Source: Epichloe hybrida
Lineage: Eukaryota; Ascomycota; Sordariomycetes; Hypocreales; Clavicipitaceae
Length of the DNA: 64,000 nucleotides
Direction: 5' to 3'
NCBI GenBank assembly: GCA_019022495.1
Contig: JAFEKR010000053.1
Coordinates: forward strand, 186,001-250,000
This document shows, piece after piece, positions 1 to 64,000 of the stretch (positions within the stretch are counted from its first letter, which is position 1; every line of letters begins with the position of its first letter). The notes under the pieces are model-generated. The model did no database searches and was not told the origin of the DNA. It saw only the letters and a program-made list of their open reading frames with translations. The position numbers were made by a program, and so were the translations under genes.

Positions 1-366
1 CAATCCGACATTATCTCTGTCGCGTCTTGGACATTCGAAGTATGGTTTGAAGTTTATAAGGGTTCTGCAAATATGAGAGCTCGACGACCGATTCAAACCA
101 ATAAAGATATAACGCATGAGGATCTATTGCTAGAACCACTCAAACTTCACAAGGCGGGGCTTGGTGATTCTATCAGTGGAACTGCTACGTTCCTTATGAC
201 GGGATACGTTAAACAAACTCAAAAGCTCGAGGTCACAATGGCGCTAGAATTCTGGGCCTCAGCGCAGGCAACTACTTTCTCTCCTCCGTCTCCACATCCT
301 CCGGCCACGCTTGATGGCAAGCCTCTCCCAGCTGGCAATGTAGGGATGCGCACGGTGGTCAGCTGA
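1..366 (+). CDS. 3' end of an unrecognised protein-coding gene (partial at the window edge)
   Basis: The first reading frame is open from base 1 and ends at a TGA at 364-366, giving about 121 residues that run off the left edge. The Met at base 73 lies inside this open frame, so it need not be the start. Base composition is that of ordinary coding DNA with normal CpA and TpG, unlike the block starting at 725. The visible part is mixed polar and hydrophobic, with Trp-rich segments (TFEVWFEVYKG, ALEFWASAQ) and a Pro-rich stretch near the end. I see no membrane segment or motif that lets me name a family. The stop lies about 360 bp before the transposon border, so the gene end is not disrupted by the insertion. 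Upstream exons would be needed to identify it. A chance open frame is possible but less likely given its length and composition. Confidence 0.45.
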   Translation, partial: QSDIISVASWTFEVWFEVYKGSANMRARRPIQTNKDITHEDLLLEPLKLHKAGLGDSISGTATFLMTGYVKQTQKLEVTMALEFWASAQATTFSPPSPHPPATLDGKPLPAGNVGMRTVVS

Positions 367-724
367 TGCCTGAAGACTCATTTTGTTCTCTAGTGGATTA
401 TGAAAACTTTTATGCCCTTCGTGGCCCTTTTTTTAATGGAAATTTTGTGGTTCGGGCGTGAAGTGTTTTCTGGGTGGGTGTGGGTGTTGTCTTGGAATGA
501 ATGGCTTTGCTGAACCGACTACTCCGTACGTGCTTTCATGGATTGATTGGTTGGTGTGTAAATGCAGTAGGGGTGACGCAGACTTGTTACATACTTGCCA
601 ATCAAGGCAATAGTATTAGTAAGGTTAACCTGAATCTAGCAGATAACCCAGACTTGGTAAAGTACTTTCCTATGCATATGTATTATGGTGTCATCTGAAG
701 TACCCGTTCATCCACCTTGACCCC
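367..724. other. Intergenic / 3' flank left of the transposon block
   Basis: About 360 bp of normal-composition DNA between the stop of the left gene and the first LTR. It probably includes the 3' UTR of that gene. A 65-codon open frame at 501-698 has no recognisable content and is not called as a gene. A TACTCCGTA motif, which recurs in the right flank, lies at 520-528. The last four bases, CCCC (721-724), are the left copy of the target-site duplication of Gypsy-1. Confidence 0.6.
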
Positions 725-840
725 TGTTAAGTGAGGAAATGGCTTAGCTAATGAAGGGGGTAATAATTATAGGACCCATATATGTAGCTTAGATAGTAAT
801 TAACTATTATCATTACCTTAAACTTATAAGTACTATTATA
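725..840 (+). repeat. 5' LTR of Gypsy-1 (116 bp)
   Basis: Aligns over its full length with 57,752-57,867. The first half (GTGAGGAAATGGC and following) keeps CpA and TpG. The second half is more mutated than the same region of the right LTR: TAATTAACTATTATC here against TAATCAACCATCATC on the right. Confidence 0.85.
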
Positions 841-2639
841 TAGTAATAAGACTAGGACCTATATATATTATTATTATCTTAGAATAAACTTAAAATTATC
901 CTATATAATTAATTATCTCTAAGAATATAAAGGAGTTAAGACTAGCGCTAAATAAATAAGAGATAATTAAATAAAGATAATATAAAGAGTAATGCTTTAT
1001 ATAAAATTACTAGAGTATAGCTAAGGTTAAAAATAGAATAATAGATATATCCTAGGAGCTATAATTACCTAATAATAAAGGATAAGAGATAAGGTCTAAT
1101 TCTAACTATAGCTAGGAATAGCTTTAATTATTAAAGCTATAATTACTAAGGACTATAGGACTTAAGTAATAGGTTTAAGAACTATAAGGCTTAGATATAC
1201 TAGCTAGGAGACTAATAAAGAGAATAACTTTATATCTAATAAGAGATAAAATCTTAAATAATACTTAAACTAGAGATCCTAAACCTTAGGAGAAGTAATT
1301 AAATTAATAAATAAATAAGACTAGAATAAGATTAGATTATAGAGATTAGTAAGAGAGAATAATTAATTAGTAGCTTATAGTAATTAATTAGTGGGATACT
1401 ATTAGATATAGTTACTAATATAGGAAGCTTATTTTACACTAGATATATTAAAATAAGAGAACACTTTAAACTAATTTAAGGAACTAAAGATATTAGATTT
1501 AAAACTAAAAAACTATTCCTAGAACTTAATATTTTTAAACTTAGTAAAACGCTATTATTCCCTATAGAAAGGAATAGATACTAATTAAGAAATAGATATA
1601 CCTAGATAATAAAATTACCTTCTAACTTTTTAGGACCTATAGAATTACGCTTAAAGCTAAGAAATAGGACTTAGTAAATAGTATTTAATAGACTTAGCTA
1701 TAAGGTAGTATGCACTCTAACTCTTATATAAATAAAGTATTAGATTAACTATTTTATAACTATATTTATTACTATAAAGAATAACTAACTACTAAACTCT
1801 AATAATAAACTTAAACTATAATACTCTATAGTATTATAGTAAGAAAAGGCACTAGTATAGAAATGCGTAATATAGCTAGATAATAGGGTTAAACCTTATA
1901 AGTTTAGGTAGGCTTTAACCTACCTCTTTAATTTTAAAAACCATAGTTTACTAAGATAATTACACCACTATAATCTAAGGGGGCGCACAGACCACTGCCT
2001 CACTTTTACCTTACTTTTATCTCTATAGTATTGCTTATCTAATCTTCTAATTAGCAAGTATAGTGTGAACTATATATTACACTATACTTCTTAGTATAGA
2101 ATTTACCTTAGAATTAAAAATAAGAAGGTTTAGAGTAGTAATTATTATAAAGTTAAAACACACCTAACCTTAGGAGTTAGGATAGGTAAAAGGAATAAGG
2201 AAAATAGTAAATAGGTTAAGGATAGTTTTTCTTAAGTTAAAGGACACTTAGTTTTTTTTCTTCTTTTTAAGACTTAAGGTAACCTAATAGAAAACTTTAT
2301 TATAGTAAGTTTTAAGTTTAACCTAATTCCTTATCCTAATTAAAGTTTACTATAGCGTACTTTATCCTTTATTAAAAACTCTTTCTTTTATCTATATAAA
2401 CTCTAATAATTCCCTTTATTAACCTAAGACCCTTTCCTAGTATTACTATTTATATTACGTTTATAAATAATTTATTACTTAAGATTTATATATAGGAGAA
2501 TTTAATCCTAGACTTTAACTTTAAATCTAAAAGAGCTTTACCTTTATTTTACCTAAATCCTAACCCTAAATTACTTATTTCTTTGTCTAAAGTTAAAGAT
2601 ATTTTACCCCTTTTCCTAACTTTATTACTTTAATCTCCT
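841..2639 (+). other. Gypsy-1 leader / 5' internal region, no recognisable gene
   Basis: About 1.8 kb of RIP-mutated AT-rich DNA between the left LTR and the gag relic. I found no protein domain in it. A short GC-rich, CpA-containing patch (GGGCGCACAG at 1,981, then ACCACTGCCTCACTTT at 1,991-2,006) stands out and shares 16 bases with the 41-bp tandem repeat of hAT-1. This leader is long for a Gypsy element, so a small unrecognised insertion may be present. Confidence 0.4.
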
Positions 2640-4720
2640 AAGACTACTAACACTAGTAACTTAGGATAGTTAATTACTATAAATAATATCTTACTTCCTA
2701 TAATATTATATAATATTAGTAAAATAACTTTCTCTAGATATCCTAGAGATAAACTAGCCTAAGACTATATAGACTACTATCTTACTATAGTAGCTATAGC
2801 TTAAATCCCTAATTATACTAATACTCTAGTATATTATAACTTTACTTAAGGTTTAAGGGGAAAGGCTATAACTTAGTATAAAGATTTAGACTATAAAGAC
2901 TATAAGTAAGAAGTTTTAAAGAATAAGTTTATAAAGAAGTTTAAGAAGCCTAATTTACTTCTAGAGGTAGTAATATAGTAAGAAGCTTATTACTTTACTA
3001 AAGAAAAGGGAGAAAGCCTAAATGCCTATATTTAAAGAGTAAAATACCTAGTATTTAAGGTAAGAGTAAAAGTAAGATAAGTTCTATTTATAAACTTTAT
3101 AATATATATAGTAAATAGAGATTTAGATTTATAACTATAGAAAAGAGTAGTAAATTATTTATATATAACTAATAAATAGATATAGGGAATAGCTTTATAA
3201 GACCTTATAATATTAGATCTTAAAGTTATTTTATATAACTATTAATTCTTTATTTCTAAAAAAATCTCCTAGCTTAGCAAAGAGTCTAGAATACTAGATT
3301 ATTCTAACCTAGTTTATATATAAATAAAAGAATAAGCTAAGAGAGATAAATTAGCTAATAAAGCTTAAGCCTAGAGAGATAAAAAGATAATAAATTTAAT
3401 TTATTAACTTAAAGTTTTCTAAGCCTAAGCTATAGGAGAACAATCTAGACTATATAGATAAATAGAATAAGGAAAATATAATATTAATAATCCCCCCTAG
3501 TTACCTAGAAAGCTAGTAATTAAATAGATATAAGGAGATAAATAATAAGATCCTAATTTCTTTTAGTGTTTCTTATATAGAGAATAGGGATATATAGGGT
3601 ATAACTATTCTAGTAAGGATAAATATTTATTAGAAGATTTTAAAAGATATTAAGAATAGTAAACCTAAGATAGTTATTAGATAAAGAGAGAATGTTAATA
3701 GGAGTTAGATAACTCTAACTAAATTAACTATATTAGAGGTCTAGAAAGAGAACTAATTTCACTGCCTAGGTTTATGCTAATATAGAGATTTATAGCACTT
3801 AATACTTCTATACTAAACTATTAACCCCTAAGTTATATCTAAGAGAGAAATAAGATAAATTACACTTACACTATAACCTTAGGTAATCTAAAGGGAAAAA
3901 GTTTAAAACCTATATAAATAAGAGAGCTAGCTAGAAAGATTATAAAACTATCTAATAAGCCTAGATTAGTTTTAGATAAGTAAGCATAATAGTAAGTTAA
4001 GGAGATTCTAGATATAGAAGAAGTTAAGGAAACCTAAAACTTATTTTCCTTTAATATAATGCGTTTACTATAGGAAATAACTCTAGAAGAATTTAAAAGA
4101 TTACTACTAGCTATAAGACCTTATTTAGACAAAATCATAGGACTTTCTTAGAAAATAATAACTTTAGATTTGCCTTATAAGATAATAATAAAAGATATAA
4201 TACTAAAGGAAACTCTTACTCTAAAATAAAGACTAAAGTTAGAAAAGATTAAAGTAACTAAAGAGTATTAAGTTCTAGTATTTAACTTAGGAAAATATCT
4301 TAGGAATATAATAGTTTTTATTAGCATTCTCTAGTTACTTTAACAAGCCCTAATTATTTAATAATAACTAAGCTATTTAATATAGTGTTAAAAAAAGACT
4401 AAGAGTAAGGGAGTAAAATCTATAATTATAAATCTTATAAAACTATTTAAAGAAGTAGTCTAGCTAATATATAAGGCTAACTTAACCCTAGGATTAGTAA
4501 ACACTATAATTGCTTAGAATAACGTTATAAAACTAAATAAAGATATAGTAATTACTCTAGGATATATTATAATATATATTAAGGGTTACTAATATAATTT
4601 AGTTTTAATTAATAGAGAATCTAGTGTTAAACTAGTAAGCGAAAACTTTCTAGTAAAATTTAGGTTTACAGTAGTATAACTTAGGGAAAAGCAATATATT
4701 TAAATAGTAAATAACGTAAA
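2640..4720 (+). pseudogene. Gypsy-1 gag and protease relic
   Basis: Conceptual translation of about 2,640-3,280 reads as a Ty3/Gypsy gag capsid: a region like LRGKAITxYKDLDYKD followed by KNKFIKKFKKPNLLLEV, then KEKGESLNAYIxRVKYLV, interrupted by TAG/TAA at likely Gln and Trp codons. Near 4,599-4,640 a segment LVLINRESSVKLVS matches the retropepsin motif of the ALIDSGSxVNLIS type, with the catalytic Asp now Asn (GAT to AAT). The two domains are separated by about 1.3 kb of low-information sequence. No functional product is possible. Boundaries are approximate because stops are frequent in all frames. Confidence 0.6.
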
Positions 4721-5606
4721 ATATTTAATTACTTACTACGCTTACTTATAAGTTATTACTAGGGGAATCCTAGCTTTAGTAAAGTATTATATTATACTAG
4801 TTTAATAAGATTAGGATATTTTATTAGGTAAAGTCTAGCTAAGAAGAATAGAAGCTATTAAATACTATACTAAAGATAAGTTAATAATTAAGGGAGTAAA
4901 TAAAGTTACTTAAACTCTATTACTTTACCTATACTTAGATTTATTTTAGAGAACTAATAAATAAGGTTAACTTCCTAAAAGAACTAGACTTAAAAAGCCT
5001 ATAGAGTTTATAAAAGATAATTAAGAAATCTTAGAAAAAGTAAAAGAAATCTTAAGAGGGATAAATATAAAGATCTATAAATAAACTAATAAGGAGAACT
5101 TAAAAAAATAAGAACCACAGATAATATCGCTAGTAATTATTCGCAGGATTAGTTATTTAATCTAATATTGCTAGATAAAGAAGAAATAAGCTTTAAATAA
5201 GAGATAAGCGAAACTTAGATATAATATATATATTAGAAGGAGGGAATATTAGAAGGATATAATATAAAAACTAGAAATAAAGAATTACTAGCTAAGATAA
5301 ACTAAGAAAAATAGGAAGTATTTATAAATAGTAAGAGAACTAAAACTAAAATAGAAATAATAGGTATATAAGAGAATAAACTAAAGGAGAAGGAAATAAG
5401 GACTAAAATAAAAACAGAAGATAATCTATTATTAGGAAGATACAAATTAACTCTAATCTCTAATACTATAATCCTATAGGAATTACTTTAGAACCTTAGA
5501 ATAAATAGCTTTACTAATAAGAATACTAATAAAATAAAAATAAAATAACTTTACTCTTACTTTACTAGAATAAAACCATTAGGATAGATAGCTAATATAT
5601 AGAAAA
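4721..5606 (+). other. Gypsy-1 internal region between protease and the Gypsy-2 insertion
   Basis: RIP-mutated sequence that continues Gypsy-1 pol towards the RT found at 26,651. I see no diagnostic domain. The last five bases, GAAAA (5,602-5,606), are the left target-site copy of Gypsy-2. Confidence 0.5.
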
Positions 5607-5876
5607 TGTTAGGAGCGCAGAGGTCAAAGATAGGATGTTCATTAAAGCGGGTCTTCAGAGAACCTTTAGGCCGTGCAAATAACAAAGAGGCTAGCTAGCT
5701 ATAAGATAGCCACGTGCTTATAAAGTAAGGTACTTATTAAAGACTACGTATATTATTAGTACTAGGTTAGAGATTAAAACCTTTATATACCTGCCCCTAG
5801 CTAGTATTTATCTAGTAGTAACTATAATAGTCTTAGCTATTACTTTATTCTTAACCTTTTAGTATAAGCTATAATA
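5607..5876 (+). repeat. 5' LTR of Gypsy-2 (270 bp)
   Basis: Collinear with 26,376-26,645 and of equal length. Its outer end is almost unmutated (GAGCGCAGAGGTCAAAG), while its inner end has lost nearly every CpA and TpG (AGTATAAGCTATAATA, where the other LTR has GGTGCAAGCCGTGACA). Confidence 0.92.
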
Positions 5877-6359
5877 AATTAATCTCTCTTAACCTTTTTA
5901 AGGATATAAACTATTAGCTAGATTATTATATAGCTAATACTCTAAAGATCTATAAGAAACACACTAGTACCTTATAATAATAAAGCTATAGATAATTAGG
6001 AAAATAAGGAACCTCTATAATCTAGAACTATAGATAATAGGGTATAATAAACGCTACTTAATCCTAATTTAGGTAAAGGTATAAATAATATAACTAAAGA
6101 AAAAAGGGCGTTATAGTAATACTATAAGGTTATATAATCTAAGCTATATTACCTTTAGAGGAGATAAAAGGTCTTATAGATAAAGGCATAAATTAAAGAG
6201 CTTAAGGCAAATCTAGGATTAGCTAGACCTTAAACTAGACCTATAATTACCCCTTAATCTAGACTTAAAATTACCCCTTAAATATTAGCTATAATTTTAC
6301 CTATAGTCTATAGTAATATAGTAGTAATTATATAGTAAGGTAGTCTTATTAAAATATAG

Positions 6360-8155
6360 ATAAAAATGCCTATATATAAAGGGGAAATATATAAAAGCCT
6401 ATAGAATTTCTTAGTAAACTTAAATATACTATTTAAATTAAATTACTATACCTTTAAGGATAATATAACTAAGGTAGCGTATATAAGTAGCTGCCTAGCT
6501 AGTAATATAAAGTAATAGTAAATACATTATATAGCTATAAATAGGTATATAAATTATTTATTAATTACCTAGGTAGATTTCCTAGAATAGTTAAAAACTA
6601 GAATAATAAATATAGGTATAAGATACTTAGAAGTAATAAGGTTACTACTAAATCTTAGGTAAAAAAATAGCTAATTATTTTAATCCTTTATATAAGCCTA
6701 GGATAAGGTAAAAGCTAAGTTACCTAAAGAAATCCTTATATATCTAAGAATTATAATCTTTTTAAATAGCTTAAATAATACTATAAGGAAGTAAATAATT
6801 AGTTAAGAGATCTTAATAACCTAAAGCTAACTATAAGGCTAGGGTAAGAAAGTAAAGGTTATAATAGGTTTAGGCTAAAATAATAAAAAAGATTAGGACT
6901 TTAAAAGAAAGAGGTAATACTCTTATTTTATATTACCTATAAATAAGGTATAGTAATAAAGTAAAGACTAAGGGAGAAGATTATCCTTAGTATACTATAA
7001 ATATAAAAAGCCTAGGTATACTATACTAACTTATTAGGCACTAGATTATTTTACCTATAAGAGTACTAAATATATAACTAAGAAGTATAGGGAAAGTAGT
7101 AATAAAGCTATATCTCCTAATATAATACTAGTTTAATTAGTATAGACCTAGGAATATAATCTTACTATAAAATACCCTATAGATAATAAAATAAGAATAT
7201 AGGTATCTTTATAATAAAATAACTAGTAATTAGCTATGTAAGCGCTATTTAATATAGGTATATAGTCTTTAATAATTTATCTAAAATTATTATTAAAAAA
7301 GGATTAGAAGAATATAATCTAATTAAATAGGATATTAAAGAGTGTAAGTAAAAAAGTAATTTTATATTAAGGAATTCTAAAAAAATTAGTTAAGATAAAA
7401 GATAGTATAGGATTTGTAAAGGTTTACTAAGTTAGCTACTTTATTACTAATATAAGTAAAGGGATAATTCTAGGTATAAACTAGATTAAAGAGTATTTAC
7501 TTATAATTATATATTAGGAGTATAAATACTAGAGATATCTAGTAATAATAGAATATCTCTCCTTTACTTATAGTAAGTAGTAAGTATATAGAGAGAAAAA
7601 AATAGTAGTTATTACTTTATTATTAGGAGTAATAAAGATTAGGCTAAGTATTCTAGAAAATAAAAATCAAAAAGGAAAAGAAAAAGGCTAATTAAAGAAC
7701 CTAGTAGTAATAGATATATAAATAAATAGTAAAGTAGCTATATAAATTCTTAAGTATACTTATTTATAGTAAAAAAGCAAAGGTATTATAGTTATACTAA
7801 TTTTAGAAAATATAAGCAGTAAAGAAGCTATATTAAATTAGGATAAGAGCACTAAGCGCCCTATACTAATAATCCTAGAAGAATATAGGGAGTTTATAGA
7901 TATTTTTTCTAAAGAGTTAGTAAGTAAGCTTCCTAAACTAGGAGGTTACACTTATGTAATTAAATAGAAGAAGGGAAAATACTACCTTAGGGGCCTATAT
8001 ATAATTTAGCTAAAAGGGAGCTAGAGGTTCTTAGAGAGTACCTTATAAGTATATAGCTTAAAGGGTAGATTAGAAGATTAGTTAGCCTAGCTAAGGCCTT
8101 GATTTTATTTATTCTAAAGAAAGGAGGGAAATTAAGGCTTTATGTGGATTATAGG
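6360..8155 (+). pseudogene. Gypsy-2 gag, protease and N-terminal half of RT (relic)
   Basis: Near 6,378 a gag capsid begins (YKGEIYKSL followed by NFLVNLNILFKLNYYTF). Near 7,230-7,260 a segment ALFNIGI corresponds to a retropepsin ALLDTGA motif, with Asp changed to Asn and Thr to Ile, both explained by C-to-T changes. From about 7,870 the sequence is clear RT-proximal Gypsy pol: PEEYREFIDIFSKELVSKLP, then LAKALILFILKKGGKLRLYV and DYR, ending exactly at the Copia-1 insertion at 8,155. The RT continues at 15,252 without loss of bases apart from the duplicated target. In-frame TAG/TAA codons are frequent. Confidence 0.75.
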
Positions 8156-8909
8156 TGTTAAAAATAAGACCTATTTTTAGCCCTTTCTAGTTAAAGGACC
8201 TTTCTATTACTAGCTTGCATTGCAAGCCTGACAGCTGCGACCGACCGTGTGGATAACTAATCCAAATCAATTGTTAATTGTGAATTATTTAATTGCGTTG
8301 TGGCTACAAGCGCAGCTACAACCGCAGCGCCACTAGTAATTAGGTAAGCTAGGGTGACGTAAGCAGGTTACCCTATAGCTATCTTTGACAGCGATTTTCT
8401 CTTTAACTAGAGGTTGTACAAAAGTCTTGCATATAGCAAATTAAAGCTAGAAGACAGGGCTTTTATTTTATACAGGAATATTTTTTTAGACTAAAATTTA
8501 GTGCATATGGGTTGCTAGTTTGTATGGTAGTGAGTCGATTTTTTGGATTTTATATACAAATGAATTTTGCGGAAAATAAAAAGTAGCCTATAAGACCTCT
8601 TTAGCGGTCTGGATCCACCAATACAGTTAGTGGGTATATAAGAGAAAGAAGATCTTTTTAATCTAGCTAGAAAGCTAGGCCTCTTAATCTAATAGCCGCA
8701 TTGCCTATATAACGTCACTAAAATCAATTCTATTAGTATATAAGATATTATAAAAGTTATCTAGATTAAATTCTATTAGTTAATAACTGCTAAAACCTTC
8801 CGTTGCGTTACGTTAAATATTTTAACGTGGTGGTTTTACTAGTCTCTAACCGTAGAGCTGCACCTATATAGCTATTACTAGCCGGTAACTAGCTCCCTAC
8901 ATTTCAATA
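8156..8909 (+). repeat. 5' LTR of Copia-1 (about 754 bp)
   Basis: Aligns with 14,434-15,251 but lacks about 64 bp near its position 75, where the other LTR and the solo LTR have a block containing AGCTATTAATAGCT inverted units. The LTR end is taken as CAATA because the ATAGG duplication follows directly in the right copy. Confidence 0.88.
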
Positions 8910-8966
8910 GATTATAAGCCTAGTCTATTACTATAAAATTCTTTCTAGTGCACTTTGCGTATGGTT

Positions 8967-9243
8967 ACAGAAGACTTCCCTTCTATAAAACAGGAAGGAC
9001 CCGTAAGATAGAAGCTATTCCCTTCTATAAAAAAAGGAATCATTATGGTTATAAAAGACTTCCCTTCTATAAAACAGGAAGCGCATAAGCAATATAGAAG
9101 CTTTCCCTTCTATAAAAAGGAAGTTTAGTGAGAATAGAAGCTTTTCCCTTCTATAAAAAAGGAAATTCAGCGTAAATAAAAGCTTTTCCCTTCTATAAAA
9201 AGGATTTTTAGTACAAATAGAAGACTTCCCTTCTATAAAATTA
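8967..9243 (+). repeat. Seven short repeats in the Copia-1 leader, each a potential hairpin
   Basis: Between the 5' LTR and the gag start the motif TTCCCTTCTATAAAA, usually followed by a GGAA, occurs seven times at about 40-46-bp spacing (near 8,975, 9,018, 9,059, 9,105, 9,144, 9,188 and 9,225). TTCC and GGAA within a unit can pair around a TATAAAA loop. The array lies in what would be the 5' untranslated leader of the genomic RNA. A packaging, dimerisation or translational role is only a guess. Confidence 0.8.
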
Positions 9244-9247
9244 AAAG

Positions 9248-12200
9248 ATGGCTACTAATTAACAAGGTTAGGGACCTCCAGTCCCTAATATTAGTGCGCA
9301 AGAGGTTCTAAATAACTAGCTAAAAGAGCAGGTTATTAAACAACAAAATGCTATTAATCTAGTAATACAGAAGCTAGAGTCCTTAACTTTAGCTATTAAT
9401 GATAGACCTATGGAGGGTGTGGAAGCGGCTAAGCCCGCTAGTTAGCAGCAAATTCAGCAGCCTATTTAAGATAAGGCACCTGAATATAGCTCTGTACAAG
9501 CTGCCTTTAATAATTTAATTATTAAGGAATTTAATAAGAGGGTTTATAGCTTCCCTAAGACTGCTAAGCTTAAAGGAGCTGAAAATTTCAATTAATGGAA
9601 ACAAGCCCTAGCTATCTAATTTAGAGCTTTAGGCATGCCTAATTTTCTAGATAATCCGGATATTTCTAGGGCGCTAGGGGACGCTAACTAAGCTATTATC
9701 CTAATGTTACTAAGGGATAGTTATACAGAAGGCCCCTAAGCCGCTATAACTTGGCAAAAATCACCTGAAGAAGCCTATAATTTACTTGTATAGCAGTATT
9801 CATATAGCGTTGAAATCCAGAGGGGGTCCCTATATTCTAAATTTCATAACCTGAATTTTCATGGATTTAAGGGGACTTTAGAAGCCTTTAATGCAATCTT
9901 TAATAATCTACTAGCTAGATTATCGATTTTAGGGGTCCTAATTGATCCTATAGATTAGGTTAATTAATATCTTTAATCCCTAAAATCAACCTTCCCTTAG
10001 TGGGCTAAGAGGTAACGATTTAGCATGCGTACGAATAGGGCTATAGGGGTCCCCCTAGAAGCCCTAAATCTTGAATTCCTAATGGCAGACCTTCTAGCTA
10101 AACAGAGGGATAAGTTATCTACGGTAGCCAAAGCCCTGAATTATAGGGCTAAAGACCTAGAAAAGGGCGCTAAAGATAAAGAAAAGGCCTCTAAAGGTTA
10201 GAAGAAGAAGAAAGAAGGCTCTAAAGAAAATAAGGGCTCTTCTAATTCTAATAAGAAGAAAAAGAAGTAAAAGGGTTAAAAATTAGATAAAAAGGATACT
10301 AAAGAACTTATAGAGGGTTCTTTTATGCTAGGAAATTACAATCTTTCTAACGGAGCACTTGATCCGTACAAGAAACCTAGCAATTACAAGACTAGTTATA
10401 AGAGCTCTAGCGATAGTAGCTCTAATTCTAGCTCTAGTGATTCGGATAATGAAAAACAAGAAATTAATACCTTAAATGGTTTTAATTATTACAGTAAAGA
10501 CATGAAAAAGGCCCTATTATATGATATAGGTTTAACTATATATATAGTTAATTCTAGGGAGGTCTTTAGGGATTATACCCCTTTTAAGAAGGGGGAATCT
10601 AACCCTATTATAACTAGTGGTAGCCCTATTTATCCTAAGGGTTACGGTAGTGCTATTTTTGAGGTCTTATATTAAAAGAAACCTAATAAATATAGGACCT
10701 TAGTGCTAAAGGACGCTCTATATTTTCCTTAGCTTAATGTTAATATAGTTAGTGGCCTTATTCACTATATATCTGGCGGTTACTTTATAAAAAACTATCT
10801 TTATCTTAAAGATAGGTCTTATATTGCTACCCTAGATATAGAAAAACATGGTTTTTTCTTTCACGTTAAAAACTAATCTACACTAACGTTACATAAAGGG
10901 CCCTGTAAAAAATCTCATTATATCTAACCTTTTACCTATGCTAGCTTTAGGGGTCATAGCTATCCGATTAGCTACCCTATAGAGGTTCAAATTCCCTCTA
11001 AAAAGCCGGATTGGGCTTCTGATTTAGACGAAATCGCTGAAATCAACGAAAATGATAATGATATTGAAGAAGTTATACGGGATGATTTAGGGGATTTAGT
11101 CCCTTCTCCAACGCCTATAGCCCTAGGTTAGGTCCCTTATAAATCTAAAGAAATAGATTTAGGGGTGTTAGAGGGCCTTAGTAAAGGAAAAAGGTCTCTA
11201 ATACCTCCCTAAGAGGCCTATGGTTCTTAAGGGGCCTAGCAGGGGACTGACAGAGAGGGCCCTAATCTAGACCCGAATCTAGACCCTAATTCAGGCCCTA
11301 AAGACCTTCAATATTAAAAGTTACTAGAACTAGCTAGCCTATGGCATGTATGATTAGGGCACCTAGGGCTTCCTTTGCTAAAGAAAACAAGCCTTATAAC
11401 TAAAGGAATCCCTGATTTTTCTAAAATCAAGGATAAAGACTTTAAATATATAGCTTGTGATTAATCTAAGGCAGTTAGAAGACCTAGGAAATTAGCTATC
11501 CCTAACCCCCCTAGAGCTCTAGATTAAATAGAGGGGGATACGCTAAAAATCAGCCCTATACTGTATAATAAACAGTTAATTTGCTTATTTCTAGTTAATT
11601 AAAAAACTAGATATAAGTGGGTGTTCTTATTACCTAATAAGGAAGGCCTAACTGTTTATAGGGCTATTAAGGGCTTCTTCAAAGGGCTTAAAAATCAACT
11701 AGGTTAATATCCTAGGCACCTTCACTTTAATGAGGGCTAAGAAATCAATTCTAGTTATTAAACCTAGTTAAATTCTAAAGGGATTAAATTTATGACTTCT
11801 AGTCCCTATATCCATGAGTAAAATAGATTAGCAAAGCGTTTAATTCGTACTATTCTAGATCAATTAAGGGCTACTATCTAGTGGGCAAAATTACCTTTAT
11901 ATCTATGGTGTTTAGTATTACCTGCAGTTGTTAACCTAGTTAATATAACTGCTAATATCACTAAGGATAAAAGCCCTAAATAACTGCTAGCTAGGGAGCT
12001 AAATCAGCCCTGTACGACTAATATTAGCAGTATTAGAGCCATAGGATCTCACTGTGAGATTCTAATCCCCCTAGAAAAACAACCTAAAGCCTAGAAGTTA
12101 GTAGCTAGGACTATCCCTAAAAGGTTATTAGCTACACTAGGTTCCAACACCTATCTAGTGTATATCCCCTCTAAAAGGCTAGTCACGAAGACTAGCTTTA

Positions 12201-14227
12201 TTAAGATTATAAAACCTATAGGTCCTGTCTCTAAAGGATTACCTAGGCTTTCTATAGGGGATAACCCTTTAGAGGGGGAAAATAATTTAGAAAATCAAGA
12301 TCTAAATCAAGGTTTAAAGGATTACCCTATAGACAACATAGGAGGTCCCCCTATAGGTTAAGAAAAACACCCTATAGGGCCTGTATAACCCCCTAAGGAA
12401 CTGATTCCAGAGGCCTTAGAGGAGGCCACGCCTGTAACTTCACTAGGAAATTAGATTTTAACTCCGGACCTTGATTTTAACAAAATTACTGACTTTGACC
12501 CTAATATTAACTCTATGGATGTTAATATTAGTTCCCCTTCTTCTCTAGATTTTATAAAAGAAATCTACTTTAAGGTATAGGAGAAGCTAAAGGAAAATAA
12601 CCCTAATAGCCCTAAACCTAAGACCTAGAAGCAAGCTATATCTAGCCCTAAAAGGGATAAATAAATAGAAGCTACGAATAAGGAATACAAATAGCTTCTA
12701 AAGGCTAGTACTTTTAAATTTATAGGGAAAGACTAAGTACTTAAGGGCCGAAAAGTACTAAAGAATAGGCTTATTTATAAGCTTAAAAAGGATAAAGAAA
12801 ATAATCCTTTAAAATACAAGGCCTGACTCGTTGCTAAGGGATTTATGCAAATCAAAGGTCTAGATTACCTAGAGACCTTTGCAGCCACAAGCATTCCCCC
12901 TAGCTGGAGGATTTTACTAGCCCTAGTGGCTTGGAATAACTAGGAAATTAAACAGGTTGATTTTATAGGAGCTTTTCTTAATAGTAAGCTATAATAATAG
13001 ATTTATATAGTTATTCTAGACGGATTTATCGAATTCCTTAAAGCAAATCCTAAATTAGCTAAATTAGCTAAAAGTTTTAGCTATAAACCTTCTAAAGATT
13101 AAGTAATTTTATTATAGAAATCTTTATATAGCCTAAAACAGAGCTTAAGGGAGTGGTAACAAGCACTAATTACAGTGCTAAAGTCCCTAGGATTTAGCCC
13201 TCTAATTTCTAACCTAGCTATATTCTATAATTCCTTTACTAAAACCTTTATTATTACGTATGTGGATGATTATCTTCTAATTAGACTGGATTTACGTTAT
13301 ATCTAAAGACTTAAAAAGGAACTTTATAAAGTCTATCTAATAGAAGATAGGGGGCTAGCTGAATTCTTCTTAGGGGTTTAAATCGTACGAGATAGACCTA
13401 ATAGGGTCCTAAAAATTTATTAATCTTAGTATATCTTAGAGGCTTTAAATTAATTTAACATGCTAGATAGTAAGCCTATTAGCATACCTCTTTAGCTAGG
13501 CGTTTTAGCTACGCAGACCACTAAGCTTTTAATAGCTAGCGAAATTAAGCTCTATTAGTGTATTATAGGGACTATAATGTACCTAATGTTACTTATAAGG
13601 CTAGACGTGGCCTTTACACTTTAGTGGCTATTTATAGCACTAGCTAGGCCCTATATAGAGCACCTAAAAGCAGTTAAAAACCTGCTTAGGTACTTATTAG
13701 GGACTAAATTCCTTGCTATAATTTATAGGGGAGACCCTAAAGGTATAGCTAGCAAAAGCCTAATAGGTTATTGCAATAGTGATTTTGTAGGGGATAAAAA
13801 GACCTCTAAATTAACCTATACTTATCTATTTAAGCTAGCTAGCGGACCTATTAGCTAGAAATCAAAGAAAGCTAGTACAATAGCTCTATTAACATTAGAA
13901 GCTAAAGCTAACGCTATCTGCGAGACCTTCTAGGAGCTATAGTGGCTTTAGGGCTTATTTAAGGAGCTAAAAACCCCTATTTCTCCCCCTATCTAGATAT
14001 ATTGCGATAATTAAGGCGCTATAACCACTGCCTATAACCCTGCCTTACATAGCTATACAAAGCATACCTTGCTAAAGTTTAACTATATTAGGCAATAGGT
14101 TTTAGAGGGTTTAGCTAAGATTAAATATCTAGATACGAAGTTAATGCCTGCAGATAGCCTAACGAAACCGTTATCTAGGCCTCTTTATTAGGCTTTTATT
14201 AGGCTCTTAGGGCTTAATAATCACTAA
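9248..14227 (+). pseudogene. Copia-1 gag-pol polyprotein, one frame interrupted only by stop codons
   Basis: A single frame runs from ATG at 9,248 to TAA at 14,225-14,227 (about 1,660 codons) with no frameshift seen and dozens of internal TAG/TAA codons at likely Gln and Trp positions. Domains: gag (9,248 to about 10,250, Lys-rich end); protease near 10,510-10,560 (LLYDIGLTIYIVNSREVF, where DTG has become DIG); pre-integrase zinc region near 11,338-11,470 (HV, LGHLG, YIACD); integrase core (HLHFNEG near 11,725 and NRLAKRLIRTI near 11,835, in which the second Asp is Asn and the Glu is Lys); RT from 12,842 (FMQIKGLDYLETFAA, QVDFIGAFLN, intact YVDDYLLI at 13,259); RNase H near 14,000 (IYCDN, NPALHSYTKH). 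A TGA near 12,824 replaces an Arg CGA. Open pieces such as 10,325-10,675 and 12,158-12,361 are fragments of this frame. Confidence 0.9.
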
Positions 14228-14425
14228 AAACCAATAACTAAATCCCTTTAATAGGGAACTAAAAACAACGCTAAAAAGGGAGCTATATTTAATAATAGCT
14301 AGGAATTTAAAAGGGGGTCTTTTATCTTTTCCTGTTTTTCCCTTTTATCTGTTTTTATCTAAAAGTTCTTATTTACCCTATATTACTTAGTACGCTTTTA
14401 ATTAGCTTATACGTAATTCTTTTGT

Positions 14426-14433
14426 AAAGAGGG
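14426..14433 (+). other. Polypurine tract of Copia-1
   Basis: AAAGAGGG lies immediately upstream of the TG that starts the right LTR, the expected place for the plus-strand primer. It confirms the plus orientation. Confidence 0.8.
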
Positions 14434-15251
14434 TGTTAAAAATAAGACCTATTTTTAGCCCTTTCTAGTTAAAGGACCTTTCTATTACTAGCTTACATTG
14501 CAAGCCTAATAGCTACACTGCAGCTGTTAACGGTCACGAAGGTGGCTATTAATAGCTATGTCATAGCTATTAATAGCTATAACTAACCGTGTGGATAACT
14601 AATGCAAATTAATTGTGAATTGTGAATTATTTAATTGCGTTATGGCTATAAGCGTAGCTATAACCACAGCGCCACTAGTAATTAGGTAAGCTAGGGTGAC
14701 GTAAGCAGGTTAACCTATAGCTATCTTTAATAGCGATTTTCTCTTTAACTAGAGGTTGTACAAAAGTCTTGCATATAGCAAATTAAAGCTAGAAGACAAG
14801 GCTTTTATTTTATATAGGAATATTTTTTTAGACTAAAATTTGGTGTATACGGGTTGCTAGTTCGTATGGTAGTGAGTCGATTTTTTGGATTTTATATACA
14901 AATAAATTTTACGGAAAATAAAAAGTGGCCTATAAGACCTCTTTAGCGGTCCGGATTCACCGATATAGTTAGTGGGTATATGAGAGGAAGAAGATCTTTT
15001 TAATCTAGCTAGAAAGCTAGGCCTCTTAATCTAACAGCCGCATTGCCCGTACAACGTCACTAAAATCAATTCTATTAGTATATAAGATATCGTAAAAGTC
15101 ATCTAGATTGACTTCTATTAGTTAATAACTGCCGAAACCTTCCGTTGCGTTGCGTTAAATATTTTAACGTGGTGGGTCTACTAGTCCCTGACCGTAGAGC
15201 CGCACCTGTACAGCTGTTGCCAGCCGGCAACTAGCTCCCTATATTTCAATA
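14434..15251 (+). repeat. 3' LTR of Copia-1 (818 bp)
   Basis: Full-length form of the LTR, including the block missing from the left copy. Followed directly by ATAGG, the target duplication, after which the Gypsy-2 RT frame resumes. Confidence 0.92.
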
Positions 15252-18200
15252 ATAGGGGCCTAAATAAGATTATAATTAAAAATAAGGCCCCTTTGCCCCT
15301 TATTACTAAAATTCTTAATTAATTAGTGGGCGTAGTTATTTTTATAGTCCTAGATTTAAAAGATATGTATTACTAGCTACATATTCGCTTAGGTAATAAG
15401 TAAAAAATAGCGTTTTGTTATTAATATAGCCACTTTAAATATCTAGTAATGCCATTTAGACTAGTTAACACACTAGTGACTTTTTAGGAGTATATTAATA
15501 ATGCTCTTAAAGGACTTATTAATAAGACCTATATTATCTATCTAGATAATACACTAATATATAGCAGTAAGGTTAAAGATTATATAAAGCATATTAAATA
15601 AGTTTTATATAGGTTTAGAGAGGTAAGTCTTTTTATTAACCTTAAGAAGTATTAATTTTTAGGCTTTAAGATATTAGAGAAAGGTATTATAATAGACCTA
15701 GTAAGAGTTAAAGTAATTATAACCTAGCTAATACTACGTAGCGTTTTTAATATTTAGTTATTTCTTAGTTTTACTAGATTTTACCGCTATTTTATTAAAT
15801 AGTATAGTAAAGTTATTATTCTATTAATAAATTACCTTAGAGGGAATTAACTAGTGATATTTAAACTAAAACCCCACAAGATAGTAGCGTTTAGAGAGCT
15901 TTAATAAAGATTTTAGGAAGCACTAATTTTAGTGTATTTTAACTTACTTATGTATCTTAGAGTGAAGATAAATACATCTAGACATGCGATTAGGGCTATA
16001 CTTATAATGTTAGTGCTAGGTTACTAGCACTTCGTTACGTTTATGTTAAGAAAGATAACTAATACTAAATTACAATATTTAATACCTAATAGCAAATTAT
16101 TAGCTATCTAAGAGGCTTTTTATATATAGAGACACTATCTTGCTTATTTAGCTTATATAATTAAAGTTATTATAGATTATTTAAACTATAAGTACCTCGC
16201 TATAAAGCCTAAGCTTACTAGTAAGTAAGTAACTACGCTTAATAAGCTTTATCCTTTTAACTTTAAGATTATATATTATATAAGGAAATTAAATCCTACT
16301 AACTTACTTTTAAGAAGACTAGATTTTATAAGTAAGGTAAGGAAAGAGGAAGTAGTAACTATATAACTTCCTGCCTTTTTATCTAAATTTATAAATACTA
16401 AAAGATAAGAACACTATAGTAATATTATTAATGCTATAGGCTTCACAAAAACGTCACTTAATATAACTAATAGTTAGTTATAATAACACTATAATAATAC
16501 TACTAATATCTAGGGTTTTAAAAAATCATAACTTAACTATATTCCTAAAGAACCTAATAATCTAGATAATCTTAGAAAAGTTATATTAGTAAGGTTATTT
16601 AATACTTTTTATACTTCTATTAATAATTAATAAGCTAGCTATAGTAATACTATTAGTACTTAGCGTATGTATTGTTTATTACTTAATTATTTTAATTTTC
16701 CTATTAGACTAGCTATTACTAATAAGGATAGACTAGTATAGGTTATTACTAGTAAGTAACGAGAGTGCCCCTTAAAAACGTTACTTATCTATGTCCCTAT
16801 AAGACTAGAAGTATTTATTAAACTAATTACTTATAAAGATATTATAGCTAGGATTTAATCTATTTAGAGAACCTCTTTTAAGTTTAACTCTAACGTTCTA
16901 GAAAAGAGCTTAGAATTAAAACCCCTAATTTAAGTCTTATTATATAAAGCATAGTAAGGTAATAACTTTACTATAGCTTAATTAAAGTTACTTAAAAGTA
17001 GTAATTTAGCTATATCCTAGATATAGTTAATTAGACTCTCTAAGCTATTAATATTTAAGAATTATATTTTTATTCCTCTAGGTATAAGAAAAGAAATTTT
17101 ATTACTAACTTATAATAACCTTACTACTAGGCACTAAGAAGTAAGTAAAACTCTTTATTAGATTATAAACTAATATTATTAGCTAATAATAAAGAAAGAT
17201 ATAAAGGTATATATTAGCACTTATATAAATTATTAGACTTTAAAACTAAGGCATTATAAACTATATAGTAAGCTAGCTATATTACTAGTGCTTAATTACC
17301 TCTTTTAAGAATTATTAATAGATTTTATTACTAGACTTCCACTAGTAAAAGATTTAAATTAAACCTATAACGTAATTTTAGTTATTATTAACTATTTTAT
17401 AAAATACAGTATTTATATCCCTATTTTAACGTGACTAACTAGTGATAGGCTAGTAACTATATTCTTAGAATATGTTTTTAAAGACTATAAAGCCCTAGAA
17501 GGTATTATAATAGACTAAGGTTTTATATTTACTAGTGGTTTCTAGATAACTTTTTATTATTTTCTTATAATAAAGCAGTTACTTAGCACCGCTTTTTACC
17601 CCTAAATAAATAGTTAGATAAAACATTTAAACTAGGTCTTAGAACATTATTTAAGGGCTTTTACTTATGCTAAATAGACTAATTAGGTAAATAACCTATT
17701 AATAGCGTAATTTATGTATAATATAAGCAATTACTTAACGCATAGCTACACACTAGTAAAGGCATTATAAGGTTATAATCCTAGAGGTCTATAGTAAGTA
17801 GTAGTAAATATCCCTTTAGTAAATAATTAAGCTAAAAGTAAGATTTTAGCACTAAGAGAGAAGTATACTATAATTAAGTAGCTTTTAAGTAACTTATAAA
17901 CTTAGTATAAAAAATATTATAACTAGAAGAGAACTCTAATAAGGTTTAAAGTTAGTAACTATATTTTATTATTAATAAAAACATTAACCTAAGACACCTT
18001 AGTAAGAAGCTAGCTATAAAGTATCTAGGCCCCTATAAGATTAAAAAGGTAATTAAAAGTTATAGACTAGTATATTAATTAAAATTACTACCTAGGACTT
18101 AATTATATAATATATTTAATATTACTAGTCTTAAACCTTTTAAAGGGGACCTAATTAATATAGAAAATATGCCCTTACTATAAGATACTATTAAAGATAA

Positions 18201-18365
18201 TAAATAAGAGTTTAAAGTTAAGAGAATTATTTTACACTACTATAATAAAAGGTATTATAAATATCTAGTTAAATAAAAAGGCTATAATACTTTAGAGAAT
18301 TCTTAGGTATTAAAAAGGGATTTTATTACTAGAGAAATTATTAATAACTATAAGTAATAGCTAAG
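15252..18365 (+). pseudogene. Gypsy-2 RT (C-terminal part), RNase H, integrase and chromodomain (relic)
   Basis: RT resumes with GLNKITIKNKAPLPLI, then SHFKYLVMPFRLVNTLVTF and IIYLDNTLIYS near 15,533; the YLDD box is now YLDN. RNase H follows (INTSRHAIRAIL near 15,970; RRLDFISK near 16,310). Integrase begins about 17,130 with the zinc-region tail (YYxLIIKKDIKVYI) and the core (ELLIDFITRLP near 17,315; IIIDxGFIFTSGF near 17,500). The first two Asp survive, but the TERxNQ Glu is Lys (IKHLN). A chromodomain is read at about 18,220-18,360 (YKYLVKxKGYNTLENSxVL). Several stops per hundred codons rule out any product. Order and motifs fit a fungal chromovirus. Confidence 0.85.
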
Positions 18366-20118
18366 TAATAAAGTTAATATAAGGTAGTTATATCTTATAA
18401 CTTAACACACTAAAGATATTAGAAAATAAAGTTAATTTACTTAGATAACTTAAATAATCTATTATATAGCTACTAAGTACTTATCCCTTTATAATAGAGT
18501 TAGCCCCTAAGACTACTAGTCCCTTATTATTATTAGTAGCTATAGAAGTTATAAAGGAAAAGGCCTTAGGAGTATCTTTATTATTAGAATCCCTCTCTCT
18601 ATATATATAAACCTAAAGTGCACTAAGGAGCTTAATAAGACTAATATATTTAGGTAAATTAATAGTATTTAGTGTAAACTACTAGTAAGTTAGTTAAGCA
18701 TTAGCTATATATATTAAGAAAGCTTACCTATAAGATATTCTAGGCTATAAAGTAAAGATAGTTTATAATATTAATTTAAGTCTCTAGATTTATAGTATTA
18801 CTTAGTAACGCTATTATAGTATATTTATTATATTTTACCTTATAAGTAATATTAGTAAATATTTAAGTATAGTAAATATAACTACACTTATTAGAATTTT
18901 TATAAACTAGGATAGTATTTTATAGCTTTTTCTTTACTTTTATAATAAGCTAGTAGTAAGTTAGTAGTAATTTAGTGTCTAGGAAATAGGATTATACTTA
19001 CTTTATTTTAATAGTAATAGCTACCTTTAGGAGTAGCTTTAATAAGTTTAAATAGCTTATTATAAAGCTATATAATTTAAGCTAGAGTCTAGTAGTATAT
19101 TAGTAATAACTAGGTAAATTCTAGTTAAAAGAGATATACTATAATATAGTTTTTATTATTTTAGAAGTAATAAGTATATTTTATTAAATAGCCTATTAAA
19201 TATTAGCTATAAAGAAGTAATAAGTAAGCAAAGAAATTATACTTAAAGATTTATTATATTTAGCTAGGAAGGTTTTTTTATTAATAAGGTATTTTAGAAT
19301 CTTATAAGTACTATTTTTTAGGAGAATATTTTATATTATTACTTACTAATAATAGCGTATATATAGAATCTTTTTTAAAGTTATTTTACTAGTAATAAGT
19401 TAGTAATAAAGATACTATAAGGATATAATAAACTTATAATAAGATTTTAGAAGAAGTTTACTTTTAGGGAGACTTTATAGGAGATTTCTTAGTTAATAGA
19501 TTTTCTTAAGGTATTAATAAAGGCAGAGTTTAGGCATAAGACTTAGTTTTTAGGAGAATATTTTATATTATTACTTACTAATAATAGCGTATATATAGAA
19601 TCTTTTTTAAAGTTATTTTACTAGTAGTAAGTTAGTAATAAAGATACTATAAGGATATAATAAACTTATAATAAGATTTTAGAAGAAGTTTACTTTTAGG
19701 GAGACTTTATAGGAGATTTCTTAGTTAATAGATTTTCTTAAGGTATTAATAAAGGCAGAGTTTAGGCATAAGACTTAGATATAGTAAACTAGCTATAAGT
19801 TAGCTATAATAAACTAGATAGGGAAGTTATGCTAATAAGAGTATAAACTTATAAGCTAAATAAAGGCAAGAAACTAAGATAAATAATAATAAATAATAAT
19901 AATAATTAAGGACTAAAAGAGATTAGTAACTACTAAGTAATAGTAGCAAGAGAGCTATTACTTAGCTAGTAAGGGTAACTTATAAGGTTAAGGGATATTA
20001 TAAAAGAAAGGAAAAGTGTAAAAGGGGGGAAAAATCAGTCTCTTTTATATTAACCCTAGACCCCTTAAGTAATCTAACGCACCGCGTATAGGTAATTTAT
20101 AAATTATAACAATAACTA
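18366..20118 (+). other. Gypsy-2 3' internal region downstream of the chromodomain
   Basis: About 1.75 kb, continued at 25,973-26,375 after the hAT-1 insertion, that precedes the right LTR. No coding domain was recognised. It contains the 232-bp tandem duplication at 19,315-19,778. The last eight bases, TTAGCACT (20,119-20,126, just beyond this interval), are the hAT-1 target copy. Confidence 0.55.
19315..19778. repeat. Tandem duplication, 2 x 232 bp, nearly identical
   Basis: The segment starting TTTTTAGGAGAATATT at 19,315 is repeated directly from 19,547, ending CATAAGACTTAG at 19,546 and 19,778. Reading both copies side by side I find one difference (ACTAGTAATAAG against ACTAGTAGTAAG). 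Both copies carry the same RIP-style TA-rich sequence, so the duplication probably arose after mutation. Confidence 0.9.
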
Positions 20119-20330
20119 TTAGCACTCAGAGGATTGTATTTAATTACAACTACAAATGTAATTGTGTAGTTGTAGTTGTAATAATTACAATTAATTACAA
20201 CTACAACTACAATTACAATTAATTACAAGATAGACTTTACAATTACAAATTAATTACAACTACAAGATAATAATTACAATTACAATTACATAATTACATG
20301 TAATTATTATAGTAATAATAGTTAATAGTA

Positions 20331-20455
20331 AAAAGTAAGTAATAGTAATAGTAATAGTAATAGTAATAGTAATAGTAATAGTAATAGTAATAGTAATAGT
20401 AATAGTAATAGTAATAGTAATAGTAACAGTAATAGTAATAGTAATAGTAATAAAT
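20331..20455. repeat. AATAGT hexanucleotide microsatellite
   Basis: About 19 tandem AATAGT/TAGTAA units with one variant (AACAGT) near 20,425, just downstream of the hAT-1 transposase stop and inside the element's sub-terminal region. Confidence 0.9.
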
Positions 20456-20851
20456 AAATTTCTATCTAAATAATTAAGTAAAAGCTTATAAGTCTAAATC
20501 ACTATTAGAATAACTAGAGGACTCTAGATCTAATAAATCTTGGGGATTTTCAGGATCTAAGTCTTCTTTAAAGTTAGATGAATTTGACTCAAAGCTATAA
20601 TAGTTAAATAGGTTAGTATATTGCTTAATATTAGCAATATTATCCTCCTTTAGCTAATTCTTTAATAGTAATAATTCCTTAATAATATGATGTTTTAGTT
20701 TTGTTTGGCGCTTAGTAATAATATTTCCTCCCTAGTTAAACTGGCTTTCTATAGCACTAGAGGTAGTAGGAATTGCTAGGTATTTCCTAGCTAATATACT
20801 TAAAATAGGGAAAGATGTAATATTTCTTTCCCACTATTTAAATATATTTTC

Positions 20852-20908
20852 CTATGAATGGTTAGTAAGTGAAATGTATAATATAATATATAAAAAGAGA
20901 AAACTTAC
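20852..20908 (-). other. Intron in the hAT-1 transposase relic (57 nt)
   Basis: On the minus strand: donor GTAAGTTTTC, a branch-like CTTACTAAC and acceptor CATTCATAG, joining exon sequence on both sides. Similar donor/branch/acceptor sets recur on the minus strand near 21,260, 21,900, 22,100, 22,440, 22,590, 22,880 and 23,140. Confidence 0.7.
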
Positions 20909-23298
20909 CTTATTATCCATTAAATTAAGCCCTAAATAGCTAGAAATTTCGTTTTTTCTAGTCTTTTGTATAGCCTTATCCCTTTTATTTATAAATAATC
21001 CTTTATAAAGCTTTATACTAGGTTTTAGCCTAGGATTATTAAAGGTTCTAGGTAAAGGATTAGAACCACTAATTTCTACTGAAAATTGGCTTTTCTGTGT
21101 TAGTTATGGCCCTTCTAGGCCTTCTAAATTAGAAAGACTATCTATCTCTAAATTATTAAATTTAGAGATAGAATTCTGTTTTTCTTTAAATAATATATAG
21201 GTTCTAAAAGAAGATTAGTAACTTAATATAGATATTATAAGTTTATAAGGTAAAATATAATACTTACTCTTTATATTCTTTTTGTAAATCTAAAAGAAGT
21301 AATTTAATCTTTAGTTATTTAACTATTAATCTCTTTTCAATTATAGCTAGATTTAGCCTAGGGTCTAATAACATTGTAAATAAATAAGGTTTATAAAAAT
21401 TATAGTTACTTTCTATATCTTTAGGAAAGTAATTCTATAACTTTTGTAAACTAATATTTAAGCAATCAATAAAGACCTAGCTAAATGGAGCATATAAATG
21501 TTTCTAAAGGTATATTAGTAATAATAAACACTAATTAAGTAATAGAAAGATATAACTTATATTATTTTTATAAGCAATTTAGTCTTCTTTTATATTATTA
21601 AGATATTCATATATCCTAATAATAAAAATAGGGACTAACCCTAATGTATTATATTTTTGACTTTATAATATAATAGTAGGTTTATAAAAAACCTTTAATA
21701 TACTACTTAAAGTTACTAAATCATCCCATTCTTAGGTTAAAGGCATAGTATCTTTTAAAGCAGCAATATTAGTATACTTATTTAATAGATTAATAGCTTC
21801 TTTTAACTCTAAAGAAGTATTAATTATTAAACAAGTAAAGTTCCATCTTGTTTCATTTGCTAGTTAAAAAGTTAGTATAATATTATAATTAAATTAAATA
21901 GAAAACTAACTTACTAAGTGGAATTTTTGTAATATTATTATTTTTAGCTATAAGACTAAGTCTTTTAGCTTCTTTTAAAGCTTTAAGCTATTTTTTATAA
22001 ATTACTTGATTATTTTTAATAATAATAGCAATTCTTTTAAGCTTTCCTAGTATACCTTATAAAAAGGTTAGTTAGTTAATAAATATAATATTATAATTTG
22101 GTTTAACTTACCTTTAACAAAGGATTTAAATAGTTTTCCCTTAGGTTGATTTTTAATAGCTTAAAATTCTTCGATAGAATAATATAAATATTCGCTATTT
22201 TTAAATTCCTCTAAATTCTCGGAGAAGGATGTTAAATTTATAAATTTTGTAATAATATCCTTAGTAATAATATTAAGGACATGTGCTATACATCAAATAT
22301 CATGAGGTTTAATAATAATAATATTATAATTCTTATTAATATAAGAAGTTATAAATGTATTATTATTAGAACCATTATCTCTAGTAAAGCTTAAGAATAC
22401 GTTAGCATATTAAAATTCATTATACTAAGTAGTAAACTTACCTTATAATATTCTTAGCTTCTAAATTATAGTTAAGAAGTAAGTTATTAAAGCATTTCTA
22501 AATATAAGCTTTACTATATAAGCTAGAGAGATATTTAAAGCCTGATTATATTAGCTTAATAACTTTAGAAGTTTAAATATAAAAAGTAAACTTACCTAAA
22601 AGCTTATATTTAAGCTTAAAATTAGGGTTAAGCTAACTAGCTAAAACTCCTAAATAAGATTTTGAATTAGTTAAGGTCTAAATATCTAATTAAATAAATA
22701 TAGACCCTAGGTTTAATGTTTAGTAATTTAGCTAAGAAATAAGTTCCTTTTTAGAAGTATTATATAAAGAATAAACTCTTTGTATAATACTTCTATAACT
22801 TAGTAAAGAAACCTTATTCTTATTGCTTAGATTTAATTAGCTTAGAGTTAATAGTAATAAAAGAAAATAAGTTACTTACCTAGAATAATAAGATAATAGT
22901 TCTTTAAAAGAGCTACTATCTATTACGTTAAAAGCTAGGTTATTTTGTAACATAAACCTAATAACTAAAGTAATAGCTTTTTCTAGTAAAAACTCTTTAG
23001 AAAGAGTATTATTTTAATGTTATTTTTTCGAAATAAAGTTCGTTATAGAAGATTGATTATTTGTTATTACTATTTCTGTAATTTTAGGCACTAAATATAT
23101 ATTAGATAATAGGATTATTATAAGAAAAAGGGTTTATAACTTACTAATAATCTTATTAGGTTCTTTTTTATTAGATAAAGAAGTAGTAATATTTTTATGC
23201 TTAAATTTGTAGTGTTAAACCCTATTAGATGCTTAGAAACGATTAACTTTCGTTTTAAAGCTAAAAGAACAATTAGGTTAAGTACAATAGCCTATAAC

Positions 23299-24108
23299 TA
23301 TTAAAAATAAGACCTATTTTTAGCCCTTTCTAGTTAAAGGACTTTTCTATTACTAGCTTGCATTACAAGCCTAATAGCTACACTATAGCTGTTAATAGTC
23401 GCGAAGGTGGCCGTTAATAGCTATATTATAGCTATTAATAGCTGCGACTAACTGTGTGGATAAATATTAATTGTGGATTATTTAATTGCGTTATGGCTAT
23501 AAGCGTAGCTATAACCGTAGCGCCACTAGTAATTAGGTAAGCTAGGGTGATGTAAGCAGGTTACCCTATAGCTATCTTTAATAGCGATTTTCTCCTTAAC
23601 TAGAGGTTATATAAAAGTCTTATATATAGCAAATTAAAGCTAGAAGATAGGGCTTTTATTTTATATAGGAATATTTTTTAGACTAAAATTTAGTGCATAC
23701 GGGTTGCTAGTTTATATGGTAGTAAGTTGATTTTTTGGATTTTATATATAAATGAATTTTGCGGAAAATAAAAAGTGGCCTATAAGACCTCTTTAGCGGT
23801 CTAAATTCACTAATACAGTTAGTGAGTATATAAGAGGAAGAAGATCTTTTTAATCTAGCTAGATAGCTAGGCCTCTTAATTTAACAGCTGCATTGCCTAT
23901 ATAACGTCACTAAAATCAATTCTATTAGTATATAAGATATTGTAAAAGTTATCTAGATTGAATTTAATTAGTTAATAACTGCCAAAACCTTCCGTTGCGT
24001 TACGTTAAATAAATATTCAGCGTGGTGGTTCTACTGGTCCCTGACCGTAGAGCTACACCTGTATAGCTATTGCCAGCTAGCAACTAGCTCCTTACATTTT
24101 AATAAATA
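23299..24108 (+). mobile_element. Solo LTR of the Copia-1 family inside the hAT-1 transposase
   Basis: Aligns end to end with the Copia-1 LTR (TATTAAAAATAAGACC at its start, ACATTTTAATA at its end). It is flanked by ATAAC at 23,294-23,298 and 24,109-24,113, a 5-bp duplication. It includes the 64-bp block present in the right Copia-1 LTR. Unequal LTR recombination would leave such a remnant. Its right end could be four bases shorter, depending on how the duplication is placed. It interrupts the hAT-1 N-terminal coding region between GY and the preceding RVI residues. Confidence 0.88.
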
Positions 24109-24488
24109 ATAACCCTATCCTTATTAGGAATTATCTTAGATAATTCAAAATTAAATAGGTTATGAGTATAGATATAGGCTCTTGTACTAAACACATAATT
24201 ATCCTGATTTTTAGGGAGTTTTTTGTGAGAGCCTAAGTGGCTAGGTTCTAAGTTATTATTAGAAAGAGCAAAAGAAGAATCTAAGGTTAATTGGGTTATT
24301 TTAAAGATAAATAAGGGTAGTTATAAGCTTATAATAAAAAGGGAATTATTCTTTAATAGTTTAAGAAAAAGGTAAAATAGATAAAAAGAGAGGATTTACT
24401 TATATTATATAGAAAAGTAAATCTAGAATAATTACAAATCTTAAATAAAATACCTATAGCTAGAATATTCTAAATTTACTATCTATAG

Positions 24489-24775
24489 CTTAATTTACCA
24501 CTGCCTCACTTTAATTCTTGTATTAATAGCCTAATTTGCTACTGCCCCACTTTAATTCTTGTATTAATAGCCTAATTTGCCACTGCCCCACTTTAATTCT
24601 TGTATTAATAGCCTAATTTGTCACTGCCTTACTTTAATTCTTATATTAATAACCTAATTTGCCACTGCCTTACTTTAATTCTTATATTAATAGCCTAATT
24701 TACTACTGCCTCACTTTAATTCTTATATTGATAGCCTGATTTGCCACTGCCCCACTTTAATTCTAGTATTTACTA
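24489..24775. repeat. Tandem array of seven 41-bp units in hAT-1
   Basis: Units starting CCTAATTTGCCACTGCCCCA begin at 24,489, 24,530, 24,571, 24,612, 24,653, 24,694 and 24,735. They differ mainly by C/T and G/A changes. The array lies upstream of the minus-strand transposase, where promoter or transposase-binding sites could be. Its CpA-rich core is better preserved than the DNA around it. Confidence 0.9.
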
Positions 24776-24779
24776 TATT

Positions 24780-25775
24780 ATTTTACGTTACTTATTATAG
24801 TAATAGCTTAAAATAGCTTAAAATAGCTTATAATAGCTTATAATAGCTTATATTACTAATATTATTTATATTACTAATATTACTTATATTACTTATAATA
24901 TTACTCGTGTTAAAGTTTAATTAAAAATAAATAACTAATAAATAATTTAAATATAAAAACTAGTAAGTATAAGTAAATTACTATAGAAAAAGCTTAACTT
25001 TTTAATTATTTAGTATTTTAAGATTTTTTAAAATATTAATAAAATAAAATTCTTTTCTCTTTTTTATTTTTAAAAATTCTAATATATTAATTAATAGTAC
25101 TATTAATAAGTAAATAATATACTATATAAGACTTACTTTTTAAAAGACTATATAACTAAGTAAATAAGCTATATATAATATAATTTATTAGACTAACTTT
25201 TAAAGCTTATTTTCTATTATCTTTAAGATTAAAGAAATTATATTAAATATTTAAGTTATTTTAAAGTAACTTTTCTAAGTATTTTTACGAATTCTTTTTC
25301 TAGAAAAACCTTAAAAGTTAATATAATTATTTATAATTTTAATAAAATAGCTAAGTAACTAGGAATTCCTATTTTATATAAATTTAAATATTCTCTTAAT
25401 AATAAGATAATAATATATATTTATATAAATTATTAGAATTTTAGTCTTATTTATATATAATAAAAAATAATTTCTTTAGGGTATATACTATATTAAAAGT
25501 AAAAAAATATATTAAAAAGAATAGTAAATCTAAAAAAAAAGATATTAAAGTAAATAAACCTATAGTATATATAAAAAAAACAGGCTATAAGTTAAGACTA
25601 AAAGATTCTATATTTAGCTACTATATACCTATAATTAGCTTAATAGTCTAAATTAGCTTAGACTATAAAATATTATAACTAAATAACTAAATTATAAAAG
25701 AAAATAAGCGTAATATTAAGTTTATAAAGAAAAATCCAAAGAAAAATATATGTTAATTATATATAAGTTTTCTAT
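24780..25775. other. hAT-1 5' non-coding region
   Basis: AT-rich, no gene seen. It starts with short repeats (AATAGCTTAAAATAGCTTA, then ATTACTTATATTACTAAT). Much of 24,810-25,200 resembles the reverse complement of the hAT-2 centre (48,749-49,497), including GTTAAAGTTTAAT and ACTAGTAAGTATAAGTAAAT stretches, showing that the two hAT elements are related. Confidence 0.6.
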
Positions 25776-25972
25776 TTTTAGTAACAATTACATGTAATTA
25801 TGTAGTTGTAGTTGTAATTAATTGTAATTATTACAACTACAATTACAATTAATTACATGTAGTTAACAATTACAATTAATTAATTACACCCTAGTAACAA
25901 TTACAACTACAATTACAAGGTACCCCCTAAAAACTACATTAATTACACTACATACAATTGTCTGTTAGCACT

Positions 25973-26375
25973 ACTAAACGCACATATGCCTAATAGCTAC
26001 AAGCTTATAGTAACTATAACATAAGCCCTCTAGTTAGACTATTTAGAACCCTAGCATTAAGTACCTTATTTATTTAACTAATTACGAAAATTAATATAGG
26101 TTATCTATATTGTTTTTCTAGCTACGTAATAGGCAATAATATTTATTTCGCTATAGTAAAGCTACGTGTAAGCTACTATTAGAATATTACTAACTATAAT
26201 AAGGGGTTATTTTTAATTAGTGGTATTATTATTAATATTTCTTTTTATTCACCTACGTGTCCGGATATAAGGTACCCTATCTTATTTTTCCTTATAAATC
26301 TCTAATATAGTAACCACGCCCTAAGCAAGTAGCTTATTTTATAATTAAGGTTAATTATATATAAGGGGGGTATTA
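25973..26375 (+). other. Gypsy-2 3' internal region, distal part, with polypurine tract
   Basis: Continuation of Gypsy-2 after the hAT-1 insertion. No gene seen. The G-run ATAAGGGGGG (26,361-26,370) just before the right LTR is the likely polypurine tract. Confidence 0.6.
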
Positions 26376-26645
26376 TATTAGGAGTGTAGAGGTTAAAGAT
26401 AGGATATTTATTAAAGTAAGTCTTTAGAGAACCTTTAGGCTATATAAATAATAAAGAGGCTAGCTAGCTATAAGATAGCTATATGCTTATAGAGCAAGGT
26501 ACTTATTAAAGACTACGTATATTATTAGTGCTAGGTTAGAGATTAAAACCTTCACGCACCTGCCCCTAGCTAGCATCTATCTAGCAGCGACTATGATAGT
26601 CTTAGCTATCACTTCGTTCTTAACCTTTCGGTGCAAGCCGTGACA
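26376..26645 (+). repeat. 3' LTR of Gypsy-2 (270 bp)
   Basis: Partner of 5,607-5,876. Here the inner start is heavily mutated (TATTAGGAGTGTAGAGG) and the outer end is preserved (TTTCGGTGCAAGCCGTGACA). Followed directly by GAAAA. Confidence 0.92.
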
Positions 26646-26650
26646 GAAAA

Positions 26651-28433
26651 TTATCTAGAGTTAAATTAAACATTAGGAGGTAGCCTAGAAAAGGGAATAA
26701 AATGAAAACTTCTCTTATAATATTATAAATATTATAAACACTAAATAACTAGAATAAAGTAAGAGAAACTATAAGGGTAATAGGTAATTATTAAACTTAA
26801 TAGGAAAGGATAAGGAACCTTTAGACCTCCTAGAGATACTAGCTAGATTAGCCTAAATAGATTAGATAGATAAGTATAAGCTAAATACTAATAAATATCT
26901 GAGAGACTTAATTTATATAGGAAATCAGAAAATTAAGGGGTTTACCTATGAAAGTGAAAAACCTTATATAAATAACTAGAATAAAGTTTCTATTTATAAA
27001 ACATAGGATAGTTTATAGTATTCTAAGGACTTAGTTATAAAGCTAGGAGATTATTATAAGCTAGACGCGGTTAGACACGCGTATACCCTAATTTATATAT
27101 AAAATCAGAATATTAAGGGGTCCCCCTTAGAAAACAAAAATCCCTATATAAATAAGAAGTTACGTAACTTAGAAGAAGAAACTAAGGCTAGCGGATAATA
27201 TCTAGTGAACTTAGCTAATTTAACGTATCTAAAGGCTAATATAATAAGAGATATAGGGGATAGAATAGGTGCATAAGATATAGAGAGATAAGCTAAAGAG
27301 CTAATTTATATAGGAAAATAGGAAATTAAGGGCTACCCCTTATAATTCTGAAATCTCTATATAAATTAACTATTATTATTCTCCTCCCCTAAAACCATTA
27401 TTTTATAGTTTAAGAATTCATATATTAAGCTAGGAGACTATATAGGTAATAATAATTAGAGGATAATGATTATGTGATTATACTATATATTTAAAGAGTG
27501 CTTTATTTCTAAACTTAAGGATATTTACACTACTAATCTTCTAGAATATTATATCCCTTTAATCCTAGGAGTAAGGCCTAGTAAACGTAAATAGTATAGG
27601 TATTTAGTAGCCTATTAAGACTTTTTAAAATAGATTTTCCTAGTAATAGAGAGAGTAGGAATTATTTAATAAGGAAACTTAAAATAGGTAGTGCTAATAA
27701 TATTTACTTTAAAGCTAGGATAGAAGGTTTTTAGAGTAATTTATAACTTTAAGGACATAAATAGTAAGACTATTAAATTAGGTTATTTATATTATAATAT
27801 AGAAGCAAACTTAAATTTAGTTTACTATAGTTATTCTAAGTTTATATTATAGACTAACGCTTTAAATAGATTCTAGGCTATTAGTGTTTACTTACTAGAT
27901 AGGTATAAAATAGCTTTCTCTAGACTAAATAGAATATACTTCTATAATAACATAGCTTAAGGATTAATAGGGTTACTAGTAACTTACACTAGGTTTAAAG
28001 ACCTTACCTTTAGACACTTATTTTTCTAGGATAGTACTAAAAGTAAATCTATTCTAGGGTATATAGAAGATATATATACTTTATTTACCTCTAAAGTTAA
28101 GTATATTAGATATTCTCTAGAAGATAGGAAAATACGTCTTACATAGAAATATTATAATAGATTTATTAACTTAGCTAAGTAATTTAAGAAATAACCACTA
28201 TAAACCTAAAATAAAGTACTTATGCTTATTTACTTAACTTTATTTATATATAAATTTATTCTAGGAAGATTAGACTTAGTAATTACTATTAAAAGGGCTT
28301 TCTTTTATAAGATCCCTAAGAAAATATAATTAGGAAAGCTATTAATTTAAAAGGAAGAAGTCTTAAGAGAGAAACTAAAATAAACTCCTAAGGCTTAATA
28401 AGCTTTATTAAAAATATATAATAGTATCTAGTT
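26651..28433 (+). pseudogene. Gypsy-1 pol: repeat-bearing linker and reverse transcriptase (relic)
   Basis: After the Gypsy-2 insertion the Gypsy-1 frame resumes on the plus strand. About 26,908-27,370 holds three in-frame copies of a ~24-residue motif (LIYIGNQKIKGFTYE in the first). The RT follows in the same frame: YRYLVAYxDFLK near 27,600; KVFRVIYNFKDINSKTIKLG near 27,730; YYSYSKFILxTNALNRF near 27,830, where the motif-A Asp appears as Asn; AQGLIGLLVTYTRFKDLTF near 27,955. A stretch like FILGRLDLVITIKRAF near 28,255 corresponds to the thumb/connection part. The frame stops at the Gypsy-3 insertion and continues after 40,388. Confidence 0.75.
26907..27368 (+). repeat. Three in-frame degenerate repeats in Gypsy-1 pol
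   Basis: Copies at 26,907-26,974, 27,088-27,155 and 27,301-27,368. Each begins TTAATTTATATA or CTAATTTATATA, passes through an AAxTTAAGGG core and ends TATATAAAT. Starts are 180 and 213 bp apart, both multiples of three, so all three lie in the RT frame. A second shared phrase (ATAAGCTAGGAGAtTATTAT-like) lies between or after the copies near 27,040 and 27,427. Confidence 0.75.
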
Positions 28434-28903
28434 TGTCAAGCGGAAAACAACACCCCAAAAGACACAATGCTAGCTCACGGTTGTAGGTAGTGGTAATGTC
28501 TGCTTACGTCAGAAAGGTTAATTAACTTAATAGCAGCGATTATAACAATAACTAAATTAGTCTTTACGGATAGAGATAATTTAGATTAAATAGTCTATTA
28601 GATTAAAAGTGACTTTTTGGTTAAGTTAGGGAAATAATCTTATTAATTTATCTTATTAAGGTAAACACAATGGCGGCTATAGTAGCGCTAGGCATTTAAG
28701 TTAAAAATCTAAAGTTAGGCGTGTATAAAGAACCTTAAAAGAATCTAGCTATAGGTAATCTCTTTATAGATTAAATAGTCCCTTTACCTAAATAACTAAT
28801 ATTATTATCCCTTATTATGTTATTTATCCTTGTAATCCCCTATATCCCTTATGCTTATTATTATAAATACGCGCGTTGATGGGCGCGCGTATTACGGCAT
28901 ATA
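28434..28903 (-). repeat. 3' LTR of Gypsy-3 (470 bp)
   Basis: Outer end preserved (TGTCAAGCGGAAAACAACAC), inner end mutated (ATTACGGCATATA where the partner has ATCACGGCACACA). A CGCGCGTTGATGGGCGCGCG near-palindrome (28,870-28,889) survives in both copies and would form a GC-rich hairpin. Confidence 0.88.
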
Positions 28904-31900
28904 ATACCTCCTTAACTGTTTTCCTTTCCTAGCCACTAGGAAAGGGAAAATAGTAATAAAAGGGTAATAACTAGAGTGTTCTTAAGCGTGACTAATAGTA
29001 AGGTGCTATGTTTTAAGGGAAGGCATTATTTAATCTAGTATATATAGGTCTAAAGCTTTTATAAGAAAAAAAAAAGGATAGAAAAGAAAAAAAAAAGAGA
29101 AGATAGAAAAGAAACCTCCTTAGCTAGAGACCTAGATTTTTTATTTCCTTAGAGAGCTTTAGTGTCTTTAGCGTTTATAGGTAAGTAGTAGGTAACGTTA
29201 GTAAGGGAGTGCGTAGCGTAGGTCGCTTTAAATCTTACTAGCTTACTCTCTTTCCCTAATCCTTATATTAATTAATTAATCCTATAGCATGCCTTTTCTC
29301 TTACTAGTAAGCCTTAATAATCTCTAGCTATATTCTATAGGAAACTAAGCTAGGTAGCACTACTAAAGTATATATAAATAATATTAGTAGTAGTGTAACT
29401 ATTTTCCTTTAAGCTACTTATTTTAACTTAAGAAAAGGAAGAAAATTAATTATTATAGCTTATCCTATATCTCTAAGGGGGTGGCATATAGTGTTCTCTT
29501 TTACTTACTTAACTAGAGTTCTATAGTTATATACCTAGTTTTCCTTAATAACTCTATAGATTTACTATAACCTTAGCTAATTCTTAATATCTATCTAGAA
29601 TAACTTATTAGTTACTACTTGCTATTATTAAAAAGTTTAATTTATAATACTATATGCCTATCCTTACTTACCTTACTAGAGTGCCTTAAGTTTTATAGCT
29701 AAAGACTATAATATCTCTTTATATCTAGTTAAAGATAATAGTCCTAATAAGGACTCTTATAATACCTAGGAACTTACTCTTTTACTTAATCTTTACTCCT
29801 TAGTTTCCTATTAATACTTATTATCTATATCCTATTATATTTACCTTTCCTATTCTTATAATATCTCTTAGATACTAATGTTAAAGACTTTAGAATCCTT
29901 AGTAAAGGTGCGTATAATAGGCTACTAATAATTCTAGATATAAAGTCTATTACTTCGCGCTATTTTAGTATACTATTTAATTAGTTAGTTCTTATTACTA
30001 ACTTTATTCTCCTAGGCTATAATTACTATACTAATAGGTAAACCTTTACTAATTATTTAGGTTATAAAACAGGGTAGCTAGTGCTTTATTATATTATATA
30101 TTAGGTATTAGAGGTTAAAGTCCTTCTAGTAAGATAACTCCCTAGGTAACTAGTCTTTAACTCCTAATTTATTTATAGCTATATCTTATAGGACTATTAT
30201 AGTTCTTATAAGAGCTCTAGTATAACTATACCTTAGGTCTAGGATATTATTAGTAATTATCTAGTCTCTTAAATAAAGCTTAAAGTAATAACTAATGCTT
30301 AAATCCTTACTAAACATATGTAACTATTTAAATTTAATATTATATTAGTTTAGTGTGTTCTAGTCTTTAGAAAGTAAATTAAGTGCTTAGTGTTTAACTT
30401 AGTAATAAATTACTTATAATAGAAACCCTAGATAAGTATATTTACACTTCTAGTTCCCTTTTTATTCTATTACTAGAACTATAATTACTTTAAAATTATA
30501 TAGGTAGTTTAGTAGCTATATAATTTGCCCCTATCCTATAGTAAAATTAGTAAACCTTATTACTTGCCTCTTCTCTATGCTATTAAAGTAGTAAAGCTAC
30601 CCTTACTTTTAATTAAATAGAAAGCATATCTAGTGGTTTATAAAGAATATAAATCCTATAATAAGGCATTAATAGCTTATATCTAAGTGAAGGTTAATAG
30701 GGTTATACTTTAAACTATACTTAATATTAATAGGCTAGTAATTAGAATAAAGTCTCCTAGCTTTTAAACTAATTAATTACTATAGAGTATTTAAGTTAAA
30801 ATCTTCTATTAGCTTAATTATAAATGTTTATAGTAGCATAGCTACTATTACTTTAAGGCTATGTATAATAATCTTACCTATAGTAGTTAGTTTAAACTAG
30901 TTAAGCTAGTCTTTACTTAGCGTCTTATAGGCTTTTCTTAGGAATTTATAGATATCTATTAAATAGTTTCGCTAGCTTAACTAATCCCACCCTAGTCTAA
31001 TTAGCATTACCTAGTTAAAGTTATTACTATCTTAATAAACCTTAAACCTAGTTAAGGGTTATAGCTAGCTTTATCTTAGATAGAATAGCGGAGGCTACTA
31101 ACTATAGAGGTTAACTAGGTTAAGCTCTGTAGTGCTTCTCTCTTTATCTCTAAAGAAAGAACCCTTAGTTTTATAGATTAGAATATAGACATAGAATAGC
31201 GTAAGATATTTACTATAAGTAAAGTATATAATAGTGCTACTATTTATATTAGTGTAAGTGCTTTTATTAACTATATTTTCTTTATAATTAGCTATTTCTT
31301 AACTAGATTAAATAGTATAATTATTAATAGTGTATTTTTAGAAGGAGAAATAGAGAATAGTAACTTACTTAGCAAAGCTAGGTTAAAGTAATAAGAGAGG
31401 GGAAAAGAGATATAAATAGATAGTAAAGGGCAAGTGCTTTTAAGGTCTAAGTAATATAATAATATAGAGATTAGTAAGATTAAATAGTTCCTATAGTCTT
31501 AGCCTTACTCTTATAGTCCTTATTAGCTATATAGACAGTTATTAGTAGCTATTTATAAGTGCCCCTTAAAGGTTAGCAAGCTCCTATAATTTATACCTTT
31601 ATAGTGTTATAAATTAGTTATTAGTAGCTATTACTTACTAGTTATTACTATCTATTATTTAGGCAGTGTCTTTATAGACCTAATTCTTAGCCCTCTTTTT
31701 CTCTTCTCTTTCTCTCTCTTAAACCCTTATTTCTTATAACTAATTAATTATAGTGGAATCCCTTAATCTAGCTTATTAGAGACTTCTTAATATTACTACT
31801 ATTATAAGGGTAAGCGTTTTAGAGCATAAACTTTTATTAATAAAGACTCTTAATTAGTCTAATTATACTAAATTTTACCCTCCTTTTATTAGCAAAGATT

Positions 31901-32950
31901 ATATAGGTTTAGGAGCTATTTAATCCTATAATTAATATTTACTAATAGTTATTATTACTATAGTATAAGTTTCTATTTATATTTTAGGTGCGTAGTGGGA
32001 TTAATATTAGCTATAGTAGCGTTCTAATATATATAAAGATTTCTCTTTATGCTACTAATAATAATAATAATATCCCTAAGGGAGCTTCTCCTTACCTTAT
32101 TATAACTATAAGAAAGATAAACCTCTTAAAGGAGTTTATAAGAAGCTATACTAAGGCTAATAGTGCTTTAGCCTTTACTATTAAAAATAGTTATTACTAC
32201 TAGGTCCTTATTCCTATAAAAGTAGCTTATTCTAATAGGTATTTTTTACATGCTCTTTCTTAGTGTCCTAAGTGTTATTAGGCCTTACTAGTGTCTATGT
32301 ATAGAAGATTAAATAGTATTTTCTATTCTAATTATTTAAACTTATATATATAGCACGTTATATTCTATAATAAATATATATGCTTTCTATTTTATAGCTA
32401 TATTTTAATTCCTAGGGTCTGCGAAGGCGCCTATAGCAATTATATTTAGAATAGGTCTTTTATAGCAAGCTATAAGTGGCGTTTTACTTCTAGGTATTGT
32501 CCTTAGTTATTATAAGAAAGAGCTCTAGCTCCTTTCTTAGGTAAGGAATAGTCTATAGAGGTAGTAGGAGCTCTTTTACTTAATCTAAACTCTATTAACT
32601 TTAAAAACTCTCCTTACCTAGTAATTAATATGCCTCCCTCTTTTCTAAATAGCTTATAAATATAAGATAAAGGAAAGAAAAATATAGTTAATTATTAGGG
32701 AAAAGGGTAGTAAATAAAGGAAAATAGATAATTTAGCTACTAGGCTATGCCTTAATTACTTAATCTTTAGTATCTGAATTAATGTTTATATATTTTAGAA
32801 ATAAAACTTAGGAAAAACAAAGAAAACATTTCTTAATCTATACACTATTAGTATATAGGAGGGTACTTTATATACTCTTTATATTATTTATTTATTAGTT
32901 AAGGTAGCTATACCTTAATCCTATAGTATAGAGTTCTCTAAGGTAGGAGT
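28904..32950. other. Unexplained segment of Gypsy-3 between pol and the 3' LTR
   Basis: About 4 kb with RIP composition and no retroelement domain I can recognise. It contains small GC-richer islands (GGTCTGCGAAGGCGCCTATA near 32,421; GCGGAGGCTAC near 31,089). A plus-strand reading frame, opposite to pol, looks the most protein-like and is listed separately. I found no inverted terminal repeats or target duplication that would define an inserted DNA transposon. It may be a cargo or antisense gene region of this Gypsy family, or a nested element whose ends I could not see. Confidence 0.4.
30480..32750 (+). pseudogene. Possible decayed reading frames of unknown function, antisense to Gypsy-3 pol
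   Basis: In the plus strand a frame over about 30,540-31,400 reads as long runs between stops that are mostly TAG (possible Gln/Trp), for example KVYNSATIYISVSAFINYIF near 31,220. A second stretch, 31,988-32,700, starts with an open 71-codon piece and continues past isolated TAG codons with Cys-containing phrases (CPKCY near 32,268; RVCEGAYSNYI near 32,416; KWRFTSRYCP near 32,473). AATTTTAG-like acceptors and TA-rich introns could separate pieces. I cannot assign a family, and in RIP-mutated DNA such frames can be accidental, so this is a weak call. Its orientation opposite to pol is the notable point. Confidence 0.25.
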
Positions 32951-33049
32951 TTAACTTCTTCTTCCTTAAGGATTATTGCTTCCTAGTTAGATCTTTCCTA
33001 CTAGCTTATATGCTAATTATTAACCATTTAATTAGACATATTATACTAA

Positions 33050-36000
33050 GCTACTAATGGCATAATAGCTAAGACTTCTTTATTATACTTATTAGGGTTT
33101 ACTTCCTTTATCTAAGTACCTTAGGGAGTATATAGCTATCTATTTACTATGAATATCTACTAGCCTTCTAAGTCTAGGATAAACTTCTTAATATAATCTC
33201 CTAAGATTGTTTTTAAGAGGCAAATCCTATCTAATATTCGTAGGTAATAGGCTCTAGAGACTAGCGCGTGTTTATAAATCTAAAATAGTCTATTTTACCT
33301 TATTATAAGTTTCTTTATAGTAGACATATTAATATTCCTTTAGATATTATATACTAGGATAAGATCCCCTAGTTTTAATTAATCTTTCCTAAGAGAAGTA
33401 GCTTAGTTCTTATTAGTTTAGTTTATAAGGCACTGCCTAAACTCTAATACCTTTTTCCTTACTTTCTTAATATCCTTAGCTTTCCTTTTAAGTATTTAAA
33501 CCTATACCTTAAATAAGTCTTATCTAGAAGTAATTATATCCTAATTAATTAGTCTCTAGGTTAGGAATTTTACTTCTAGTAGTAAAATCAGCTTTTATCT
33601 ATAGATTAAATAGAAGGCAGACTTCCTATGCAATTCTTAGATAGCGGTATAGTCTATAAGGAAGGCTTTATTAAGATACTTTAACTATTGCCTATTTAAT
33701 TCTCCTAGCTTTACTAGAGCAAATATAAGGGACTAATATCTAGCTTTAATAAGCAAGTTCGCTTTTAGGTTATACCTAGATATCTAAATCCCCGTAATAC
33801 TAATATTTACTAGTGCTTCTTTAAGGTTTCCTTATATTTCTAGGCCTCTATTATAGACTATAAAGCAGAAAAGCCTAAATTTACTAATTAAGGAGAAAAG
33901 GAACTTCCTAATTACTAGTATTATCGCATTTCTAACTAGTGTAGCCTTTACCTATCTAGTTAGGTTACACCTAGCTTCTAAGAGATACTTATATCTATAA
34001 TTAATTAGAAAATACTAAGTGTTAATATGAATCTTACTTATTAGGTTCCCTAGCGTATCTAGCACTAAAAGTTCTTATAGTTACTAAGGCATGAATTTCT
34101 AATATATCTTATAGCACGCTAATATCTCTTAAGCTATATTCTAGAGCCCTTTTCACTAGTATTACTGCTTTATTACTTAAAAACCCACTTTAACTCCTTT
34201 ATAGCTAAGTTCCTTATAGATAGCTTTAATAATCGCTTATTATTATTTAGGCATATTAATAACTAGCGCTAGTCTCTTTATAATTCCTATTAGCCTTTTC
34301 TAAAGATAACCCTTTTCTAGGTAAAACCTCTTCACTTTATTACATAGTTTTCTATAGTCCTTTGCGCTAAGATTAATTAGTCTTTAAAGGGTTATTAAGA
34401 ATTTAATAACTTATTATATCTCTTTAGAGTAATTCCTCTTACTATCCTCCTCTATCTTAATACTATTAAGATATAAGTTAATAAAATCTTTAATATCCCC
34501 TTTAACTTCTTAATTTAATTAATCTAAAGCCCTAGGGCCTTTCCTAGATAAGGCATCTATAATGCGGTTCTTTTTGCCTAGAATGTATTATATAGAGAAA
34601 TTAAAAAGCAGGATATAACTAATCCATTATATAATAAGAGCTCTAGGCATATTATTAACTACGCTATTAAGCTAATGCATAAGAACTTATAAGTTTATTT
34701 CTAATGTAAATAGGACTCTATAGAGGTGAATTCGTAGTCTTCTTAATATATAAATAACCGCTTAATATTCTTGCTTAGTTACATTATACTTAGCCTTAGT
34801 AATAGTCTAAGTACTGCTTTTATATTAAACCAGATACTATTTACCATTAATAATTTATAATAATACAGCCCCCTATCTAAGTAAGCTTATATTAACTATT
34901 AGTATAATTTCTCTAAAGCCTAGTCTAAGATTAAGTAAAACAAGGATTAGGGCTATTATTATTACCTTCTTTAGGATATCTATAGCTTCTTATTACTCTA
35001 GTCCCTATTCCTAATCCTTTATCTTCCTTAGTAAAATTACTAGTGGTTTTGCCTTTTATATATAGTGTTTTACCTAGATATAGTAAACTCCTATTAACCT
35101 AATAAAGGATTACACTTCTAATTAATCTTAATAAACCTTCTAGTTTAAAATCTTTATAATCTTTGCTTTAGTTAGCTTTTACCTGTTTATCCTATATATA
35201 AATCCTATAATTTCTACTAATTTCTAGCAGAACTTTAACTTAGACACTAAGGCTATATAACTAGAGAGCTTAATATTAACTAAAACTTTATTAATATTAA
35301 TTAAATGCTCTATCACATATTTACATACTCCTAGCATAATCTCCTCTTTATTGTACATTATTATTAGTCCCTTTACTATAATATTATCTAGGAAAGGTAC
35401 GTAGATATAAGGGATTAAATTAAATAGGATTTGTCTAATAATCCTAATAAACTAAGCTACTAAGTTAGTGGCTCCTTATAGTAGGTAATAGAGCTATAAA
35501 AGTCTAATTATAGTAGAAATCATTATTATATCCTTACTCTTCTTTACTAATACTACCTAATTATATTTACATAATAAGTTAACTATTAATAAGATCTTAT
35601 ATATTATAAAGCTCTTGCTAAATGCTTCTATGCCTTAAGAAATTAGCGCATCTTATATTATTACCTTATTATACTTTATAGCAGATAGAATTAGGCAAAT
35701 CCCTCTGTCCTTCTTTATAATAAGAAAATAAGGATTTCTATAAGAGCTATAACTCTCCTCTAAATATCCATACTTTAGCTTCTTCTTTAGAAGATTAACT
35801 AATCTCCCTTATAACCTAAGAGGTATTAGGATTAAGCTTACTTACTATACTTTATGTTTAATAACCTTTATAACTTATAGTAGCGTAACTAGTAAGTTAA
35901 CTTTCTTACATTCTAATAAGTCCTAGGCTAGCGCTATTTCTTAGTTATAAAGAATTTCCTTAAAAACATTAACTTCTTCTTATATTAAATATTCTTATAC

Positions 36001-39000
36001 CCCTTTAACTATTTAATCTAAACGTTACTAGGTTATTCTAAAACCTCGCAAATCTATATAGAATCTCCTAGTAATATATTTACTATACTTCCTAGATATA
36101 TCTAGATATAACTTAGCCTCTTCCTATTTCTTTATTTTCTATTTTAAGTCCCCTTCTAGTGTTAATCTATTAGAGGGAATGTTATCTTAGGGATGTATTT
36201 TATTAGCTTTTCGCTTATATATTATGTTTACTATAAGATTAGGTGGTTTTAGTTATTACTAGGGCTTAAAATCCTTTATAACTTCTTTAAGTTATTAGGT
36301 ATAGTTTACTATTATATCCTTAATTACCTCTTAGAAGATATTAGTTCCTTCCCTTATTATAAGTGAAATTAACTATTTATTATTATCTATTTCTATCTCT
36401 AACCCTTTATAAACTATTTAATCTTCCTCTATTTCTAGGTAACTAAATAAGATAATATTAATAGAGGGCTACTAGGCTAGCTACTTATTAGTATACTACT
36501 ATTAGATACTTTCTATAACTCTTAAGATAATAATAATATCCCTAAAGCAGTACTAGGCATAAAGCTCTTCACTTCTTAAGTAATTAAACTATATCTAGGA
36601 TAGTCTAAAAAATAGCATTCTAAGAATTAGGCTAATATTAACTAAGTCTAGACTAATATAAAAATTAGCAGGTATCTAGATATTTCCTAGATATAGTCTT
36701 ATCTAAACCTCCCTAATTATCTTAATACTATATAATAAGAATAATATTATATTTATTATATCTATTAGGTAAATCCTTAGTCTAAGTTACCTAGCTATGC
36801 TTTCTATAATTACATTCCCTTATAATCCTATATTAATAAGCCTAGGGAGAAGCTCCCCTTCTAGGTTATCTAGCTAGACTTAGAGGTATAGTAAGTCTTA
36901 TAAGTAATTAATAGTAGCTTATAGTTCTAAAATTATATTAAGCATAAAGTTTATTTAAGTAAGATTAATTAAATTTTACTAAGGTTTGCCCTATTCTAAG
37001 CGAGCTCCTAGTCTCTCCTAAATTTATTCTTACAAGGCTATATTAATCTCTAGCGGAGGCGTTATTAGTAAGCTATTCTTAGCTATAGCTTTATTCTTCT
37101 TATCTTCCTTAAGGGTCTCTTTTATTAACTAAAGAATTAAGTTAATCTAGTTCCCTAGATTAATTAGTCTTAGGTTTAATTTTACGCTAAATATTTTTAA
37201 AGGAAAAGCTAGCCCTAATATATCTCTGTTATAGTAGTGGATATCTTCTATACCTTTTACTTATAAGAGACATTTATTGCTAACTACCTCTACTAGTATT
37301 AGTATAATATAATAGATATCCTAAAAAGGCACTCTAACTTTCTTCTAAAAGACCTTATTATATAATTAATTAAGAATCCTCTATTTAACTTTATTTAATA
37401 GCTTTTTCTTACCCTTAGTTACTGCTAAATTATCTTAAATAGGTTAAGTGTAAGGTTACTAGTCTTTTACCTTATCTTCTATAATGTCTTTAATCCTTAG
37501 GCGTTTTACTAACTATTTACTAATAGCTATAAACTTTATAATAATCTCTTTATTTTCCTCCTCCCTTACGCTTAGCTTCTTAAAGGTAATAGCAAATACT
37601 ATGCCTAATATCTTATGCTTTAAGATAGATATTATATTAATCTCTCTTTTAGGTTAAAATTTTACTAGATTAAACATACCCTTTATTTAATTAAATACTT
37701 CCTATTCTTCTAGTGTTATTTCCTAGCTTAATCCTCTATAAGGGCTATGTTCCTTAATTCTTAGAATTATATATATAATCTTATAGTCCTTAAAGTACTT
37801 AACCTAAAATATAGCTAGTCTACGCGTATAGCTACTAATAGAAAGAAATTTTATAAGCAAGAATAGAGGTATAATTTAATGTCTTATATTATCTCTAATA
37901 GCTAAAATATAAACTACTAGGTTATATATAGTAAACTTTAATATCTTATTATATTTTAAAGTATTACACTTTATTATAATATGTAATTCTTTATTATAGT
38001 AGTAATAATAGTTTAACTAGTGGCCTTTTCCTAATATTGCGTTTATTTTAAAATAGCGCTCCTTATCTAGATTAAATAAACCTATATAATTTGCCTAATA
38101 AGTTTACTATTAATATTAAGGGTAGTTACTATACTTCTCCTTAAGTAGCTTTACTATATTAATTTCCTTTACTACCTAGGCTATAACTATAATTTTTAGC
38201 TTTACTAGTTATTTTATTAGATCTTCTATTTAATCTTATTATTTTGCTAATCTAGGGGCCCCTTATTATCCTATATTAGTATTAAATAAGATAGTCTTCT
38301 TAGCTTACTTATTTAAATTGCCTAGTGCTAAGCGATTCTTTTAAGTGGCCTAGTAACTATTAAAGGTAGCCTAATTAAATAGTATCTATATCTTAAAGCT
38401 AAAGTCCTTCTTGCCTAAAGTATAATTTTCTATGTTAGCTAATTCTAAGTCCTTGTTTTTAAGCTTTAGTTATATATAAACATATATATTAAGTGCTATC
38501 TAAAGTGGTTTATACTATATAACTAAGATTTCTTTATAAGTAAACCCCTTTCTATCTATAAAGCTTAAGATTAAGTGTTTTAGTAGGGCTTTATAGATAT
38601 AGTTAGACTAGGTTATTATAGTTTTCTATCCTATTAGGTTTATATTAGATATTAGAGTATAATGCTTCTATAACTAGTAATAGGTTTCCTTAATAGTCTT
38701 TAGCTATATTAAATTAAGGTCTTTAAGTTATTCTCGAGCGTTTTCTATTTAATCCTAGCTAGTTATATTAAACTATAAGAGTATCTTTTCCTTAGATTCC
38801 TTCTAAGATTATAATATAGTTAGTATTTTAACCACTTATTAGAGCTTTAGGTTAATATTACGCTTAAGTATCTTATGCTAATTTACTTTAGGAATACCTA
38901 TTGCTTTTATCTTTACCTTAAAGTTCTTAATAAAATTAGCTATATTTTCCCCTAAAAACTACTAAATATTATACTTATTTTACATAGTAATAAGGGAAGT

Positions 39001-39850
39001 TTAACGTGCTATTATCTCTTTAAGAAGCTTTGTAAAGGTTTTTATATTAAGCCCTCTAAGAGATCTAGGTGTCTTGCCTTTATTATTAGAGTCTTTACCT
39101 AAGTGGTTATTAAACTAAGTTTAAGCTAGGCTAATAACTATCTTAGGATTAAGTAGTTTTTAACTAGTAACTAGAGTACTAGGTAATAGTAAGTCCTAAA
39201 GGTCCTTTAAGTAACTTAGGTATTTGCTAGGTCTTGCTTTACTTAGCTATTAGAAGTAAGATAGTATAAGGTTAAATATAGGCTTAGTAAAAAGTGCTTT
39301 TAATTAATCTTATAAAAGAGTAATTACTTAACTAAATATTATAATACTAGTAACAATTTCTTAAAGAAAGACTTTTAATAAGGTAGTATTTATAGTAATA
39401 AGTAACCTATAAGTAAAGGCTACTAATATAATTATATAGCTCTTTATAATAAGCTATAAGACCCTTATATATAGCTAAATAATAGCGAAATTAGCTATAG
39501 GCCCTAAGATTAAATAGTCTATAATACTAGGTAGCGCTTTCTATTCTAGTGCCTTATATTTAGAGACTTTTAGCAAAGGGTTAATAGTTTAGCTAGTGTT
39601 TATAGGGTATACCTCTAAACTATCTAGTCTCCTTTTCTATGCTTCTATATAACACTAGTTTATATTCTTAGCTTACCTTAGCTTAGTATACTTAGCTAGC
39701 TTCTCCTTTGCGCTATAACTATTATAGAGATTAGGTTAAGGCTTTAAATCTATGTCTTAGTGTAAGGAAGGTAAAATAAAGGGGTCTTTGCGTAGGTTAG
39801 CTTAGTGACAGCTAAGAGCGTAATTATTAGCTTACTTCTAATTAATCTTA
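33050..39850 (-). pseudogene. Gypsy-3 gag-pol relic
   Basis: Minus-strand translation gives Ty3/Gypsy pol. Going from high to low coordinates: gag about 38,000-39,850; a protease-linked region about 36,500-37,950 whose frame is nearly open over hundreds of codons (KEHSPYRGL near 37,740, the position where Gypsy pol begins); RT with VPFLDNIIVKGLI near 35,390 (FLDD now FLDN); RNase H ending in ILGKKNRIIDALSRKGP near 34,560; integrase core; then the integrase C-terminal part near 33,600 (HRKSAFYLIYRxKLILLLEV, the counterpart of the SPFYLVYG...P segment). Stops are at Gln/Trp codons. The FLDDIxVKGP form is typical of one fungal Gypsy group. Confidence 0.78.
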
Positions 39851-39918
39851 GTCTATAGCAAATTAACTAGAAAGCGAAAAGGTCCTAGGGGTTTAAAACC
39901 ACGTTTCTTTACTAGTTT

Positions 39919-40387
39919 TATTAAGCAAAAAACAATACCCTAAAAGACATAATACTAGCCTATAGTTATAGGTAGTGGTAATGTTTACTTATATTAGAAG
40001 GGTTAATTAACTTAATAGCAGTGATTATAATAATAGCTAAATTAGTCTTTATAAATAAAGATAATTAGATTAAATAGTCTATTAGATTAGAAGTGACTTT
40101 TTAGTTAAGTTAGGGAAATAATCTTATTAATTTATCTTATTAAGGTAAACACAATAGTAGCCATAGTAGCGCTAGGTATTTAAGTTAAAAATCTAAAGTT
40201 AGGCATGCATAAAGAACCTTAAAAGAATCTAGCTATAGGTAATCTCTTTATAGATTAAATAGTCCCTTTGCCTAGATAACTAATATCATTATCCCTTGTT
40301 GTGTTATTTATCCCTGCGATCCCCTGTATCCCTTGTGCTTGTCATCGCGAATACGCGCGTTTATGGGCGCGCGTATCACGGCACACA
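39919..40387 (-). repeat. 5' LTR of Gypsy-3 (469 bp)
   Basis: Partner of 28,434-28,903. Here the outer end (TTGTGCTTGTCATCGCGAAT through CACGGCACACA) is unmutated and the inner end (TATTAAGCAAAAAACAATAC) is mutated, the reverse of the other copy. Confidence 0.88.
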
Positions 40388-41409
40388 CTAGACTTACGCT
40401 ACCTTTAGCACTAGACTAGGAACTTAATTTTATATAGCTATAGATATATCTAAGACAAGCACTAGAGAAGTATTATTTTAGATAGAAGACATAGACCCTA
40501 GAATAAGTGTTATAAATACTAATTTCTCTAAAGTATAAATTATTATGTAAATATCTTACTAATTAGAAGATGCTAAGAAACAATATTTTATACTAGAAAA
40601 GAAGATACTAGTAATTATAGTAGGTTTAAAGGAAATAAGATAGTTACTAGATTATTTAATATATTTATTAAAGGTGTACACGGATTATAAAGGCATTATT
40701 AATTTAATAGTAAATATATCCAAAGTCTATAGAAAGGTAGCTTACTAGGTGAATATACTTTAAGAATTAAACATGGAATATATCTATTATTTAAACATAA
40801 TAAAGATTATAAGAATTATAAATAGAATGTCTTAAATGCTAGAATATTTAAGATTAGATCCTATTACTATAAAAAGAAGATTAGGAGTGAATATTACTCT
40901 AGCTTTTAGAGATTAACTAATACTAGTTTTAATAAATATAACACTAGTTTTACTAGAGGGAGGAAGTTTAAATAAAGATATAATAGAGAAATTATTCTAA
41001 GAACTTTATAAATAGTTTAATTTTACATAGTATAGGGAGGTTTTATTTACTATGGTTTTTAGACACTAAACTATTCTTACTAAATAATAAAAGCTTATAA
41101 GGCATTAATCTTTAAAATACTAGATCTTTAACTAGACTCTATATTATCTAGAAGCTAATAAAGTATTAGTAAAATGCATACTCCTAAATAGAGTACTAGA
41201 AAAATTACAGGAAGCCTATAACACTTAAGGTTACTTTAGAATAGCTATTATAATATAAAAACTTCGTAGAAAGTGCTTTTAGCTAGATAAAAGTAAAGAT
41301 ATAAAATCTTATTATGCTTATATCTAGTGTGTTAATAAACTAGTATATAAGTTTTATAGATAGACCTAAAGACTATTATAGTATTAGAACTATAAGGGTT
41401 AGTTATAAT
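40388..41409 (+). pseudogene. Gypsy-1 pol: RNase H and integrase zinc region (relic)
   Basis: After Gypsy-3 the Gypsy-1 frame resumes. RNase H is read as FYIAIDISKTSTREVLFxIE near 40,432, then KKQYFILEKKILVIIVGLKE near 40,575 and VYTDYKGIINLI near 40,675. The integrase N-terminal zinc-binding region is near 41,210-41,340 (EAYNTxGYFRIAIII, then LRRKCF and YIxCVNK), with expected His residues changed to Tyr or Asn by RIP-type transitions. The segment ends at the hAT-2 insertion. The eight bases GTTATAAT (41,402-41,409) are duplicated at 56,754-56,761. Confidence 0.75.
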
Positions 41410-41898
41410 CAGAGTATTGTTTGTAGTGTAGTTAGTGTAGTTTTTAGGAAAAATTTGTATTTGTAGTGTAGTTTTTTTTTTCTTATAGTTAGTGTAATAT
41501 AGTTTTATTTTTTTTGTAGTGTAGTGTATTGTAGTTTTTTTTTACTTGTAGTGTAGTGTAGTTAGTGTAGTTACTAACTACACTAACTATAAAAACTACA
41601 ATGTAGTGTTAGTATAAAAAAAAGTGGGCCTTTTTATTATATAATGTTATTATAAGGATTAAAAGAAAGCTAGTTATATAGAAGCTTTTATTATTACCTA
41701 TTTTACTTAATTAGTTATAGAATTTATAATATTTACCTTTTTTAAGAATTTTACTATAACTAGGGTTATTTATAATATTATACCTTTTTAATAATACTAT
41801 TATACTTATTACTTTATTTTACTAATATAACTTTAAGAAAAACCTTCTAATTATTTTATTTACTATTATTATTAATTATTTTATATTTTTATTATTAA
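41410..41898. repeat. Left inverted arm of hAT-2 with GTAGTGTAG sub-terminal array
   Basis: TTTGTAGTGTAGTTAGTGTA words alternate with poly-T tracts in the first 200 bp. The rest (for example AGAAAGCTAGTTATATAGAA at 41,666) pairs with 56,500-56,525 on the opposite strand. These sub-terminal words are where hAT transposases usually bind. Confidence 0.8.
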
Positions 41899-42185
41899 TG
41901 TGGCTTCCTTTGGACCTTCGGACGATAGATAGTCCAACCGTGGCCAAAGAGTGGAGCCACCGAAGGGATGCACGCGATGCGATTAGATGCATCGCGAGCT
42001 ACCCTGCTCCGTTAGCAGTAGCACCACACTATAGCCTTACTTTTCCCCCTTTTTACTTACCTTCTCTTCTAGCTAAATTCCTCTCCTTCTCTCTCTTCTC
42101 TTCTCTTAGTTATTAGCTATTATTATTAACTTTATTAAATTTAACCTTATTACACTAGTGCAAATATTCCTTAGTAAAACTAACA
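41899..42185 (+). repeat. 5' LTR of Copia-2A (287 bp)
   Basis: Outer 120 bp keep CpA, TpG and CpG (CTTCGGACGATAGATAGTCC). The inner part is mutated. An open frame over 41,898-42,116 is only LTR sequence and is not a gene. Confidence 0.88.
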
Positions 42186-42699
42186 CTAATTAGTAGTTAA
42201 CTATAACCATAGATAAGTTAAGTATTATAAGAAGAGATATTTCTGCAAATACTATAGCCACTACCCCTTATTATACTAAATTAATAGTTATTACAGTAAA
42301 GAGACATAACTATAGAGTGTGCTAAAGGAAGATAGACTAGAATCCTAGTAATAGGCTTATTAGACTTCTAAGAGATTAATCTATTAACTCTTAGGCCTTT
42401 AGGATATTTAGTTAATTATTAATCTTATTATCTATTATAAGAAAACTAACTAAATAACTAAATCTATTGCTATAAGGCATTTTATTTAAACCTAACGTTA
42501 AAAACAATCCTTAGCTAAGCTAGCTAACCTATATAACCTCCTTCTACACTCTCTTTATAACCCCTCTTCTCTCTTTATAGCTTTTTATGCCTTAGTGTTC
42601 TAAACATTAAGTTATTTCTACTTTTATACTATCTTTATAGCTTGCTTTTCTCTCTTTTTACTATTTTCCCCTCTTTTATACTTTTTCCCGTTATTTTTT

Positions 42700-42830
42700 A
42701 TTATTTCCCTTTATTTATCCTATTAATCCTATTAATCCTACTAATCCTATTTATCCTATTCCGTTTATCCTATTTATTCTGTCCTGTTTATCTTATTTAT
42801 CCTATTTATCCTACTTATTTCACAAGCAGA
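42700..42830. repeat. 9-bp TATTAATCC/TATTTATCC array in the Copia-2A leader
   Basis: About ten to twelve degenerate 9-bp units (TATTAATCC, TACTAATCC, TATTTATCC and variants) lie between LTR and gag. The same array appears in reverse complement in Copia-2B at about 55,420-55,535. The open frame 42,642-42,881 is produced by this low-complexity stretch. Confidence 0.75.
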
Positions 42831-42949
42831 GCTCTAGGCTCTATTATATTAATTATAGCACTTTTACCCTATTTTTATTAGCCTTATTAATTTAAGACTA
42901 ACATTACTAGAGGGATAGAACTAGAGGGCAAAAGAATAATAAGGGGCAC

Positions 42950-45900
42950 TCCCTAAAACACGCCCCTTTTCTCTAAACCCCTATAAGTATCTTTAAAGAT
43001 AACTATTCTTAAAAGACCTTAAGAGAATAAACTCTTACTATATCTATAACCACTTGCTAGTAAGCTTATAAGAGATTAGAAAGAATCTAATAATCTAGAT
43101 CCTAAGACTACTATATAGCCTAAGCTTAATAATTATATTATAGGGTTTATTAACCTTAGTAAGCGTTAAGGCTAGAGAGATAATAACCTCTAGGAATTAT
43201 TCTAAGAGGACTTTAAAGGCTAGTCTAAGAATACCTTTAAAAGAGCAAATAAGGATATTATAAGAGAGCTATATAACTCTTTATAAGATTATAGTATTCT
43301 TATTAAATAAGGCCTAGGATATCTAATCCTAGCATTACTTAAAGAAGTGCTTTATTAAACCTTAATACCTTATTAGCTAGAAGAAAGGTTAAGATCCTCT
43401 AAACTACCTTAAATATAACCTCTATAGGCTATTACTATAAAGACCTTACCTAATATTCCTAGCTCCTAAAGGGAATAATTACTATATCCTTTATAAGAAC
43501 CCCTATAATAATCTTAGTTATATTAGGAGCTTAACCCTTAATAGTTTAATTTCCCTCCCTAATACCTTCCTTCTAATAAGTAAATTATAAAGAAAATCTC
43601 TAAGCTTATAAAGATATATAAGAATAGTAACTATTATAGTAAAAAGCTATATAACTTTCTCTTACTAAAGCTTACGCTCTTTAAGAGTAAGTATAACTAG
43701 ATTAACCTCCTTAAGTTATATTTTAGTAAATTATTTCTTATTATATTAATAGGAGATATTAAATAGCACTTTCTTAATTACCTTACTAGTAAGAACCTCT
43801 TATATAAAGAGATAATTATAAATATCTATTAATACTTTAAGATAAAGAGTAATTAATAATTTTACTAATATAAATAAAGTAATATAACTCTTAAGAATAT
43901 TATTACTTAAAACCCTAATAAGACTAAGCTTAAGTGCCTTAAGATTTTATTAACTACCTTAAAGAGAGTCTATAAAGGGCTATATCTCTCTAATATAGTA
44001 AATATAAAGCTCTATAAGTAAACCTTAAATATAGTCTCTAGTATCCCTAAATATTAGGTAGTAAAGTATATACACACACTAGGCTTTAAGAACCTTACTA
44101 GTAACCTTTATAAATTAATTATAATTATAGAGAGTAATATAAGGAGTAACTAATACTACTAGTATTAAGATAAAGACTTATTAGAGGTAATGTTTATAGA
44201 CTGCTAATATAGCTAATAGAATTAAAGAGACTAAGGAAAAGGAGGTTATTATAGTAACTCTAGATAACTTAAGTAATACTTTATCTATAGTAAAAGTAGC
44301 TACTAGTTATTAAACTACACTAACACTAAATATTAGAAAGAGAAAGAGAGGTAATAAGCTAGTAAGAACTATTATTTACCTCCTATAGAGAAGAAGTTTT
44401 AGGTATTTCTTATTTTATTTAAAGGAAATAATAGTAATAATAAAGAGAAAATAGAAGACTAGGAAACATAGCTTAAGGCCTTTACTTAGGACTAAGATAA
44501 TAGTAATAATAATATTAAGAAAAAGCTATTATTAAAGGTATAACTTAGTATTATATAATTCTTCTACGTAGGATTATAAATAATAGATAATGTTAATATC
44601 CTTATAACGCTTAAGAATTAAGCTTTTTAACATGCCTTACTTAAGTAAGAGCTATACCTTAAAGAGGCTTCTAATAGGGATAATTTAATCTATTATACCT
44701 CTAAAGAATGCTATTTTAAAGAGATCTTTAGAGAAATTATACTAGATATAGGAGCCTTAGGCTAATTAACTACTAGTCTAGCATAAGCTAAAGCCTTACT
44801 AAGATTAATGCCATTATTAATAATTAAACCCTATAACCTAGAAGTTATTTACTTTAGTGCTAGATTAGTAATAACACGTGGCGTTATTTATATGCCTATA
44901 AAGCTTAGCTAAATTAACTTCTATGTCCTTAACATTACTATACCTTTTCTCTTTTCCCTTACTAATATAGATAAAATAAAGGTTAAGATTAATAACCTTA
45001 CTAATATATTAATTTAAAATAATAAGACTATACCTATTATGCGTAAATAGGGCTACCCTTAGTGGCTTCTAGAGGTAAGAGAAACCGCCGCTTTTTACCT
45101 ATTAGAAGGACAGATTTATTAACTTTACTAAAGGTTTAGTTATCCCTTAATTTAATAGCTTATAAAGATCCTTTAATAAGCTAGTTATAATATTAAATGC
45201 TATGTAATTAAGAAGCTTACTAAAGTCTGTTATTATTATTAGATAAATAGAAAAGCCCTTAGCTAGTTTAAATTCTCCCTTAAAGATAACTATAACTTTA
45301 ACTATAAGATTATTATTAATATTATATAGATTAATAGCTAGCTAGTCCTTTATATTATTAATTTAGTAACCTTATTCTAAGTAGCCTAATTCCTTAACCC
45401 TAAGAAGCAAAAAGCTTATAATATCTAGGATATAATTAGAGAGTGCTAGATTAATATATATCTAGGCCCTTTAGACTAGATTATTTACAATACTAGTAAT
45501 AACTTTGCCTTAGCTAAATTTAGGTATTATACTTACTTAATGTTAATTAATATTAATAAGATACCTATTAAAGCTTATAATAGCATTAGAAAGGTTAAGA
45601 GATATTATAGACCTCTTTACTAGGCCTATAATATTATTATAGACTTAATTAGCAAGGAAATTACTCCTAAGTAATAACTCTAGATAGCTATTAAAGCTAT
45701 TAATAACTTAGTAAGCTCTAATAGCCTTATGCTAACCTTACTAGTCTTTAGAGCTTACCTATAGATAATAGATAAGTTATTACTAAGTATCTTTATTATT
45801 TAATAAGCTAAAGTAATTTAGAAGGTAACTAATAAAGTTTACTATTACCTAGCTAAGAGGCAAGTCTATAAGGCCCTTAGTGCCTAGAATAGCCTTAATA

Positions 45901-48240
45901 CATTACTAATATATTAGCTATTACTATAGGCTAATATATATATATAAAGAGAAAAAGGCAAATAGTATAGCCCTTATAAGCTATTAGCTACTAATAGGGA
46001 GACTTATATAGTTAAGATACCCTATAGCCTAGCTAAGTTTTACTTTATAGTAGTAAAGCTATACTATAAGGACTTATAGTATATAAGGGCTAATAAGTAA
46101 AGCCTTTAGGATATTAGGGAGCATAACCTAGGCCTAGAGGTCCTTGCTTATAATATAGCCCTTTCTTATGCTATAGCCCTCTCTAATACTATAGTCCTAT
46201 TATAAAAAGGGGCTAAGGGAGCTAGGAGGGATAAGCTACTTATAAAGGGTAATAAGGTAAAAGAAAAGAAAGAGATACTAGTTAAGAGAAAGTAAGGGAG
46301 GCTAAGGAAAAACCTTATAGTTTAATTTTTTATTAATAAGGGTATAAAGAAGCCTATAGAGGCTATTAAGGCTAAAGGTAATTCTATAAGAAGCTATAGA
46401 GTTAAAGAACTTATAGTAAGCCTTAAGGTAGCTAAAGCTACCCCTATAGGAAGCTATAAAGCTAGTGGCCTTAAGAAAGTAAAAGTAAAGGTAACTAGGG
46501 CTTAAGTTTATAATCCTAAGGAGCTTATTAAACCTATAAAGCCCCTTATATTTATTAATAAAGACTAAGAGAAAGTATTAATTAAGGAGATTATAGCTAG
46601 AGAAGTGCTAAATATAGTATTCCTTATAGTAAAAGAAAAGGCTAACTAAAACCTTACCCTTTAACTTCACTAAGAGAGAAAGATTATAACCCTAGGGAGC
46701 CCCTTTAAATAATCTAATTAAGCTAAGATTAACGTATTATAAGCTTATAATATGTTTAGATTTATAATATTTAATCTAGTAAAGTATAGAGGCTACTAGA
46801 TCTTTAATTCTTATATAGTCTAAGAGATTAAAGGTAAAGGCACTAAAACACTATATAAGAAATCGCGCCTTATTATATAAGGGCATAATAACAGAGGAAA
46901 AGAGGCTATCTTAACCTAATTACTAATAATATAGTAATTAAGCTAATGGATTATTATAGCCCTTGCTTTATTATTAAAGTAAAAGGGAATTTACCTTTAG
47001 CTATAAGATATTACATAAGCTTACGTTTAATCCTAAATAACCCTAAATAGGCTAATTATTATAAAGTTACTAAAGCAGATTATATACCTCTTTCTAAAAG
47101 GCATAATAATAGAGGTTATTAAGCCCCTTTATAGGATTACAAAGGCTAGAACCCACTAGTAAGTAATATATTTTTATTACTATAGGGATAATCTTAATAT
47201 AATAACCTTAATATATAATCCTTGCCTACTAATTACAGCCCTAAATAACGAAAACCTCTTTAGTATTATAAGGATATAAACGGATAATACACTAGGCCTT
47301 AGTAATAATAACTTCTTTAAGAAAGAAAAAAAAGAGCTCTAGAAGGTAAAGTTTATAGCTAAAGAAAAACAATACCTTATAACTACAAATCCCCTTATCT
47401 TTAATAGCTATATCTTAACCTAGAATGCTAATAACTCCCTCACCCTAACCTAAAAGGGCTAAAGTTAGAAGATTAAGGAAATTAACCCTTAATTACTAAT
47501 AGTAAGGCAAGATTACGTAAAGCAAAGAGCCTAAGGAAGTTACATTATAATAGTCTATTAACTAGAGGTATTATATAACCTATTAATTGCCATATAATAC
47601 TAAGAACCCTTTGCTAATAATATCTTATAACTTAATAAACACCTTAAGTAGTAAATTAAGCATTAGTAGTAAGGATTATAGTATATCCCCTTAACTCTTA
47701 AAGAAGCAAAGCTCTTTATATTTATAAATAGGTCCCTTACTAATAACAAAGATCTAAGCTTATAGATTAGATATATTATTATAATTAGTAATAAAGTAAT
47801 AAAGGATAATAATACCTTTATCTTAAAAGGGAATATTATTATATATAGCTTTACAAAAAGCAAGCATGTAACCTATAGCGCACTTACATCTAAGCTATAT
47901 AGCATGGTTTAAGGTGCTAATATTGCGTACATAATATCTATAACCCTTTAAATAATCATAGACTAATTAAAGATACCTTATATCCTAATAATTCTTTATA
48001 TAGACTCTTTCTTATTATATAAATGCCTTATAAAGCTAGGCATAATAAAAGAGAAGTGGCTAATAATTAATATCATAGCCTTATAGTAGTTATATAAGAG
48101 GAGGGAAGTCTATAAAGTTAGATAGATTAATAGTGGCAATAATCTAGCTAATATAATAACAAAGGTATTACCAAATTTAGCCCTTTTAACCTTAATTAAT
48201 TTAAACAAATTAATAATTTATATAGAAGGATAGGTTAAGA
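42950..48240 (+). pseudogene. Copia-2A polyprotein relic
   Basis: Order gag, protease, integrase, RT, RNase H. The integrase zinc region near 45,100-45,235 reads LYxRFSYP and CYYYxINRKALS, so His and Cys ligands of the usual HRRFGHP/CHHC type have become Tyr. Core: YKIIINIIxINS near 45,300, GPLDxIIYNTSNNF near 45,466, NSIRKVKRYYRPL near 45,582. All three catalytic acids (D, D, E) are replaced by N, N and K. RT covers about 46,840-47,310 (SRLIIxGHNNRGKEAILTQL near 46,865; TDNTLGL near 47,282, TDD now TDN). RNase H follows to about 48,230 (IFINRSLTNNKDLS near 47,720; KSKHVTYSALTSKLYSM near 47,858). An antisense open frame at 47,663-47,863 lies inside RNase H and is not a gene. Confidence 0.82.
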
Positions 48241-48451
48241 GACCTATAAGGTTAGGCAGAGGGGAGGATTAATATAATAGGTATATAGGTATAGATTATA
48301 ATAACTAGGTTAATTAGAATAACTAAAGCCACAATAGCTAATAAGAACCGTGAATTCCTATTAAGGGATTTACTTATATATACTTTCCTTTAATCTAATT
48401 TTTATTACGTTTTTAGGCTCCTTTAGCTATAAAGAAAAGAGAGAGTGCTAG

Positions 48452-48743
48452 TGTGGCTTCCTTTAGACCTTTAGATAATAAATAGTCTAACTATAGCTAA
48501 AGAGTAAAGCCACTAAAGGGATACACGTAATGTGATTAAATATATCGTAAGCTACCCTACTCCGTTAGCAGTGGCACTACACTATAGCCTTACTTTCCCC
48601 CCTTTTTGCTTACCTTCTCTTTTAGCTAGATTCCTCTCCTTCTCCCTTTTCTCTTCTCTCTTAGTTATTAGCTATTATTATTATTAACTTTATTAAATTT
48701 AACCTTGTTACACTAGTGCGAACGTTCCTTAGTGGAACTAACA
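48452..48743 (+). repeat. 3' LTR of Copia-2A (292 bp)
   Basis: Inner start mutated (CTTTAGACCTTTAGATAATA), outer end preserved (TAGTGCGAACGTTCCTTAGT). Confidence 0.88.
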
Positions 48744-48748
48744 ATTAC

Positions 48749-49497
48749 TTTAAGCTTTATAATTCTAAAGCTTTAAGAAGTTATATATAGTAACTTTATA
48801 TATCTTATTATAATAATATATAAAGAAAGAATATAATAAACTAATATTTATAATTTATTAATAGATAACTAATAGTATTATTTTAATTACCCTATATAGC
48901 TTAAATAAGCTATAAAAAATAAGTTTAACTTATTTTTAAAAATAATACTAGGACTTAGTTTTATATAATATACTATACTTATTATAAAAGCTTTAATAAC
49001 TTTTATAACCTTAATTACTATTATCTTACTTTTATTATTATTTTAAAAAAAATATAAAAGAGAAAACATTTTTATAATATTAATATTTTTAAAAACCTTA
49101 AAATACTAAGTTATTAAAAACTATAGCTTTTACTATAGTAATTTACTTATAATTACTAGTATTTATATTTAAGTTATTTATTTTCTATTTATTTATTATT
49201 AAACTTTAACACTAATAATATTATAAGTAATCTTAGTAATCTTAGTAATCTTAGTAATCTTAGTAATCTTAGTAATCTTAGTAATACTAGTAATATTAGT
49301 AATATTAGTATTATAAGCTATTATAAGCTATAATAAGATATAATGAGCTATTATAAGCTATAATAAGATATAATAAGCTACTTATATTAAATTTACTAGT
49401 AGTTTTTTTATAGTTTTTTTAAAATAAGTAATAATAATAATTTATAGAAATATAAAATAATTTATAGAAATAGTAAATAATATAATAAGAAGGTTTT
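48749..49497. other. Central segment of hAT-2 between the two Copia-2 elements
   Basis: About 750 bp, very AT-rich, without a gene. It contains about seven TAATCTTAG units (49,226-49,290), TAATATTAG units and TTATAAGCTATAATAAGA units (49,310-49,380). In reverse complement it resembles hAT-1 at 24,810-25,200. The last bases, up to GTTTT (49,493-49,497), complete the left-arm inverted repeat and form the Copia-2B target copy. Confidence 0.65.
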
Positions 49498-49789
49498 TAT
49501 TAGTTCCACTAAGGAACGTTCGCACTAGTGTAACGAGGTTAAATTCAATAAAGTTAATAATAATAATAGCTAATAACTAAGAGAGAAGAGAAAAGGGAGA
49601 AGAAGAGGAATCTAGCTAGAAGAGAAGGTAAGCAAAAAGGGGGAAAAGTAAGGCTATAGTGTAGTGCCACTACTAACAGAGTGGGGTAGCTTATAATATA
49701 TCTAATTGCATTACGTGTATCCCTTTAGTAGCTTTACTCTTTAGCTATAGTTAGACTATCTATTATCTAAAGGTCTAAAGGAAGCTACA
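49498..49789 (-). repeat. 3' LTR of Copia-2B (292 bp)
   Basis: Outer end preserved (CTAAGGAACGTTCGCACTAG), inner end mutated (AAGGAAGCTACA). The purine tract of the element adjoins it on the minus strand. Confidence 0.88.
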
Positions 49790-49999
49790 CTAGCACTCTC
49801 TCTTTTCTTTATGGCTAAAGGAGCCTAAAAACATAATAAAAATCGGATTAAAGGAAAGTATACATAAGTAAATCCCTTAATAGGAATTCACGGTTCTTAT
49901 TAGCTATTATAGCTTTAGTTATTCTAATTAACCTAGTTATTATAATCTATACTTATATGCCTATTATATTAATCCTCCCCTTTGCCTAACCTTATAGGT

Positions 50000-52900
50000 C
50001 TCTTAACCTATTCTTTTATATAAATTATTAATTTATTTAAATTAATTAAGGTTAAAAGGGCTAAATTTAGCAATGCCTTTGTTATCACATTAGCTAGATT
50101 ATTACTACTATTAATCTATCTAACTTTATAGACTTCCCTCCTCTTATATAACTGCTAAAGGGCTATAATATTAATTATTAGCCACTTCTCTTTTATTATG
50201 CCTAGCTTTATAAGGCATTTATATAATAAGAAAGAGTCTATATAGAGAATTATTAGGATTTAAGGTATCTTTAATTAGTCTATGATTATTTAAAGGGTTA
50301 TAGATATTGCGTACGCAATATTAGTATCTTAAACCATGCTATATAGCTTAGATATAAGTGCGCTATAGGTTATACACTTGCTTTTTATAGAGCTATATAT
50401 AATAATATTCCCTTTTAAGATAAAGGTATTATTATCCTTTATTACTTTATTACTAATTATAATAATATATCTAATCTATAAGCTTAAATCTTTATTATTA
50501 GTAAGGGACCTATTTATAAATATAAAGAGCTTCGCTTCTTTAAGAGTTAAGGGGATATACTATAATCCCTACTACTAATGCTTAATTTGTTACTTAAGGC
50601 ATTTATTAAGTTATAAGATATTATTAGCAAAGGGTTCTTAGTATTATATAGTAATTAATAGGTTATATAATGCCTCTAGTTAATAGACTATTATAATATA
50701 ACTTCCTTAGGCTCTTTGCTTTACGTAATCTTGCCTTACTATTAGTAATTAAGGGTTAATTTCCTTAATCTTTTAACTTTAGCTCTTTTAGGTTAGGGTT
50801 AGGGAGTTATTAGCATTTTAGGTTAAGATATAGCTATTAAAGATAAGGGGATTTATAGTTATAAGGCATTATTTTTCTTTAGCTATAAACTTTGCCTTTT
50901 AGAGCTCTTTTTTTTCTTTCTTAAAGAAGTTATTATTACTAAGGCCTAGCGTGTTATTAATTTATATCCCTATAATACTAAAGAGGTTTTTTTTATTTAA
51001 GGCTATAATTAGTAAGCAAGGATTATATTTTAAGGTTATTATATTAAGATTATTCTTATAGTAGCAAAAATATATTACTTACTAGTAAGTTCTAGCCTTT
51101 ATAATCCTATAAAGGGGCTTAATAACCTCTATTATTATGCCTTTTAGAAAGAGGTATATAATTTGCTTTAGTAACTTTATAATAATTAGCCTATTTAGGG
51201 TTATTTAGGATTAAACATAAGCTTATGTAATATCTTATAGCTAAAGGTAAATTCCCTTTTGCTTTAATAATAGAGTAAGGGCTATAATAATCCATTAGCT
51301 TAATTACTATATTATTAGTAATTAGGTTAAGATAGCCTCTTTTCCTCTATTATTATGCCCTTATATAATAAGGCGTGATTTCTTATATAGTGTTTTAGTG
51401 CCTTTACCTTTAATCTCTTAGACTATATAAGAATTAAAGATCTAGTAGCCTCTATACTTTACTAGATTAAATATTATAAATCTAAATATATTATAAGCTT
51501 ATAATATATTAATCTTAGCTTAATTAGATTATTTAAAGGGGCTCCCTAGGGTTATAATCTTTCTCTCTTAGTAAAGTTAAAGGGTAAGGTTTTAGTTAGC
51601 CTTTTCTTTTACTATAAGGAATACTATATTTAGTATTTCTCTAGCTATAATCTCCTTAATTAATACTTTCTCTTAGTCTTTATTAATAAATATAAGGGGC
51701 TTTATAAGTCTAATAAGCTCCTTAGGATTATAAACCTAAGCCCTAGTTACCTTTACTTTTACTTCCTTAAGGCTACTAGCTTTATAGCTTCCTATAAAAG
51801 TAGCTTTAGCTACCTTAAGGCTTACTATAAGTTCTTTAACTTTATAGCTTCCTATAGGATTACCTTTAGCCTTAATAGCCTTTATAGGCTTTTCTATGCC
51901 CTTATTAATAAAGAATTAAACTATAAGGTTTTTTCTTAGCCTCCCTTACTTTCTCTTAACTAGTGTCTTTTTCTTTTCTTTCTTTATCTTATTACCCTTT
52001 ATAAGTAGCTTATCTCTCCTAGCCCCCTTAGCTTTTTTTATAATAGGACTATAGCATTAAAGAGAGCTATAGTATAGAAAAGGGCTATATTATAGGTAAG
52101 GACCTCTAGGCTTAGGTTATACTCCCTAATATCCTAAAGGCTTTACTTATTAGCCCCTATATATTATAAGTCCTTATAGTATAGCTTTATTACTATAGAG
52201 TAAAACTTAGCTAGGCTATAGGGTATTTTAACTATATAAGTCTCCCTATTAGTAGCTAATAGCTTATAAAAGCTATGCTATTTACCTTTTTCTCTTTATA
52301 TATATATATTAGTCTATAGTAATAGCTAATATATTAGTAATATATTAGGGCTATTCTAAGCGCTAAGGGCCTTATAGACCTATCTCTTAGCTAGGTAATA
52401 GTAAACTTTATTAGTTACTTTCTAAATTACTTTAGCTTATTAAATAATAGAGATACTTAGTAATAACTTATCTATTATCTATAGGTAAGCTCTAAAGACT
52501 AGTAAGGTTAGCATAAGGCTATTAGGGCTTACTAAGTTATTAATAGCTTTAATAGCTATCTAGAGTTATTACTTAGGAGTAATTTCCTTACTAATTAAGT
52601 CTATAATAATATTATAAGCCTAGTAAAGAGGTCTATAATATCTCTTAACCTTTCTAATGCTATTATAGGCTTTAATAAGTATTTTATTAATATTAATTAA
52701 TATTAAGCGAGTATAATACCTAAATTTAGCTAAGGTAAAGTTATTACTAGTATTATAAATAATCTAGTCTAAAGGGCCTAGATATATATTAATCTAGCAC
52801 TCTTTAATTATATCCTAGATATTATAAGCTTTTTGCTTCTTAGGGTTAAGGAATTAGGCTACTTAAAATAAGGTTACTAAATTAATAATATAAAGGACTA

Positions 52901-55290
52901 GCTAGCTATTAATTTACATAATATTAATAATAATCTTATAGTTAAAGTTATAGTTATCTTTAAGGGAGAATTTAAACTAGCTAAGGGCTTTTCTATTTAT
53001 CTAATAATAGTAATAAACTTTAGTAAGCTTTTTAATTATATAGCGTTTAATATTATAACTAGCTTATTAAAGGATTTTGATAAGCTATTAAATTAATAGA
53101 TAACTAAACCTTTAGTAAAGTTAATAAATCTCTCCTTCTAATAAGTAAAAAGCAATGGTTTCTCTTACCTCTAGAAGTCACTAAGGGTAGCCTTATTTAT
53201 ATATAATAGGTATAGTCTTATTGTTTTAAATTAATATATTAGTAAGGTTATTAATCTTAACCTTTATTTTATCTATATTAGTAAGGGAAAAGAGAAAGGG
53301 TATAGTAGTATTAAGGATATAAAAGTTAATTTAGCTAAGCTTTATAAGCATATAGATAACGCTATGTGTTATTACTAATCTAGCACTAAAGTAAATAACT
53401 TCTAGGTTATAGGGTTTAATTATTAATAATAGTATTAATCTTAGTAAGGCTTTAGCTTATACTAGACTAGTAGTTAATTAGCCTAAGGCTCCTATATCTA
53501 GTATAATTCCTCTAAAGATCTCTTTAAAATAGCGTCCTTTAAAGGTATAATAAATTAAATTATCTTTATTAAAAGCCTCTTTAAGGTATAGCTCTTACTT
53601 AAGTAAGGCATGTTAAAAAGCTTAATTCTTAAGCGTTATAAGGATATTAATATTATCTATTATTTATAATCCTATATAAAAGAATTATATAATGCTAAGT
53701 TATGCCTTTAATAATAGCTTTTTCTTAACATTATTATTACTATTATCTTAGTCTTAAGTAAAGGCCTTAAGCTATATTTCCTAGTCTTTTATTTTCTCTT
53801 TATTATTACTATTATTTCCTTTAAATAAAATAAGGAATACCTAAAACTTCTTCTCTATAGGAGGTAAATAATAGTTCTTACTAGCTTACTACCTCTCTTT
53901 CTCTTTCTAATATTTAGTATTAGTATAGTTTAATAACTAGTAGTTACTTTTACTATAGATAAAGCATTACTTAGGTTATCTAAAGTTACTATAATAACTT
54001 TCTCTTCCTTAGTCTCTTTAATTCTATTAGCTATATTAGTAGTCTATAAACATTACCTCTAATAAGTCTTTATCTTAATACTAGTAATATTAGTTACTTC
54101 TTATATTACTCTTTATAATTATAATTAATTTATAGAGATTACTAGTAAGGTTCTTAAAGCCTAGTATATATATATACTTTACTACCTAATATTTAGGAAT
54201 ACTAAAGACTATATTTAAGGTTTACTTATAGAGCTTTATATTTACTATATTAGAGAGGTATAGCTCTTTATAAACTCTCTTTAAGGTAATTAATAGAATC
54301 TTAAGGCACTTAAGCTTACTTTTATTAGGGTTTTATATAATAATATTTTTAAGGGTTATATTACTTTACTTATAGTAATAAAACTATTAATTACTTTCTA
54401 TTTTAAATTATTAATAGATATTTATAATTATCTCTTTATAAGAGAGGTTTTTACTAGTAAGGTAATTAAGAAAGTGCTATTTAGTATCTCCTATTAATAT
54501 AATAGGGAATGCTTTACTAAAATATAACTTAAGGAGGTTAATCTAGTTATACTTACTCTTAAAGAGCGTAAGCTTTAGTAAGAGAAAGTTATATAGCTTT
54601 TTACTATAGTAATTACTATCCTTATATATCTTTATAAGCTTAGATATTTTCTTTATAATTTATTTATCTAAAGGGAAGGAATAAGAAAGGAGGGGTAAGC
54701 TATTAAGGGTTAAACTCCTAATATAATTAAGATTATTATAAGGGTTTTTATAGAGAATATAAAGATTATTTCTTTTAAAGGTAAGGAATATTAGGGAAGG
54801 TCTTTAGGGTAGTAGCCTATAGAGGTTATATTTAAGGTAATTTAGAGGATCTTAACCTTTCTTCTAGCTAATAAGGTATTAAGGTTTAATAAAGCACTTC
54901 TTTAAGTAATGCTAGGATTAGATATCCTAGGCCTTATTTAATAAGAATACTATAATCTTATAAAGAGTTATATAGCTCTCTTATAATATCCTTATTTACG
55001 CTTTTAAAGGTATTCTTAGACTAGCCTTTAAAGTTCTCTTAGAATAATTCCTAGAGGTTATTATCTCTCTAGCCCTAATGCTTACTAAGGTTAATAAACC
55101 CTATAATATAATTATTAAGCTTAGGCTATATAGTAGTCTTAGGATCTAGATTATTAGATTTTTTCTAATCTCTTATAAGCTTACTAGTAAGTAGTTATAG
55201 ATATAGTAGGAGTTTATTCTCTTAAGGTCTTTTAAGGATAGTTATCTTTAAAGATACTTATAGGGGTTTAGAGAAAAGGAGTGTATTTTA
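50000..55290 (-). pseudogene. Copia-2B polyprotein relic
   Basis: Same domains as Copia-2A in reverse: RNase H about 50,010-50,930, RT about 50,930-51,400, integrase about 52,600-53,150, gag up to about 55,290. The integrase acids are again N (INIMxINS near 52,920; IIYNTSNN near 52,755). The RT box reads INNTLGL near 50,945, so both Asp are Asn, where Copia-2A still has one Asp. Mutations shared with copy A lie at CpA/TpG sites and are best explained by parallel RIP. The plus-strand open frame 50,378-50,578 is a shadow inside RNase H. Confidence 0.8.
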
Positions 55291-56043
55291 GAAAGTGCCC
55301 CTTATTATTCTTTTACCCTCTAGTTTTATCCCTCTAGTAATATTAGTCTTAAATTAATAAGGCTAATAAAAATAGGGTAAAAGTGCTATAATTAATATAA
55401 TAAAGCCTAGAGCTTTACTTATAAAATAAGTAAGATAAATAAAATAAACAAGATAAATAGGATAAACAAAATAGAATAAATAGGATTAGTAAGATTAATA
55501 GGATTAATAGGATAAATAAAGGGAAATAATAAAAAATAATAGAAAAAGTATAAAAGAGGGAAAAATAGTAAAAAGAGGGAAAAGTAAGCTATAAAGATAG
55601 CGTAAAAGTAAAAATAACTTAATATTTAGAACACTAAGGCATAAAAAGCTATAAAGAGAGAAAAGGGGTTATAAAGAGAGTATAAAAGGAGGTTATATAG
55701 GTTAGCTAGCTTAGCTAAGGATTGTTTTTAATATTAGGTTGAAATAAAATACCTTATAGCAATAGATTTAGTTATTTAGTTAGTTTTCTTATAATAGATA
55801 ATAAGATTAATAATTAACTAAATATCCTAAAGGCCTAAGAGTTAATAGATTAATCTCTTAGAAGTCTAATAAGCCTATTACTAGGATTCTAGTTTATTTT
55901 CCTTTAGCACACTTTATAGTTATGCCTCTTTACTATAATAACTATTAATTTAGTATAATAAGAGGTAGTAGCTATAGTATCTATAGAAATATCTCTTCTT
56001 ATAATACCTAACTTATCTATAGTTATAATTAACCACTAATTAG

Positions 56044-56335
56044 TGTTAGTTTTACTAAGGAATGTTTACACTAGTGTAATAAGGTTAAATTTAATAAAGT
56101 TAATAATAATAATAGCTAATAACTAAGAGAGAAGAGAAAAGGGAGAAGGAGAGGAATCTAGCTAGAAGAGAAGGTAAGCAAAAAGGGGGAAAAGTAAGGC
56201 TATAGTGTAGTGCTATTACTAATAAAGCAGGGTAGCTTACGATGTGTCTAATTGCATTGCGTGCATCCCTTCGGTGGCTTCACTCTTTAGCTATGGTTAG
56301 ACTATCTATTGTCTAAAGGTCCGAAGGAAGCCACA
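56044..56335 (-). repeat. 5' LTR of Copia-2B (292 bp)
   Basis: Outer end preserved (TCCCTTCGGTGGCTTCACTC and AGGTCCGAAGGAAGCCACA), inner end mutated (AGTTTTACTAAGGAATGTTT). Confidence 0.88.
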
Positions 56336-56340
56336 GTTTT

Positions 56341-56753
56341 TCTTTAAGTTATATTAGGGAAATAAAGTATTAAGTTAAATAGTATTATTAAAAAAGTATA
56401 ATATTATATATAACCTTACTTAGTTATAATAAAATTATAAAAATAATATAATATTATAAATTCTATAACTAATTTAATAAAATAGGTAATAATAAAAGCT
56501 TTTATATAACTAGCTTTCTTTTAACCTTATAAATACTAATAACTAATAAAAAGTCTAATACTACATTTGTAGTGTTTATAGTTAGTATAGTTTAGGAAAA
56601 AAAATTTATAGTGTAATATATTATAGTTTTTTTTTTTTTTGTAGTTAGTATAGTGTAGTTTTTTTTTCCTTATAGTTAGTGTAGTTTATAGTATAGTTAC
56701 TACATTACACTACAAATACTACACTACACTACACGTTTTAGTGCAATACTCTA
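56341..56753. repeat. Right inverted arm of hAT-2 with GTAGTGTAG sub-terminal array
   Basis: Reverse complement of most of the left arm. Ends ...GCAATACTCTA at 56,753. The terminal A in place of G fits a TpG to TpA change. Poly-T tracts alternate with GTAGTTAGTATAGTGTAG words. Confidence 0.8.
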
Positions 56754-56761
56754 GTTATAAT

Positions 56762-57650
56762 AGACTATTTAGGTCTAATTACTTTAAAAGCTAAGAATAA
56801 AGATATATATATGTTAATTACTATAGACTATATAATAAGGTTTATATTAGGATAATCCTATATAAAGGTAATAGAAGATTTAGTTACTTAGGCTTAGGAT
56901 AAAAGTTAGAGTCTAATATTTATATAGCTAAGAAGAATTTATTATAATAATAGCTTATATTTTAAGAACCTAATATTTTAAGCTACCTCTAGGAAACATA
57001 AAACTAGTGTAATATATAGACTAGTTTCTTATCTATTATTAATAGGACTAGCTAAATAAAACATAAGACTTATTAAAGAATAACTAATAAAATAAGCTAT
57101 TAAGAGAGATAGAGTTTTACTAGACTCCTAGAATTAGGCTATTCTAAGCATTATAGTAGTAATTAATAATTAGTATATATTAAGTGTTAGGATAAGCCTA
57201 GTAATATCTATATTAGGATTTAAACTATTTGTAAAACATATAGGAGTTAAAGAACTAGAATTATTAGACTTTAAGAATCTAGGAGTATTAGATAATCTAG
57301 AACTAATTTAAGAAACTAACCTATAGAATTTAGACCTATAGGAGAAGAGAAAAGAGTTAGTTTAGATATAGAAAGTAAATAATTAGGATAATACTATAAA
57401 ACCTAGGCATAGCTTTAAGGTAGGAAATCTTATATAGGAGAAGATAAATAAAGAAAATAAGTTAAAAAAAAAGTTTTATAAGACTTAGGGGAAGCTATCT
57501 AAGGTTATCTAAAGAGTGTCTTTAGTAATATATAAAATCAAACCTATTAAGGGAGAAATAGCAAGGAAAATCCATTTAGATAACCTAAAACTCTATATCT
57601 TATGCTAGGAGAAGCTTTAACTATTAAGATTAAACACTTAGGATTTAGCT
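56762..57650 (+). pseudogene. Gypsy-1 integrase core and C-terminal part (relic)
   Basis: Resumes the integrase broken at 41,409. The start is read as DYLGLITLKAKNKDIYMLIT (from 56,763), then IDYIIRFILG, the beginning of a Gypsy integrase core. The expected DxGxxF segment near 56,930 and the EVxNR segment near 57,030-57,060 are present only as degraded sequence. A Lys/Glu-rich tail (HSFKVGNLIxEKINKENKLK near 57,415) and KLSKVIxRVSLVIYKIKPI near 57,490 fit the C-terminal DNA-binding part. In-frame stops are frequent. Confidence 0.65.
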
Positions 57651-57751
57651 AATTAAGGGATAATAGATTAGATAAATCTAGAGAAAGATAAAGTATTATA
57701 ATAGAGAAGAATATAGTGTTAGGGTTAACACTAAGGGAATCCCCCCTAGCT

Positions 57752-57867
57752 TATTAAGTGGGGAAATGGCTTAGCTAATAAAGGGGGTAATAATTATGGG
57801 ACCTATGTATGTAGCTCAGATAGTAATCAACCATCATCATTACCTCAAACTTATGAGTACTATTACA
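57752..57867 (+). repeat. 3' LTR of Gypsy-1 (116 bp)
   Basis: Partner of 725-840 and of equal length. Its outer end is essentially unmutated (CATCATCATTACCTCAAACT). Followed by CCCC (57,868-57,871), the right target copy. This is the right border of the RIP block. Confidence 0.88.
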
Positions 57868-57871
57868 CCCC

Positions 57872-58629
57872 TGGTCTGGCTCCCTTACGACCGGCAAAGG
57901 GATAAGATACGCAAGTCAGGCCTTTTGTTTCACATTGCGCAGTCCTCAGACACGGAACCCAGGCGATAATACAATAGCGGTCCTTCAAATACACTTTGTC
58001 CTGCCGTCGTGTGTATCTTTGGTCCTCTGCTGCATCGCGCATTGTGCAGCCAAAATACTCCGTATGTACTCCGTACTTTGTGCAGTCATGTATTACTAAT
58101 AATAGGGCAACGACAGTGTCACGAACGAGGCAAGGGGTGTAGGGAATGCTCCATGGAATTCAATCAGTTTTTTTTTTTTTTTTTTAGTTTTTTTTTAAGT
58201 ACGGATCCGTAGATAGTAGACATTGTACCACGCACGGACAAATTTTCACTTTGCCAATGCCCTGCATACTGATCTTTTTCGTCTCTCTGACGCTGGTGCG
58301 CGCCCTGCCCTGGAAATTCTACATGCTTGACATCAGGCTCTCACGCAAAGAGTAAAAATCCCTCGTCTTCCATCAACAAGCTCCCAGGGCAAGGAACAAA
58401 GAGGGCAAGAGGGCAAGGGGTTGCTACCTTCCATACTACACATCCCCTAGTGGCGTCTGCCCACTTTTTGTGTGGATGAATGATGGTCGGCTGCATTTTG
58501 TACCGAGTAGTCTGCTGACCTGCCTGATCATGGTGAACGAGAAGTTGATGGCTGGCTGGGCTCGTCGTAGGAAAAAGGCTGCAAAAGGCTGCAAAAGGCT
58601 GCGAGTGCCGCCCCTTGCCGCCAAGTCTG

Positions 58630-58661
<32 letters not shown>

Positions 58662-60730
58662 GATTATTACGGATTACGGAGTACACCACGGATTGAAATT
58701 CCCGCTGATGTTTTCTTCTTCGTCTTTCTCTGCACATGCATGCAGGCATGCCCCTGATCGATGTAGCAGCGGGTAACCCGCCAGCCCGCCAGCCCGCCAG
58801 CACGAGAGTTGCCCAATAGCAGGGGGGGCCGTCTGGAGTACATACATACAGTCATCGTCAACGTGGCGTTGTGCTTGTGATTGGCAAAACGTTGAGGTGC
58901 ACGAGCTTCTACGGAGTAGTCACTTGTTGTTTGTCGTATTATGTGACCATGTCGTGAGGGACGAAACGAGAAAGTGAGCGCAGTGGTCTTGATTGCCGTT
59001 TCTGGTCAGCCCGTCTAATTTATACCGAGTATTCATAATACCTGTCAAGTAATATTAACGTGCGGAGTTTGTTCAAGTCGTGGGCATGGCGTCAGCTTGC
59101 GACGCCGTATGTATTAGCGGCGTTTGCACCGAACGTCGTGGTCCGTGGTCCATGGTCCGTGTTGCGGGTGTCATCAGATGGGATCGTGAGCCATGTCGTG
59201 AGCCATGTCGTTAGCGCACCGGGAAGCTCGAAAAGACGGCTGATGTCGAATGCGCTTGTAATATTATTAGCTCTGCTCAGCTCTCCTCTGCTCAGCTCCG
59301 TAGTGATGCCATCGCAAATATCCCAAGGCCAACGCAATGATACGAGGCAACGCGATGCATGCACGTGTGAAACCGGGAATGCACCCAATCATACGTCCGT
59401 ACGGGATTATAAAAACGCATGTGAAGGAGCCTCTCCCGTTTTAGGCCTAGCAGAGTATTGTTTGTATTGTATTTATTGTATTTTTGGTTAGCAGAAGTCA
59501 TCAGGATGCAACTTGATCCCCTCTTCGTTGCCTTGTTGGATGGCCTTCTAGCCGATATGATGGACGGGATATCGGTTTGCAGTATTACGTAGTATTTGAT
59601 GAGCCTCATCTCGTTCATGTGTTGGTTTGTCGCTGGTCTGGCTTTGTTGTTCTGCTTATCCGTTCGTTGCTTTCCTCTGTGCCAGTTAGGATCCTGGCTG
59701 CGTTGGTGACGTTGTCACTTGCGTGTTGCGTGTTGCGTGTGCCGCTCCCATTTTTGGACGAAGCGACCAAGTGCTTCGCTTCACGAGACTGCGCTGCGCT
59801 GCACCGCGCTGCACCGCGCTGTATTACCACGAGCGAGCCTCTGAAAGTGTTTGTTCTCAAATTCACCCCTTGCCGCCTTGCCGCCTTGCCCCCAGAGGCC
59901 ACTGTGAAGTCGGCTCCTCCATCCACCCAAACGGATAAAAGGTGGACTGCTGTGGTCCTGTGGATACCAACGACACCAACCAGGTACCACCACTGACCAG
60001 ACAGACACTTTGCAAGCTGCAAGCAGCCAGCCAGCTCGGCCCCGACGGATCGCAAGAGGGTCCCCTCCGCCGAGACGAAACACGCTCACCCCCATTATCT
60101 GACTTTCCGACCTTTGACTTCATTGTCCATAATACCACCGCCGGCACCAAAGGTCCTCGCAGCTGGCCTTGCTACCGCCACCCTTCGGACCGTCTGCGGA
60201 TTACAAGCGAGCGGATTGCTGCAACAAAATCCAGGGGAAAATAGGGCCCGGCTAGGCATTGCTAGGCATTACTAGGCATTGCAGCACAGAGATTTTGACC
60301 TGCAGCTGGTACGTGCTTAGCGAACCTGGAAACCGCCCCAACAATCCTTACCACTTGCCGCGCGACATGGGCTGCCACCTTTTTTATTGGGACAAAGACC
60401 AGGCCAGGCAACTTCTCTATTAACTCATGTTCCAGAATTATCGCTGGCTTGATCCTCCGCACGCAGAAAAGGGGAAACCCCAAATAACCAAAGATTCCGA
60501 CAAGACATTCATATTTGTGTGAACGAACGGCTACCAAGGTTGACAGAAGAGCTAGTTGATCCCCAAGTCGAGAAAGTCGAGAGGGGGGACTTCAAACCAT
60601 CTGGCGGGACCGACGTCCGCCCCGAAAGCAGCACAACCTCATTGTCAGGAGGGGGGGGGAAAGAATAAGCTTTGAAATTCTCTCGCCAACCGTGACACCC
60701 GTGCTCCGCTGCGAGCAGAATTGGCATGTC
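57872..60730. other. Intergenic region between the transposon block and the DENN gene
   Basis: About 2.86 kb of normal-composition DNA. Many overlapping open frames on both strands (58,000-60,600) show no domain and mutually overlap, so I call none. It holds many short tandem repeats: poly-T at about 58,168-58,196, GCAAAAGGCT x3 (58,571-58,602), CAAG x7 (58,633-58,661), an 8-bp CCAGCCCG x3 (58,777-58,800), TTGCGTG x3 (59,719-59,739) and TAGGCATTGC x3 (60,252-60,284). TACGGAGTA or its complement occurs at 58,056, 58,067, 58,675 and 58,910. The proximal part must contain the promoter and 5' UTR of the downstream gene; no certain TATA or CCAAT box is claimed. Confidence 0.6.
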
Positions 60731-63700
60731 ATGGAGAGCTCCTCGACTCCCCTGGCAGACTACTTCTGGATTGCCGGTGTAGAGTCCATCTCCTACGACG
60801 ATCCGCTGCCCACGACGAGCAATCTACCCGTGGAATCGACCATTGCTGAAGACGGAGAGCCCGACGATGATACTTTCAACGGCTACAAACCGGCAACCGC
60901 TCGTCATTCCCGCCAAAATTCAGCGAACCGCCTCTCCAAAATCTCATTAGATGGCCGATTCTCTATAAACAGTACTCTCGATGAGCTTGACGGCAACACT
61001 CGGAGCAATAGGAGCAGTGCTACGATCAAAGCTGCCAAGCCCACGGGCGCCAACGGTAGTGCTTCCAACGGTGCTTCTGCAGGCCCTCCCGCTTCTGAAG
61101 GGCCGATTCCGGGGCAAGGCTTTGGTTTGATGGGCATGCCCGATTTTGACTTTGACAAAGCGCTCCTGAAATTCGCCGCTGAGCGGGAAAACTTTCTCGA
61201 AGATCTATCCTTCACAGCAGGGGCCAAACTTCAATCCCGACCACCAATGGTGAACCCCCGAGCGGAGAGAATTCGTGCCGATGAAGGTGTACCGAGCGGT
61301 AGGATGAGCCCTTTGAAGAGCCTCAAAGGAAGCATCCGGCGCAAGATCAGTTTTAGAGAAATGAACAGCGTGCGCAAGGGTCCAGCGATATCTAGGCAAG
61401 GCGCGTCAAGCAGAGCAGGTTTGTCACCACGTCTTTCAAGCGCCAACATCTCAAGTCCAGCAACCCGTCATTTTCCAGACACTAATTCAGGCGTGGCAGC
61501 TTCTGTCCGCACCACCAAGCGGCTAAGCAACTATAACTCCGTGATACCTCCACCAGAACCTCTGAACACCGACCCAGACATGCATCCCTTGAAGAGACGA
61601 TTTGAGCCGGTTCTCCTAGATCGATACCCCCCAAAGGATGCAACAGACGAACTGGCCAAGCGAGGAAAATTTCCCGATTATGTGCCCATGTTTGCCTTCC
61701 CAAATGACATACAAATTGTATCCTCGGACGACCGACCGCGATCGACATGGCATGGCTTCACCATGACAGGAGAAGACAATGCCAAGCTGTATGGCATTAC
61801 CATCATTATCTGGACAGCTCTGACGGCACAGCGAGCCGAAGAGGTAGAAATAAGATGCGAACAATGGCGACAGAACCACATGTCGAACGAGGAGAGAGAG
61901 TTGGCGGCCAGCTTGGGAGTCCGGTTAGCCGGCGAAAGATCGCACCTTTCGCAGCTTTTGTCCAGGCTTCCCACCATACCGTCAGGCTCATGTGCCCGAG
62001 ATCGACTCGAAGACGAGATCAGCACAGTAGAGGAGAAGATTGCCCTGATGACTGATATGCTGCGGCCGCTGCGGCATGGCGCAGCGTCCAAGATAGAGGG
62101 CTTAACAGCTGGCGAGAGCGGTTTATGGGTCCCGCGAGCATACGGTGTTTTAGGCAGGGACGCGGCATGTATGGGCTTCTGGAAAGAATGGCTCAGGTCA
62201 ATCATTGTCCCCATGACGGATGGAGGCGTTCTCCGAATCCCTCCTAGTTCACCCAAGGTTGGTCGATGGCAGCCCCTGGAGCGTTACGTGGTCAATCTCT
62301 GCACAGAGGCCTTCAGTCCGTTGGGGTCCAAAACCCAGGTTGAGCTTGGCGTTCGGGAGTTGCGTCTTTACGCGCGCAAGGAGGGTGCGAATGAGCTTCC
62401 TGGTTCCAGAACGATCGATTTGTACGCCTTGTTCCGGTGTCTGTCACTCGAGAACGTCGTTGCGCTCTTCGAATACGCCATGTCCGAGTCCCGCATCATC
62501 TTCCTCTCCTCTCATACGAGCATGCTACACTTGGCCTGCCACGCCCTCGCAAACCTTCTTTATCCTTTGAAATGGGCGAGCATATTCATCCCCATTCTTC
62601 CCGCAAGACTGATCTCCGCCCTCGAGGCTCCCTGTCCCTACATTGTCGGCGTTGAGCGCCGATACGAGCGGATTGACCTGCCGGATGACGACTACGTCCT
62701 GGTTGACTTGGACAAGGATACCATCGACGCCACATCACAGCCTCATCGACTACCGAGACAGCATCGGCGAAAATTGATGTCCCTGCTCCAGGTGGCCGCG
62801 CCCCATACGTTGCGATATGGCGTTGCAACTGGGCCGCCGCCCTACGCAATCGAGTCCTTCCCCTATGACTCTTTTTCGTCCGAGAATGGGTCGGTCTTCA
62901 CGCCCGTTGCTTCAAACGCTACGCTGGGTAAATGGGCATCACAAAACTCATCTAGTTTTGCAGATCGGAGCCCGCCCGAAGAGACTCACCCGCCAGTTTT
63001 CAACGCATTCACGGTTTCCTCAGTGGAAAGCGGCAAATCAGACCGTCCTGGGACGAGCAAATCATCGTCCAAAACCAGCCCACAGTCGTCGGTGTCTCCC
63101 GCATCCGTCACTTTGCCTCCCATGCCCACAACGCCACTTTCCCGGAGCGACTCGGGCTTCGCCCTCACAGCGACATTGCGAGAGAAGCGATCAGGACACT
63201 TTGGCGAGGACAAGGGCCGACGAAGCTCGTCGTTTGGACTGGATAAGTTCCAGACAATGCCCAAATCGAGCCTGCCATTCCTGAACGGACATCAGCAGAA
63301 TTCATCTATTTCAGGCTTCTCGGTCGTGTCTCAATCATCCTTTGGTGGGGGGGGCTACGCGCCCTCCACATACGCTCAATCCACCCTCGCTGCGTCCACA
63401 ATCATGCCCAACATGCAGATCCAGCCGGTCCGCAACACGGAAACCACGGTATGGGTAGAAGGACATTGCTTCAGTCTCAACGCCAAGGACACCCTGTCCA
63501 TTTGCACCATCTGCGATGACAGGTCTGAGGGCGATGGTTTCTATGAATGCACCTCGTGTAAGACGGTAGCCCACGGTCGATGCCTGGGACAAGTCTCCAT
63601 TGTTTGCCCCGAGGCCTTCCACGCCGACAGAGTACGGGCCGCCTTTGTCCGCTGTCTCGCCAGTCTACTCTACACCTATCGCAAGCATCTCGGCCGGCCG

Positions 63701-64000
63701 AACAAGCAGCAGAAAAGCAACGGACAACTGTACGCTTTTGACATGGAAGGCTTCATCAAGAGCCTCCCATACGACCAACAGGATTACGCCACCATGATGC
63801 GTGATACCCAAGGTAAGCAAGCTCAAGCTCCTACTGTCCTTGTCGTTATTTTTCTCTCTACAATCTACCTAGTTCATCTTTCTCCCTCTCTCTCCCTCTC
63901 TCTCCATCATATCTAACACCGCCTACCTAGCCTTCAATGAATTTATTCATGACCGAGAAACACTCCCCGCCAGCGACCCATCCATCCGCCTCTTTGACGA
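60731..64000 (+). CDS. DENN-domain protein with a C1 zinc finger (probable Rab GEF), 3' end beyond the window
   Basis: DENN proteins act as nucleotide exchange factors for Rab GTPases in membrane traffic. The start is taken at ATG 60,731 (MESSSTPLADYFWIAGVES); the open frame extends to 60,692 but only through a GTG. Order: N-terminal ADYFWIAGVE segment; Ser-rich linker; uDENN at about residues 283-370 (RRFEPVLLDRYPPKD to GEDNAKLYGITIII); cDENN at about 458-686 (GLWVPRAYGVLGR, ALFEYAMSESRIIFLSSHTS, YPLKWASIFIPILPARL, APCPYIVGV, DLDKDTI); Ser/Pro-rich region; C1 finger at about 911-965 with the full H-x12-C-x2-C-x11-C-x2-C-x4-H-x2-C-x7-C ligand set; dDENN from about 968. Exon 1 ends at 63,812, and exon 2 (63,931 onward) continues AFNEFIHDRETLPASDPSIR to the window edge. 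Codon use is GC-rich and intact: no RIP signs. The C1 domain may bind membrane lipid; that is inference. Confidence 0.92.
63813..63930 (+). other. Intron of the DENN gene (118 nt)
   Basis: Donor GTAAGC at 63,813, branch-like CTAAC at 63,913-63,917, acceptor CCTAG ending at 63,930. Splicing joins ACC CAA G to CC TTC AAT, giving TQAFNEFIHDRE, which continues the dDENN domain. Without splicing the frame runs into a pyrimidine-rich stretch and stops at 63,914-63,916. Confidence 0.9.

Follow-up and report, generated by a model that had tools for sequence, protein, structure and literature searches.

We found that RIP mutation becomes sparse toward the outer ends of LTR retrotransposon insertions in the genome of Epichloe hybrida, the last 100-200 bp or so staying largely unmutated, most probably reflecting a weakening of RIP toward the edge of shared homology. 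In the comparison of LTR pairs, RIP-site mutation was lower in the left (outer) part of the 5′ LTR and in the right (outer) part of the 3′ LTR in all 55 insertions of four LTR-element families supported by a target-site duplication (TSD), rather than being equally dense at outer and inner LTR ends. This mirror pattern had been described in an earlier note on the window (the whole stretch of 64,000 nucleotides that was analysed), and the check proposed there on other genomic copies showed the same asymmetry in 41 of 41 TSD-supported pairs of Gypsy-2, Gypsy-3 and Copia-2, including those of the window, and in 14 of 14 pairs of Gypsy-1. When CpA/CpG differences between LTR partners were sorted into those preserved in the 5′ and those preserved in the 3′ LTR, the ratios were 267:19 in the left third and 11:237 in the right third for Gypsy-3, 117:2 and 0:153 for Gypsy-2, and 262:20 and 1:117 for Copia-2. 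In the lightly mutated Gypsy-1, the asymmetry was still significant at 200-300 bp from the end (101:48, p 2e-5). The LTR partners of the 41 pairs differed by 1,430 CpA/CpG transitions and by only 16 differences of other types; since non-RIP differences are so rare, position and not sequence decides mutation, as the earlier note had claimed.

The four motifs cited in that note were found exactly at 5613, 26382, 26630 and 5861 of the window, each once on the plus strand, and the pattern it reported for Gypsy-2, Gypsy-3, Copia-2A and Copia-2B was seen base by base in the aligned LTRs. The 270-bp 5′ LTR of Gypsy-2 (5607..5876, + strand; TSD GAAAA) is little mutated on its outer, left side and mutated on its inner side, and the 3′ LTR (26376..26645, +) is mutated on its inner, left side and little mutated on its outer, right side. 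The LTRs of Gypsy-3 lie at 28432..28903 (5′, 472 bp, +) and 39916..40386 (3′, +) with the TSD CTAG, and those of Copia-2A at 41899..42185 (5′, +) and 48452..48743 (3′, +) with the TSD ATTAA/ATTAC, which has one mismatch. Copia-2B is inversely oriented, with its 3′ LTR at 49500..49792 (-), its 5′ LTR at 56044..56332 (-) and the TSD AAAAC. A 15-kb inverted self-match at 41576-56592 was considered as a palindromic duplication and rejected, as it consists of these two opposed Copia-2 elements with different TSDs. The mirror was also seen in the lightly mutated Gypsy-1 (about 8156-15251; TSD ATAGG), the 5′ LTR of which (8156..8909, +) measures 754 bp here and about 786-821 bp elsewhere, and the 3′ LTR (14434..15251, +) 818 bp. 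The outermost element (725-57867), which holds the AT-rich block, has LTRs of about 116 bp with a less clean pattern: the left half is mixed in the 5′ LTR (725..840, +), which has CCCC on its outer side, and the right half is preserved in the 3′ LTR (57752..57867, +), which is followed by CCCC. The 55 pairs kept have the hallmarks of LTR retrotransposons, namely direct LTRs and a TSD; a Pfam search of nine short ORF pieces gave no transposon domains, and the names Gypsy, Copia and hAT are labels taken from the earlier note.

RIP is reported to occur in Epichloe (PMC6218096), and C-to-T (G-to-A) transitions dominated the differences between copies in the 41 pairs. Where the outer partner has C, the mutated fraction of inner-LTR sites in Gypsy-3, Gypsy-2 and Copia-2, respectively, was 0.69, 0.90 and 0.56 for CpA and 0.38, 0.75 and 0.72 for CpG, as compared with 0.04-0.09 for CpT and 0.03-0.08 for CpC across these families. 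CpA was thus ahead of CpG in two of the three families, and CpG was ahead in Copia-2. Both strands were affected, C-type and G-type sites being mutated or preserved to a broadly similar degree at each end.

The change along the LTR was graded. The within-column ratio of mutation between LTR partners started in the first bin at log2 values of -2.9 to -4.3 in Gypsy-2, Copia-2 and Gypsy-3 and -1.9 in Gypsy-1, was about 0 in the middle of the LTR, and reached +2.4 (Gypsy-2) and +3.6 (Gypsy-3) in the last bin, being less regular in Copia-2 and Gypsy-1 (last bins +0.64 and -0.24). In the column-by-column fit to the four families, the mutation rate at 50 bp from the outer end was 3-23% of the interior rate, and half of the interior rate was reached at 87, 126, 156 and 229 bp, so that no single constant describes the families. 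The weakening near the ends thus agrees with the earlier note, whose range of 50-150 bp is too narrow in view of these distances and of the reach in Gypsy-1. Within 100 bp of the outer ends, the four families retain 13.5-19.1 RIP targets per 100 bp, as compared with 2.1-5.6 in the interiors of three. In Gypsy-3, the inner LTR ends also have partial protection, the unmutated fraction in the 5′ LTR being 0.53 in the last bin and 0.16 further in.

In each of the four families, a symmetric edge ramp improved the fit over a constant rate, by 124-335 lnL units. The model reported is a ramp with a floor, which was chosen after the data had been seen and was tried after a Weibull gradient, rejected for fitting worse than steps in three families. 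The comparison of the ramp with a step bears on an alternative in which mutation covers what is transcribed, beginning at the transcription start in the 5′ LTR (R-U5) and stopping at the 3′-LTR poly(A) site (U3-R). The untranscribed 5′ U3 and 3′ U5 would then escape, owing to transcription-linked mutation or RNA-guided targeting. This would give an identical mirror within an LTR pair, and in each family a step indeed improves greatly on a constant rate; in Gypsy-2, it also slightly outperforms the ramp (AIC 829 vs 838). However, the ramp outperformed the best step in Gypsy-3 (2303 vs 2369), Copia-2 (1657 vs 1691) and, narrowly, Gypsy-1 (4083 vs 4088), and the graded change itself argues against a boundary of transcription. 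Moreover, both ends show the effect, and its reach is roughly alike in LTRs that range from 270 to 820 bp, although U3 and U5 lengths need not match so; duplicated DNA is also the known substrate of RIP (PMC4858203). One argument, that the transcript model is ruled out by preservation in the middle of short LTRs, was abandoned, because the order of two steps is unidentifiable when site susceptibility is left free; under that freedom, the middle of short LTRs cannot separate ramp from step. On balance, we regard the transcript model as unlikely.

The preferred reading, that RIP weakens at the edge of homology, would operate as follows. Both LTRs of one element would have been identical at insertion, as indicated by the TSDs and by how few differences are not C/T or G/A. 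In RIP pairing, the DNA shared between copies would be the whole element, bounded by the outer ends of its 5′ and 3′ LTRs and flanked in each copy by a different target sequence. If the chance of mutating a base scales with the homologous DNA on both its sides, the outer end of an LTR, where homology is one-sided, would rarely be mutated, and the corresponding inner end of its partner far more often. Direct observations are that mutation depends on position, by how much, that it does so at both ends, and that the dependence is unrelated to flank composition. From these we infer that the gradient is set by pairing and not by some other property of element ends, with a paired length of roughly 150-200 bp, which is the minimum known from Neurospora, as the unit. 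The inner-end protection of Gypsy-3 would require the extra assumption of LTR-LTR pairing.

The flanks were informative in two respects. First, 81 of the 82 outer ends lie in flanks below 40% GC (median 0.23) and one at 40% or above, in agreement with the earlier suggestion that the effect persists inside other repeats, and end preservation showed no relation to flank GC over the 82 ends (Spearman -0.08, p 0.46). Second, the flanks retain as few RIP targets (3.4-5.3 per 100 bp) as the interiors, suggesting that the flanks have been mutated themselves. A chromatin boundary or flank composition that shields element ends independently of homology would place protection at the junction with foreign DNA, where it is indeed found, but the unvarying preservation beside AT-rich, apparently mutated flanks makes such shielding quite improbable. 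Restoration of the outer ends from unmutated copies by gene conversion or recombination is very improbable. Two solo LTRs with TSDs, products of LTR recombination, are present in its favor; against it, conversion has no reason to favor, in every insertion, the outer end in both of two identical LTRs. Across copies, moreover, mutated sites occur beside unmutated ones at the preserved ends, in proportions that are graded, and conversion within an LTR pair would remove the difference between its members. Both solo LTRs are preserved at their ends and mutated in the middle, and were set aside as a decisive test because recombination after RIP yields an identical pattern.

Internal breaks offered a further view of homology edges. 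Of 15 internal copies with an interruption, 12 had less mutation near the break than expected (one-sided rank test, combined p 0.04) and three had no reduction, L038 being clearly opposite; L052 and L058, among the strongest cases, were also less mutated further from the break. Another candidate, L015, was rejected as an internal-edge case, as its inner LTR end (19/25) was matched by L020 and L025. The homology edge, which the earlier note proposed as the cause, is thus the best-fitting reading, albeit an indirect one, weakly supported by the internal breaks and tempered by the slightly better step in Gypsy-2 and by the differing half-rate distances of the families.

The distances found here fit minimum-homology data from Neurospora crassa, where defined-repeat assays show that 155 bp of homology can trigger RIP and 220 bp gives substantial RIP (Gladyshev and Kleckner 2016, PMC4858203), values close to our half-rate distances for the same C-to-T mutation in shared homology. 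Those assays used engineered close repeats instead of natural elements, and an edge gradient is not stated as a result in the portions of the paper available, which do include one construct with an apparent paucity of mutations in about the first 130 bp. In that system, heavy mutation can also affect single-copy linkers lying between close repeats, so that RIP sometimes reaches past the edge, which counts against the homology-edge reading (PMC4858203). Nested RIPed elements in AT-rich blocks, as seen here, are described for Epichloe festucae, in which short repeats largely escape RIP; the available parts of that study yielded no analysis of position within elements, unlike ours (Winter et al. 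2018, PMC6218096). For the Podospora element crapaud, LTRs of full copies are reported as RIPed and solo or fragment LTRs mostly not, which was credited to their small size, whereas our two solo LTRs are mutated in the middle; the comparison there, as far as the accessible text goes, concerned whole-LTR GC rather than position within the LTR or 5′ versus 3′ LTR (PMC10787394). In Zymoseptoria tritici, RIP is likewise uneven along LTR elements, but new meiotic mutations peak at the ends (35% of them fall in 5% of the length), which the authors credit to LTR duplication (PMC10294615). This enrichment counts against the homology-edge reading, as does a RIPCAL result in which, for one family of Stagonospora, the ends of the alignment were slightly richer in RIP (PMC2621366). 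Depletion of targets in interiors, leaving them concentrated at ends, may explain the Zymoseptoria result and could be an alternative cause of it. An earlier demonstration of the edge effect by LTR pairs was not found in the open-access literature searched, and nothing on edges of repeats was found in the available text of PMC12543289, PMC7296669 (terms absent) and PMC11969663.

Recombination-independent recognition of homologous double-stranded DNA is an open question, and RIP is among its few readouts. Because each insertion carries an internal control in its LTR pair, no new crosses are needed to measure the spatial footprint in RIPed genomes; old insertions would record the distance from a repeat edge at which RIP begins, if the homology-edge reading is true. 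There is perhaps an even chance that the outer ends are a natural footprint of this recognition, in which case the gradient would give the paired DNA needed per side (roughly 90-230 bp), any RIPed genome with LTR elements would measure the pairing ruler, and variation among families would reflect RIP load or copy divergence. Dating RIPed elements simply by LTR divergence is not valid, and the little-mutated ends of copies are unrelated to age.

The pairs were drawn from an 80-Mb assembly, in which each family query gave at least 40 scored matches, indicating that the families are repeated in the genome. For Gypsy-2, Gypsy-3 and Copia-2, 41 of 49 candidate pairs were kept, the remaining eight lacking a TSD match by eye or being duplicates; for Gypsy-1, 14 of 16 were kept, the LTR ends of two not being found. 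By eye, the TSDs of the 41 pairs were exact in 38 and differed at one base in three; a looser scripted check gave 37 exact, three with one mismatch and one with two, the last, a Gypsy-2 pair, being probably L128/L139, with its duplication outside the zone of the script. That check also gave an exact match for one left-out Gypsy-3 pair; left-out pairs were counted neither way. Identical duplicate segments occur in the assembly, and 11 of 151 rows, being identical within their class, were removed, as would be expected had blocks been duplicated after one RIP event, inflating the number of independent cases. Such shared ancestry is extremely improbable, as the insertion flanks differ (among 41 5′ flanks, a single AT-rich match of 35 bp, at an offset) and the TSDs of the 14 Gypsy-1 pairs, all exact, are all different. 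The Gypsy-3 5′-LTR query fetched 28 5′ LTRs among 30 loci and the Copia-2 3′-LTR query 27 3′ LTRs among 30, a skew showing that these sets lean toward likeness to the query. The LTRs of Gypsy-1, the 3′ LTRs and five of ten 5′ LTRs of Gypsy-2, most 5′ LTRs of Copia-2 and the 3′ LTRs of Gypsy-3 came from internal-flank matches, and LTRs of pairs taken in this way showed the same behavior. The genome search also returned 12 endonuclease-domain matches, which are candidate seeds for LINE copies.

The earlier note had proposed that RIP mutation weakens toward the outer ends of the LTR elements in the window, and the four motifs it quoted lie exactly where it had placed them (5613, 26382, 26630 and 5861). 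Alignments of the LTR pairs bore out the mirror pattern, a 5' LTR less mutated in its left part and a 3' LTR less mutated in its right part, in Gypsy-2, Gypsy-3, Copia-2A and Copia-2B, and also in Gypsy-1 (8156-15251), where the mutation load is lower. The outermost LTR pair showed it in the right half only. Outside Gypsy-1, the window has 13 stretches whose GC content over 60 bp is at least 45%, and 8 of them are no more than about 200 bp from an LTR outer end. At each of the eight ends of Gypsy-2, Gypsy-3, Copia-2A and Copia-2B, GC content drops from the first 60 bp within the element to the adjacent 60 bp beyond it.

To extend the comparison, we searched the 79.9-Mb assembly of 156 contigs (the window being C106:186001-250000) with LTR queries and with queries carrying the internal sequence adjoining the LTR, and used the best 40 or so scored matches per query. 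LTRs were extracted and then aligned. Assignment to the 5' or 3' class relied on the internal sequence next to each LTR for the first 68 loci and on the internal match that they adjoin for the remainder. For Gypsy-2, Gypsy-3 and the Copia-2 family, 49 candidate pairs were reduced to 41 by removing eight with a TSD mismatch by eye or representing a duplicate copy; the TSDs of those kept, also judged by eye, were exact in 38 and had one mismatch in three. Among the matches listed, 41 of 41 pairs favored the 5' LTR in the left third and the 3' LTR in the right. Gypsy-1 pairs were selected solely by internal sequence, and 14 of 16, the window's included, were retained after removal of two whose LTR ends were not located. 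In all 14, the 5-bp TSDs were identical within the pair and different between pairs, and the outer 200 bp favored the outer LTR at both ends, again among the matches listed. The four families together thus displayed the mirror pattern in 55 of 55 pairs among the matches listed.

In the 41 pairs, CpA/CpG transitions numbered 1,430, as compared with 16 differences other than C/T or G/A. Where the outer LTR has C, its inner partner was mutated at 56-90% of CpA, 38-75% of CpG, 4-9% of CpT and 3-8% of CpC sites, and preservation of C-type and G-type sites was broadly similar at each end. Both LTRs of one insertion are identical at the start. Since the side bearing C or T in a given column tracks which LTR is outermost, these alignments point to position, not sequence, as setting the difference between paired LTRs.

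For each column, cumulative mutation in one LTR was divided by that in the other, so that site susceptibility cancels; the first-bin log2 of this ratio was -2.9 to -4.3 in three families and -1.9 in Gypsy-1. The last bin reached +2.4 in Gypsy-2 and +3.6 in Gypsy-3; the profiles of Copia-2 and Gypsy-1 were graded and less regular, with last bins, of few sites, at +0.64 and -0.24. A gradient model, a symmetric ramp with a floor, gave half-rate distances of 229, 156, 87 and 126 bp and relative rates at 50 bp of 0.23, 0.03, 0.06 and 0.10 for Gypsy-1, Gypsy-2, Copia-2 and Gypsy-3, respectively. Resampling of pairs (30 per family, on a coarse grid) returned half-rate distances of 200-270, 131-175, 87 and 119-142 bp in the same order. 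In Gypsy-1, with both ends pooled, differences favoring the outer and the inner LTR stood at 155:14 (0-100 bp), 174:31 (100-200 bp), 101:48 (200-300 bp) and 88:57 (300-400 bp). The apparent zone is shorter in the heavily mutated families, which would be expected if repeated RIP erodes the edges. At the inner end of the Gypsy-3 5' LTR (columns 420-472), about 0.5 of sites were unmutated as against 0.16-0.20 at columns 300-389, hinting that LTR-LTR pairing makes a second, weaker edge.

Restriction of mutation to transcribed DNA would produce the same mirror pattern. The ramp performed better than the best step model in Gypsy-3, Copia-2 and, narrowly, Gypsy-1, and worse in Gypsy-2, and the order of step positions is not identifiable when site susceptibility is left free. 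However, the mutation profile is graded, the effect occurs at both ends and extends over broadly comparable distances in LTRs of 270-820 bp, and RIP is known to depend on duplicated DNA, so that we consider transcription a less likely explanation.

Weakening of RIP near a homology edge was further assessed, as a partial test, at internal breaks in 15 otherwise homologous copies with enough sites. Within 100 bp of the break, 12 of the 15 were mutated less than expected. The test is weak because many breaks may be insertions later than RIP, and it gave a mean z of 1.31 near the break versus 0.57 farther away (combined one-sided rank p 0.04). One copy (L038) was clearly opposite to the trend near its break, and two (L052 and L058) were less mutated also farther from it. 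Three Copia-2 copies (L052, L057 and L061) are broken at nearly one internal position (reference 1292-1299), suggestive of a shared deletion derivative. Another locus (L015) carries at about 2020-2440 a MITE-like element of about 415 bp with terminal inverted repeats, 49 bp inside a Gypsy-3 copy, and the DNA beside it looks little mutated. Both ends were preserved in two solo LTRs with TSDs, an appearance that post-RIP recombination would share.

The edge was also said to persist when buried in other repeats, and it did show where the outside DNA is AT-rich and, judging from flank GC and target counts, probably mutated repeat itself. Flank GC was below 40% at 81 of 82 outer ends and, over these 82, was unrelated to preservation (Spearman -0.08, p 0.46), so the edge is visible despite AT-rich DNA outside. 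Remaining RIP targets are scarce in the flanks, as in element interiors, and the 41 5' flanks showed no relatedness except one offset 35-bp AT-rich match.

In the passages on Neurospora in PMC4858203, 155 bp of homology can trigger RIP, 220 bp gives substantial RIP, mutation count over the range 220-520 bp tracks the length of homology, and single-copy DNA between close repeats is sometimes strongly mutated. A gradient with its half-rate at 90-230 bp is the trace that a Neurospora-like length requirement could leave at a repeat end. Excerpts on Podospora describe RIP as mostly sparing solo or fragment LTRs (PMC10787394), and those on Stagonospora report heavy RIP in long rDNA repeats, especially in central regions, but the opposite trend in family X0, with RIP slightly higher at alignment ends (PMC2621366). 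In Zymoseptoria, passages likewise place new RIP mutations mainly at LTR-element ends, in contrast to our gradient, with counts given per window and not per available site (PMC10294615). Because remaining targets (CpA/TpG/CpG) are concentrated in the outer 100 bp (13.5-19.1 per 100 bp, versus 2.1-5.6 in internal DNA), late mutations would fall mostly at these target-rich ends, which may reconcile the two observations. That RIP exists and depends on the length of homology is already known; a position-wise 5' versus 3' LTR comparison of RIPed elements was not found in the open-access literature searched. What is new here is a strong, quantitative RIP footprint, read from natural elements that supply an internal control.

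Queries from about 26-57 kb of the window had 100% identical second matches on another contig (C69:698-728 kb, minus strand), as did the Copia-2B 5' LTR on C142; no identical second match was among those listed for the 5.6-6.3 kb and 8.9 kb queries. The identical matches represent either redundant contigs or a recent, still unmutated duplication. Within strongly mutated DNA at 19304-19778, two 243-bp copies, offset by 232 bp, are 98% identical, and are perhaps younger than the surrounding RIP or too short for it. The GC content per kb was 16-37% across 1 to 57 kb, versus 50-56% in the final 6 kb; in this low-GC block, mutated LTR elements lie nested in one another, as in those described in passages on Epichloe festucae (PMC6218096). 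The DENN-domain protein at the right end of the window is 100% identical to its E. festucae Fl1 match over the 451 residues compared, and the next named source is Claviceps, at 96%.
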